Assembly: GCA_025937835.1 (NCBI GenBank)
Contig: JAICQO010000064.1
Location: 1 to 39,123 of the forward strand
Origin: Polyangiaceae bacterium
GTDB taxonomy: Bacteria; Myxococcota_A; Polyangia; Polyangiales; Polyangiaceae
DNA length: 39,123 nt
Direction of reading: 5' to 3'
Position 1 is the first letter of the stretch; every line of letters starts with the position of its first letter. Below the pieces are notes generated by a model. That model worked only from the letters and a program-made list of their open reading frames with translations. It did not search any database and had not been told where the DNA came from. Of this stretch, positions 1 to 39,123 are shown piece after piece. Both the position numbers and the translations under genes were made by a program.

Positions 1-1
1 G

Positions 2-1915
2 TCGCGGCGGGCCGAATTCGCGCAAAAACAGCGCCGTGAAGCGCGGCGGCCGGCGCCCGAAGCACCCAAACCCGACAGCGAGCGCGCCGAGAAGAGCCGC
101 GCGGTCGCGGAGCTCGCGAACCAGCTCAGCGCCGGCTTGCCGGAAGATCCGACGAACGACAGCCCGGACCAGGCCGGCCGTCGCTTGATCGCCAACATCC
201 TGGAGTGGCACTGGCGGGAGGCCAAGTCCGGCTGGTGGGAGTACTTCCGGGCCCGCGAGCTGCCGCCGGACGATCGCCTCGACGATCGGTCGGCCCTCGC
301 GGCGCTCGAGTTCACGGGCGTCGTCGGCGAAGTCAAGCAATCGCTCGTGTACCGCTATCGCTTCCCGGAACAAGAGCACGCCATCCGCCGTGTTCCCTCG
401 CCGGTCGATCCGGATACGCAGAAGGACGTGAGCGTGGTCGACGTCGTTGCCGGTCAGATCGATCTGAAACGCAGCAAGCGCAGCTCCTCACCCCACCCCG
501 CGGCGCTCGTCCCCGGCAAGCCGATCGAGGCCAAAGATCACGCCGAGAGCTTGATTTCCCTCGGCCGCGCGCTGCTCGGCGGCCCGAAATCCGTGCCGCG
601 GGCAACGCTCCAGCTCTTACAGCAAGCGGCTCCCGGCCTCGGTCAACCCGAGGGCGAGGCGCTGCTCCGCCCCGGCGAGTCGATCGAGGCAGCGCTGTCG
701 CGGATCGCCAGACATCCCGAAGGCGTCGTGCTCGCGGTTCAGGGCCCGCCCGGCTCCGGTAAGACGTACCAGGCCGCCGTGTTGATTCTGGATCTGATCC
801 GAAGCGGCAAGCGCGTCGGCGTCACCGCCAACAGCCACGCCGTGATCTCGTCGCTGTTGAAGAAGGTCCAGGAGCTCGCTGGCGACGCACGCACGCGCGC
901 CGTGCACATCGACGACGAGGACGACGAAGACGGCCTGTGGCCGTTCGAGTTCGAGAAGGACAAGAAGAAGGTCGCAAAGCGCCTGTTCGCGGGCGAGCTC
1001 GACCTGGTCGGCGGCACGTCCTGGGTCTGGGCGAGCCCCGCCTACGAAACCTGCGTCGACGTGTTGGTCGTGGACGAAGCCGGACAAATCGCCCTTGCCA
1101 ACGTGCTCGCCATCGCCCGCGCCGCAAAAACCCTGGTTTTGGTCGGAGATCCGGCGCAGCTCGAGCAACCACAAAAAGGCGTGCACCCGCCGGGCGCGGA
1201 CGTCTCGGCCCTCCAGTACCTGCTCGGCGGCCACGCGCTCACCATCCCACCCGACCTCGGCATCTTCCTGCCGGCGACGCGGCGCCTGCACCCCAAAATC
1301 TGCGCCTTCATCTCGCGCGCCTTCTACGAAAATCGCTTGCATCCAATCGACGGCCTCGAGAAGCAGGCGATCGGCGGAGCCCAGCGCTACGCAGGCTCCG
1401 GTTTGCGCTTCGTCGCCGTCGAGCACCGCGGCAACACCAACCGCGCCCCCGAAGAGGTCGCGGCCGTGCTCGAGATCCTGCGCGAGCTCGGCCTCGACCA
1501 AGCCGAGACCTCCGCCACCGCGACCTTCACCGAGCGCAACGGCACCACGCGCCCGCTGCGCCAAAAAGACGTCCTGGTCGTCGCGCCGTACAACGCGCAG
1601 GTCGCGGCGCTCCGCCGCGCGCTCCCCGACGCCGTCCTGGTCGGCACCGTCGACCGTTTTCAGGGAAAAGAAGCGCCGATCGTCATCTACACCCTCACCT
1701 CCTCCACCGCCGAAGAGGCCCCGCGCGGCCTCGAGTTCTTGCTCAACCCCAACCGACTCAACGTCGCGATCTCTCGCGCGCAAGCGCTCTCGATCCTGGT
1801 CGCGAGCCCCGAGCTCACCCGCGTCGCGTGCAGCACCCCGCGTCAGATGCAGCTCGTGAACGCCCTCTGCGCCTACCTCGAAATGGCCGAGGCCCCGAGC
1901 ACCGCCGTCCCTTGA
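2..1915 (+). CDS. C-terminal part of TM0106-type RecB-like nuclease / superfamily 1 helicase (5' end outside window)
   Basis: The reading frame is open from base 2, so the gene starts before the window. The TTG at 137 is only the first possible start inside it. Seen: a Walker A motif (GPPGSGKT, about 745-768), a DEAGQ Walker B box (about 1072-1086), a GDPAQL motif, an ATRRLHP motif, then a DRFQGKE motif and a C-terminal NRLNVAISRA motif. These are the helicase motifs of superfamily 1 (UvrD/Upf1-like). The stretch before them, with EWHWREAK and WWEYFRARE, resembles the linker of the TM0106 family, in which a RecB-like nuclease domain precedes the helicase; that nuclease part would lie upstream. 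The protein probably acts on DNA, but its substrate is unknown. It ends at a TGA 32 bases before the next gene. It lies outside the island, and its very GC-rich codon use looks native. Confidence 0.85.
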   Translation, partial: SRRAEFAQKQRREARRPAPEAPKPDSERAEKSRAVAELANQLSAGLPEDPTNDSPDQAGRRLIANILEWHWREAKSGWWEYFRARELPPDDRLDDRSALAALEFTGVVGEVKQSLVYRYRFPEQEHAIRRVPSPVDPDTQKDVSVVDVVAGQIDLKRSKRSSSPHPAALVPGKPIEAKDHAESLISLGRALLGGPKSVPRATLQLLQQAAPGLGQPEGEALLRPGESIEAALSRIARHPEGVVLAVQGPPGSGKTYQAAVLILDLIRSGKRVGVTANSHAVISSLLKKVQELAGDARTRAVHIDDEDDEDGLWPFEFEKDKKKVAKRLFAGELDLVGGTSWVWASPAYETCVDVLVVDEAGQIALANVLAIARAAKTLVLVGDPAQLEQPQKGVHPPGADVSALQYLLGGHALTIPPDLGIFLPATRRLHPKICAFISRAFYENRLHPIDGLEKQAIGGAQRYAGSGLRFVAVEHRGNTNRAPEEVAAVLEILRELGLDQAETSATATFTERNGTTRPLRQKDVLVVAPYNAQVAALRRALPDAVLVGTVDRFQGKEAPIVIYTLTSSTAEEAPRGLEFLLNPNRLNVAISRAQALSILVASPELTRVACSTPRQMQLVNALCAYLEMAEAPSTAVP

Positions 1916-1947
1916 CCCGCGCCGTCCGGGCGCCTACCGCTCGAAGC

Positions 1948-2307
1948 ATGCGCGTCTCCCAATTCGCATGGCTCTCGTGCTCGTTGCTCTCGGCCCTCAC
2001 GGCCTGCGGCCCCGTCGTCACCACCGTCCAGAGCTCGAGCGCACCGCCCCAGCTCGGCAACTGCGCTCTCCAGTACATCGACGTCGATCCGACCGCGCCC
2101 GGCAGCCCCTGGGAAATCGTCGGCCAGGTCATCGTTCAGGGCGGGCATCACGACCCCGCCTCCAAGCAAGCGCGCGCCCGCGTCGCGCCCCAAGCCTGCC
2201 GCCTCGGCGGCGAAGCCGTCACCCCGCTCAAAGACCCCCAGCCCTCCCCCGACGCCGAGCCCGTCCTCAACTACGCGGTATTGAAGCGCTGCGGCCCGCC
2301 CGCCTAG
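1948..2307 (+). CDS. Small putative lipoprotein
   Basis: This encodes a 119-aa protein starting at ATG 1948. The N-terminus is a short signal peptide (MRVSQFAWLSCSLLSALTAC) whose lipobox LTAC puts the lipidated cysteine at residue 20, predicting export and membrane anchoring. The rest is small and polar, with two further cysteine-containing segments (GNCAL and QACRLGG) and a C-terminal LKRCGPP. I recognise no family; small lipoproteins of this kind are common in myxobacteria. There is no strong Shine-Dalgarno sequence in front of the ATG. The gene lies between the helicase gene and the tRNA, outside the island, and is likely chromosomal. A longer reading frame continues upstream, antisense-like, through the helicase gene and is not used. 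Confidence 0.7.
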   Translation: MRVSQFAWLSCSLLSALTACGPVVTTVQSSSAPPQLGNCALQYIDVDPTAPGSPWEIVGQVIVQGGHHDPASKQARARVAPQACRLGGEAVTPLKDPQPSPDAEPVLNYAVLKRCGPPA

Positions 2308-2368
2308 CGCCCCGCCGGCCAGCAGATCAGCCCGCCCGCAAAAATCGCCAGGGTCCCCTCGGGTTCCC

Positions 2369-2397
2369 TTGACAGAACCGAGGTCGAAAGGTACGAA
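2369..2397 (+). promoter_or_regulatory. Sigma-70-type promoter of tRNA-Gly
   Basis: A perfect -35 box TTGACA (2369-2374) is followed after 17 bases by TACGAA (2392-2397) as the -10 box. The tRNA starts 12 bases further on. Spacing and position fit a tRNA promoter; the -10 box is weak, as is common in GC-rich genomes. Confidence 0.6.
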
Positions 2398-2409
2398 AGC
2401 CGCCCTTCC

Positions 2410-2481
2410 GCGGGAGTAACTCAGCGGTAGAGTGCCACCTTGCCAAGGTGGACGTCGAGGGTTCAAATCCCTTCTCCCGCT
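2410..2481 (+). tRNA. tRNA-Gly (anticodon GCC)
   Basis: The full cloverleaf can be folded by eye. The 7-bp acceptor stem is GCGGGAG (2410-2416) with CTCCCGC (2474-2480), with discriminator T at 2481. The anticodon stem CCACC/GGTGG encloses the loop TTGCCAA, giving anticodon GCC. The T arm has the loop TTCAAAT. CCA is not encoded. The 3' part from 2436 onward is the integration target of the island: it is repeated exactly at 37367-37414, so the tRNA gene stays intact after integration. Confidence 0.95.
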
Positions 2482-2483
2482 CT
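2436..2483 (+). repeat. attL: left 48-bp attachment repeat
   Basis: This is identical over 48 bases to 37367-37414. It covers the 3' strand of the anticodon stem region through the T arm and acceptor stem, plus two bases past the discriminator. Identity stops at 2435 (C versus T) and at 2484 (G versus A). Confidence 0.93.
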
Positions 2484-2490
2484 GCTGAGA

Positions 2491-2514
2491 CCGGCCTCGA
2501 AAGAGGCCGGTTTT
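2491..2514 (+). terminator. Rho-independent terminator behind tRNA-Gly, island-borne
   Basis: A perfect 8-bp stem CCGGCCTC/GAGGCCGG closes a GAAA tetraloop and is followed by TTTTGTTTTG. It lies just inside attL, so it belongs to the island and now terminates the host tRNA. The opposite side has no T-run, so it is unlikely to serve the converging integrase gene. Confidence 0.85.
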
Positions 2515-2520
2515 GTTTTG

Positions 2521-3852
2521 TCACTCCGCCGAGTTCGACGCCGTTGGCGTCGCCGCGTCTGCCTCTTCCGCACGAGCGTTCCGCGACGCGCTCGACGGCC
2601 CCTCCCCACTTTCCTCCCCACCTTGCTGGTTGGCGCGGTTCCTTCCGAACAGGGCGATGACACGTGCAACACCCTCGGCCTGTTCGCTGCTGCTGACCGT
2701 GCTGTAGCGCTGCTGCATGGCTTCCGTCGCGTGCCCGCAGATGGAGCGAGCCACGACGTCGGCCACACGAGCCTCGCGGCACAGATCCTGGAACGTCCGC
2801 CGCATGGCTCGAGCCGTGATGCGCTTCTTCAGTCCGATCGCCTTGGCAACCGCGGCGAACGGCTTGTCGAACACGCTCCGCGACCGAAACCCGCCCATTT
2901 CGTTCGGAAAGAGCAGCTCCGAAGCCTGCTGCTCCTTGGTCACGAGCTGAGACTTCACGTGCCAGTCGAGCACGCCAACGAGCTCGTCCGGCAACGCGAT
3001 CTCCAGGTCCACCCCCGTCTTCGTGCCCAGCATCACGACGTCCCGGCGTGTGTGCGACTGACGGACCAAGAGCGCCCTCTCCTCCCAGAGCACGTCCGGG
3101 GTCGGCCCCGTTCGTCGCAACGGCCGCAGGCTCGAAGGCCGAAGCCCCGTGCTGAAGCCGGTGAACGCCATCGCGAAGTACTGAGGGAAGTCCTCGCGCA
3201 GGCACGCAAGAAACTCCCGCAGCTCTGCCGAGCGCAGGGCGTTCGGCTCTTCGCGCGTGTACGTACGGCGCTGTGACGTGTCGAACGCCGGTACCTCGCG
3301 GGCCGCATTGAGCGGCAGCTCGAAGTCCAGCTTCGCGTGCCCGAGGATGACCCGGAGCACGGACAAGTCCGTGTTCCCGGTGTTCGGCGAGTACTTCCCC
3401 TCGCGCACCCACCGCGCCATCTCCGAGCGCCAAGCCACGACGTCGCGCGGCCGGATCGCATGCAGGTACAGGTCGGCTACCTCGAAGCCTTTCAAGCGCC
3501 TGAGAACGTCCTTCCACTTCTCGATGCCAGCCTGGCTGCGGATCTCTCCGTCGTTGATCTTGCGATCCAATAGCCGCGCCGCGTACTCGCCGAGTCGTTC
3601 TCGTGTGAGCGCCTGTTTCGCGATCCCCTGACGGATGCGGTTGCGTTCGGCCTCGAGCCACTGGCTTGCAGCCGTCGCGTCCGCATTCGGAAGCACCTTC
3701 GCGATCTCTCGTTGCCGTCCCGTCCGCGGATCCAGCACTCGCCCGCGGACCACGTGTCCACCGTCCCTTCGCGCCCAGACGCCCGGCAGCACGGGCACTT
3801 GGGAGATCCAGGTTCCTCGGACTTTTGTCCATGATTTCTGCTGCTTGCTCAT
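2521..3852 (-). CDS. int: Tyrosine recombinase / site-specific integrase
   Basis: This 443-aa phage-type integrase is the enzyme expected to cut and join the tRNA-Gly att sites. Catalytic motifs: first Arg in STGLRPSSL (R238), Lys in LGTKTG (K278), second Arg in RAMRRTF (R351), His in CGHATEA (H374), and nucleophile Tyr in QQRYSTV (Y383). The usual HxxR box reads RxxR here (R348 replacing His), a variant that occurs in other integrases. The N-terminal half holds the arm- and core-binding domains. Start: ATG 3852 has AAGAGG five bases upstream; a GTG at 3858 overlaps the upstream stop codon and is the alternative. The gene is translationally coupled to the small HTH gene before it. The C-terminal tail of about 40 residues is polar and low-complexity. 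Confidence 0.92.
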   Translation of the reverse strand: MSKQQKSWTKVRGTWISQVPVLPGVWARRDGGHVVRGRVLDPRTGRQREIAKVLPNADATAASQWLEAERNRIRQGIAKQALTRERLGEYAARLLDRKINDGEIRSQAGIEKWKDVLRRLKGFEVADLYLHAIRPRDVVAWRSEMARWVREGKYSPNTGNTDLSVLRVILGHAKLDFELPLNAAREVPAFDTSQRRTYTREEPNALRSAELREFLACLREDFPQYFAMAFTGFSTGLRPSSLRPLRRTGPTPDVLWEERALLVRQSHTRRDVVMLGTKTGVDLEIALPDELVGVLDWHVKSQLVTKEQQASELLFPNEMGGFRSRSVFDKPFAAVAKAIGLKKRITARAMRRTFQDLCREARVADVVARSICGHATEAMQQRYSTVSSSEQAEGVARVIALFGRNRANQQGGEESGEGPSSASRNARAEEADAATPTASNSAE

Positions 3853-3854
3853 CG

Positions 3855-4175
3855 TCACCTCTTGGCGTGAGGCGATCCCGAGCGTTCCGGATCGGACTCT
3901 AGCAGCACTGGTGCGACGGCGGCATCACGCTCCGGCGCGGCGGTTCCCAGCATGAACCGCCGAAGCTCGGCGACTTCCCAGACGAGCGTTCCCCTTCCGC
4001 CGCGACGCCCAGCGGCGCGGATGCGGCCCTCCACCTTCGCTTTCCGCAGGCCGCTCGTTGAACGAAACCCGCAGAAGAGCGCGGCTTCGCGAGTCGTGAG
4101 CAAAGCGTCGGGGGGTAGCGCCCGCAGCTGTGCTGGGTCACGCGGCGTCGAGTCGAACGTCGAGGGAAAACGCAT
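3855..4175 (-). CDS. Excisionase/MerR-like HTH DNA-binding protein
   Basis: This encodes about 106 aa if it starts at ATG 4175. The central part (LLTTREAALFCGF, then a basic stretch, then TLVWEVAELRRFML) has the pattern of the winged-helix HTH_17/excisionase family: recognition helix, basic wing, and a final helix after a W/V-rich strand. Its stop codon TGA overlaps the alternative GTG start of the integrase gene, so the two are co-transcribed and probably coupled. A recombination directionality factor or repressor of int is the natural role, by position and fold. The frame stays open to 4352, but the residues before M(4175) look like out-of-frame Arg/Pro-rich sequence. The exact start is uncertain because no strong Shine-Dalgarno sequence is visible. 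Confidence 0.65.
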   Translation of the reverse strand: MRFPSTFDSTPRDPAQLRALPPDALLTTREAALFCGFRSTSGLRKAKVEGRIRAAGRRGGRGTLVWEVAELRRFMLGTAAPERDAAVAPVLLESDPERSGSPHAKR

Positions 4176-4291
4176 CTCGACATCTGATCGGGAATCCGTG
4201 ACACCGGGTGCGACACGCCGGGCTCGATTTGCGCTCGCGTTGTCGCAGGACGGACGGGCGCTCTCCTCTCGCCCGGTGCTAGGAAACGTCC

Positions 4292-5203
4292 GTGGCGAAG
4301 GACGATGTGGACGAGCCCAGCCGGCAGCCATGCGACGAAGCGCCGGCTCCAATCCGAAGAAGAGCTCCCGGTTTCACCTCGCCGCTCAGCGACGCGGATT
4401 ACGACACCTACGTCCTCGAGCCGGCTACCGATCGGTGCTGGTTCGAGCTAGCGACGACGTTTCTCCTGAATGACGATTGCAACGCCGCGGCGGACGAGAA
4501 CGGCTGGCAGGATCGCGTCCGCGCCGCAGTCGACGCGCACGCGCTTCGAGAACTTTTCGCGCAGAATGCTGTGGAGTTCCGCCTTCGCGCGTTCGACCAA
4601 CAGAGCGTCCCCAAAGTGGCCAAGGCAAAGCTCGAAAAGTTCCTGAGGCGACTGCTCCGCCCGATGGCCCTCCACCTGGCGGGACAGCAACCCCCGCGTG
4701 AGCTCGTCGAGGAATACTCAGGATTCGCACCGGACGCCGACACTCACGGCGGAATCCTCCATACGGACATCGCTGGCTCTGAGATGGACGACTATGGACT
4801 TCGCCAGTCCCGCGACCTGCTCGTTCAGCTTGCAGATCTACGCGACGCGATCGCGGATCGCCTAAGCACCGAGAAGCAACGATCTGTCCTCGTGTCCGCC
4901 ACGAACCGGCTCGAGGAGCTCATCAACCAGCTCAACGACGAGAAAGAGAGCTCTCTGGAGCTCACCTACGAGGCTCATCGCGCGTGCTCGAAGGCGTTCG
5001 AATTTCTGGGGGACAGCGCGTCCGAAAACTCTCGAATGGTCTGCACTTACACCGCATTTGCGCTGGAACTAGCCGGTTATCCGGGGCGACCAGGAGCACC
5101 CGATCCCGATCGCGACCCCTATCAAGCGCGGTACGACCGCGTAAGGAAAAGCCTCCAACGATACGAGGAAGCTACTGGCACCACCTCCGGAGGTAGGTGG
5201 TAG
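4292..5203 (+). CDS. Hypothetical protein, 303 aa
   Basis: I do not recognise this family. The GTG start at 4292 is preceded by AGGA eight bases upstream, at the divergent junction with the excisionase-like gene. The protein is soluble (no signal peptide or membrane segment), acidic, and mainly helical. It has a segment rich in charged residues in the middle (KAKLEKFLRRLLRP) and a probable coiled-coil stretch (about residues 180-220, with NRLEELINQLNDEKESS). The C-terminus ends in a charged helix (YDRVRKSLQRYEEATG). Its position directly after the integration module makes it accessory cargo. Real-gene status is supported by normal amino-acid composition and by the absence of a competing frame of similar quality. 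Confidence 0.6.
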   Translation: MAKDDVDEPSRQPCDEAPAPIRRRAPGFTSPLSDADYDTYVLEPATDRCWFELATTFLLNDDCNAAADENGWQDRVRAAVDAHALRELFAQNAVEFRLRAFDQQSVPKVAKAKLEKFLRRLLRPMALHLAGQQPPRELVEEYSGFAPDADTHGGILHTDIAGSEMDDYGLRQSRDLLVQLADLRDAIADRLSTEKQRSVLVSATNRLEELINQLNDEKESSLELTYEAHRACSKAFEFLGDSASENSRMVCTYTAFALELAGYPGRPGAPDPDRDPYQARYDRVRKSLQRYEEATGTTSGGRW

Positions 5204-5312
5204 CCCCTTCGCGAAGCAAGCGTGACGCCGCCTCCTAGTATTATTAGTACTGTTGGAGGAGCGTGATGCGACACGCTGCCGCTCGGATCTGACTGGCCCT
5301 GTCCCACCCTGA

Positions 5313-5323
5313 CCCCCCCCCCC
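5313..5323 (+). repeat. Homopolymer of 11 C
   Basis: An uninterrupted run of 11 cytosines lies 17 bases before the ATG of the next small gene (5341). Such tracts are prone to slippage during replication and to sequencing error. It sits in a 137-base gap that also holds an AT-rich stretch (about 5237-5253) flanked by CCTCC and GGAGG, a weak hairpin or operator-like element. Confidence 0.7.
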
Positions 5324-5340
5324 GGTGCTCCACTGTGCCC

Positions 5341-5694
5341 ATGGGCAGCAAGACTGCGGACCTGCAGGCCGAGGAAGCAGAGTGGCGCGAGAACTTCTAC
5401 GCGGACCACATCGCAGACCCGAGGTGCCGAGCAATGGCGTTCGACTTAGCCCGGAATCTGCGGGCCGCCAGCGATCCACACGTGAGCCTGGTCGACCTCG
5501 AGGTCGCGACCAAGTACCTCCGCACATGTATTCTTGCGCGTTCGGTCGCTGCCCTGAGCACGATGACGTTGGATCAGGTCGCCGCCCTGTGGGCGCAAGG
5601 CGCCTACGGCGCAGCTCGCTACCGCGCACAGCGAGGCACTCGGCAGTCGAACTTGGAGGTCCGACGCAAGCCAGCCATCCGGGGCGAGCGATGA
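5341..5694 (+). CDS. Hypothetical protein, 117 aa
   Basis: I recognise no family. The start could be ATG 5341 or the in-frame GTG at 5335. The protein is predicted soluble and helical, with an acidic first third (LQAEEAEWRENFYADHI) and a basic tail (RYRAQRGTRQSNLEVRRKP). The central segment (VDLEVATKYLRTCILARSVAALSTMTLDQVAALWAQGAY) is amphipathic with hydrophobic patches. Two overlapping frames (one plus, one minus) are also open here but give Arg/Ser/Pro-rich shadow proteins, so this frame is preferred. The poly-C run lies directly upstream and may affect its expression. Function cannot be assigned. Confidence 0.45.
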   Translation: MGSKTADLQAEEAEWRENFYADHIADPRCRAMAFDLARNLRAASDPHVSLVDLEVATKYLRTCILARSVAALSTMTLDQVAALWAQGAYGAARYRAQRGTRQSNLEVRRKPAIRGER

Positions 5695-6121
5695 TTCCGG
5701 GAACCATGCCGGGATCATCGGCTTCGATGCGGCCACCCAGTTTGATCGGGCGCGACTATGCGCCAGCCCTGTTCGCCAAGCTCTGCGTCACCCCTTGAAG
5801 CGGATTGCCGCTCTCCTCAGCTAAGAACAACGCACTGTTCCCCCTTGCCCATCGGGTGACGGGCATTGAAGTCGCCTTGTCGTGTTCGACGAGAAGTCAA
5901 CAACGTTCGCGCCACCCCACCCGGCCCGAGTCGTGTAGCCGGATCTGGTCGCGGGTCGGCGACGAGTAACACTCAGGTATGACACCGGAGACGGCCCGCG
6001 CGGCTCCTCGGAGTCGAGTCGGCGGCCTGCTGCAAAAGTTACTATTCGCGGATTATTGGCTGTCGGATAGAAGGATGCCCCAATAGCCGAGTCCGACGCC
6101 TGTCGGGATAGGGAGGCCGCC
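5695..6121 (+). other. Non-coding stretch of 427 bases
   Basis: I see no convincing gene. The only plausible content is the upstream control region of the large lipoprotein gene, including a locally AT-richer segment (about 6033-6077). No clear -35/-10 pair, riboswitch or terminator could be picked out. A weak GGGAGGCC ribosome-binding site precedes ATG 6122. Confidence 0.5.
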
Positions 6122-9100
6122 ATGGGGACGACGACATCACTACGAAGGTTCTGGCTGTTTGCGCTGCTTGCGGTTGGACTCTCAGCGGCTGTTCTTGGAG
6201 CTTGTTCGAGCGAGGTTCAGCCCGCGGACGATACGAAAACCCTTGTGCAGGCGACGGTGACGGATCCAGGTGCAACGACACCTCTGACGCTCAGCTTTCA
6301 GCTACACACGAGTGTTCCGCTGACAGATGTTGTCGTCGCCGCGCGCGATCTCGCAAAGTTCGCGGATCGCGTCAACCTTGCCAAAACCACCGACGTGACG
6401 CAGGGACGCATCGAAGTCGGCAACCAGGCGAAGACCGGCAACCTGGCGGCTCATACGACCGTCAAACTCGGACACCAGACGGTGGTCTCCGGAGACGTTC
6501 GCGCGGGAGGCACGGTCACTCGAGAGGCGTCCACCGTCGTAACGGGAGCGGTGAGCAAGAACTTGGGTCCCCAGCCCACGACGACGGTGGCGTGGACCAT
6601 CAAGGTGCCGGTCGCGAACCTCGGCAACGTGTCGCTCGAGCCGGACCAAAAGCGAGACCTTCTGCCCGGACGCTATGGAAACCTGGTGGTTAAGTCTCGA
6701 GCACAGCTCACGCTGCACACAGGCGTGTATGCGTTTGGTTCCATAGCGCTTGAGCCGGACGCGAAGCTTCGAATCGAAGACCGTGAGGGCCCCGTGCAGA
6801 TCGTTGGCTCAGGAGCTTTTACGTTCCGTGGCGCAGTAGTTTCGGCGCGTCAGAGCATCCCGCAAGTGCTGTTCGCGCTTCAAGGCACTCAAGATGTTTT
6901 CGTGGAGAAGCCGTTCACCGGGGTCCTGATTGCTCCGAATGCGACGGTTCGATTTCAGGCTGCGCTTCCGCAAGGACACCGAGCCATCGTCGTCGGCAAG
7001 AACGTGTGGCTCGAGCCCGACACCAAGATCCGACGGCACCCGTTCGACTGGAGCAGCTTGGTGGGTGCCAAGCTCGACCCGATGCCTCCGAACGTTCCGG
7101 TGCACAAGATGCCCGCGGATGAGACAGAGCTGACGATCAACATTCCACCTGTCGGCGGTACGAGTACAACGAAGACGGCATCCATTGGTACTCCGCGGAA
7201 GTTCCGGCTCGTCCCGAAGTACACCGTGGAAGGCGGCATCATCGGCAACGGGACCGTCGTTTTCCGATTCAATCCGGGCTCAGGCTTCGTCACTTGTACG
7301 TACAAGGGCCAGTCACCCGACGCTGCCCCGGACACGGCGGATGAGCTGATCCAGGGCACATCCCTCGTCTTGCAAGGCTGTAGTGACGGGCAGCCCGCGA
7401 CGGCCGAGCGCACCGCCAACCAGTTCGAGCTGACGGTCAACCCGATTCCGAACTTCCCCGTTACGGTTCAGCCTCCGCTTCAGCGCCCCCACGTCTGCGA
7501 GGACATCATGGAATTGCTCTCGCCAGCGGAGACGCGCTCGATGCGTCAGGGCTTCAACTGGTCATCCGCCACCAAGGTCCCCGACAACAATCCGGACGGG
7601 AGCCCCACTCTCTATCCGGCTTGGGTCTATATCCGGAACAAGGAAGAAGCACTGGCGCTCAAGAAGTTGTTCATTCATGTCTTGTCCCACCCGCTCTTCG
7701 ACGAAGAGCTCATGCAGTACGCTGGCAAGTGCGGAACCTTCACCAACCCCGGCGACGGCGAGGGCACATTCGTGTCCGCGCTGATGCCGGGTAGGACCTA
7801 CAATCGGCTGATCGACGCGCTCACTAGCGGCGACGTTTCAGGTGATCGCGTCATTTTCGACGCCGTCATCCTGCGTCCGGTACCAGTGGCAGCGCGCAAC
7901 GCCAACGGTTCAATCAATCTGCAAGTGCTCGGACGCGCGGGCTTCCGCTACCTGGACTACGAGGCGAACCCGTTCGCTCCTGACAACGAGATCGTACTGG
8001 ACGGAGGCGGGAGCAAGGTGTGGACCGACGCACTAGCCTGGGTCGGGCAGGCGGCGCGTGACGCCGGTGAAATCGTCACCGGCATCCTGAATGAGATTGA
8101 TCAGTTCTTCAGGGGCGAGGTCGAAGTTACGGTTTGGGTGCACGCTCTCACAGCCGACCCGCTGTTTGGCAGCGACGTGCTGCACCGCGCGTGGGGAGTG
8201 AATGCGGGAGAGCCGATCGGCGCCTCGGGAATGCAGGTCAAGATCCTTCAGAAGATGTTCGGCACGCCCGTTCCGACGACGGCCAAGGACGACACGAACG
8301 TCCATGGCCGCGCGATTATGGACGTGACCCAGGACGCCGCGATCCGAGGCAAAGGTCTTTGCATCGAGCTCCGCACTAGGGCCGCGATCGTCACCGACTT
8401 CCTGATTGCCAGCGAACTCTGCGATCTTCGCGGCTACGATGCGGCGTCGGGGACTACCAACACGGTGGAGGATTTCAGGCTCGACAGACTGGAAGCCGAC
8501 ACGACCCTGGACCTGCACATCGACAATGCTCGCCTGGCGGGCTTCTACCAAGCGAACGACGTGTTTGCCTATTCCGAGGATGTCATGGATTACGAGCCGA
8601 AGCGGGCTCGAATTCTGAGCGGCTATTGGGCGACGACATTCACGACGGACACCGCAACCGGGTACAAGCGCCTCTACGCGCCCTGTCTCAACTTCCCCAA
8701 CAGCTTCAGTGATGCGATGGCACTCGCCGCAGCGGGAGGCGGCGCAATCATCGGAAGCATCCTTCCTGGTGTGGGTTCTGCCACGGGTGCGATCGCACTC
8801 GGGACATTCGCATCTGTGGTCGGCAACTCGGACATCGTGATGTCGACGGAATCGAAGGTCCGGCTCAGCCGCGGCGTGCTGTCACACGAGTATGGGCACT
8901 ACATGTTCTGCAACATGATCTATGACGCGGACGGGGAGGCCGTGGACCACGTGATCTGGGGCACCATGATCCGCGGAGATCTCGTGAATTTTCCTCTTCG
9001 ATATACGAACGAGGCCGTGGCTGAGTATTTCGAGGGGCAAGTTGCAAGTGGTGCAGACTATGGCTGGCTGCAGCAGGCCCATGCGAGTTCAACCGCTGGC

Positions 9101-10210
9101 GATCAGTATTGTTCTGATATTCAGGTTCCCTGTTGGGACGCCAATCTTCAGGGAAACAACTCGGGAACCCAGAACATCGGACGCGTCGCGACGCTCTTGA
9201 TGGACATGTTTGATGGCCAAGGGGCCGAGCGCACGGCGAACGTGCCGACCAATGCTGACGCATGGGTCTTCGATCCCGCTACATCCGGTATCGCCTATAG
9301 CACCAATCCCAGCGGCGATGGGAATGACGACACGGCGCTTGAGCGGGTGGCGTTGCCGGGCGATGCCATTCGCGCGGTGTCTGGGTGGCTTGCTCAGTCG
9401 ATGGAACCATTCATCGAGTACGACTTCGGAGACGGTCACTGGGAAGCTGCAGGACATGCGATCGACGACATGAAAATCCGCGGGGCAGTCAACGCGACCA
9501 TGTTGAACGAAGGTGTAAGCTGGTGCGATCGTTGCCGAGTGTTGGCACTGCACGAACCTGGGGCCACCACGACCGATGTGCGCAGTCTATGGCAGAGCTG
9601 CCTTGCCGACACCGAGTTGAGCGCCGTGCTGGGCCCGGGGCCGGATCCAGCTAACCTGCGGCTGGATGCCAACACCTGCACGGCCTGTCCGGACGGCTTT
9701 ACATCGGATGCCAATGGGCAATGCGTAGTCTGTCCGAACACGGTCGTTGGCAACAGCTGCGAGTTCTGTGTGACGGACCTGGTTCTCGACGGCAACACTC
9801 TGCCGTTCGGGAATCACGTGTTCGACGTGAACCAAACGAGCCCCACGGACAATTGCCCGAACCTGCTGGTCGTTGAGGTTCAGAACGCCGACGGCGTGTT
9901 CACGAGAGGCGCCGATTCCTTCATCGGCCACATCGACACGACTCCGATGACGGAATCGAATTGCGAGAGACCATTCGCTCTGACGACGACGTTCCTCGGC
10001 AGCACCGGTACCCCAACCAATGACGTCCAGGCGGCCACGGGCGCGTGGGGAACATGCACGCCGCCGGTCTGCCTAACCCCGTGCGTGGGGCTGCCGAAGC
10101 ACGCCGTAACTCCTGCAGAGGCTGCAGGCCATACGGTCTTCTTTCGAACCCCAGCAAGCCCGAGTGCGTTCCTCGAGATTGACGTGGGAGTTGGGGTCAT
10201 TATTGAGTGA
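6122..10210 (+). CDS. Large putative surface lipoprotein with zinc-metallopeptidase motif
   Basis: This encodes a 1362-aa exported protein. The signal peptide ends in lipobox LGAC (Cys28), predicting lipidation. Residues about 40-330 are rich in short beta repeats with recurring LEPD/KLR phrases (VSLEPDQK, IALEPDAK, VWLEPDTK), suggesting a beta-solenoid-like module. Further beta-rich regions follow, then a Gly/Ala-rich hydrophobic stretch (about 860-900). Next is HEYGH (922-926) with a possible third ligand in TNEAVAEYFEG (E964), the arrangement of a gluzincin-type zinc peptidase. The C-terminal third contains a cysteine-rich CxxCPxG segment (about 1180-1225) similar to furin/EGF-like spacers. 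I infer a cell-surface peptidase or adhesin; substrate unknown. It heads a block of lipoprotein genes that also carries an Lnt enzyme. Start: ATG 6122 with GGGAGG upstream. Confidence 0.8.
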   Translation: MGTTTSLRRFWLFALLAVGLSAAVLGACSSEVQPADDTKTLVQATVTDPGATTPLTLSFQLHTSVPLTDVVVAARDLAKFADRVNLAKTTDVTQGRIEVGNQAKTGNLAAHTTVKLGHQTVVSGDVRAGGTVTREASTVVTGAVSKNLGPQPTTTVAWTIKVPVANLGNVSLEPDQKRDLLPGRYGNLVVKSRAQLTLHTGVYAFGSIALEPDAKLRIEDREGPVQIVGSGAFTFRGAVVSARQSIPQVLFALQGTQDVFVEKPFTGVLIAPNATVRFQAALPQGHRAIVVGKNVWLEPDTKIRRHPFDWSSLVGAKLDPMPPNVPVHKMPADETELTINIPPVGGTSTTKTASIGTPRKFRLVPKYTVEGGIIGNGTVVFRFNPGSGFVTCTYKGQSPDAAPDTADELIQGTSLVLQGCSDGQPATAERTANQFELTVNPIPNFPVTVQPPLQRPHVCEDIMELLSPAETRSMRQGFNWSSATKVPDNNPDGSPTLYPAWVYIRNKEEALALKKLFIHVLSHPLFDEELMQYAGKCGTFTNPGDGEGTFVSALMPGRTYNRLIDALTSGDVSGDRVIFDAVILRPVPVAARNANGSINLQVLGRAGFRYLDYEANPFAPDNEIVLDGGGSKVWTDALAWVGQAARDAGEIVTGILNEIDQFFRGEVEVTVWVHALTADPLFGSDVLHRAWGVNAGEPIGASGMQVKILQKMFGTPVPTTAKDDTNVHGRAIMDVTQDAAIRGKGLCIELRTRAAIVTDFLIASELCDLRGYDAASGTTNTVEDFRLDRLEADTTLDLHIDNARLAGFYQANDVFAYSEDVMDYEPKRARILSGYWATTFTTDTATGYKRLYAPCLNFPNSFSDAMALAAAGGGAIIGSILPGVGSATGAIALGTFASVVGNSDIVMSTESKVRLSRGVLSHEYGHYMFCNMIYDADGEAVDHVIWGTMIRGDLVNFPLRYTNEAVAEYFEGQVASGADYGWLQQAHASSTAGDQYCSDIQVPCWDANLQGNNSGTQNIGRVATLLMDMFDGQGAERTANVPTNADAWVFDPATSGIAYSTNPSGDGNDDTALERVALPGDAIRAVSGWLAQSMEPFIEYDFGDGHWEAAGHAIDDMKIRGAVNATMLNEGVSWCDRCRVLALHEPGATTTDVRSLWQSCLADTELSAVLGPGPDPANLRLDANTCTACPDGFTSDANGQCVVCPNTVVGNSCEFCVTDLVLDGNTLPFGNHVFDVNQTSPTDNCPNLLVVEVQNADGVFTRGADSFIGHIDTTPMTESNCERPFALTTTFLGSTGTPTNDVQAATGAWGTCTPPVCLTPCVGLPKHAVTPAEAAGHTVFFRTPASPSAFLEIDVGVGVIIE

Positions 10211-10272
10211 GTCCTGACCTGCCGGTGAAGCACTGGGTTCACGCTCACACGGAAACCAGGCTAAGCTGTCGC

Positions 10273-10815
10273 ATGCAGGATGTTTCCATACGACGGAGGT
10301 CGCCACGGCTCGGGCTCGGCTTGAGCTTGGCGGCCCTCGTATCGCTCGTCGGCGCGGCCTGTGTTGGGGACCTGGAGCCTTGCCCCGGGGTCCAGAAGGG
10401 CGCAGCCTTCGAGATTGAAGTGCTGGGCTCCCAGGAGCCGGGCCTCTCTTGCCACGCGGCATATGGCCTAGAGGCAGGGACGCTGATCGAAGGCGTCGTT
10501 GCTGATACCGTCGGAGAAGGGGATTGCGAGGCGGGTGTGCCCGAGATCGAGCGCGTGGGCGATTGGTCATGGGTTCGCGAGCGCAAGGCGCGGATCATCG
10601 GCGGTCACACGCTGGAGGGCCACTATGTGATCACGAACGGCGCCTGCTCGGCGACGCTGTGGTTGATCCTTTGGGATGAACCGCCGCTCGCATGCGACGC
10701 TAGCCGAGGCGAAGGCTGCAGCTTGGAGGCGCGCATCTTCCCGGTCGACGGAGCCTGGGACAGTTGTCCGATGTTCTGCAACGGGCAACTGGACGTTCGT
10801 GCGCAACGGTTGTGA
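10273..10815 (+). CDS. Putative lipoprotein, 180 aa
   Basis: The start is ATG 10273, which puts a signal peptide at the N-terminus: a basic stretch (IRRRSPRLG), a hydrophobic core (LSLAALVSLVG), then GAAC. Cys31 is the likely lipidated residue, although Gly at -3 is not ideal for a lipobox. The mature part is acidic with eight or so cysteines in spaced pairs (for example CPGV, SCHAAYG, GDCEAG, GACSAT, CPMFC), suggesting disulfide-linked structure. No family is recognised. The gene follows the large metallopeptidase lipoprotein by 62 bases and precedes the metzincin gene. The frame is open 66 bases further upstream, but the extra residues would spoil the signal peptide. Confidence 0.65.
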   Translation: MQDVSIRRRSPRLGLGLSLAALVSLVGAACVGDLEPCPGVQKGAAFEIEVLGSQEPGLSCHAAYGLEAGTLIEGVVADTVGEGDCEAGVPEIERVGDWSWVRERKARIIGGHTLEGHYVITNGACSATLWLILWDEPPLACDASRGEGCSLEARIFPVDGAWDSCPMFCNGQLDVRAQRL

Positions 10816-10861
10816 CCTCCGGGTCCACCCACCGGCTGCCTGCTCACGGGCACCAAAATCC

Positions 10862-11590
10862 TTGGGCCGAACCACGTCGGTGGCCGCCTGCCTCCTCACA
10901 CTCGCCTGCCGAGGAACCGACGGCGTAGCGGGGGCCGCGACGAGTGACGCCGGGGCGCCGCTGCGTTGGGCCACGCGCGAAATCATCTTGCGAGCCGCTC
11001 CAGAGGTCGCCGGGGCCGCGATCGAACCCCGGGTAAGCGTCGCTCTCGAGCGCGCCGCGGCCACGTGGAATGCTGCCCTACGCCGATGCGACGCTCCGCG
11101 GCTCGTGATTGATGCGCCGCTGGTCCGCCCGGCCATCCGCCAAGACCTCGTCAACGAGGTGCTTTTTCACCGTCGCGAGTGGTGTCCGCCCTCCGCCGTT
11201 GACTTCGAGGAGTGTTACGACCGATCTCTAAACGCTTCCACGAGGCTGCGGCCGCGTCTAGACGCGGTCGGCGCGCGCGACGGAGAGATCCAAGAGGCCG
11301 ACATCGAGATCAACGGTGCGGCGTTCCGCTGGTCCCTCGACGGCAAAGAATCGGGCACGTTGAGCCTGGAGGCGGCTCTCGTGCACGAGCTGGGGCATGT
11401 TCTGGGGCTCGACCATCCTTGCTCGGGTGGCGGTCCCGGAGCCAGACGCGGTCTCGTGCCATGTAGCGACGCCGGGGCGCGTCGCGCCGTCATGCATCCG
11501 GACGCCGCAGAAATCCTGATTGGGCAGAAGCCCGAACCCCTCGGGGCCGAAGTCGAAATGGTTTGCCGGAACCATGCGCTACGCCAGTGA
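10862..11590 (+). CDS. Metzincin-type (matrixin-like) zinc peptidase, lipoprotein
   Basis: The zinc-binding signature HELGHVLGLDH (residues 175-185 with start at TTG 10862) is the complete HExxHxxGxxH metzincin motif. A Met-turn follows (AVMHP, Met211). The sequence before it (IEINGAAFRWS, LSLEAALVHELG) fits matrixin-type peptidases. The proposed TTG start gives a short signal peptide with lipobox LTLAC, so the enzyme is probably exported and lipid-anchored. The frame remains open back to 10676 but overlaps the preceding gene, so the start is uncertain; GTG 10880 is another option. The 3' end overlaps the lnt start by 17 bases, implying co-translation. Probable role: extracellular or surface proteolysis. 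Confidence 0.78.
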   Translation: MGRTTSVAACLLTLACRGTDGVAGAATSDAGAPLRWATREIILRAAPEVAGAAIEPRVSVALERAAATWNAALRRCDAPRLVIDAPLVRPAIRQDLVNEVLFHRREWCPPSAVDFEECYDRSLNASTRLRPRLDAVGARDGEIQEADIEINGAAFRWSLDGKESGTLSLEAALVHELGHVLGLDHPCSGGGPGARRGLVPCSDAGARRAVMHPDAAEILIGQKPEPLGAEVEMVCRNHALRQ

Positions 11591-13154
11591 CAGAGCCTGG
11601 CTCGTAGCGCGAGCGCGGTGGGTCCTCGCTGGGCTCGGTTCGGCGATCTTGGTGCGGGCTACCGTGCCTCCGTTTGATCTTGCGCCGCTCGCTCTGTTCG
11701 CGTGGGTCCCGCTGTTGTTGCTCGCCGGACGCGCGCCCCTGCGGATGGTTCTGGGGGCGGCGTTGCTTCAGGGCGTCGTGCTCAACCTGAGCGCGCAAAG
11801 CTGGGTGGGATCAGGTCTCGAGGGCGCCGCTTCAGCGTCCCCGGGGGCTGCATTCGGAGCGTGGATTCTGCTGGCGGTTCTACAGGGTCTGCGCACGCCA
11901 GCCGTGTTGCTGGTCGTGCATTGGGCCGCAGTTTACCGCTGCCCGGTCTGGGTTGCGTTTCCCCTTGTGCAGGCAACCGCCGAGGTGCTTCTTCCGGGCT
12001 TGTTTCCTTGGACGCTCGCGCTCCAAGTGCACGTGGTGCCCCAGTGGCTCCAAGCTGCTTCCCTCGGCGGGTTAGCTGCGGTCACGTTCTGGCTCGGTAT
12101 CGTCAATGGACTGGTGACATGTGCGTTCCTTTGTCGCCGCAGGCGGCTGGCGAGCATCTTCGTGGGGGCCGCGACGGCCGTGGTGGCGCTGGTTTCGGCA
12201 TTTGGCCACGCGGTGCTCCTGCGAGTTGACGACCGGGAGACGGCGAGCGCGCCCGGTCGCATTCTTGTCGGCCACTTCGGTACGCTCGTGGACGAGCAAC
12301 GTCGCGAACCGGTGCCGGTTCTACGTAGGCAAACACTCGCAAGCCTGAAGCAGCATGATGCGGTCGATCTCGCGATTTGGCCGGAGACCGTCGTGCAGAA
12401 TCCGACGCCGATGCGCCGGGTGCCGCAGCTGGCACGGGACTATCTGCTCCGCGATCGCCGAGGGGGAACTAGCGCCCCCGTCCTTGGCGTCCCACTGCTG
12501 TTCGGCCTTGCAGTCGAAGACGCCGGCCGGCTCTTCAACTCGGCCGTCCTCGTCCGCGAGCCGGGGATCGTCCTGGGCCGCTACGACAAGCAAGCGTTGG
12601 TCCCTCTTGGCGAGTCGCGCACGATTGTGGCTGGGCTCCCTGATCTGGGATCGCTTGCACCTACGGCCGGTGACTTTTCGCGCGGTTCAGGCGCTGCCAC
12701 GCTGCAGGTGGGGAGTCACCGCGTCGCTGTGTCCATCTGCTACGAGGACATCCTTCCGGAACTCGTCCGACGCAGCGTACTTGCGGGCGATCCTGAGCTC
12801 TTGGTCAACTTGACGAGCGACGCATGGTTCCGTGGCACGGATGCGGTCGACTTCCACCTGGCACTCGCCAAGCTTCGCAGCGTGGAGCATCGAAAGTACC
12901 TGGTTCGTTCGACGCGCGACGGAGCATCAGCTGTCATCGACAGCGGCGGGCGAGTGCTCCGGCAAGTGGACGCAGCTTCAACCGAGGCTTTCGTCGCCAC
13001 GATTCGGTGGCTGCCTGGCTCCACGATCTATGCTCGCTACGGCACGGCGTGGCTGCCTGGGGCGGCGATCGTGGCAGTTCTGGTCGCGCTGGCACGGTCC
13101 CGCCGGGGGCGCCGAACCGCCGGGCGGCAAAGACGTCGAAGCCACCTCTCCTGA
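11574..13154 (+). CDS. lnt: Apolipoprotein N-acyltransferase
   Basis: Lnt adds the third acyl chain to the N-terminal cysteine of lipoproteins in the inner membrane. The 526-aa protein starts at ATG 11574, overlapping the metzincin gene. The N-terminal half consists of hydrophobic membrane segments (about residues 10-215). The C-terminal half is the nitrilase-type domain with catalytic Glu in WPET (E271), Lys in YDKQALVP (K339) and Cys in ICYED (C389). These match E. coli E267, K335 and C387. The second glutamate in VPLGE (E347) and the NxxSDAWF motif are also present, so it looks active. A final membrane segment is at about 490-510. It is unusual to find Lnt in an island, immediately beside four lipoprotein genes; it may be an accessory copy dedicated to them. 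Confidence 0.93.
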   Translation: MRYASDRAWLVARARWVLAGLGSAILVRATVPPFDLAPLALFAWVPLLLLAGRAPLRMVLGAALLQGVVLNLSAQSWVGSGLEGAASASPGAAFGAWILLAVLQGLRTPAVLLVVHWAAVYRCPVWVAFPLVQATAEVLLPGLFPWTLALQVHVVPQWLQAASLGGLAAVTFWLGIVNGLVTCAFLCRRRRLASIFVGAATAVVALVSAFGHAVLLRVDDRETASAPGRILVGHFGTLVDEQRREPVPVLRRQTLASLKQHDAVDLAIWPETVVQNPTPMRRVPQLARDYLLRDRRGGTSAPVLGVPLLFGLAVEDAGRLFNSAVLVREPGIVLGRYDKQALVPLGESRTIVAGLPDLGSLAPTAGDFSRGSGAATLQVGSHRVAVSICYEDILPELVRRSVLAGDPELLVNLTSDAWFRGTDAVDFHLALAKLRSVEHRKYLVRSTRDGASAVIDSGGRVLRQVDAASTEAFVATIRWLPGSTIYARYGTAWLPGAAIVAVLVALARSRRGRRTAGRQRRRSHLS

Positions 13155-13188
13155 GCTAACATCATGAACTCGCAGACGAGGTAGCACG

Positions 13189-14190
13189 ATGACAAAGAAG
13201 TCTATGCAACGGCGGCGTGCAACGCGATCGAAATCAGATTCGAATCGAGCCTTGACGGCAGCCCTTTCCGTCGCTTTCGGGATAGTGACCGCGCTTGGGT
13301 GCGGGCCTGCGGAGAGCAATGACGACCAGCCGACGCCGCCCGGGTCGACTTCGTCAGAGCAAGCCTTCGCGGACGCACTCGTTTCGGCGTTTTGCGAGGG
13401 GCTCGCTGCGTGCTGTTCGAGCCGTGCTCGTGCGCTGGAGACGACGATTTGCGAAACGAAGATCCGGTCCATCGTTGCCGGGCGAGCGACCCCGAGCGAC
13501 GACGTGCGTTTCGACCAAGGCGCGGCCGAGCAATGCCTAACGAACGTGCGCGCAACGCTCTCGACCTGCGCGGGCGTCGAACTCGAGCCCTGCGACCGTG
13601 TCTACGTGGGCACGCTCGCGGCGGGCCAAGCGTGCGATCGGAACGACGAATGCGCGCCCGTCGAAGGGAGCTCCACCTATTGTCAGGGCGTTTGCAAAGC
13701 CGCGCGGCGGGAGGCGGCAGGCGGGAGCTGCGCCCGAACTTGTCGTGCTGAAGATGATTGCTTCGTGCTCCCCGGAGAGCCTGCCGCCGATGTGACGAAC
13801 AAGGCCAGCTGGGGGGAGTGCTTCACCGAAGACGGCCTGGCCTGTGTTGGCGGTAGTTGCGTGCACGCGCCCGCAGGGGGCGTTGCGTGTCTGGCCGGGT
13901 CTTTCTGTGATCGCGGTTTCGGGTGTGTGGCCGGGGTCTGCACATCGCTGCCAGCCGTCGGCGAGGCATGCACGAGGAGCTGCGCGCCGGGAGCCGCTTG
14001 TTCAGGTACTGGTGTCTGCCGGCAAGCGCTATCCGCGGGCTCGCCGTGCGCCGAGGACGAGGACTGTGCGTCGGCGAAGTGCGGCAGGGATGCGTGTACA
14101 GCGGAGAGCTGTCCGTCGGCTTGTCAATCTCCCACCCTGGGGCCAGCACATGGCACGGCGCAGGAATGCGCCGGGACGGTTCATCTATAG
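13189..14190 (+). CDS. Cysteine-rich lipoprotein
   Basis: This encodes 333 aa. The N-terminus has a basic region (KKSMQRRRATRSKSD) and a hydrophobic segment ending in lipobox TALGC (Cys38), predicting a lipoprotein. The mature part contains about 35 cysteines in repeated CxxxxxC patterns with phrases such as CDRNDECAP, SFCDRGFGC and CAEDEDCASAKC. These resemble the cysteine-rich (Dickkopf-like/EGF-like) secreted lipoproteins that are numerous in myxobacteria. Likely role: cell-surface protein stabilised by disulfides, with no catalytic motif visible. Start: ATG 13189 with GAGGTAG about six bases upstream. It is the last gene of the lipoprotein/Lnt block, 34 bases after lnt, and converges on the Shango-like operon. 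Confidence 0.75.
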   Translation: MTKKSMQRRRATRSKSDSNRALTAALSVAFGIVTALGCGPAESNDDQPTPPGSTSSEQAFADALVSAFCEGLAACCSSRARALETTICETKIRSIVAGRATPSDDVRFDQGAAEQCLTNVRATLSTCAGVELEPCDRVYVGTLAAGQACDRNDECAPVEGSSTYCQGVCKAARREAAGGSCARTCRAEDDCFVLPGEPAADVTNKASWGECFTEDGLACVGGSCVHAPAGGVACLAGSFCDRGFGCVAGVCTSLPAVGEACTRSCAPGAACSGTGVCRQALSAGSPCAEDEDCASAKCGRDACTAESCPSACQSPTLGPAHGTAQECAGTVHL

Positions 14191-14248
14191 ACGGATCGAC
14201 GAGATCGACGCCCATGGTATGGATGCGCCATCCTCGACCTCACTCGCC

Positions 14249-14264
14249 CGTGATCTCGATCACG
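14249..14264. terminator. Weak hairpin between converging genes
   Basis: CGTGAT, loop CTCG, ATCACG: a perfect 6-bp stem in the 111-base gap between the converging Cys-rich lipoprotein gene and sngC. There is no T-run on either side, so it is only a candidate bidirectional terminator. Confidence 0.3.
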
Positions 14265-14301
14265 ACGTGCGCCCGGTTGCATCAGAACACAGAGGCAGCG
14301 C

Positions 14302-16470
14302 CTACCCCGAAAGGAGAGCTGCCACTCTCGCCGCCTCCGCGACGTCGAGCTCATCTCGAACAAAAGCGATGCGCCACAGCTCCGACGGCAGAAAGCGTTC
14401 AAATTTCTCACGCCCCAGCTCGCGTAGCCTCATCTTTTCGTCCGCGAACTCTGCTAGGCGCGACTCATTGGGCGATGCGGCAAATTCGCGCAAAATGCTT
14501 CCAAACTCGGCCGGTTCGCACTCGACGTCGAATCCGACGCCTTCGTCGGAATAGCGCACGCCGGCAGCTGCGAGAGCGATCGACAGCGTCTGCTGAACGC
14601 GGCTGCCTCCGAAGACGAACGCCCGGACGCCGACCTCGAACGGTTGCGCCACCGGCTCGAAGGCGTTGCACTTCGTCGCCGTTGCGCGGGCGTGTTCCAG
14701 CACATCGCGAGCCGTCTCGTCGATGTACGTCGGCACATTGGTCTCGACCAGCAGAGCGCGCATCTTCTCGTGCACCCGGCGATGGATCGCCCCGATTCTC
14801 GGAATGAACCAGGGCGCGCGGCGGCCCCGAGCAGGGCTTACCAGTACCTCCTGACGCTCGGGATCGATCTCCTCTACTCGCCAACGTCGTCCAGCAAGGA
14901 TCAGGTGTTCGCCCGGGGGTGGGGGGATCGCGATGGTTCCAATCAGGTCGGCGTTACAGACGACACGCAGCTCGGACGCGGCGTTGAATGCTGCGTAGAA
15001 CGTGTAGTGCTCGACGATCTTCTGGCCTTCGACGCCGAGGACCAGCGTTCGGTCGGGCATTTGCTCGAGAAGCTCAAGGCTACCGAGTTGGCGCAACAGT
15101 ACGGCAAAATCGGCGCGACTGACGCCGGAGAAGCTGCCGGCGTCCACAAGGCGATCATACAGTGGTGATGCCTGGATGCCCCCGGTTTCCGCCAGAACCG
15201 AGAGGACTTGGTGAACGAGCGTCGAGAGGTGGCTCCTTCCCGTGTCCGGCGGTTCCACGAACCCCTCCAGCATGAGCTCTATGACGGCGACGCCTTGAAT
15301 GAACGGGAGGTGAAGCAGGTCCCAGATGTCGGACTTCTCGGTGGGAGCGTCCTCGACGAAGAACCCTCTGAGGGTTCGTCGTTCGTTGGCCCGTCGTCCG
15401 CTGCGCCCGAGCCGCTGCGTGAGGGAAGCAACGGACCAGGGGGCCGCAACTTGGATGACTTCGTCGATCTCGCCGATGTCGATGCCCATCTCGAGCGTGT
15501 TCGAGCAGACGGCGGTGCACGGGCGATCCTGCCTGAGGCGGGCCTCCGCAGATTCGCGTCGCTCTTTCGACAGTGATCCGTGATGGACGACGATCTCGTC
15601 GGGCAAGCACATTTGCTCCGCCTGCGTGGCCATTTCATCCGCGACTTCCTCGATGCGGGACTTCGAGTTCGCGAACACCAGGTTCGTCTTCCCGTGGCAC
15701 GCGACGAGGATCGAACGGCCGAGCTCCGCGAGAGATGGGTCCGCCTCTCGGTCCGTGCCTTCACCGGGCGGCCTTCGCCAGATTGCTCGTACCCGGATAG
15801 CGATGGTCGAGGCGCTTGCCTCGTCAGAAATCAATGTAGCAGGAGCACCATTCGGTCGAAGCCAGCGAAGTGCTCGCTCCGGTTCCCCAATCGTTGCGGA
15901 GAGCCCGATGCGCGTGGGATTGCAGCCCGCTCGCAGCTGAAGGCGGTGCAACTGGCTGCGGAGTTGTGCTCCGCGCTCACTAGCGAGAAACGCGTGCAGC
16001 TCGTCGATGACGACGTAGTCGAGGCGCGCGAAGACCGCGGCCATCTTCGCCGGTCTCAGCACGAACATCGCTTCCAGCGACTCCGGCGTGATCAGGAGCA
16101 CGCCGCCGGGCGAATTGAGAAGATTCTTTCTCGCGCTGGCATCAACGTCCCCGTGCCATTTGTGGACCGGGAGATCCATGCGAGAGCAGAGATCCTCGAT
16201 CCGTCGAAACTGATCGTTGATCAACGCTTTCAAAGGACCAACGTACATTGCCCGGACGGAACCTCGCGGTTCGTCCGCGATCGCGGAAAGGATCGGAAGA
16301 AACGCCGCTTCGGTCTTTCCGCTCGCGGTCGGAGAACTGACGATGCAGTCGCCGCCGGCGTTGAGGAGGTGGACGATGCCTTGCTTCTGAACAGGGCGAA
16401 GCTCGGTCCACTTCATGTCCCAGAGCTTCCGCTGGACGGCCGGGTGCAAGAGGTCGAAAGCTGTCCCCAT
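14302..16470 (-). CDS. sngC: Shango-like helicase SngC (Lhr-type DEAD/DEAH SF2 helicase)
   Basis: This 722-aa helicase has Walker A SPTASGKT (46-53), DELH box (156-159), SAT (191-193) and motif VI QRLGRSGR (352-359), followed by a long C-terminal region typical of Lhr-like enzymes. It should be an ATP-driven DNA translocase or unwinding enzyme. Its ATG overlaps the stop of the preceding ATPase gene by one base (TGATG). It is the third gene of a coupled operon TerB protein-ATPase-helicase, which is the composition described for the Shango anti-phage system (SngA, SngB, SngC). The closest alternative is BrxHI of type 2 BREX, but no PglX or PglZ gene is present. The identity as Shango is by domain composition and order, not by alignment. 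Confidence 0.82.
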   Translation of the reverse strand: MGTAFDLLHPAVQRKLWDMKWTELRPVQKQGIVHLLNAGGDCIVSSPTASGKTEAAFLPILSAIADEPRGSVRAMYVGPLKALINDQFRRIEDLCSRMDLPVHKWHGDVDASARKNLLNSPGGVLLITPESLEAMFVLRPAKMAAVFARLDYVVIDELHAFLASERGAQLRSQLHRLQLRAGCNPTRIGLSATIGEPERALRWLRPNGAPATLISDEASASTIAIRVRAIWRRPPGEGTDREADPSLAELGRSILVACHGKTNLVFANSKSRIEEVADEMATQAEQMCLPDEIVVHHGSLSKERRESAEARLRQDRPCTAVCSNTLEMGIDIGEIDEVIQVAAPWSVASLTQRLGRSGRRANERRTLRGFFVEDAPTEKSDIWDLLHLPFIQGVAVIELMLEGFVEPPDTGRSHLSTLVHQVLSVLAETGGIQASPLYDRLVDAGSFSGVSRADFAVLLRQLGSLELLEQMPDRTLVLGVEGQKIVEHYTFYAAFNAASELRVVCNADLIGTIAIPPPPGEHLILAGRRWRVEEIDPERQEVLVSPARGRRAPWFIPRIGAIHRRVHEKMRALLVETNVPTYIDETARDVLEHARATATKCNAFEPVAQPFEVGVRAFVFGGSRVQQTLSIALAAAGVRYSDEGVGFDVECEPAEFGSILREFAASPNESRLAEFADEKMRLRELGREKFERFLPSELWRIAFVRDELDVAEAARVAALLSG

Positions 16471-17801
16471 CAGAGGTTGAACTCGACCAAGTCGTCATCA
16501 TCCGGTGCCGGCTCCGCGTTTGCTTCCGCGGATGCAGTCGGTGCAACCTGTTCTTTCTCCACTTGCCCGAGGGCGGCACGCCAATCGTGCGACGGCTCTG
16601 CCTCGAGCAAGTTCATCAAGCCGATGAATCGCATCACGGTGTCCCGCGGCGTCCGGAAGTAGTCCTCGCCCAGCGTGCGCCGGGAGTACTCGATGAAACT
16701 GTGGAGACCGTCGTCCGGGAGGAGGTGCTTGCTCTGATCGCCGCTCGCGAACACGTCCCGAACGCGCATCAACAGCACGAACAAATCCTCCGGCGTGAGA
16801 TTTTTCAGGCGAATCACCGGCCCAGAAAGGTCGACAAAATCCTCCTTTGCGAACTCGTTCGGGGCCAGCCGTGTGGCCAGGGCTTCGTAGCTGTAGAGGC
16901 CGCGCCGCTTGTCGGCCAGGCACTCGTCCGTCCCGGCGAACACGATCTCCAGCCCTTCGACCTGAGCTTGAAGACAGTCGTTCAGCATCCTCAAGATGGC
17001 TTCATAGTTCGCAGCGCGAGCCCGCGTGCTCGCAAGCCGATGGGAGAGCACGACCAGCTCATCGATGCAGACGAGCAGCCCCTTGTAGCCCATGATGCGA
17101 GCCAGCTTCGCGAACAGCTTGAGGTAATCGTAGAACTCGGCATCGTCGATGATCGCGCGCACGCCAAGGTCACGCCGTGCCTCGGTTTTCGTGTCGTACT
17201 CCGCGCGTAGCCATCGCATGGCGGCCTGCTGCGTGAGCTCGTCCCCCTGGCGCACGGCCTTGAGGTGACGGGTCAGGACGGTATGAACGTCGAACCCGCT
17301 CACCAAGTCCTGGAGAGGGCGCAAGCGTTCGGCAAGCAGCCGTTCCGTCGAAGCGTCGTCTCCGTTCGCTTCGTGCGCCACCTCGGAGATCCAGCGCTCA
17401 ATCACCGGCCCCAGGGCTCCTCCCTCCGGCTTCGCCTTGGAAGCCAGGTTCCGCATCAGCTCGGCGAACAGGGAGCGGGCCTGCCCGCCGCTTCCGTGAA
17501 GGCGCCGATCAGTGGTAATATCCGCACGCGCGACCAGGAAACCTTTCTCCAGTGCGACCGTGCTGACGAGGTTCAGGAAGAAGCTCTTGCCCGCGCCGAA
17601 CCGTCCGATCACGAAGCGGATCCCGGAACCACCTTCGCTGACGTGCTGCAAGTCGTTCAGGAGAGCAGCCACCTCAGCCTTGCGCCCCACCTGAATGTGT
17701 TGAAGGCCCACCCGAGGAACGACACCTGCCCGGAGAGCCTTCAGAATGGCCTGTCGATCCCGGTCTTTGATGCGCGGAGCACCCGCTGCGTTCGTAGTCA
17801 T
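16470..17801 (-). CDS. sngB: Shango-like ATPase SngB (BREX-type ATP-binding domain)
   Basis: This encodes a 443-aa P-loop ATPase. Walker A is GRFGAGKS (66-73) and Walker B is CIDE in GLLVCIDELVVL (245-248). The whole layout (GxxFxxxGFLVARADIT, an EFYDYL helix, AGTDE sensor region, then NLTPEDLFVLLMRV) fits the family annotated as BREX-system ATP-binding domain (BrxD-like, formerly DUF2791). The protein probably couples ATP hydrolysis to assembly of the TerB protein and the helicase on DNA. Start ATG 17801 overlaps the sngA stop (ATGA) and has AAGGGA upstream, so translation is coupled; an in-frame TTG at 17840 is less likely. The acidic C-terminal tail (DDDDLVEFNL) could be an interaction peptide for the helicase. 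Confidence 0.82.
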   Translation of the reverse strand: MTTNAAGAPRIKDRDRQAILKALRAGVVPRVGLQHIQVGRKAEVAALLNDLQHVSEGGSGIRFVIGRFGAGKSFFLNLVSTVALEKGFLVARADITTDRRLHGSGGQARSLFAELMRNLASKAKPEGGALGPVIERWISEVAHEANGDDASTERLLAERLRPLQDLVSGFDVHTVLTRHLKAVRQGDELTQQAAMRWLRAEYDTKTEARRDLGVRAIIDDAEFYDYLKLFAKLARIMGYKGLLVCIDELVVLSHRLASTRARAANYEAILRMLNDCLQAQVEGLEIVFAGTDECLADKRRGLYSYEALATRLAPNEFAKEDFVDLSGPVIRLKNLTPEDLFVLLMRVRDVFASGDQSKHLLPDDGLHSFIEYSRRTLGEDYFRTPRDTVMRFIGLMNLLEAEPSHDWRAALGQVEKEQVAPTASAEANAEPAPDDDDLVEFNL

Positions 17802-20800
17802 GCTGTCTGTCCCTTCAGAAGCTGCGACCGGACGTGCCAACTTTCCGAGTCCTCAATCAGGAAGTCGCCGTACATCTCGTCGGACCAGCTGTTCACGGCA
17901 TCCAGGATCGCGCCCGGCATGAGCTTCCGTCGATTGGAAAGGGCCCTCACCTCGTCCATCGTCCAAATCGGTTTGGTGAGAAGCTCCTCGAGCGCCGCAT
18001 GGTAGCGAACATCGAGGCCGTCAGCTCCGAAGGCTCCTCCCGCCTTCGGCCGTTGCGCGTCCTCAGCAACAGGTAGCGCCGGTGCGACCTCGCGCTCGGC
18101 GTCCTCACCGTCGTCGTCCTGGTCGAGCACTTCGGCAAGCATCGCAGCCACGTCGCGCGTGTCGGCGAGAATCGCGGCGATCGCAGCTTGATCTAGTTCG
18201 ACGGGACGCGGCTCGCCGGGCGGCGGCGGGATCGGTTCCCCAGCGCGTCCGGTCGTCGCCGGCCGAACCTCGACCACTCGGTCCGTCGCGAGGCGCGCTC
18301 CACTTGCCGCGATCGCGGCAGACAAGTCGGCATCTCTCAGGCCCAGTGCCTTGTACAAGCTGCGGAGCACTTCTTGCTCCTTTTCAGCAATCTCTCCATC
18401 CGCGGCAGCTACGGCCACGAGCACTCGCCCCACCTTCTCAATCTCGAACCGGGACCGGGTCGCCTGAAGCTTCCTTGCGACGCTGGTCGCAGATCCCGGT
18501 TGACGGGCCAGGAGATGCTGCAACGCGGTGAGTCGCTTTCTTAGACCTTCGTCGAGCGCAAGCACGTCGGCAAGCATGTCGATCATCGCACGAGTCTCCC
18601 TTTCGTCTACCGTCCCGTCAGCCAACGCGACGGCCATCTTCAACGTCATCAGTGAGAGCGCCGACGCGTAGAGCTTCTGATCCGGGCTCGAAGTATCGGC
18701 GCTTCGCCAGACCAGCATCTCATCGCTCGCTTGCGCTCCCTTCCGGTGCACACGACCATCTGGCTCGAGCGCATACCCCACGTCGGCTGCAATCTCGGCC
18801 ACTCTCCGGAGCTGAGCCGCCGAAAGCTTCGGCGCGCCACCCAGACCGGACACGTTCGCAAGTTGGGAGCAGCGTACGAGATGGAACTCCCCGAGACGAG
18901 GCGCAGCGGCGATCAATGAGTCCCACTCGTCGCGCGCGGGATGGTCGTACTTCTGCCTGAGCTCCGGAGGAAGCGCCGCCCACCCTTCTGCAGTCAGCTC
19001 GCCGTCGTTGCGATGCTTCAACGAGCTCGCCTTCCGGAGGTCGTCGATGCAGGCGTTCCAGATCTCGATGATGCGGCCAAACTGGCGCGCTCTTCCGAGT
19101 ACGTGGGGAACCGACAGGGCCAACGACTGTCCTATCCCCCTCAAGCTGCCGCTCGCAGGGTGATACTCGACCTTCGCGGGACGCTTTGCTGCATCCAGCA
19201 CAAGCCCGCTCCCGAGTTGCTCTCGGTAGCGCGCTTCGAATAGGCTATCGAGCTCGTCCGCGGCCCGCGTCGCAACGACGCTGCGCTTGGCTCCCTCCAG
19301 GATCGCAACGAGCCTGCGAGCAAGGTGCGCTCCGAGAGGTTGCCCTCTCAAGTAGTGCCAGGCCAGCAACGTCGTGGTTGCGGTTTCCGACTCGATGAGG
19401 ATCGGAGCAAGCGCCGTCGTGAGCTCTTCCTCGGTCAATTGCTGGAGCTGACGCAAGCTCGAAAAGGCGACGAACTCAGACAGATAGCTCCGGAGCGATG
19501 CGCTCCGGTCGGCATACGTCTGGAGTAGGCGTCGAACCTCGGCGACGGCCAGCGCTGTATCTGCGCCATCCCGAAGGACCCGCCATTCGAGCCCGTAGAA
19601 GAACATGAAGATGTATCCAACATCGATCGCTGGATCGACGCGCCCGCCCGCCATCCAGTCCAGATACCGTGCCCGTTGATTCGGGGTCGCTTCGAGGTAG
19701 CTCGGCCAGTACGGTAGGTCTTCAGCCCACTGCGCGGTGCCGACGTTGAACGGCGTCACGATGGTGCTCGCGTCAGCGCCGGTAACCACATCAGAAACGA
19801 ACGCGAGCGGGCGCTGAATGGTGCGCCCTGCAATGACGACGACCTCGTTCGGCCCGTAGAAGCGTCTGGCTCCGGACGGCGTAGCCGCACGTGTTTGGCG
19901 TGCGTTTTCAACCGCGGGGCTCGGTATCCGCGGGGGTGGTAGTGGCGGCGGTTGCCGCGACTGAGGACGCGGTGCTGGCTCCGGCGTCGGTCTGATCGGC
20001 GGAGCGGGGGGTAGAATAGGCGCGGGTGGCAACGGCGCAGAGCGGCTTGGCTCGGTCGCCGCCAGCGGAACGGTTAGCCCTGACTGTCGCGTGGACGGTG
20101 CCACCGATGCCTGCCGTGGCGCGACCTCAGGGCTCATCTGTGGGGTCAGTCGCGACGCTTCGTGTCGGTGAGGATCCGGGACCGGCGAGCTTGCGATCCG
20201 AACCAGCTCCTGAAGCGCACAAGCCGCATGGTACGTGGCTGCGGGATTGCTCGCCTGCAATACGATCTGGAGGCCATTCGAGGAAAGCAGCTTCAGCTCG
20301 CCGTACTCCAGGATCGGCAGCTGCCGGTTATTGTTGAAGCGAAGATCCGGGCCTCCGTTCTTGTTCACAAACCGCCACGTCTGCCCGACGGCCCGCGAGT
20401 CTCGCGGCACCACCCCCTCTTCGATGAACCGCGTCGTCTCATGATAGACGGACAGCCACGCGTACGGCACGGCGGCCAGTCGCTTTCCCTCGCGGACGAT
20501 CAAGTAGTCCGGAAGGAGCAGGATTTGTTGAGGCCCAACCGGTACTGACCACGGCTCCACGTTGAGCTCGATTCCCGACAACGACCCCGCAGCGCACCGG
20601 GTGCCGGTCCTTTGGATCAGCGTCCCGGCGCCCGCGTTGTACTTTGGGTCGCGAACACCGACGGAGGAATAGATGTGCCAGAGAGCTGCGGCCTGGCCCA
20701 GCGCCTCCCCGGCGGCGTTGCAGAGAGCGAGCCTGCCAACGATCTCGTCGTTGTCCACGTCGTACAGAATGCGAGCGGTGCGTCGTTCCCGGTCCCACCG

Positions 20801-21229
20801 ACGCACAAACACCCCGCCAACGACCGCCAGGACCATAAGAACGAGGCACAGGCCGGGCAGCCCGATCGTGACCAGCACCAGTCCGCCCGCGCTCCAGAGA
20901 TACACCTTGAACAGATTGGTCCGATTGAGCCGGCTCTGAACCTCTTGCAATGCCGCATCGGGACCAATCACGGCAAGCTGCTCAACCGATGCCGTCGAGA
21001 TCCATCCCGTCGACGGCGTTGCGACCGTGGGCGTCGATGGAAGTGGCAGCGCGACGTCGTTCAGCTTCGCCCGGTAGCTGAAACCGCCTCCGCTGAACGT
21101 CACATACGTCCCCCGAGGGCCCACCCCCACTCGAGCCCCTCGCACACCTGCCGACAGCCCGACCCCGCTTCGCGAGAAATTGACCCGAAGCGGCCCGAAC
21201 CTCACCGACTTACGGAATGAAAGACCCAT
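17798..21229 (-). CDS. sngA: Shango-like SngA: TerB-domain protein with N-terminal DUF4236 and membrane segment
   Basis: This is a multidomain protein of 1143 aa. Residues 1-53 (MGLSFRKSVRFGP to GGGFSYR) match the DUF4236 pattern. A hydrophobic stretch follows (109-142, one or two membrane helices). A beta-rich region comes next, then a Pro-rich linker (about 385-440). TerB-N-like (about 450-640), TerB (about 860-990, acidic VDERETRAMID and ADGEIAEKE) and TerB-C-like (about 1075-1140) regions follow. TerB domains bind metals and are linked to stress and phage response. SngA of Shango is defined by its TerB domain, so order and content fit; a DUF4236-membrane head on it may be unusual. ATG 21229 has GGGAGGG upstream. 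It is the first gene of the operon and lies 422 bases from the divergent NurA/HerA operon. Confidence 0.8.
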   Translation of the reverse strand: MGLSFRKSVRFGPLRVNFSRSGVGLSAGVRGARVGVGPRGTYVTFSGGGFSYRAKLNDVALPLPSTPTVATPSTGWISTASVEQLAVIGPDAALQEVQSRLNRTNLFKVYLWSAGGLVLVTIGLPGLCLVLMVLAVVGGVFVRRWDRERRTARILYDVDNDEIVGRLALCNAAGEALGQAAALWHIYSSVGVRDPKYNAGAGTLIQRTGTRCAAGSLSGIELNVEPWSVPVGPQQILLLPDYLIVREGKRLAAVPYAWLSVYHETTRFIEEGVVPRDSRAVGQTWRFVNKNGGPDLRFNNNRQLPILEYGELKLLSSNGLQIVLQASNPAATYHAACALQELVRIASSPVPDPHRHEASRLTPQMSPEVAPRQASVAPSTRQSGLTVPLAATEPSRSAPLPPAPILPPAPPIRPTPEPAPRPQSRQPPPLPPPRIPSPAVENARQTRAATPSGARRFYGPNEVVVIAGRTIQRPLAFVSDVVTGADASTIVTPFNVGTAQWAEDLPYWPSYLEATPNQRARYLDWMAGGRVDPAIDVGYIFMFFYGLEWRVLRDGADTALAVAEVRRLLQTYADRSASLRSYLSEFVAFSSLRQLQQLTEEELTTALAPILIESETATTTLLAWHYLRGQPLGAHLARRLVAILEGAKRSVVATRAADELDSLFEARYREQLGSGLVLDAAKRPAKVEYHPASGSLRGIGQSLALSVPHVLGRARQFGRIIEIWNACIDDLRKASSLKHRNDGELTAEGWAALPPELRQKYDHPARDEWDSLIAAAPRLGEFHLVRCSQLANVSGLGGAPKLSAAQLRRVAEIAADVGYALEPDGRVHRKGAQASDEMLVWRSADTSSPDQKLYASALSLMTLKMAVALADGTVDERETRAMIDMLADVLALDEGLRKRLTALQHLLARQPGSATSVARKLQATRSRFEIEKVGRVLVAVAAADGEIAEKEQEVLRSLYKALGLRDADLSAAIAASGARLATDRVVEVRPATTGRAGEPIPPPPGEPRPVELDQAAIAAILADTRDVAAMLAEVLDQDDDGEDAEREVAPALPVAEDAQRPKAGGAFGADGLDVRYHAALEELLTKPIWTMDEVRALSNRRKLMPGAILDAVNSWSDEMYGDFLIEDSESWHVRSQLLKGQTA

Positions 21230-21651
21230 CTAAGCCCTCCCACGACCCAGTCTTGAAGCGACTTCCATGCCCTGTTCTCAAAGCTGCCCGCATGTTCCGA
21301 AAACGATCGACTCGACGACCGAATAGCATCGACCGATTGAAGACAGAGATCAAGGCTGATGAGCTCCCTCTCCTCTTCACCGATGTCGGAGCAATGGTCA
21401 AGCCGACACCCTTTGCATCGACTCCGAAGTATGTTCGACTGAAGGGCTATGACTTCATCGAGGCGGTCGTCCGGCTTGCTGTCCTCCTCGCCGGAACGCG
21501 CGGGGCGTAGAGGCGCGTCGCCACCCAGCGACTACGTCGAGAACCTGCCACAACGCCCTATGGCACCCCGGTTCCGGGCACTCAGCCCACGCCCTCTCCA
21601 ACAGGCAGTCAGTGCGACTCGGGACTGCGCTGCGCTGATGGAACCCCCGGG
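21230..21651. other. Divergent intergenic region between the Shango-like and NurA-HerA-SbcDC operons
   Basis: These 422 bases must contain the promoters of both operons. I could not identify a convincing -35/-10 pair on either strand. A plus-strand frame at 21217-21510 (97 aa; internal ATG 21292) has fairly normal composition (for example LKTEIKADELPLLFTDVG) and might be a small gene or remnant. It overlaps the start of sngA antisense, so it is not called as a CDS. Confidence 0.45.
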
Positions 21652-22455
21652 ATGAGTTTCCTTTCCAAGTTGAAGGAAGTTCTCTCCACGAGAACTACCG
21701 GGGCAACGAGAACTCCAATCCCCAGCAGTCTTTCGTGGCGCGTCGTCCTTTCAGAGATCGGCGCTTCTAGGCCGACATGTCCGTACTGCGCGCGCGCCTT
21801 CGATAGGATGCCGCAGCGAAAACGTTCTTGTCCCGAGTGCGGAGGCGTCCTGTACTCGCGAAAGCGTGCGGTGGACGGAACCAAAGTCTTGCTGACCGAG
21901 GCACAAGCTTTGGAAGGCGAAGCGCAAGACGCGCTCGTGACCCTGGCAGCGGAGGGCGCCGGCAACGCCGAACTCGACGGCCTGGTCGGCTCGTTGCACG
22001 TGACTCTCGACCGCATGCCCACCGCAGACGAGGTCGTCTGCCAATACCTCACGCGCTCCGCGGCCAAGCATGCAGAGCTCTGTAACTGGGGGCTGTACCG
22101 GAACGCGCGCTTCAACCTCGCCGAATCATACGCGCGACGACGGTCTTACGAAGAGGCGCTGCGGCTGTTCCTCGAGGTCTCGCTCATCGACCTCAACGGG
22201 CCGCGCAACCGTGGAACCAAGGATCCGGCTGCCCTGCGGCGCATTCCGCCTTTTGAGCCGCATGCGGGTTCGCTAGCGTCCGGTGTTCTCAGCCGCACCA
22301 TCGACGTCATCACCGAGCTGAAATTCTCCCGAGACGAACTCCAGCGCCTGTTTGAGTCCGTGGCAAGCGCCATGACGACCGTTACCAACCTTCCGCGCCC
22401 GACGAGCGCCGCATGGCAAGAGTTGTCCGCGGCTCTTGCCGATGGGTGGAGCTAA
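21652..22455 (+). CDS. Zinc-ribbon / helical-repeat protein heading the NurA-HerA-SbcDC operon
   Basis: This encodes 267 aa. Near the N-terminus is a four-cysteine zinc ribbon: CPYC (about residues 43-46) and CPEC (about 61-64). The remainder is alpha-helical, with a TPR-like pair of helices (NARFNLAESYARRRSYEEALRLFLEVSLIDL). No catalytic motif is visible, so an adaptor or DNA/protein-binding role is likely. The next gene (nurA) starts just past its stop (or overlaps by 14 bases if ATG 22442 is used), so it belongs to the same operon. I do not recognise a named family. It could recruit the resection complex to a target or regulate it. Confidence 0.7.
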   Translation: MSFLSKLKEVLSTRTTGATRTPIPSSLSWRVVLSEIGASRPTCPYCARAFDRMPQRKRSCPECGGVLYSRKRAVDGTKVLLTEAQALEGEAQDALVTLAAEGAGNAELDGLVGSLHVTLDRMPTADEVVCQYLTRSAAKHAELCNWGLYRNARFNLAESYARRRSYEEALRLFLEVSLIDLNGPRNRGTKDPAALRRIPPFEPHAGSLASGVLSRTIDVITELKFSRDELQRLFESVASAMTTVTNLPRPTSAAWQELSAALADGWS

Positions 22456-22465
22456 CACGCTGCCA

Positions 22466-23455
22466 ATGTCGTCACTATTCGGAAGCTTCCGCGTGCGTAT
22501 CGACCCTTGGGAGGTCGAGTACGGGGATCAGACTCCCCTTGCGCCGGTCGATGATCCGGCGCCCGAGCACGTGCGCCACGAGATCGAGGTGCGCGATGGT
22601 GAATGGCAAGCGATTGTGCCCCTTGCCAGCGGCACTCTCCCACGTCGAGTTGTCTTCATCGACGGCGTGCGCCGACTGGAAGCACGCGTTCAGGCTCGTC
22701 AAGGCGAGCAGCTCATCTACGGCGGCTTTGGCAGCTACGCCGTCGGGGCGGTCGAGGTGGAGGATCTCTCTGCGTCGTTTGGGACCATACGCGTCTTTCG
22801 ATCCGCCGTTCTTGGATCTGGCGCGTGCTTGCCAGAGCCGATCCATGTCCGGCCGGGGCTAATCTATCAACCGGAGAGTGCGCCGAACTCGGAAGTCGAC
22901 GGGCCACTGCGTCACATTCAGAACTCGATGCGACACGCGGAAGCAAAACTTGCAGGAGACCTCTCTCGGGAAGACACACTCACGATCGTTGATGGACCAC
23001 TCAGTTTCGAGCCGGAAGGTCGAGGAGTCGCACTCGGCTATATCAAGCGTGTTCACCGACTGTATCTTCCGGCCAAGTTCATTCCCCTGCTGGCGACGTT
23101 GCCCGCCGGCGCAAGGACGCCTATGTTCGCAATTCAGACAGCCAACTCCGGTTTCGGTCGATACTCTTGGTTTCAACGCCTCGCTGAGCCCGGTACCGGC
23201 GCGACCGAGATGCATGGGATCGTTCGCCTCGAGGTGATCGCGAGCGTCGGCATTGACGCCGCTCGCGAGCTAGCCAACGCCGCTACGACGTGGTTGCCGC
23301 GCACCGCGCCGAAGCGTGGCCGAGATCCTCGCTCACCTCAGAATCTTCTCCCCATCGGCGCGCTCGAACAGAAGCTACGAGTCGCGCTCGGCGACGCTCG
23401 CCTGTTTCGCCGTTGGCTCGAGACGCTTGTAGCAAAGGAAGCGTCTCATGACTGA
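22466..23455 (+). CDS. nurA: NurA-like nuclease
   Basis: This encodes about 329 aa. The hallmark NurA pattern is present: an N-terminal acidic site in VVFIDGVRR (D66), a second in LTIVDGPL (D176), a conserved Lys in LGYIKRVH (K194), and a C-terminal HGIVRLEV segment. NurA is a 5'-3' nuclease that works with the HerA hexamer to resect DNA ends. The HerA gene follows directly, overlapping by 8 bases, which strongly supports the assignment. Starts: ATG 22466 is chosen; ATG 22442 would overlap the previous gene. I assigned it from motif placement and gene order, without alignment. Confidence 0.72.
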   Translation: MSSLFGSFRVRIDPWEVEYGDQTPLAPVDDPAPEHVRHEIEVRDGEWQAIVPLASGTLPRRVVFIDGVRRLEARVQARQGEQLIYGGFGSYAVGAVEVEDLSASFGTIRVFRSAVLGSGACLPEPIHVRPGLIYQPESAPNSEVDGPLRHIQNSMRHAEAKLAGDLSREDTLTIVDGPLSFEPEGRGVALGYIKRVHRLYLPAKFIPLLATLPAGARTPMFAIQTANSGFGRYSWFQRLAEPGTGATEMHGIVRLEVIASVGIDAARELANAATTWLPRTAPKRGRDPRSPQNLLPIGALEQKLRVALGDARLFRRWLETLVAKEASHD

Positions 23456-25121
23456 GTCAACCCCCCGCCAGAGCACGTGTGTCGGAGTCGTGCTCGGCTC
23501 CGTGGATGCGGGGCCGCTCGAATTCTGGGTCGGCGTCTCCAGCAGTAAGGACGTTCAACTAGACGACCTCGTGGTTGCAGAGCTGACCACTTCCGAAGGC
23601 GTGCTCGTTAGCTTCTTCGGCATCGTCGACATCGTACGAAAACGCTACGAGGGCGCGACTTTCGATTCGGATGCATTTCGCGCGTCAGAGGGCACGCTAC
23701 CCGTTGAGGTCTCCTACGCGGCGCACATTCAGGTGACCCGAGTCGATCCAGAAATCTTCGTTCCGCCGCAGCCAGGCAGCGAGGTGCGCATCGCTCGAGG
23801 AGCGGAATTCGAGAGGGCTCTCTTCTTCGATCGCATGAAGAAGAAGGTCGCCATCGGATCCACGCGCACCGGGGATCCTGTGTTCGCCAACCTTGAGTTT
23901 CTTGACGGCACTCGCGGCGCGCACGTCTCCATCAGCGGTGTATCCGGCGTGGCGACAAAGACCAGCTACGCGACCTTTCTTCTCTACTCGCTCTTCCACT
24001 CTGGTGCACTTGGCGCAGAGGCGGCAAACACCCGCGCCCTAATCTTCAACGTTAAGGGTGAGGACCTTCTCTGGCTCGACAAACAGAACAGCCGTGCTGA
24101 CGACGCTCTCATCAAGGAGTACCGGAGACTTGGTCTACCGCCTGGCCCGTTCGGAAGCGTTGGGTTCTTCGCACCAGCCCGCCGACACGGCGACGTTGTG
24201 ATGCCTGAAGTCGGCAGCCGTCACGAAGGAGTTCGTGCCTACGTCTGGACCCTTCGCGAGTTCGCCCGGGATCAACTGCTCCGGTTCGCCTTTGCTGAAT
24301 CGAACGATGCACGCTCGCAGCTGTCTTTCCTCATCTATCGCGTCGAACGAGTACTAGAGCGCGCCGCGCGAGACGGAGATCAGAACGATCCGGGACTGAC
24401 GGTGGACGGGACACGCATCCAGTCGTTCGATAACCTCGTTGAGCTGTTGGACACGGCGTCTCTTGACCAGATGGTGCCCAACGCCGCATCGGGGACGTTG
24501 GACGCTTTTCGCCGGCGCTTTCATGCAGCCGCCCAGCATATGGGACACCTCGTACGAGGGGATCGTGAGACGACGCGGCATCGCGTCGACTGGCAGGCGA
24601 ACCAAGTCACGGTTGTAGATATCCACACGCTCCATGACACAGCTCAGATGTTTGTCGTCGGTGTATTGCTCAAACGCATGATGCATGACAAGGAGACCCA
24701 GGGCACCGCACGTCCGCTCGTGTTTGTCGTCCTCGACGAGTTGAACAAGTACGCGCCTCGAACCGGTTGGAGTCCTATCCAGGACGTCCTGCTCGACATC
24801 GCCGAACGCGGGCGTTCGCTTGGGGTGTGTCTGTTCGGAGCACAGCAGACAGCGAGCGAAGTCGAACGTCGTATCGTCTCCAACGCGGCAATGCGGGTGG
24901 TCGGCCGACTCGATGCCGCCGAAGCAGAGCGTGGCGAGTACGGGTTCCTCACCCGGGTCGCGAGGCAGCGCGCCACAATGTTGTCGCCGGGAAGCATGAT
25001 CGTGACGCAACCTGAAATCCCGACACCGGTCTTACTCAAGTTCCCGTTCCCTTCCTGGGCTACTCGCCAGAGCGAGGTTCGCGAGCAGGACGACGGAGAA
25101 GACCCGTTTGCGCGAACGTGA
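23448..25121 (+). CDS. herA: HerA-like hexameric ATPase / DNA translocase
   Basis: This encodes 557 aa. The N-terminal ~115 residues form a HAS-barrel-like beta domain (LEFWVGVSSSKDVQLDDLVVAE, SFFGIVDIV), typical of HerA. The P-loop reads GVSGVATKT (164-172, Lys171), lacking the usual glycine before Lys. The Walker B box is VVLDELNKYAP (about 426-436), followed by AERGRSLGVCLFGAQQ and the RVVGRLDAAEAERGEYG segment, characteristic of the HerA/FtsK superfamily. HerA pumps DNA and activates NurA. AAGGA lies before the ATG, which overlaps the nurA stop. Only the variant P-loop is odd; the same wording recurs, as far as I recall, in other HerA-like ATPases, so activity is plausible. Confidence 0.85.
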   Translation: MTESTPRQSTCVGVVLGSVDAGPLEFWVGVSSSKDVQLDDLVVAELTTSEGVLVSFFGIVDIVRKRYEGATFDSDAFRASEGTLPVEVSYAAHIQVTRVDPEIFVPPQPGSEVRIARGAEFERALFFDRMKKKVAIGSTRTGDPVFANLEFLDGTRGAHVSISGVSGVATKTSYATFLLYSLFHSGALGAEAANTRALIFNVKGEDLLWLDKQNSRADDALIKEYRRLGLPPGPFGSVGFFAPARRHGDVVMPEVGSRHEGVRAYVWTLREFARDQLLRFAFAESNDARSQLSFLIYRVERVLERAARDGDQNDPGLTVDGTRIQSFDNLVELLDTASLDQMVPNAASGTLDAFRRRFHAAAQHMGHLVRGDRETTRHRVDWQANQVTVVDIHTLHDTAQMFVVGVLLKRMMHDKETQGTARPLVFVVLDELNKYAPRTGWSPIQDVLLDIAERGRSLGVCLFGAQQTASEVERRIVSNAAMRVVGRLDAAEAERGEYGFLTRVARQRATMLSPGSMIVTQPEIPTPVLLKFPFPSWATRQSEVREQDDGEDPFART

Positions 25122-25130
25122 GGGACCGGA

Positions 25131-26291
25131 ATGAGGATCGTCCATACAAGCGATTGGCATGTTGGCCGCAGATGGAGGAACATCTCACGACTTGACGAGA
25201 TGGAGGCCGTCCTCGAACACCTTGCCGGCTTCATCGAGCGCGAGGCGGTCGACCTCGTGCTGCACACTGGGGACATCTTCGACAGTCGCAATCCGCCCGC
25301 CGACGCCGAGCGTCTCGTAAATCACTTTTTCGTTCGCGTTGGCCGTGCCGGGGCCCACATGGTGGTGATCGCCGGCAATCATGACGATCCGCAGCGACTT
25401 GATGCTCGATCGCCGCTTACCGAGTACGCCAATGTTCAAATCCTAGGCAGACCGCGATCCGCCCAGCACGGCGGCCAGCGCGTCATTACCACTCGCTGCG
25501 GCGACAAGGCTGTCGTTGCGGCGCTCCCGTTTGCGTCGCCCGGGGCCTGGGTTTCCGCCCTGGACCTAGTAGGAGAAGAGGATAGCGCTCGCAGCAAGTA
25601 CGCGCGAATGTTCCAACGCGCAGTCCAGAACCTCTCGCAGCCGTTTCAGGCCGACGCCGTGAATCTCCTGATGGCGCACACCCATCTCGAAGGCGCAGTC
25701 TTCGGTGAGTCCGAGCGTCGCGTACACATCGGCGAGGACTGGGCTGCCACCGCGCAGACGCTACCGACTTCCGCAACTTACATCGCGCTCGGGCACATCC
25801 ACAAGCCACAGAAGGTCAACGGAACGTTGCCGGCTTACTATGCCGGGTCCCCGATCCAGATGGACTTCGGCGAGGTTGGACAGGCGAAGACCTTCGTCGT
25901 CGTCACGGCGAAGCCAGGCAAGCCGGCGCAGATCGAGCACATCAAGTACGACGGCGGCATCCCGCTGGTGGATCTCCGGGTCACACTGGAAGAACTCGAT
26001 AGACTCGCTGGTCAGCATCGCGCCGGTTGTTGGCTGCGCGTGACGGTTCCTCTCGTCGAGAACGATCCGGATCTCAACCGCAAGGTTCGTGACTTGCTGC
26101 CCAACGCCCTTATCGTGAAGCCTGAACTACCCCCAACCGAAAAGCAGGCTACGATTCCCCTTGCCGAGGGCGCTTCACCATCGGAACACTACTCGACGTA
26201 CCACCTCCTCGAGTACGACCGCGAACCCGATTCCGAGGCAATTGAAGCTTTCGAACAGCTGTACGCGACCGTGTCAGGCGCGGAGGTCTGA
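25131..26291 (+). CDS. sbcD: SbcD / Mre11-type DNA double-strand-break nuclease
   Basis: This encodes 386 aa with all phosphoesterase motifs of SbcD/Mre11: DWH (8-10), GDIFD (47-51), GNHD (82-85), AHTH (182-185) and GHIH (221-224), which bind two metal ions. The C-terminal part (PVRVTLEELD-like LDRLAGQHR) is the capping and SbcC-contact region. With SbcC it forms the nuclease complex that cleaves DNA ends and hairpins. The gene starts 10 bases after the herA stop with GAGGGA as ribosome-binding site, and sbcC follows after 3 bases. A housekeeping sbcCD pair is expected elsewhere in such a genome, so this is probably an accessory copy. Confidence 0.95.
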   Translation: MRIVHTSDWHVGRRWRNISRLDEMEAVLEHLAGFIEREAVDLVLHTGDIFDSRNPPADAERLVNHFFVRVGRAGAHMVVIAGNHDDPQRLDARSPLTEYANVQILGRPRSAQHGGQRVITTRCGDKAVVAALPFASPGAWVSALDLVGEEDSARSKYARMFQRAVQNLSQPFQADAVNLLMAHTHLEGAVFGESERRVHIGEDWAATAQTLPTSATYIALGHIHKPQKVNGTLPAYYAGSPIQMDFGEVGQAKTFVVVTAKPGKPAQIEHIKYDGGIPLVDLRVTLEELDRLAGQHRAGCWLRVTVPLVENDPDLNRKVRDLLPNALIVKPELPPTEKQATIPLAEGASPSEHYSTYHLLEYDREPDSEAIEAFEQLYATVSGAEV

Positions 26292-26294
26292 GCG

Positions 26295-29200
26295 ATGCGG
26301 CCACGTCATCTTACGGTCGATGGACTCGCCTGCTTCAAAGACAAGCAGGAACTCGATCTGAGCGCGCTTGACCTTTTCGCCATTTCCGGCCCTACGGGCG
26401 CTGGCAAGAGTACGCTCCTCGACGCGCTGACGCTGGCGCTCTACGGCCAAGTGCCGCGTGTTTCAAAACAGGACCGGTCGGAGATGATCTCCGCGTCCCG
26501 TGACCGGGCGAGTGTGCTTCTAGAGTTCCGGGTAGGCGACGACCAGTATCGCATCGCTCGCACGCTTCGACGAGGTGGTGGCCATCAGGTGCGCCTAGAC
26601 AAGCACGACGGTTCCGACTTCACGACCAACCTAGCCGATCAGGTTCGGGAAGCAGACGAGAAGGTGGCCGAGATCCTTGGCCTCGACGCAACGGCCTTCA
26701 TGCAGGCGGTCGTCCTTCCGCAGGGCGAGTTTGCCAGGTTCCTCAAAGCTCAGCCCAGCGAGCGACGAAGCATGCTGCGATCACTCCTGCGTCTAGACTT
26801 CTACGAATCGATGCGAGCGCAAGCCGAACGGATCTCGAACTCGAAGCGAAGCGCGGTCGCAACCACGAGGAAGGTGCTCGCGGACGAATACGCTGGCGTT
26901 ACCGAAGACTCGCTCGACGAGCTGCACCACCGCCACAGCGCCCTTGTAGACACGCTGAAGGAGCTGCGCGAGAGCAGCGACGAGGCGCAAAGAAAGCTCC
27001 TGTCTGTTCGCGAGAAGCACCGGTTGAGCGTTGATCTCACGCGAAACGAAGCGGAGCTCCTCCGGCTGGAGAAAGACGGCAACGAGGTCGCCCGCCTTCG
27101 GGAGCGGGTGCACGCATCCCAACGCGCACAACCCATCGTCTCGCTACTTGATGAGGCGCACCGCGCCGACGCCGAGGCTGAAGATTCCCTCAGGAATCTG
27201 GAACTTGCTCAGAAGCAACAGAGCGAAGCGACCGATGAAAGCGAGCGGGCATCCGTCGCCTTGGAAGACGCTGAAACAGCTACCGAAGATATTGCTGCGC
27301 ATCGCAACCAGATCGCGTTGCTCAATCAGGCTGTCGGCCGCCTTCAAGAGGCTCAGAACCTCGAGGACACGATCGCGCGGCAGGTCGATGAGGCTGACGA
27401 GATCCGTGGCGAGCTGACGGTTCTCGATGGTTGCCTGAAGGACTCACTGATCGCGGAGGAGAATCACTCGCGAGAGATCGAGCAAGCCCGCAACTCGATG
27501 CGAACATCCGGGTACAGCGCAGACATCAATGATCTGCTCGACGGCGTTCGCGAACGGGCGGCCAGGCTCGGATCTGATAGGAGCAAAGCAGCCGAACTCG
27601 CCGGTCGGGTCTCGGAGAAGCAACAGGAAGCCGAAGAAGCTGCGGCGGAATTGGCGACTATCGACAACGCTCTGGAGAAGTTCGCCGACGCTCAGGAGAA
27701 GCACTCGGACGCGATCGAGCGCGCTCGCGAATCTATGCAGGCATCTGGGTACGACGCATTCTTGGACGAGCTGCTCGACGGTGTTCGCGAGCAGGCGACT
27801 GAGCTTGGAACTGCGCGAAGGAACGTCGATGAGACGACCGGCCGGTATTCCGAGAAGGAGGTCGAGATCGAGGAGCTTCGGGACAAGCTCTCGCCGCTCG
27901 AACACGATGTAGAGACTAAGCGCGCAGCCGTGGTGGAAGCGGCGGCCGGCGTCCAGCAAGCAGACGATGCTTTGCAGCACGCGCGCCAACTTGACGCTGC
28001 CAATCACCTTCGCGAAGGGCTCAAGCCCAACGCCCTCTGCCCGGTATGCGAGCGACCTGTTACCTCACCGCCGCCAGCGAACATAACGGCCGAAGTCGAC
28101 TCGGCCAAAAGCCATGTCACCGGCGCGAAGAAGCGGCTCGAGCGGATCGAGACCGAGAACAACACCGCTAAGCAAGCGTGCACTCGGGCGAAGATCAACC
28201 TCGAGGCCGAGGAGAGAAACCTCGCACATCTCGCAACACTTTCCGTCAAGGCACAGGAGCAAGTTGTCGCCAAGGAGGCGGCCCTGCGCAAGTCGCTCGG
28301 CGATGCGGCACCACCCGACGATGTCGCCGTCGAGACATGGATCGCGAACTCCCTCGTATCCTTAGCGATCGCCCGAAAGGCCTACGAGACGGCGAGGAGC
28401 GAGCTCGACGAGGTTGAGCGCGCGCTGCAGCGCGGACAAGCAGAGTCGAAGTCCGCCCAGGTCCGGCACGCCGAGAGACTTCGAACGCGGAGTCGAATCG
28501 AAGACGAGCTCAGAGCCGAGCGAGAAATGCTAGGAGCGTCCGAGAACGGGATCGCTGCCGAAGATAGATCCCTTCGCGGATTACTCGGGGAGCAGGCACC
28601 GTCGGAGGACATTGCGATCGAGACCTGGATCGCGAACTCCGTGTCCTCGTTGGCCGCTGCTCGAAAGGTCCACGACGCGGGTAAGCGAGATCTCGACGAG
28701 GCGGAACGCAAACTGCAGGGAGCACAGTCGGAGTCGAAGCTCGCCGAAACCCGACGAGCGGAAAAGCAGAGGGCCTGGGATCAAGTTAGAATCGAGCTAG
28801 AATCAACCCGCGTGCGGCTGAGCAAACTACGAGCGGAAGTCTCTGCAATCACTACGTCGGACGACCCGGCCGCCGAGGCGGCAGCGCTCGACGACAAGAT
28901 TGAGGCGCTCCAGGGCGCGATGAGGACCGCGGCAACGGTGTCGGCGGATGCTAAAAACCGATTGACCGCAGCCACGGAAGCTCTGAAGCAGAGGGCTGAA
29001 GCAGCCGAGAGGGCAACCCAAGAGGCTCAAGCGCGCGCGTTGCGGCGGGACAAAGCCATCACTGGCGCTGGATTCGAGAACGAGGCGGCGGTGCAGGGTG
29101 CGGTGTTGGAGCCGAATGAGATCGCTGCGCTGGCTGAGCGAATTCGCAAGCACGAGGACGACCTACACGCCGTCAAGCGGCGGCTGCAGGAGTTAGCGGA

Positions 29201-29912
29201 CGCGCTCGGGGACGTTCGAGTCGCCGATGATGACCTTCAAGCGGCCAACGACGCGGCCGTCATTCTGTCTGCCGAGGTTCAGGCGAAGCATGGCGACCAG
29301 AAGACACTCGAGGCCGAGATCGAGCGGATGAAGGAGCGCCTTGAGCGCTCGCTAAAGATACGCGAACAGCTGGCCTCGGACGAGAGCGCGCTCCGCACAT
29401 ACAATCAGATGGCTTCCGACTTGCGCAGCGACAAATTTCAGGCGTACTTGCTGCAGGAAGCTTTCACCGAGCTCGTACGAGGAGCCTCAGCGAGGCTGCT
29501 CACGCTCACCAGCGAACGCTACTCGCTCTTGTACAGGGACGACAACATCGTCGTCGTCGACAACGACAACGCAGGCGAGACGAGGATCAGCGACACCCTG
29601 AGCGGCGGGGAAACATTCCTCACGTCGCTATCGCTTGCGCTGGAGTTAAGCAACCAGGTTCAACGCGCGGCGGGCGCTGTGAATCTCGACAGCCTCTTCA
29701 TCGACGAAGGCTTCGGCACCCTAGATCCGGACACCTTGGCCATCGTTGCAGAAGCGCTCCAGAACCTGCGCGTCGGGGGGCGCATGGTCGGGATCATCAC
29801 GCACATCCCGGAACTGCGCGACGAGTTTCCCCAGCGAATCATCGTGACCAAGCATCAGGGTTACTCGACCGTCGAGGTGCACGGTGCACCGGTCGAGGCA
29901 GTGCATGGCTGA
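26295..29912 (+). CDS. sbcC: SbcC / Rad50-type SMC ATPase with zinc hook
   Basis: This encodes 1205 aa. Walker A is GPTGAGKST (32-40); a Q-loop region lies at about 138-150 (VVLPQGEFARFL). Two long coiled-coil arms (about 180-570 and 600-1010) flank the zinc hook CPVC (582-585). The signature motif TLSGGETF and Walker B LFIDEGFGTLD are near the C-terminus. This is the complete ATPase subunit of the SbcCD/Mre11-Rad50 complex, which tethers and processes DNA ends. Odd: both arms contain recent internal tandem duplications (79-residue units at 360-517 before the hook, 96-residue units at 663-854 after it). It is the last gene of the five-gene operon. It ends 66 bases before the truncated kinase. 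Confidence 0.95.
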   Translation: MRPRHLTVDGLACFKDKQELDLSALDLFAISGPTGAGKSTLLDALTLALYGQVPRVSKQDRSEMISASRDRASVLLEFRVGDDQYRIARTLRRGGGHQVRLDKHDGSDFTTNLADQVREADEKVAEILGLDATAFMQAVVLPQGEFARFLKAQPSERRSMLRSLLRLDFYESMRAQAERISNSKRSAVATTRKVLADEYAGVTEDSLDELHHRHSALVDTLKELRESSDEAQRKLLSVREKHRLSVDLTRNEAELLRLEKDGNEVARLRERVHASQRAQPIVSLLDEAHRADAEAEDSLRNLELAQKQQSEATDESERASVALEDAETATEDIAAHRNQIALLNQAVGRLQEAQNLEDTIARQVDEADEIRGELTVLDGCLKDSLIAEENHSREIEQARNSMRTSGYSADINDLLDGVRERAARLGSDRSKAAELAGRVSEKQQEAEEAAAELATIDNALEKFADAQEKHSDAIERARESMQASGYDAFLDELLDGVREQATELGTARRNVDETTGRYSEKEVEIEELRDKLSPLEHDVETKRAAVVEAAAGVQQADDALQHARQLDAANHLREGLKPNALCPVCERPVTSPPPANITAEVDSAKSHVTGAKKRLERIETENNTAKQACTRAKINLEAEERNLAHLATLSVKAQEQVVAKEAALRKSLGDAAPPDDVAVETWIANSLVSLAIARKAYETARSELDEVERALQRGQAESKSAQVRHAERLRTRSRIEDELRAEREMLGASENGIAAEDRSLRGLLGEQAPSEDIAIETWIANSVSSLAAARKVHDAGKRDLDEAERKLQGAQSESKLAETRRAEKQRAWDQVRIELESTRVRLSKLRAEVSAITTSDDPAAEAAALDDKIEALQGAMRTAATVSADAKNRLTAATEALKQRAEAAERATQEAQARALRRDKAITGAGFENEAAVQGAVLEPNEIAALAERIRKHEDDLHAVKRRLQELADALGDVRVADDDLQAANDAAVILSAEVQAKHGDQKTLEAEIERMKERLERSLKIREQLASDESALRTYNQMASDLRSDKFQAYLLQEAFTELVRGASARLLTLTSERYSLLYRDDNIVVVDNDNAGETRISDTLSGGETFLTSLSLALELSNQVQRAAGAVNLDSLFIDEGFGTLDPDTLAIVAEALQNLRVGGRMVGIITHIPELRDEFPQRIIVTKHQGYSTVEVHGAPVEAVHG
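27372..27845 (+). repeat. Tandem duplication in the ascending SbcC coiled coil (2 x 237 bases)
   Basis: Two adjacent 79-residue units are clearly homologous. For example, HSREIEQARNSMRTSGY and LLDGVRERAARLG of the first unit match HSDAIERARESMQASGY and LLDGVREQATELG of the second, exactly 237 bases apart. Unit boundaries are approximate. Confidence 0.85.
28281..28856 (+). repeat. Tandem duplication in the descending SbcC coiled coil (2 x 288 bases)
   Basis: Two adjacent 96-residue units share phrases such as VAVETWIANSLVSLAIARK and IAIETWIANSVSSLAAARK, with equivalent codons 288 bases apart. They lie on the opposite side of the zinc hook from the 79-residue duplication. Boundaries are approximate. 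Confidence 0.88.
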
Positions 29913-29978
29913 CGGTCTCCCTTCTGGGGTCCGGCTGCGAACCCGGAATCAGCGTTCAGATGCATGCGGAATACGCAG

Positions 29979-30563
29979 TCAGCGCACTCCGCTCACGGGC
30001 GGATATCGGCACAATGCGGTTGCGGTGACGGACGCAAGGGCAGCGCGCACGACGCTGAAGTCGCGAGGGGCAGCAGGCTCGTCAGTGTCGCGATCGACTA
30101 GGACGTTCGCCGGTTTGACGTCGCGGTGTACGACGTTGCGGCGGTGTGCCGCGTCGAGCGCGGCGAGCAACCGGCGAAGCTGTTCGACCCGCCATCGGAG
30201 CGGGCGGCGCGCTTCTCGTCCGACCCGGATGTCGATGAGCATCTGCTCGAGGTTTCGCCCTCCGGGCACCAGCTCGAGGACGATGCCGACCCGATCGGCG
30301 TCGGGCTCCGTGAACCGACCGCGCAGCCCGACGACCGCTGGATGGTCGAACCCATCGAGGGCGTCGACCTCCTTGCGGGACATCGCCTCGACGATCTCGC
30401 GATGCGAGCCCGCGAGGGAGAGGACTTTCACCGCGACGCGTTTGCCGGTCTTCCGGTCATGGGCCTCGTAGACGGCGGCGTACGGGCTGCGTCCAAGCAC
30501 CGCCACGACGTTGTAGCGACCGCGGTCCAGGTCGGGCGGGTCGCTGGAGGTGCGCGTGGTCAT
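29979..30563 (-). pseudogene. Truncated Ser/Thr protein kinase (kinase domain broken in activation segment)
   Basis: This encodes 194 aa. Seen: the N-lobe with VAVKVL (Lys46), a degenerate glycine loop (LGRSPYAAV), the catalytic loop HRDVKPANVLVD (146-157), and DFSVVR (168-173) in place of the DFG motif. The frame then ends about 20 residues later, before the APE motif and the whole C-lobe. The domain is thus cut off in the activation segment, so the protein is very probably inactive. Start ATG 30563 has GGTGAG upstream. The broken end faces the end of sbcC, so the break probably dates from arrival of the neighbouring module. A minimal regulatory fragment cannot be excluded. Confidence 0.72.
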
Positions 30564-30650
30564 GCAGCTCACCATTCTACGCCTCTTACAGCGGACCGAC
30601 ACGAGGACGAGCCGGCGGGCCGCGGGCGACCCGCCGCCGCCGTCGTCAAG

Positions 30651-30875
30651 TCATGCGCCGCGGGCGCGGCGGTCCGCGTCGTCGCGTTCGTCGATGTCGC
30701 GAAGCTGTACTGTCGTAGCGGAATTCGTCGGGAAGTAGTCGAAACGCAGGTTCCAGCTCCTGTCGCGGTTCTCGAAGGCGACGCCGATCCGCGTCCAGAA
30801 CTTCTTCGCGTCGGCTCCCTCGCCGCGCTCCACCACCGCCACGATCTGCTTCATGTTCGTCCGTGCTTTGCTCAT
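30651..30875 (-). CDS. Small conserved-looking protein, 74 aa
   Basis: This starts at ATG 30875 with AAGGAG seven bases upstream, a strong ribosome-binding site, so expression is likely. The sequence is KFWTRIGVAFENRDRSWNLRFDYFPTN flanked by a short helix and an acidic-basic tail (LRDIDERDDADRRARGA). The compact W/F-rich core with a beta pattern resembles small myxobacterial proteins of unknown role. I recognise no family. It lies 87 bases upstream of the kinase remnant on the same strand, and 206 bases downstream of the DUF4365 gene. A longer Arg-rich frame overlapping it is a shadow. Confidence 0.6.
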   Translation of the reverse strand: MSKARTNMKQIVAVVERGEGADAKKFWTRIGVAFENRDRSWNLRFDYFPTNSATTVQLRDIDERDDADRRARGA

Positions 30876-31081
30876 GTCGCGTCTCCTTGCTGCGAGCTGT
30901 CGGCTCGTTCGCCCCACGCGGACCGCGCGACGCTCCTCGACATGGCGGGCTGCTTTCTCGGTGGGCTCCCTCGGGTAAACCGTGAAAGCAGAAGCGCGCC
31001 ACCCGAAGGGCGGGACGTGACGAGGCGCGACGCTCTTCGCGGACCACGAGAACGAGCCGAGGACGCAGACGCGACCGTGAA

Positions 31082-32722
31082 CTACTCGAACATGGACGGG
31101 AGCGCGTCGAATGGAGCAACGGGAGACTCGCCGGCAACGACCGCGCTGGCGCGCGCCAGCAGTTCCGGGAGCCCCGTCTCGGTGGCGCCCGCGGCTACAT
31201 GCGCGGCCAGTTTTCGCGCCTCATCCTTCTTGTCGAGGAGCCACCAGACCTCGACAGCAGCCATCTTTGCTCGGAGTTCTTGCTCGATCGCGTGTGCGCC
31301 GTGGAATTTCTTCGCCGCGAGATCCAGCCGGGCGAGCGACCGCTCGAGCTTTTCCCGGCGACCCTTCGCGAGATCAGGTGTGGATGCGACGATCTTGTCG
31401 CTTTGGAGCGTGTCCTGGATCGTACAGGTCTCGTACACGTACAGCCCCTCGGCAAGCACGAGGTCCAGCTTCAGGGCGTCCGCGACCTTCAGTGCCGTCT
31501 CGAACTCCGTGAGCCATGCGCGGTAGTCCTCTCCAAGCACCACGGCTCCGGCGGCGCGGTGGTCCGCCGTCTTGTCCGCGATCCCCATGGCTTCGGTCAT
31601 TCGATACATCGTGACCTGCTCGAGGAACTCGTGTTGGAGAAGGTGGAAGCGGAGCTCTAGCCAGACGAACGTCGCCTGCACCGCGAGCGGGGCCAACGAC
31701 GGACCGCGCGCCTGGAGCGACTCGACGATCTTGCGTGCAGCCTCGGAAGGCGCGGCGTCGTCGCCGCGCAGCCCCTCGCGTCGAAGCCGTTCGAGCCGAG
31801 CATAGACCGTCGGTACCGCATCGGGGTGCGTGCGCTCTACGTGACGAACGGCCTCGAGGAGTTGCTCGCCTGACAGCAGGCCCATCGAGCGCCGGAGCGT
31901 TGGCTCGAGTAGTGCGCGAAGGGCTTTCCGATCGCCATCAGCGAAGTCGGCCTCCGCGCACATGCGCACGTGGTCCATGGCCGTCGCGTGACGACCGAGC
32001 ATGTACGCCGCGTAGGCGAGCGCTAGCCTGACTTCGGGCGTCAGCGATGCCGGCGGAACCTGATCGCCGAGCGTCAGCACCTGCTGCGCGTGACCGTGTG
32101 CCGCCAAAGCCAGACCGCTCGATGCGAGCAACTTGAGAAGCGCCGTGACGTCGGTCACCTTCTCGATCGCGGGGTCGTAGTGGAAAGCCGCGAGCATGTA
32201 GCCGCCCTGCTTGACCATGAGCAGGCGACGGTCGCGCTCGCGCGTCGCCTCGGCGATCACCTGCTCGTTGATCTGCTTCAGCGCGGCCGCATCCACGACG
32301 TTCTTGAAACGAACGGTGACGGAATCCTGGCTCTGCCAGTCCTTGCCGCTCTTCTCGTACTCCGCGTACACCTCCTCGGCCCACGCGTAGAACAGTGTCT
32401 TCTTCTCGCGTGAGAAAAAGACGTACACCGACCTGGGGCTGTTCAGGAGGTAGTTGAGGTTCGTCCGCTCGACCGAGTAGCTGAACGACCCGTCCTTTTT
32501 AGCTTCCCCGATCGAGGCTTTGAGCTGTGCGTGGAAACGGATGTTCATCGGCCGCTTCGTCTGCGCGATGGCCTCCACCACATAGTCGACGCCGTAGTCA
32601 CGCTCCTTCTCCTCCCGGATCAGGAAGTAGGGGTCCTTGAACGCCGCGCGGAAGGCCTCGCGGTTCTCGGTCTCGCCGACGTGGTCGTCGGTGCGTTCCG
32701 GGAGGTCGTCGAGGTGGCTCAT
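31082..32722 (-). CDS. DUF4365 (PD-D/ExK nuclease-fold) protein with helical-repeat C-terminus
   Basis: This encodes 546 aa. Residues about 20-170 match the DUF4365 pattern: a helix REAFRAAFKDPYFLIREE, then DYGVDYVVEAI (D46) and HAQLKAS (Q66-x-K68). These form a PD-(D/E)xK-type nuclease active site in which Q replaces the second acid. NLNYLLNSPRSVYVFFSREKKTLFYAW follows, also typical. The rest is alpha-helical and TPR-like (about 180-540), a possible sensor or partner-binding region. Its ATG overlaps the UDG-like stop codon (ATGA), so the two are coupled. DUF4365 proteins are often found in defence loci. Nuclease activity is inferred from the fold only. Confidence 0.72.
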   Translation of the reverse strand: MSHLDDLPERTDDHVGETENREAFRAAFKDPYFLIREEKERDYGVDYVVEAIAQTKRPMNIRFHAQLKASIGEAKKDGSFSYSVERTNLNYLLNSPRSVYVFFSREKKTLFYAWAEEVYAEYEKSGKDWQSQDSVTVRFKNVVDAAALKQINEQVIAEATRERDRRLLMVKQGGYMLAAFHYDPAIEKVTDVTALLKLLASSGLALAAHGHAQQVLTLGDQVPPASLTPEVRLALAYAAYMLGRHATAMDHVRMCAEADFADGDRKALRALLEPTLRRSMGLLSGEQLLEAVRHVERTHPDAVPTVYARLERLRREGLRGDDAAPSEAARKIVESLQARGPSLAPLAVQATFVWLELRFHLLQHEFLEQVTMYRMTEAMGIADKTADHRAAGAVVLGEDYRAWLTEFETALKVADALKLDLVLAEGLYVYETCTIQDTLQSDKIVASTPDLAKGRREKLERSLARLDLAAKKFHGAHAIEQELRAKMAAVEVWWLLDKKDEARKLAAHVAAGATETGLPELLARASAVVAGESPVAPFDALPSMFE

Positions 32723-33555
32723 GATTTCCCGAGAGTAGCCTCTACGTCACGGGTCTGTCGCGGGGGCGGTGAGAGTTTCCCGGCGGTCACCTTCCACCGC
32801 TGGTGGCGCGCCCGCCACGCTGCGGAGTGAGATCCAAGACCGGCTGCTTGGCGCGGATGAACGAGGGGGATCACCTCGTAGGCGCGGCCCGCGACCCTCA
32901 CTGCGTGGCGACGACCGTACCTGTCGTCGGCTGCGCCGAAGTCGCCCAACGAGGTCCACCGGCCGTCGAACGCCCTGAGCCAGTGCCGGACCGGCTCGTC
33001 ACCGAGGAGCACCAGCGTTTCGGCGCGCGATTCCTCCAATTCCGCTAGCACGGCCTCCCTCCGGGGAGCGTCCGCGAACGCCTTGGGAACCGGTGGCAGA
33101 TTGACCGGGGGTAGACCGAGTCGCTTGGCGCGAGGCATGTACTCGCGTTCCAGCGCACGCGCCTGTCCTGCGTTCAAGCAGGTATGAGGGACGAGATCGC
33201 AGAGCCACGCCTCGGAGCGAACGCACTGGAGCGGGATGAGGAAGTGCTCGTCGAGCGCCCTGCCGGATGGCCCGTTCATGCTTCCATCGGCGGCCTTGAG
33301 CGTGCCTGCACCGTCTGGCAGCTTGATGCGCGAGACGATTCTGTCCGCGTCGCCTCCGGTCCAAAAGATGGTGGGCTCGCTGGCGACAGCGAGGGCGCGA
33401 ACGAGCAGCGTGCCGCTCAAGTCGAACCACCGCGCATGGACACCACTAGCGTAGACGCCCAGCACGAAGACGCGCTTCGGTTCACGGTCCCGCTGAACAA
33501 CGGCGTGCAGCGGTTCCCCGAACGGATACGTGCCGAGCAACGCGTCGGTCTTCAT
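32719..33555 (-). CDS. Uracil-DNA-glycosylase-superfamily-like protein
   Basis: This encodes 278 aa. Residues FVLGVYASGVHARW (31-44) and the later LVLLGDEPVRHWL and LVHPRQAAG (HPRQ at 233-236) sit where UDG motif A and the HP-containing motif B are found. NGPSGRALDEHFL and WLCDLVPHTC add to a recognisable pattern of a UDG-like family. It probably recognises and removes a damaged or modified base, but substrate specificity cannot be read from the sequence. Start ATG 33555 has TGGAG five bases upstream; an in-frame ATG at 33585 is possible. It lies between the zinc-finger gene (41 bases upstream) and the DUF4365 gene (4-base overlap), in one operon with the helicase. Confidence 0.65.
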   Translation of the reverse strand: MKTDALLGTYPFGEPLHAVVQRDREPKRVFVLGVYASGVHARWFDLSGTLLVRALAVASEPTIFWTGGDADRIVSRIKLPDGAGTLKAADGSMNGPSGRALDEHFLIPLQCVRSEAWLCDLVPHTCLNAGQARALEREYMPRAKRLGLPPVNLPPVPKAFADAPRREAVLAELEESRAETLVLLGDEPVRHWLRAFDGRWTSLGDFGAADDRYGRRHAVRVAGRAYEVIPLVHPRQAAGLGSHSAAWRARHQRWKVTAGKLSPPPRQTRDVEATLGKS

Positions 33556-33596
33556 CGCGGCTCCAGTGGACGACTTCGATGGCATGCCGCCGGTGC

Positions 33597-33836
33597 TCAA
33601 AGGGCCTCCACGGCGGCAAGATCGCGCTTCGTCTGCTCCAGAACGTCGCGGAAGCAGCTCGTACAAAACCGACGCGTCGACGCGAACTTCTTCGTCGCCT
33701 GCGGGACGTCGTAGCACTTGACGCCCATCGCGATGTCGTCGTCGCAGCGGCTGCAAGGCGAACTCCTGCCGGCGACCGCGCTGCGCGGCCGCCCGAGCGA
33801 CGAGCCGATGAGCGATGGCGTCTTACCCCTGGGCAT
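33597..33836 (-). CDS. Small zinc-finger protein, 79 aa
   Basis: Two cysteine pairs (CSRC and CTSC, about 26 residues apart) make a four-cysteine zinc-binding module; MGVKCYDVP adds a fifth cysteine. The N-terminus is basic and Ser/Pro-rich and the C-terminus is a charged helix (RDVLEQTKRDLAAVEAL). It is likely a small DNA- or protein-binding adaptor. Its start overlaps the helicase stop by 14 bases, so it is translated as part of the helicase operon. There is no family name I can support. Confidence 0.65.
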   Translation of the reverse strand: MPRGKTPSLIGSSLGRPRSAVAGRSSPCSRCDDDIAMGVKCYDVPQATKKFASTRRFCTSCFRDVLEQTKRDLAAVEAL

Positions 33837-35838
33837 TTTGCAGCTTCTTGATCTCGCGCACGAGCGCGTTCAGGACCTCGGGCAAGAGCTTCATCGCGGC
33901 CTCGAACTCCTCCGTCGTCCACTCCTGCCGCTTCTTCTTCCCGCTCGCGACCCTCTTCGCGATGCCCTCGTTCACCATCTGGAACGCGGCGATGAAATTG
34001 TTCGTGGCGCCGATGCTCGGCTTGAGCTTGTAGGGGAGCTCGACTCCGGCCGGGTTGAGGTCGGTCCGGTTCAGGAGCAGCTTCGCCGTGCGCTTCGCGT
34101 CATCGTTCAGGAGGCGCTTGGCCTCCTGCCAGCGCTTCGCCGGGAGCACGCTGAAGGGCTGAGCGGCCGCGGTCGTCCTAGGGCCGGAGCTCGCGCGGCT
34201 TTGCTTCAGCATCTGGGCGGCGAGGGCTGGGTCGAGGCCGAGGCTCTCGAGCTTCTTCTCCAAGTCGCGGACGATGTCGGCGTCCTCCGCGCTCGAGAAG
34301 TCCTCCTCGAACAGCGAGTCGACGATCTCGCTCTTCACGACCATGTCCTCGTGCAGCTTCATGCGGGCGTCGCCGTTGAGCACGTCGCGGGGCGGCTCGG
34401 GCTCGGCTCCGCCGGTGACCTCCTCCCAGAACTTCTGGTCGTCGTTCTCGAACTGCTTGAAGCGCTTGAGCTGCTCGTCGAGGTTCATTCCGACGTGCGT
34501 GACGATGTGGCCGTAGTTGTCGGGGTGCATCGGGTCGTTCTGCACGACGACACGCAGGATGCGCCCCACGAACTGGATGTACGGCGCGAGCGTCCGGAAG
34601 GGGCGAAAGATCGCCGCGACGCTGAGCTTCGGATGGTCGAAGCCTTCCCCAAGCATCTGAACCTGCACGATGCAGTCGAGCTCACCGCTGCGCAGGCGTA
34701 GGAGAGTGGCCTTCTGCTCGTCCTCGTCCTGCTTGCTATGGATGATCGCGGTCTCGAAGCCGCGCTCCTGGTACATCGAGCGAACCCGCTGAGCGTGACG
34801 AATCGAGCAAGCGACAGCGATGAGCTGGTGCTTCGTTCCCGACTGGCGGAGGTTCTCGAGCTTCTCGAGGCTGTTGTCGACGATGCTGACGTTGCACGCG
34901 TCGGAGAGGGCGACGCCGCGGCTGAACCACTCCTCCTCCTTCATCGCGAGGACTTCGTCGAGGGAGAAGGTCCGCTGCGAGCCGTCGACGGTGAACGTGA
35001 GCTCGGTCGGGGCGACGTAGCTAGCGCGGAGCTTCTTGATGTAGCCCTTGATACTCGCGCTCTTGAACGGATACCGGAAGACGAGCGTGCCCTCGATCTC
35101 CTGCCGATCGGACCGGAACGGCGTGGCGGTCATGTTCACCACCTTCGCGCCGGGAAACTTCTTGAACACCTTCTTCCAGCTCGCCGCGGCACCGTGATGC
35201 GCCTCGTCCACGATGATCAGGTCGAAGAAGTCGTCGGAGAACCGGTTCAGCCACTTGTCTGTGTTGGTCGAGAGCTGGTGGATGTTCGTCAAGACGATGT
35301 GCGACTTCTCGCAGACCGAGATGTTGCCGTCCTCGAGCGTCGTCACGTACGGGCCGTGCGCCATGTCGGCGTCCTGGAGCACGAGCATCCGGCGCCAGAA
35401 GCACTTCTGCTTGTTCGTGATGTCCAGCGACTTGAGCAGCTCGTCCTTGATCGTCAGGTTCGGCGCGATGATGAGCGCGCGGCCGCGAGCGATCCCGAAG
35501 GGCAAGATCGCGGCGAGGCCCGACTTTCCACACCCGACGGGCAGTTGAACGATGGCCGTCGTCTCGCCACGGCGAAAGAAGTCCGCGACGGCGAGGTAGG
35601 CGTCGCGCTGGGGGTCGCGCAGGTTCGTGTTGGTCTCGATGTCGAAGGGCGTGTCGACGAAGAAGTCCTTCATGTCGCGACCTCCCTTCAGCCACGCCGC
35701 CAACGCGCCCTTCTCGTAAGCCCACTTCTTCCCGGTGCGGCTCGCCGGGATCCGCCCTTCGCGCGTGAGCGCGTACAGCCTGGTCCGACCCATCCGCAGG
35801 AACGCAGCCGCTTCATCGACGTTCAACCACTCGGTCAT
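33823..35838 (-). CDS. HTH-SF2 helicase fusion (DEAD/DEAH-box, ResIII-like)
   Basis: This encodes 671 aa. Residues 1-50 (WLNVDEAAAFLRMGRTRLYALTREGRIP) form an HTH_17/excisionase-like DNA-binding domain. The helicase follows with Walker A PVGCGKS (100-106), DEAH (211-214), TAT (237-239), LGEGFDHP and motif VI QFVGRILR (422-429), then a helical C-terminal region. Two starts are possible: ATG 35838 sits where transcription should begin (leaderless), and ATG 35673 (Met56) has a very strong GGGAGGT site and would omit the HTH. The gene heads the operon helicase, zinc finger, UDG-like, DUF4365. The helicase probably translocates on DNA for these partners. An open frame extends upstream past 35838 but overlaps a divergent gene and is rejected. 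Confidence 0.82.
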   Translation of the reverse strand: MTEWLNVDEAAAFLRMGRTRLYALTREGRIPASRTGKKWAYEKGALAAWLKGGRDMKDFFVDTPFDIETNTNLRDPQRDAYLAVADFFRRGETTAIVQLPVGCGKSGLAAILPFGIARGRALIIAPNLTIKDELLKSLDITNKQKCFWRRMLVLQDADMAHGPYVTTLEDGNISVCEKSHIVLTNIHQLSTNTDKWLNRFSDDFFDLIIVDEAHHGAAASWKKVFKKFPGAKVVNMTATPFRSDRQEIEGTLVFRYPFKSASIKGYIKKLRASYVAPTELTFTVDGSQRTFSLDEVLAMKEEEWFSRGVALSDACNVSIVDNSLEKLENLRQSGTKHQLIAVACSIRHAQRVRSMYQERGFETAIIHSKQDEDEQKATLLRLRSGELDCIVQVQMLGEGFDHPKLSVAAIFRPFRTLAPYIQFVGRILRVVVQNDPMHPDNYGHIVTHVGMNLDEQLKRFKQFENDDQKFWEEVTGGAEPEPPRDVLNGDARMKLHEDMVVKSEIVDSLFEEDFSSAEDADIVRDLEKKLESLGLDPALAAQMLKQSRASSGPRTTAAAQPFSVLPAKRWQEAKRLLNDDAKRTAKLLLNRTDLNPAGVELPYKLKPSIGATNNFIAAFQMVNEGIAKRVASGKKKRQEWTTEEFEAAMKLLPEVLNALVREIKKLQNAQG

Positions 35839-35845
35839 CCTGAAT

Positions 35846-35874
35846 TGATAGCAAACGACACCAACCGGTGTCAA
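35846..35874 (-). promoter_or_regulatory. Promoter with overlapping palindromic operator for the HTH-helicase operon
   Basis: On the minus strand a -35 box TTGACA (35874-35869), a 17-base spacer and a -10 box CTATCA (35851-35846) are found. Transcription should start about seven bases on, at or next to the A of ATG 35838. A perfect palindrome GACACC-N4-GGTGTC (35857-35872) lies across the -35 box and spacer, a likely operator, perhaps for the HTH domain encoded just downstream. Confidence 0.6.
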
Positions 35875-35934
35875 TTGGCGCCTTAGTGGCACGACCCGGA
35901 GCCGGATGGCGCGGCTACGCTGGCCCTGGAAGCG

Positions 35935-37080
35935 ATGAACCTCTGCCCGTTCTGCCAGGAGATTGACCCCGCGCTCGCGGTTGCTCTGGGCACGTGTCCC
36001 ACGTGTGGTCACGACTTGCGGCCCTTGCCCGAGCCGACACCGGCGGTGCGGCGAGTCGAAACGTTCGACGCTCACCCGGTGGAAGCCGAGTACGCCAGCA
36101 CCGACGTCGTGGAGACCGACGCGCCGCTCGAGCACGACGCCCACGATGTCTTGGCCTACGCGCGCGCGCTCGTCGAGGTCGTGCTGATCGTCGAGCGCTT
36201 CACGAAGGACGAACGGGAGCGCAGCGCGGTGCTCGGCTTCATGACCGGCAGCGAACCTCTCGACTGGTTGCTGCGTCGACGGCTGGGGCACCTCTTCGAG
36301 GGACGCATCCGCCATGTTCGCGGGCTTCGGCACAAGGTCGGTGGCGCAGACCCTGATGCGGAGCTCTTCGCCCAGCTCGACGCGTGGAACGCTCGCGGCG
36401 TGTTGCGCGTCGTCGTCATCGACGAAGTGGTGGAGGGGAGCCAGCTCCGGACCGCGTTTCTTCGACTCGTGAAGTGGCACGGCGATCGCGGCGCGCCTCC
36501 GCTCGCCGTGCATCTCGTGGCCGTGACGGAGCGGGCTCCCGCAGATTCGGCCGAGCGCGCGGCCTGGTTCTCCGAGAAGGTACTGAAGGGTGACGAGAAG
36601 AGCATGAGCGCGAACCTCGCGCTCTCGTTCGAAGTCGTGAGCACTGTGCGCCTACTCGGGAAGGACAAGGCGGGCCAACCGGTGAAGGACGTCGTCCTGT
36701 CGAGCGATGGCTCGTACGACGCGCTCCGCTTGTGGCCCGGAAGCTACTCGATCCGCTGTCCGAACCGCCTCACGCTCGAAGGCGGAGCCGGCGTCGCCGT
36801 GATCGCTTCGCTTGCGTCTCTGGACCAGCTCTTCGGCGTGTTCATCTACGCCGTGTGCGGCTTCGGCTACGTTGATTCGGCACGGTGGCCCGAGACGATC
36901 AAGCTCGCGGGCTGCGTCGCCTGCAAGGCGCTGCTGGCAGAGGTTCGCGAGCTCGCGGAGAAAGTTGCCCAGGCGGTGACGCCGCCCGAGTCGGTGCCCG
37001 GACGGGTCGTGGGGCCTCGGGCAGTGCAGATCCTCGACGCGCGAGGCGCTCCCGTGGCTGACGGCGGCGACAACGCGTGA
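35935..37080 (+). CDS. Zinc-ribbon protein with phosphoribosyltransferase-like motif
   Basis: This encodes 381 aa. N-terminal zinc ribbon: CPFC (4-7) and CPTC (21-24). The central part (about 75-220) has a helix then VLRVVVIDEVVEGSQLRTAF, a hydrophobic strand ending in a DE pair and a glycine/serine loop, similar to the PRPP-binding loop of phosphoribosyltransferases. Beta-rich segments follow to the C-terminus, which ends in a helical region with CVACKALL. Such PRTase-like proteins occur in bacterial conflict systems, but the catalytic identity is unproven. The start ATG 35935 has GGAA upstream. It diverges from the HTH-helicase operon across a 96-base region with the palindrome, so co-regulation is likely. 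Confidence 0.5.
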   Translation: MNLCPFCQEIDPALAVALGTCPTCGHDLRPLPEPTPAVRRVETFDAHPVEAEYASTDVVETDAPLEHDAHDVLAYARALVEVVLIVERFTKDERERSAVLGFMTGSEPLDWLLRRRLGHLFEGRIRHVRGLRHKVGGADPDAELFAQLDAWNARGVLRVVVIDEVVEGSQLRTAFLRLVKWHGDRGAPPLAVHLVAVTERAPADSAERAAWFSEKVLKGDEKSMSANLALSFEVVSTVRLLGKDKAGQPVKDVVLSSDGSYDALRLWPGSYSIRCPNRLTLEGGAGVAVIASLASLDQLFGVFIYAVCGFGYVDSARWPETIKLAGCVACKALLAEVRELAEKVAQAVTPPESVPGRVVGPRAVQILDARGAPVADGGDNA

Positions 37081-37366
37081 GAGGCCTCAGGTCCAACCGA
37101 CGGCGATGAGCTCGTCGAAGGGGACCCAGACCTCTGCAACTCCTTGAATTTCCTGGGCAGGAAAGTCGAGTTGCGAGCCCGCGATTTGAACCGCCCGTGA
37201 CCACCTCCAACGCGAACCCGATCTGCGGCCGTCGCTTCAATGACTCCCCACTTCCCACCCCACCCGCGACGTAACACCTGGAACGCTCGGGAAACGCCTC
37301 GGATGGGGTTGCTAAGTCATTTCAAGAACTTCGAAACGGCGGGAAACGGGCTGAATCGGCTGACTT
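37081..37366. other. Non-coding right end of the island
   Basis: No gene is supported in these 286 bases. The sequence GAAACG recurs three times here (37291-37296, 37333-37338 and 37343-37348), the last two 10 bases apart and within 35 bases of attR. They could be arm-type binding sites for the integrase or its partner; this is speculative. Confidence 0.4.
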
Positions 37367-37414
37367 CACCTTGCCAAGGTGGACGTCGAGGGTTCAAATC
37401 CCTTCTCCCGCTCT
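37367..37414 (+). repeat. attR: right 48-bp attachment repeat
   Basis: This is a perfect 48-base copy of 2436-2483 (the tRNA-Gly 3' end). The 5' half of the tRNA is absent upstream, so this is not a functional tRNA. It marks the right junction of the island; the host sequence originally behind the tRNA follows. Confidence 0.93.
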
Positions 37415-37419
37415 ACGAA

Positions 37420-37453
37420 ACACAGCCCGGCGAGTCTCCTCGCTGGGCTGTGT
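37420..37453 (+). terminator. Original host terminator of tRNA-Gly, displaced by the island
   Basis: ACACAGCCCGGCGAG, loop TCTC, CTCGCTGGGCTGTGT: a 15-bp stem with a single G-T pair, followed by GGCTTTG, so the T-run is weak. By position it was the terminator behind the tRNA before integration, and it is now 35 kb away from the intact gene. Confidence 0.65.
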
Positions 37454-37610
37454 GGCTTTGTGCGATCGCTCGCGGGCCTCCGGCCGCGAGCTCTAGGCAT
37501 CCACTGCATGCTTCGAGGGTGCCGCTCGGCCCTCCGGGCCTGCGCGACCTCATGCGCGGCGTGAAGTGGACTTGCGGCTCGCGGGCGACGTTCGACGACC
37601 CTGGGCAGCC

Positions 37611-37647
37611 GGTTTCAAATCAGTTCTCCCGCTCTACGAAACACAGC
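37611..37647 (+). repeat. Degraded third copy of the tRNA-Gly 3' end
   Basis: Bases 37624-37647 match 37403-37426 exactly over 24 positions, covering the end of the tRNA plus 12 bases of host sequence behind it. The part before (T-loop, GGTTTCAAATCAG) is degenerate. It lies 221 bases beyond attR and reaches the stop codon of the TPR gene. It is probably a scar of an older integration or a local duplication. Confidence 0.7.
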
Positions 37648-39122
37648 TAGCGCTTGAGCCTGGCGCAGGCGGCGCTGACGCCGAGCTCGCAGGCTCGCTC
37701 GAGGTCGGCTCTCGCCGCTTCGGCGTGGCCCAGGTGGTGCAGGGTGCCGCTGCGCTCGTAGTAGGCGCGGCCGTGTTCGGGGTTGGCTTGAATGAAACGG
37801 TTCCACAGGGTGGCGATGCGGTTCCACTCGCGGCGCTTGGTGAGCGCGTAGTCCAGGCGCTGCTGAGCATAGAAGTCGTCGGGGCGCGCGTTGGCCTCGC
37901 TCTCGAGCTTGGTGACCGCCTCGTCGGAACCGTTGAAGCCGCTGGTGAGCACCTCGAAACGGCGTGCTTCCAGGTCGCGGCTGGGCAGAAGCTCCGTGGC
38001 TTGATCGAGCAGGACTATGGCCTCTTGGTTTCTCCCCTCCTGATGCGCCTGCCAACCGAGCTTGGTAAGCCCCTGAGCAACGAGCGGCAGGACTTCGTGA
38101 GCGTCCGGATCGGCAGGTTTGAGCTGTAACGCAAGCATCAAGTCGGGATACGCCGCCGGATAATCTTTCGACTCGTACGCGTACACTTGCGCCCGCTCCA
38201 GCAAGAGCGCCGGATCCTGCGGACGGCGCTCGATCGCTTTCGTCAGTGACTCGAGCGCCCGCTTGACCTCGCCCAGACGCGCGAGGTACCGGCCGCGAAC
38301 GCGAAGAAATTCGGGTTCCTCTCCCAAGGCCACCGCGCGTTCGACGTGGCGAAGAGCACCGGCCAGGTCGTTCCCTTCGTAGGCGAGCTGAGCGCGATCG
38401 CAGTCGACGTAGCCCCGGAGGGTGGCGAACCGCGGATTCACTGAGCGCGGCGCAGACCGAGCCGCGCTCTCCATTTCCTCGTAGCTCCCGCCCCAACGCG
38501 GCTGGAGGCCGACCAAGTAGCTGTAGCGAACGGGATAACATCCCGGGCAGACCGCGAAGGCGCGCTTCGCGATCGTATGGAACTGGGACCGATACTCCCC
38601 GCCGACGAACGCGATCCGGATCTGATCGCGCAGCGCGGGGATCACGCGCGGGTTCTTGGAGAGCGCCTGCTCCAGATCGGCAAACGCCGGTCGGAACGCC
38701 GCGTTCATGGCCGCGAAGTTCTCACTGTTCGTCTTCGGGGCGTAGGCGAAGCCGCGCCCGGCAACGCCGACCGCGAATCGGTACGCGCCTCGCGCGAGGT
38801 AAGGAGCGAACGAGGCCGGTGTGGCCGAGACCCAGGCGTCGAACCGGGGCTCGAGCTCCTTCTCTGCGGTCTCGAAGGCCTCTGCGGCGTCGTTGAGGAA
38901 GTACTCCGCGTGAAAGTCGGCCTCGAAATCGGCCTGAAACTGCTCGAGATATCGCGTCAGCTCCTGATACTTCTCTCGCAGCAGCAGAGCCCGCAGGCCC
39001 ACACGATCGACGTAAGAGCGTGGGTAGCCGTGCTCGTCTTTTCCCGGTCGCTCGATCAGCGGCGCCTTCACCGCCAGCGGTGGCAGCGCGACGATGGCCG
39101 CAGACGTGACGCGCTCGCTTCG
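37647..39122 (-). CDS. TPR-repeat protein (DUF4034-like N-terminus), start at or beyond window edge
   Basis: About 474 aa from the first in-window start (GTG 39071), but the frame stays open to base 39122. The extra residues (VTSAAIVALPPLAV) look like the end of a signal peptide, so the protein is probably exported and begins outside. The N-terminal region (LLLREKYQELTRYLEQFQADFE and EAFETAEKELEPRFDAW) resembles DUF4034. Several TPR-like helical repeats follow (ALRHVERAVALGEEPEFL, ALESLTKAIERRPQDPALLLERAQVYAYESKDYPAA), ending in a Sel1-like ACELGVSAACARLKR. It is likely a protein-interaction scaffold in the envelope. It lies outside the island; its stop codon touches the degraded tRNA repeat. 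Confidence 0.75.
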   Translation of the reverse strand, partial: RSERVTSAAIVALPPLAVKAPLIERPGKDEHGYPRSYVDRVGLRALLLREKYQELTRYLEQFQADFEADFHAEYFLNDAAEAFETAEKELEPRFDAWVSATPASFAPYLARGAYRFAVGVAGRGFAYAPKTNSENFAAMNAAFRPAFADLEQALSKNPRVIPALRDQIRIAFVGGEYRSQFHTIAKRAFAVCPGCYPVRYSYLVGLQPRWGGSYEEMESAARSAPRSVNPRFATLRGYVDCDRAQLAYEGNDLAGALRHVERAVALGEEPEFLRVRGRYLARLGEVKRALESLTKAIERRPQDPALLLERAQVYAYESKDYPAAYPDLMLALQLKPADPDAHEVLPLVAQGLTKLGWQAHQEGRNQEAIVLLDQATELLPSRDLEARRFEVLTSGFNGSDEAVTKLESEANARPDDFYAQQRLDYALTKRREWNRIATLWNRFIQANPEHGRAYYERSGTLHHLGHAEAARADLERACELGVSAACARLKR

Positions 39123-39123
39123 A

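Follow-up and report, generated by a model that had tools for sequence, protein, structure and literature searches.

Background

Shango is described as a three-gene anti-phage system of a TerB protein, an ATPase, and a helicase, and the published description, as far as its available text goes, names no nuclease partner and gives no mechanism (PMC10250203). End-resection genes are better known from repair: the published model for the Deinococcus radiodurans NurA-HerA complex (PDB 7f6d) is repair resection (PMC9960219), while a nurA-hepA-sbcD-sbcC cluster described in Oceanithermus gathers the same four functions as the archaeal Mre11-Rad50-NurA-HerA operon, and the available portion of that report treats these clusters as repair genes, with Shango unmentioned (PMC5448004). 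In Thermus thermophilus, the element ICETh1 lies in a tRNA 3′ end between 47-bp repeats, carries an integrase, and requires a NurA-like nuclease and the HerA/FtsK-family translocase TdtA for transfer; its described function is DNA donation, and the available text of the reports mentions neither SbcCD nor Shango (PMC5365140, PMC7767461). Separately, a further study (PMC11291478) concerns a defence complex that joins an ATPase to a nuclease.

Here, we compare these systems with a locus in a window of 39,123 nucleotides (the whole stretch of DNA analysed) from a Polyangiaceae bacterium, where SngABC and a complete NurA-HerA-SbcD-SbcC set lie side by side, a pairing that recurs elsewhere with varied gene orders and unlike partners. 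We hold, with a probability of about 0.6, that an integrative element here carries a composite locus for defence, in which a Shango core teams with exchangeable end-resection nucleases. Such a recurrent link suggests, in a directly testable form, how the target DNA is destroyed.

Results and discussion

A Shango operon with an extended SngA

The genes sngA, sngB, and sngC run contiguously on the minus strand from 21229 to 14302, in reading frames that overlap or abut, and their products match all three PADLOC models in that order. SngC (14302-16470) is an Lhr-like DEAD/DEAH helicase (Pfam DEAD and Helicase_C) that matched the PADLOC SngC model over nearly its full length at 759 bits, against 440 bits for BrxHI. 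SngB (16470-17840, with translation probably beginning at the ATG near 17801) is a BrxD-like AAA ATPase (Pfam BrxC_BrxD, E 2e-138) and likewise scored higher with its own PADLOC model (513 bits) than with BrxD (164 bits). SngA (17798-21229) matched the PADLOC model at 188 bits (E 1.2e-55) through residues 441-1131 and, at 1143 aa, is far longer than the 528 of that model; Pfam found DUF4236, TerB_N, TerB, and TerB_C in it, the last three above their cut-offs. Unlike the described Shango, this protein thus carries an additional N-terminus of a DUF4236 domain and a putative two-helix membrane hairpin (judged by eye), also present at two other loci (L164 and L169). Domain scans of SngA, SngB, and SngC revealed no nuclease domain, and searches found neither a solved structure matching SngB or SngA nor literature combining TerB with DUF4236.

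A complete NurA-HerA-SbcD-SbcC operon

The window also differs from the described Shango in the full end-resection operon that adjoins it on the plus strand (21652-29912). The two operons diverge and do not form a single transcription unit, a point against the composite reading; a scan of the intergenic region between them (422 bp, 21230-21651) gave no match to a sigma-70-like promoter or terminator. The first gene of the plus-strand operon encodes a zinc-ribbon protein (21652-22455), recognised from CxxC pairs in the translation, whose relatives among 282 phylum genomes came down to itself and were absent from viral contigs. NurA (22436-23455, probably starting at the ATG near 22466) is of the Deinococcus type (profile match to 7f6d_H, E 4.3e-43), and its IDGxR-type and DGP motifs, which we take to be the catalytic residues, line up with that chain in the profile alignment. 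The DNA translocase HerA (23448-25121), also of the Deinococcus type, matched the D. radiodurans chain 7f6d_B at E 6.8e-177 by profile and at E 4.9e-144 by phmmer, the latter as two segments that together span most of HerA; no match to it was found in viral contigs. SbcD, an Mre11-like nuclease (25131-26291), exceeded the cut-offs of NCBIfam TIGR00619 (188 bits) and Metallophos, and SbcC, a Rad50-like ATPase (26295-29912), those of Pfam AAA_23 and SbcC_Walker_B; SbcC scored 308 bits with TIGR00618, under that model's cut-off of 478.5, and a CPVC hook motif was read by eye from its translation. Close as it is to the D. radiodurans complex, the NurA-HerA pair differs in that SbcD and SbcC belong to its operon, which sits on an integrative island. 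DUF4297-HerA and SIR2-HerA are HerA-nuclease anti-phage pairs that likewise join a HerA ring to a nuclease, an anti-phage effector arrangement, whereas the partners of the window HerA are NurA plus SbcCD.

Both operons lie on one integrative element

Both operons sit inside a 35-kb element flanked by 48-bp repeats of a tRNA-Gly end. The integration site is a tRNA-Gly(GCC) gene (2410-2482, plus strand, ARAGORN) whose 3′ end (attL, 2436-2483) recurs as an exact, 100% identical direct repeat at 37367-37414 (attR), and a tyrosine integrase is encoded on the minus strand at 2521-3858 (Pfam PF00589, E 1.8e-8; PHROG integrase, E 1.3e-32). A 46-bp core of the repeat occurs at only these two sites in the whole assembly, allowing up to 3 mismatches, and second copies of both flanks (C204 and C41; 94% DNA identity) stop within about 0.45 kb of the site, before the junction. 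No relatives of the integrase were found near 80 HerA loci, 17 Shango loci, or the G212 operon. The earlier note's picture of the locus, with a TerB protein, BrxD-like ATPase, and Lhr-like helicase on the minus strand and zinc-ribbon, NurA, HerA, SbcD, and SbcC 422 bases away on the plus strand of the same island, is borne out throughout: reading-frame coordinates confirm the layout and the gap, profile matches the genes (including all three Sng models), and the direct repeat, tRNA target, and integrase gene together delimit one element. AddAB-like genes lie on contig C36 of the host and SbcC had no match in 7 congeners, so the module seems unlike the housekeeping resection set of the genus.

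The pairing recurs in bacteria and archaea

The earlier note had named two grounds for refutation, a failure of HMM searches to match the Sng proteins and adjacency of the two operons only here. Neither applies: the models match, and the operons adjoin in other gene orders in an Acidobacteriota genome (G788) and on two haloarchaeal plasmids. In G788, which shares its phylum with the Acidobacteria genome of L048, SngA-SngB-SngC-NurA-HerA-SbcD-SbcC lie on a single strand, and identity to the window is 81% for HerA, 70% for NurA, and 72% for SbcD, against 48% for SngB, 42% for SngC, and 27% for SngA. The plasmids of haloarchaea DL31 and Natrinema zhouii both carry SngABC-Mre11-Rad50-NurA-x-HerA, as annotated. 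Their SngA, SngB, and SngC are 90, 92, and 85% identical, whereas Mre11, Rad50, NurA, and a small linker protein are 44, 41, 44, and 46% identical, in a comparison that left out HerA (cut in DL31). With the Sng proteins near-constant and the module proteins divergent, modules of the same type seem, judging from these sequences, to have been swapped beside Shango. In G788, the two haloarchaea, and a Yoonia plasmid, the module directly follows SngC in a one-strand operon. Similar pairings in such unrelated bacteria and archaea suggest that Shango is often accompanied by DNA-degrading machinery of its own.

Co-occurrence holds across both domains, but not as a fixed unit: among loci that have some neighbourhood and whose HerA shares 64% identity or more with that of the window, Shango lies in only 2 of 14 (the window and G788), a count made without L056 and L057 (3.2-kb contigs). 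Below that line, none was seen at G804-G806 and G576 (HerA 59-61%). We confirmed at least 532 relatives of the window HerA in genome contigs; among the best 80 of these, SbcD was nearby in 74 and SngA or SngB in none, and an SngB search at E 1e-40 matched 0 of 20 HerA genomes, with controls also unmatched and the same model matching 18 of 377 elsewhere. SngB was not found in the genome of L047, which holds the closest module, and no module was seen within the 20 kb opened at L169, which holds the closest Shango. Among 18 Myxococcota Shango loci, a partner was seen only at the window, which was the seed, 6 of the other 17 being on pieces under 9 kb. A one-off pairing, favoured by the 80 HerA loci, the 20 genomes, and the lone L169, is overturned by G788 and the haloarchaeal loci. 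Partner-side samples are small and non-random: most of the AddB and SbcD records opened were either close to a known Shango locus or closely related to one, and of the 3 records opened among 4 haloarchaeal plasmids with NurA, Shango is present in 2. At G212, the operon lies near hslU-like and other ordinary-looking genes, as judged by eye.

Plasmid Shango loci and their partners

Rhodobacterales plasmids whose SngB proteins are 94-99% identical differ in their neighbours, with AddAB beside Shango in some and SbcCD in another. On the Yoonia plasmid, where SngA is split by an IS3 element, the neighbours are DUF4297-HerA-like-SbcD-SbcC, the HerA-like protein being only weakly similar to the window HerA (29% over 98 aa); another Rhodobacterales plasmid carries SIR2 and a HerA-like ATPase (34% to that of Yoonia) convergent to Shango.

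Among 17 plasmid Shango loci whose neighbours were unknown when the stretch was fetched, 6 have an end-processing module and 11 do not, within flanks per side of 6 kb (L197-L199), 8 kb (L200), or at most 9 kb (L209-L220), with L208, L213, and L220 running to a record end and with loci reached via a partner gene (L186, L222-L225) left out. Of the 6 positives, 3 belong to a group of four near-identical Rhodobacterales Shangos, where the first had been seen before the other three were chosen, and merging loci with near-identical SngB (L208-L211; L199/L220; L214/L219) gives 4 of 12. Since relatives of SbcD (70 plasmid records) and AddB (60), many of them alphaproteobacterial, are common on plasmids, some of this adjacency may be coincidence; ZorA plasmid loci, taken as a matched control, gave 24 records, 20 from Klebsiella, and too few distinct loci. 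On a tree of SngB, 4 changes are required for the HerA-linked rows and 7 for rows with any partner, though scattered labels would yield similar numbers; the branches with good support demand no more than 2 origins of the three rows with NurA-HerA, and the backbone is open.

A possible division of labour

The two window operons might act jointly on phage DNA. SngA, together with the AAA ATPase SngB, would recognise or mark the DNA of the invader and load SngC, the helicase that would open it; SbcCD (Mre11-Rad50) would then clear ends that are blocked or folded into hairpins, and duplex would pass through the HerA ring to NurA for degradation. Because no nuclease domain was seen in the three Sng proteins, the nuclease arm would be exchangeable, being NurA-HerA-SbcCD in the window and AddAB, SbcCD, or DUF4297-HerA-SbcCD elsewhere, and a Shango without such a neighbour may borrow host RecBCD, AddAB, or SbcCD. 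Extended further, at odds that we place slightly short of even, Shango would be the core of a modular family of defence systems, serving for recognition and loading, with these arms interchangeable, its three-gene form using host resection enzymes. If so, the repair machines Mre11-Rad50, NurA-HerA, and AddAB would have been repeatedly recruited as defence effectors, and the known three-gene Shango systems would depend on host recombination nucleases.

Alternative explanations

The main rival, which we consider rather unlikely, is that two independent defence modules share an island, NurA-HerA-SbcCD being a mobile DNA-degrading unit that adjoins Shango, Wadjet, Gabija-like, and other systems since islands accumulate them all. 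Neighbouring genes are consistent with this. In the window HerA clade, the module adjoins Wadjet JetABC (L048) and a GajA-like gene with PDC-S68 (L049), in both cases without Shango, and CapP-like genes lie near it in L048 and L052; on a Streptomyces plasmid, it adjoins Wadjet-like genes without Shango; and DarG was strongly matched by 1 of 81 neighbour reading frames at nine module loci. At ten loci of an actinobacterial clade (132 neighbour reading frames), no single system's full gene set was matched, and single frames matched the ZorD helicase model (E 2.6e-126) and DpdE (E 4.9e-116) and, more weakly, mad3, DrmD, and PDC-S03. Independence is also in keeping with the closest Shango and module, each of which occurs without the other, and with the many Shango and NurA-HerA loci found alone. 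By itself, however, independence explains neither the one-strand operons with the module after SngC nor the exchange of same-type modules beside near-identical Shango.

Considerably less probable is that the module serves the mobile element itself, processing DNA for transfer or repair as in ICETh1, which resembles the window element in its tRNA 3′ end insertion, repeats, integrase, and NurA-like and HerA/FtsK-like genes; against this, the nearest solved relative of the window HerA is the Deinococcus complex, HerA relatives are usually linked to SbcD, and a Pfam scan of 20 window proteins showed neither relaxase nor secretion genes. Least credible of all is an ordinary DNA-repair operon captured by the island with no defence role, since, for all the numerous SbcD-linked HerA relatives, the described Oceanithermus cluster, and the ordinary-looking surroundings at G212, AddAB-like genes are already present in the host, a search of 7 congeners gave no SbcC, and defence genes are among the neighbours of the module in the window HerA clade.

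Two operons on one integrative element

The window corresponds to contig C197 in an assembly of 6.9 Mb, and ORF calling and translation bore out the positions (14302-29912) at which the earlier note had placed two head-to-head operons. The minus-strand operon encodes SngC, SngB, and SngA, which matched the PADLOC Shango models (759, 513, and 188 bits, respectively), with SngA combining an N-terminal DUF4236 with TerB_N, TerB, and TerB_C domains (Pfam) and a two-helix membrane hairpin read by eye. After a gap of 422 bases, the plus strand encodes, in order, a zinc-ribbon protein (267 aa), NurA, HerA, SbcD, and SbcC. The zinc-ribbon protein had no relative but itself in 282 genomes of the phylum and none in viral contigs. 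Although a Pfam scan up to E 0.05 gave no match for HerA or NurA, both match the Deinococcus radiodurans complex 7f6d (HerA, E 4.9e-144, phmmer; NurA, E 4.3e-43, profile), and the names first given to them from sequence were therefore correct where a simple scan fails.

Both operons are carried by one ~35-kb element, as follows from an identical 48-bp pair (2436-2483 and 37367-37414) that forms the 3′ end of tRNA-Gly(GCC) and from the tyrosine integrase gene adjoining the 2436-2483 repeat; the repeat's 46-bp core has no copy elsewhere in the whole assembly. Both island flanks have second copies, on contigs C204 and C41, that break off no more than about 0.45 kb from the tRNA site, the junction itself being unassembled; such duplicate flanks, at 94% DNA identity, suggest that the assembly includes a second strain, possibly one lacking the island.

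The resection module appears not to be the housekeeping set of the host. In an SbcC search of 20 genomes, none of the seven congeners matched at E 0.001. Host contig C36 encodes two adjacent PDDEXK_1 genes, of which one matches RecB/AddA models (TIGR00609 at 169 bits, under its cut-off) and the other (945 aa) matches TIGR03623 alone, weakly; given these weak or sub-cut-off matches, we call the pair AddAB-like. The tandem pattern is also present in some congeners (e.g., G002 and G006).

Shango beside NurA-HerA-SbcCD in other genomes

Shango is described in PMC10250203 as three genes (a TerB-like protein, an ATPase, and a helicase) giving modest protection on plates, and HerA and NurA are not mentioned in that paper. 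Among the matches listed in open-licence literature, preprints aside, none paired Shango or TerB with HerA, NurA, SbcC, or AddAB, and none on HerA-NurA with defence, islands, or SbcCD reported a Shango pairing; TerB and SbcC both occur as words in a jumbo-phage paper (PMC7823757).

The adjacency that the earlier note had described recurs: Shango stands beside NurA-HerA-SbcCD in an Acidobacteriota genome (G788), the archaeon DL31, and the haloarchaeon Natrinema zhouii. G788 emerged from 396 genomes searched in the phylum of L048, another locus with a related HerA, and carries SngA-SngB-SngC-NurA-HerA-SbcD-SbcC on a single strand (gene order from ORFs and tblastn, not annotation), unlike the head-to-head layout of the window. 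HerA is 81% identical between the two and SngB 48%, and so, judging by these identities, the Shango halves are far more diverged than the modules. In DL31, Mre11-Rad50-NurA-x-HerA (annotated names) follow SngC, and Natrinema zhouii, found from the partner side, has the same eight-gene order. Here SngA, SngB, and SngC are 90, 92, and 85% identical between the two archaea, versus 44, 41, 44, and 46% for Mre11, Rad50, NurA, and the linker (HerA, cut in DL31, is left out). A Halobaculum plasmid (4531-14753) carries Mre11-Rad50-NurA-x-HerA without Shango, with a phospholipase-D-family protein upstream in Shango's place; its NurA, Mre11, HerA, and linker are 61-69% identical to those of Natrinema, and its Rad50 51%.

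Varied partners of Shango

SngB was detected at E 1e-60 in 18 of 377 Myxococcota genomes, and the 17 Myxococcota Shango loci beyond the window (six of them pieces <9 kb) gave no match to HerA, NurA, SbcCD, or AddAB within the DNA available around them. The nearest (SngB 73%, SngC 65% identical to the window) had no module in the stretch examined. We further chose 17 plasmid Shango loci for variety, their neighbours not yet known, except that three Rhodobacterales among them were chosen after AddAB had been seen beside the first Rhodobacterales locus. An end-processing module was present in the fetched stretch at six of these 17, or four of 12 after near-identical SngB loci were merged using the SngB tree. 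Besides the DL31 locus, these were three with AddB-AddA after SngC (L208, L215, and L216; annotated as PD-(D/E)XK and UvrD-helicase proteins, with one small gene between in L216), one with SbcD-SbcC before SngA (L209), and a Yoonia locus (L211) in which DUF4297, a HerA-like ATPase, a DNA repair exonuclease, and an AAA ATPase follow SngC and an IS3 element splits SngA. The other 11 lacked an end-processing module by annotation and tblastn; among them were loci with a convergent SIR2-ATPase pair (L210), a convergent exonuclease-domain protein (L199), or an AAA ATPase upstream (L214 and L219). Partner-side searches added two SbcD-SbcC-SngA loci, one with insertion sequences in SbcC, and one SngABC-AddB-AddA locus, as well as a Sphingomonas plasmid where AddB-AddA, without Shango, is preceded by methyltransferase, helicase, ATPase, and restriction endonuclease genes. 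Among Rhodobacterales plasmids with SngB 94-99% identical, the neighbours vary: AddAB, SbcCD, DUF4297-HerA-SbcCD, or the SIR2-ATPase pair.

The module away from Shango

Relatives of the Deinococcus-type HerA occupy at least 532 candidate stretches in genome contigs, and many of the best 80 come from Acidimicrobiia, Chloroflexota, and Acidobacteriota, a wider spread than the "few bacteria" to which the 2023 structure paper (PMC9960219) assigns this resection machinery. SbcD, SbcC, and NurA accompany HerA at 74, 69, and 56 of these 80 loci, and SngA or SngB at none within up to 10 kb or to the contig end; the single weak match to SngC is to a helicase. No SngB match was obtained in 20 HerA genomes at E 1e-40, a search whose controls were also unmatched, while the same model matched 18 of 377 genomes elsewhere. 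The nearest module (L047, HerA 89% identical) lies in a genome that gave no SngB match; its contig starts within NurA and has a serine recombinase (by eye) downstream of SbcC. In the HerA tree, the window falls in a clade of 12 rows that mixes phyla (SH-aLRT 100). Shango is present at two of 14 loci with HerA ≥64% identical to the window's, namely every such locus found with some neighbourhood (the window, L047-L055, G728, G788, G807, and G808).

Adjacency in an island can arise without cooperation between neighbours, and the module also sits beside Wadjet and other systems. Wadjet JetABC lies downstream of its SbcC in L048 (8974-21344), a GajA-like gene and PDC-S68 lie near it in L049, and CapP-like genes in L048 and L052; a strong DarG match occurs among 81 neighbour ORFs of nine window-clade loci. 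In an actinobacterial HerA clade (ten loci, 132 ORFs), no full set of any one defence system was found, with one ZorD match (E 2.6e-126), one DpdE match (E 4.9e-116), and, at lower strength, matches to mad3, DrmD, and PDC-S03. A Streptomyces plasmid carries HerA-SbcD-SbcC and a NurA-like protein (30% identical to the window NurA) without Shango, adjoining an ImmA/IrrE gene and TIGR02680, TIGR02678, and DUF2397 genes, which we take to be Wadjet-like; the other plasmid HerA record opened (L227) had no Shango. SbcD and AddB relatives are frequent on plasmids (70 and 60 records), where part of the adjacency may be coincidental. SngB and AddB lie ~195 kb apart on Mesorhizobium L-2-11, and SngB and HerA 2.4 Mb apart in Nonomuraea.

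Apparent exchange between core and module

Gene content, gene order, recurrence of the pairing, and the unlike ancestry of the paired halves are direct observations. Module and core seem to exchange independently, a sign of more than common descent, because the haloarchaeal Sng proteins are 85-92% identical versus 41-46% for four proteins of their modules, and because Rhodobacterales partners vary. If Shango were a core with an exchangeable nuclease arm, one would expect just this, a near-constant Shango beside end-processing modules that vary. On the SngB tree, which has 36 rows, linkage to HerA (four Shangos) requires four changes and linkage to any resection partner seven. The backbone of this tree is open, no more than two origins of the three NurA-HerA rows are forced by its well-supported branches, and similar change counts came out when labels were shuffled, so that the tree alone is weak evidence of more than common descent. 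In such an arrangement, SngAB would recognise and load, SngC would unwind, SbcCD would open ends, and HerA-NurA would degrade; a three-gene Shango is predicted to borrow host nucleases.

Other features of the element

A 37-bp stretch at 37611-37647 repeats, at 92% identity, 37390-37426, which spans part of the right repeat together with adjoining sequence; an earlier integration at this position may have left it behind. Unusual cargo lies inside the island at 6122-14190 (plus strand): a 1362-aa ORF, lipoprotein-like by eye, a matrixin-like metalloprotease whose Pfam score falls just short of the cut-off, an apolipoprotein N-acyltransferase (Lnt) that clears its NCBIfam cut-off, and another lipoprotein-like ORF. 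On the minus strand, 31082-33756 encodes a DUF4365 protein (Pfam E 7.5e-15; weak PDC-M02A matches) and a 345-aa ORF, with a 4-base overlap between them; the latter gave no match in Pfam or PHROG and is uracil-DNA-glycosylase-like by eye, and the two are possibly a further defence pair. Also on the minus strand, 33823-35844 encodes a RadD/type I restriction-like helicase whose N-terminus bears an excisionase-type helix-turn-helix.
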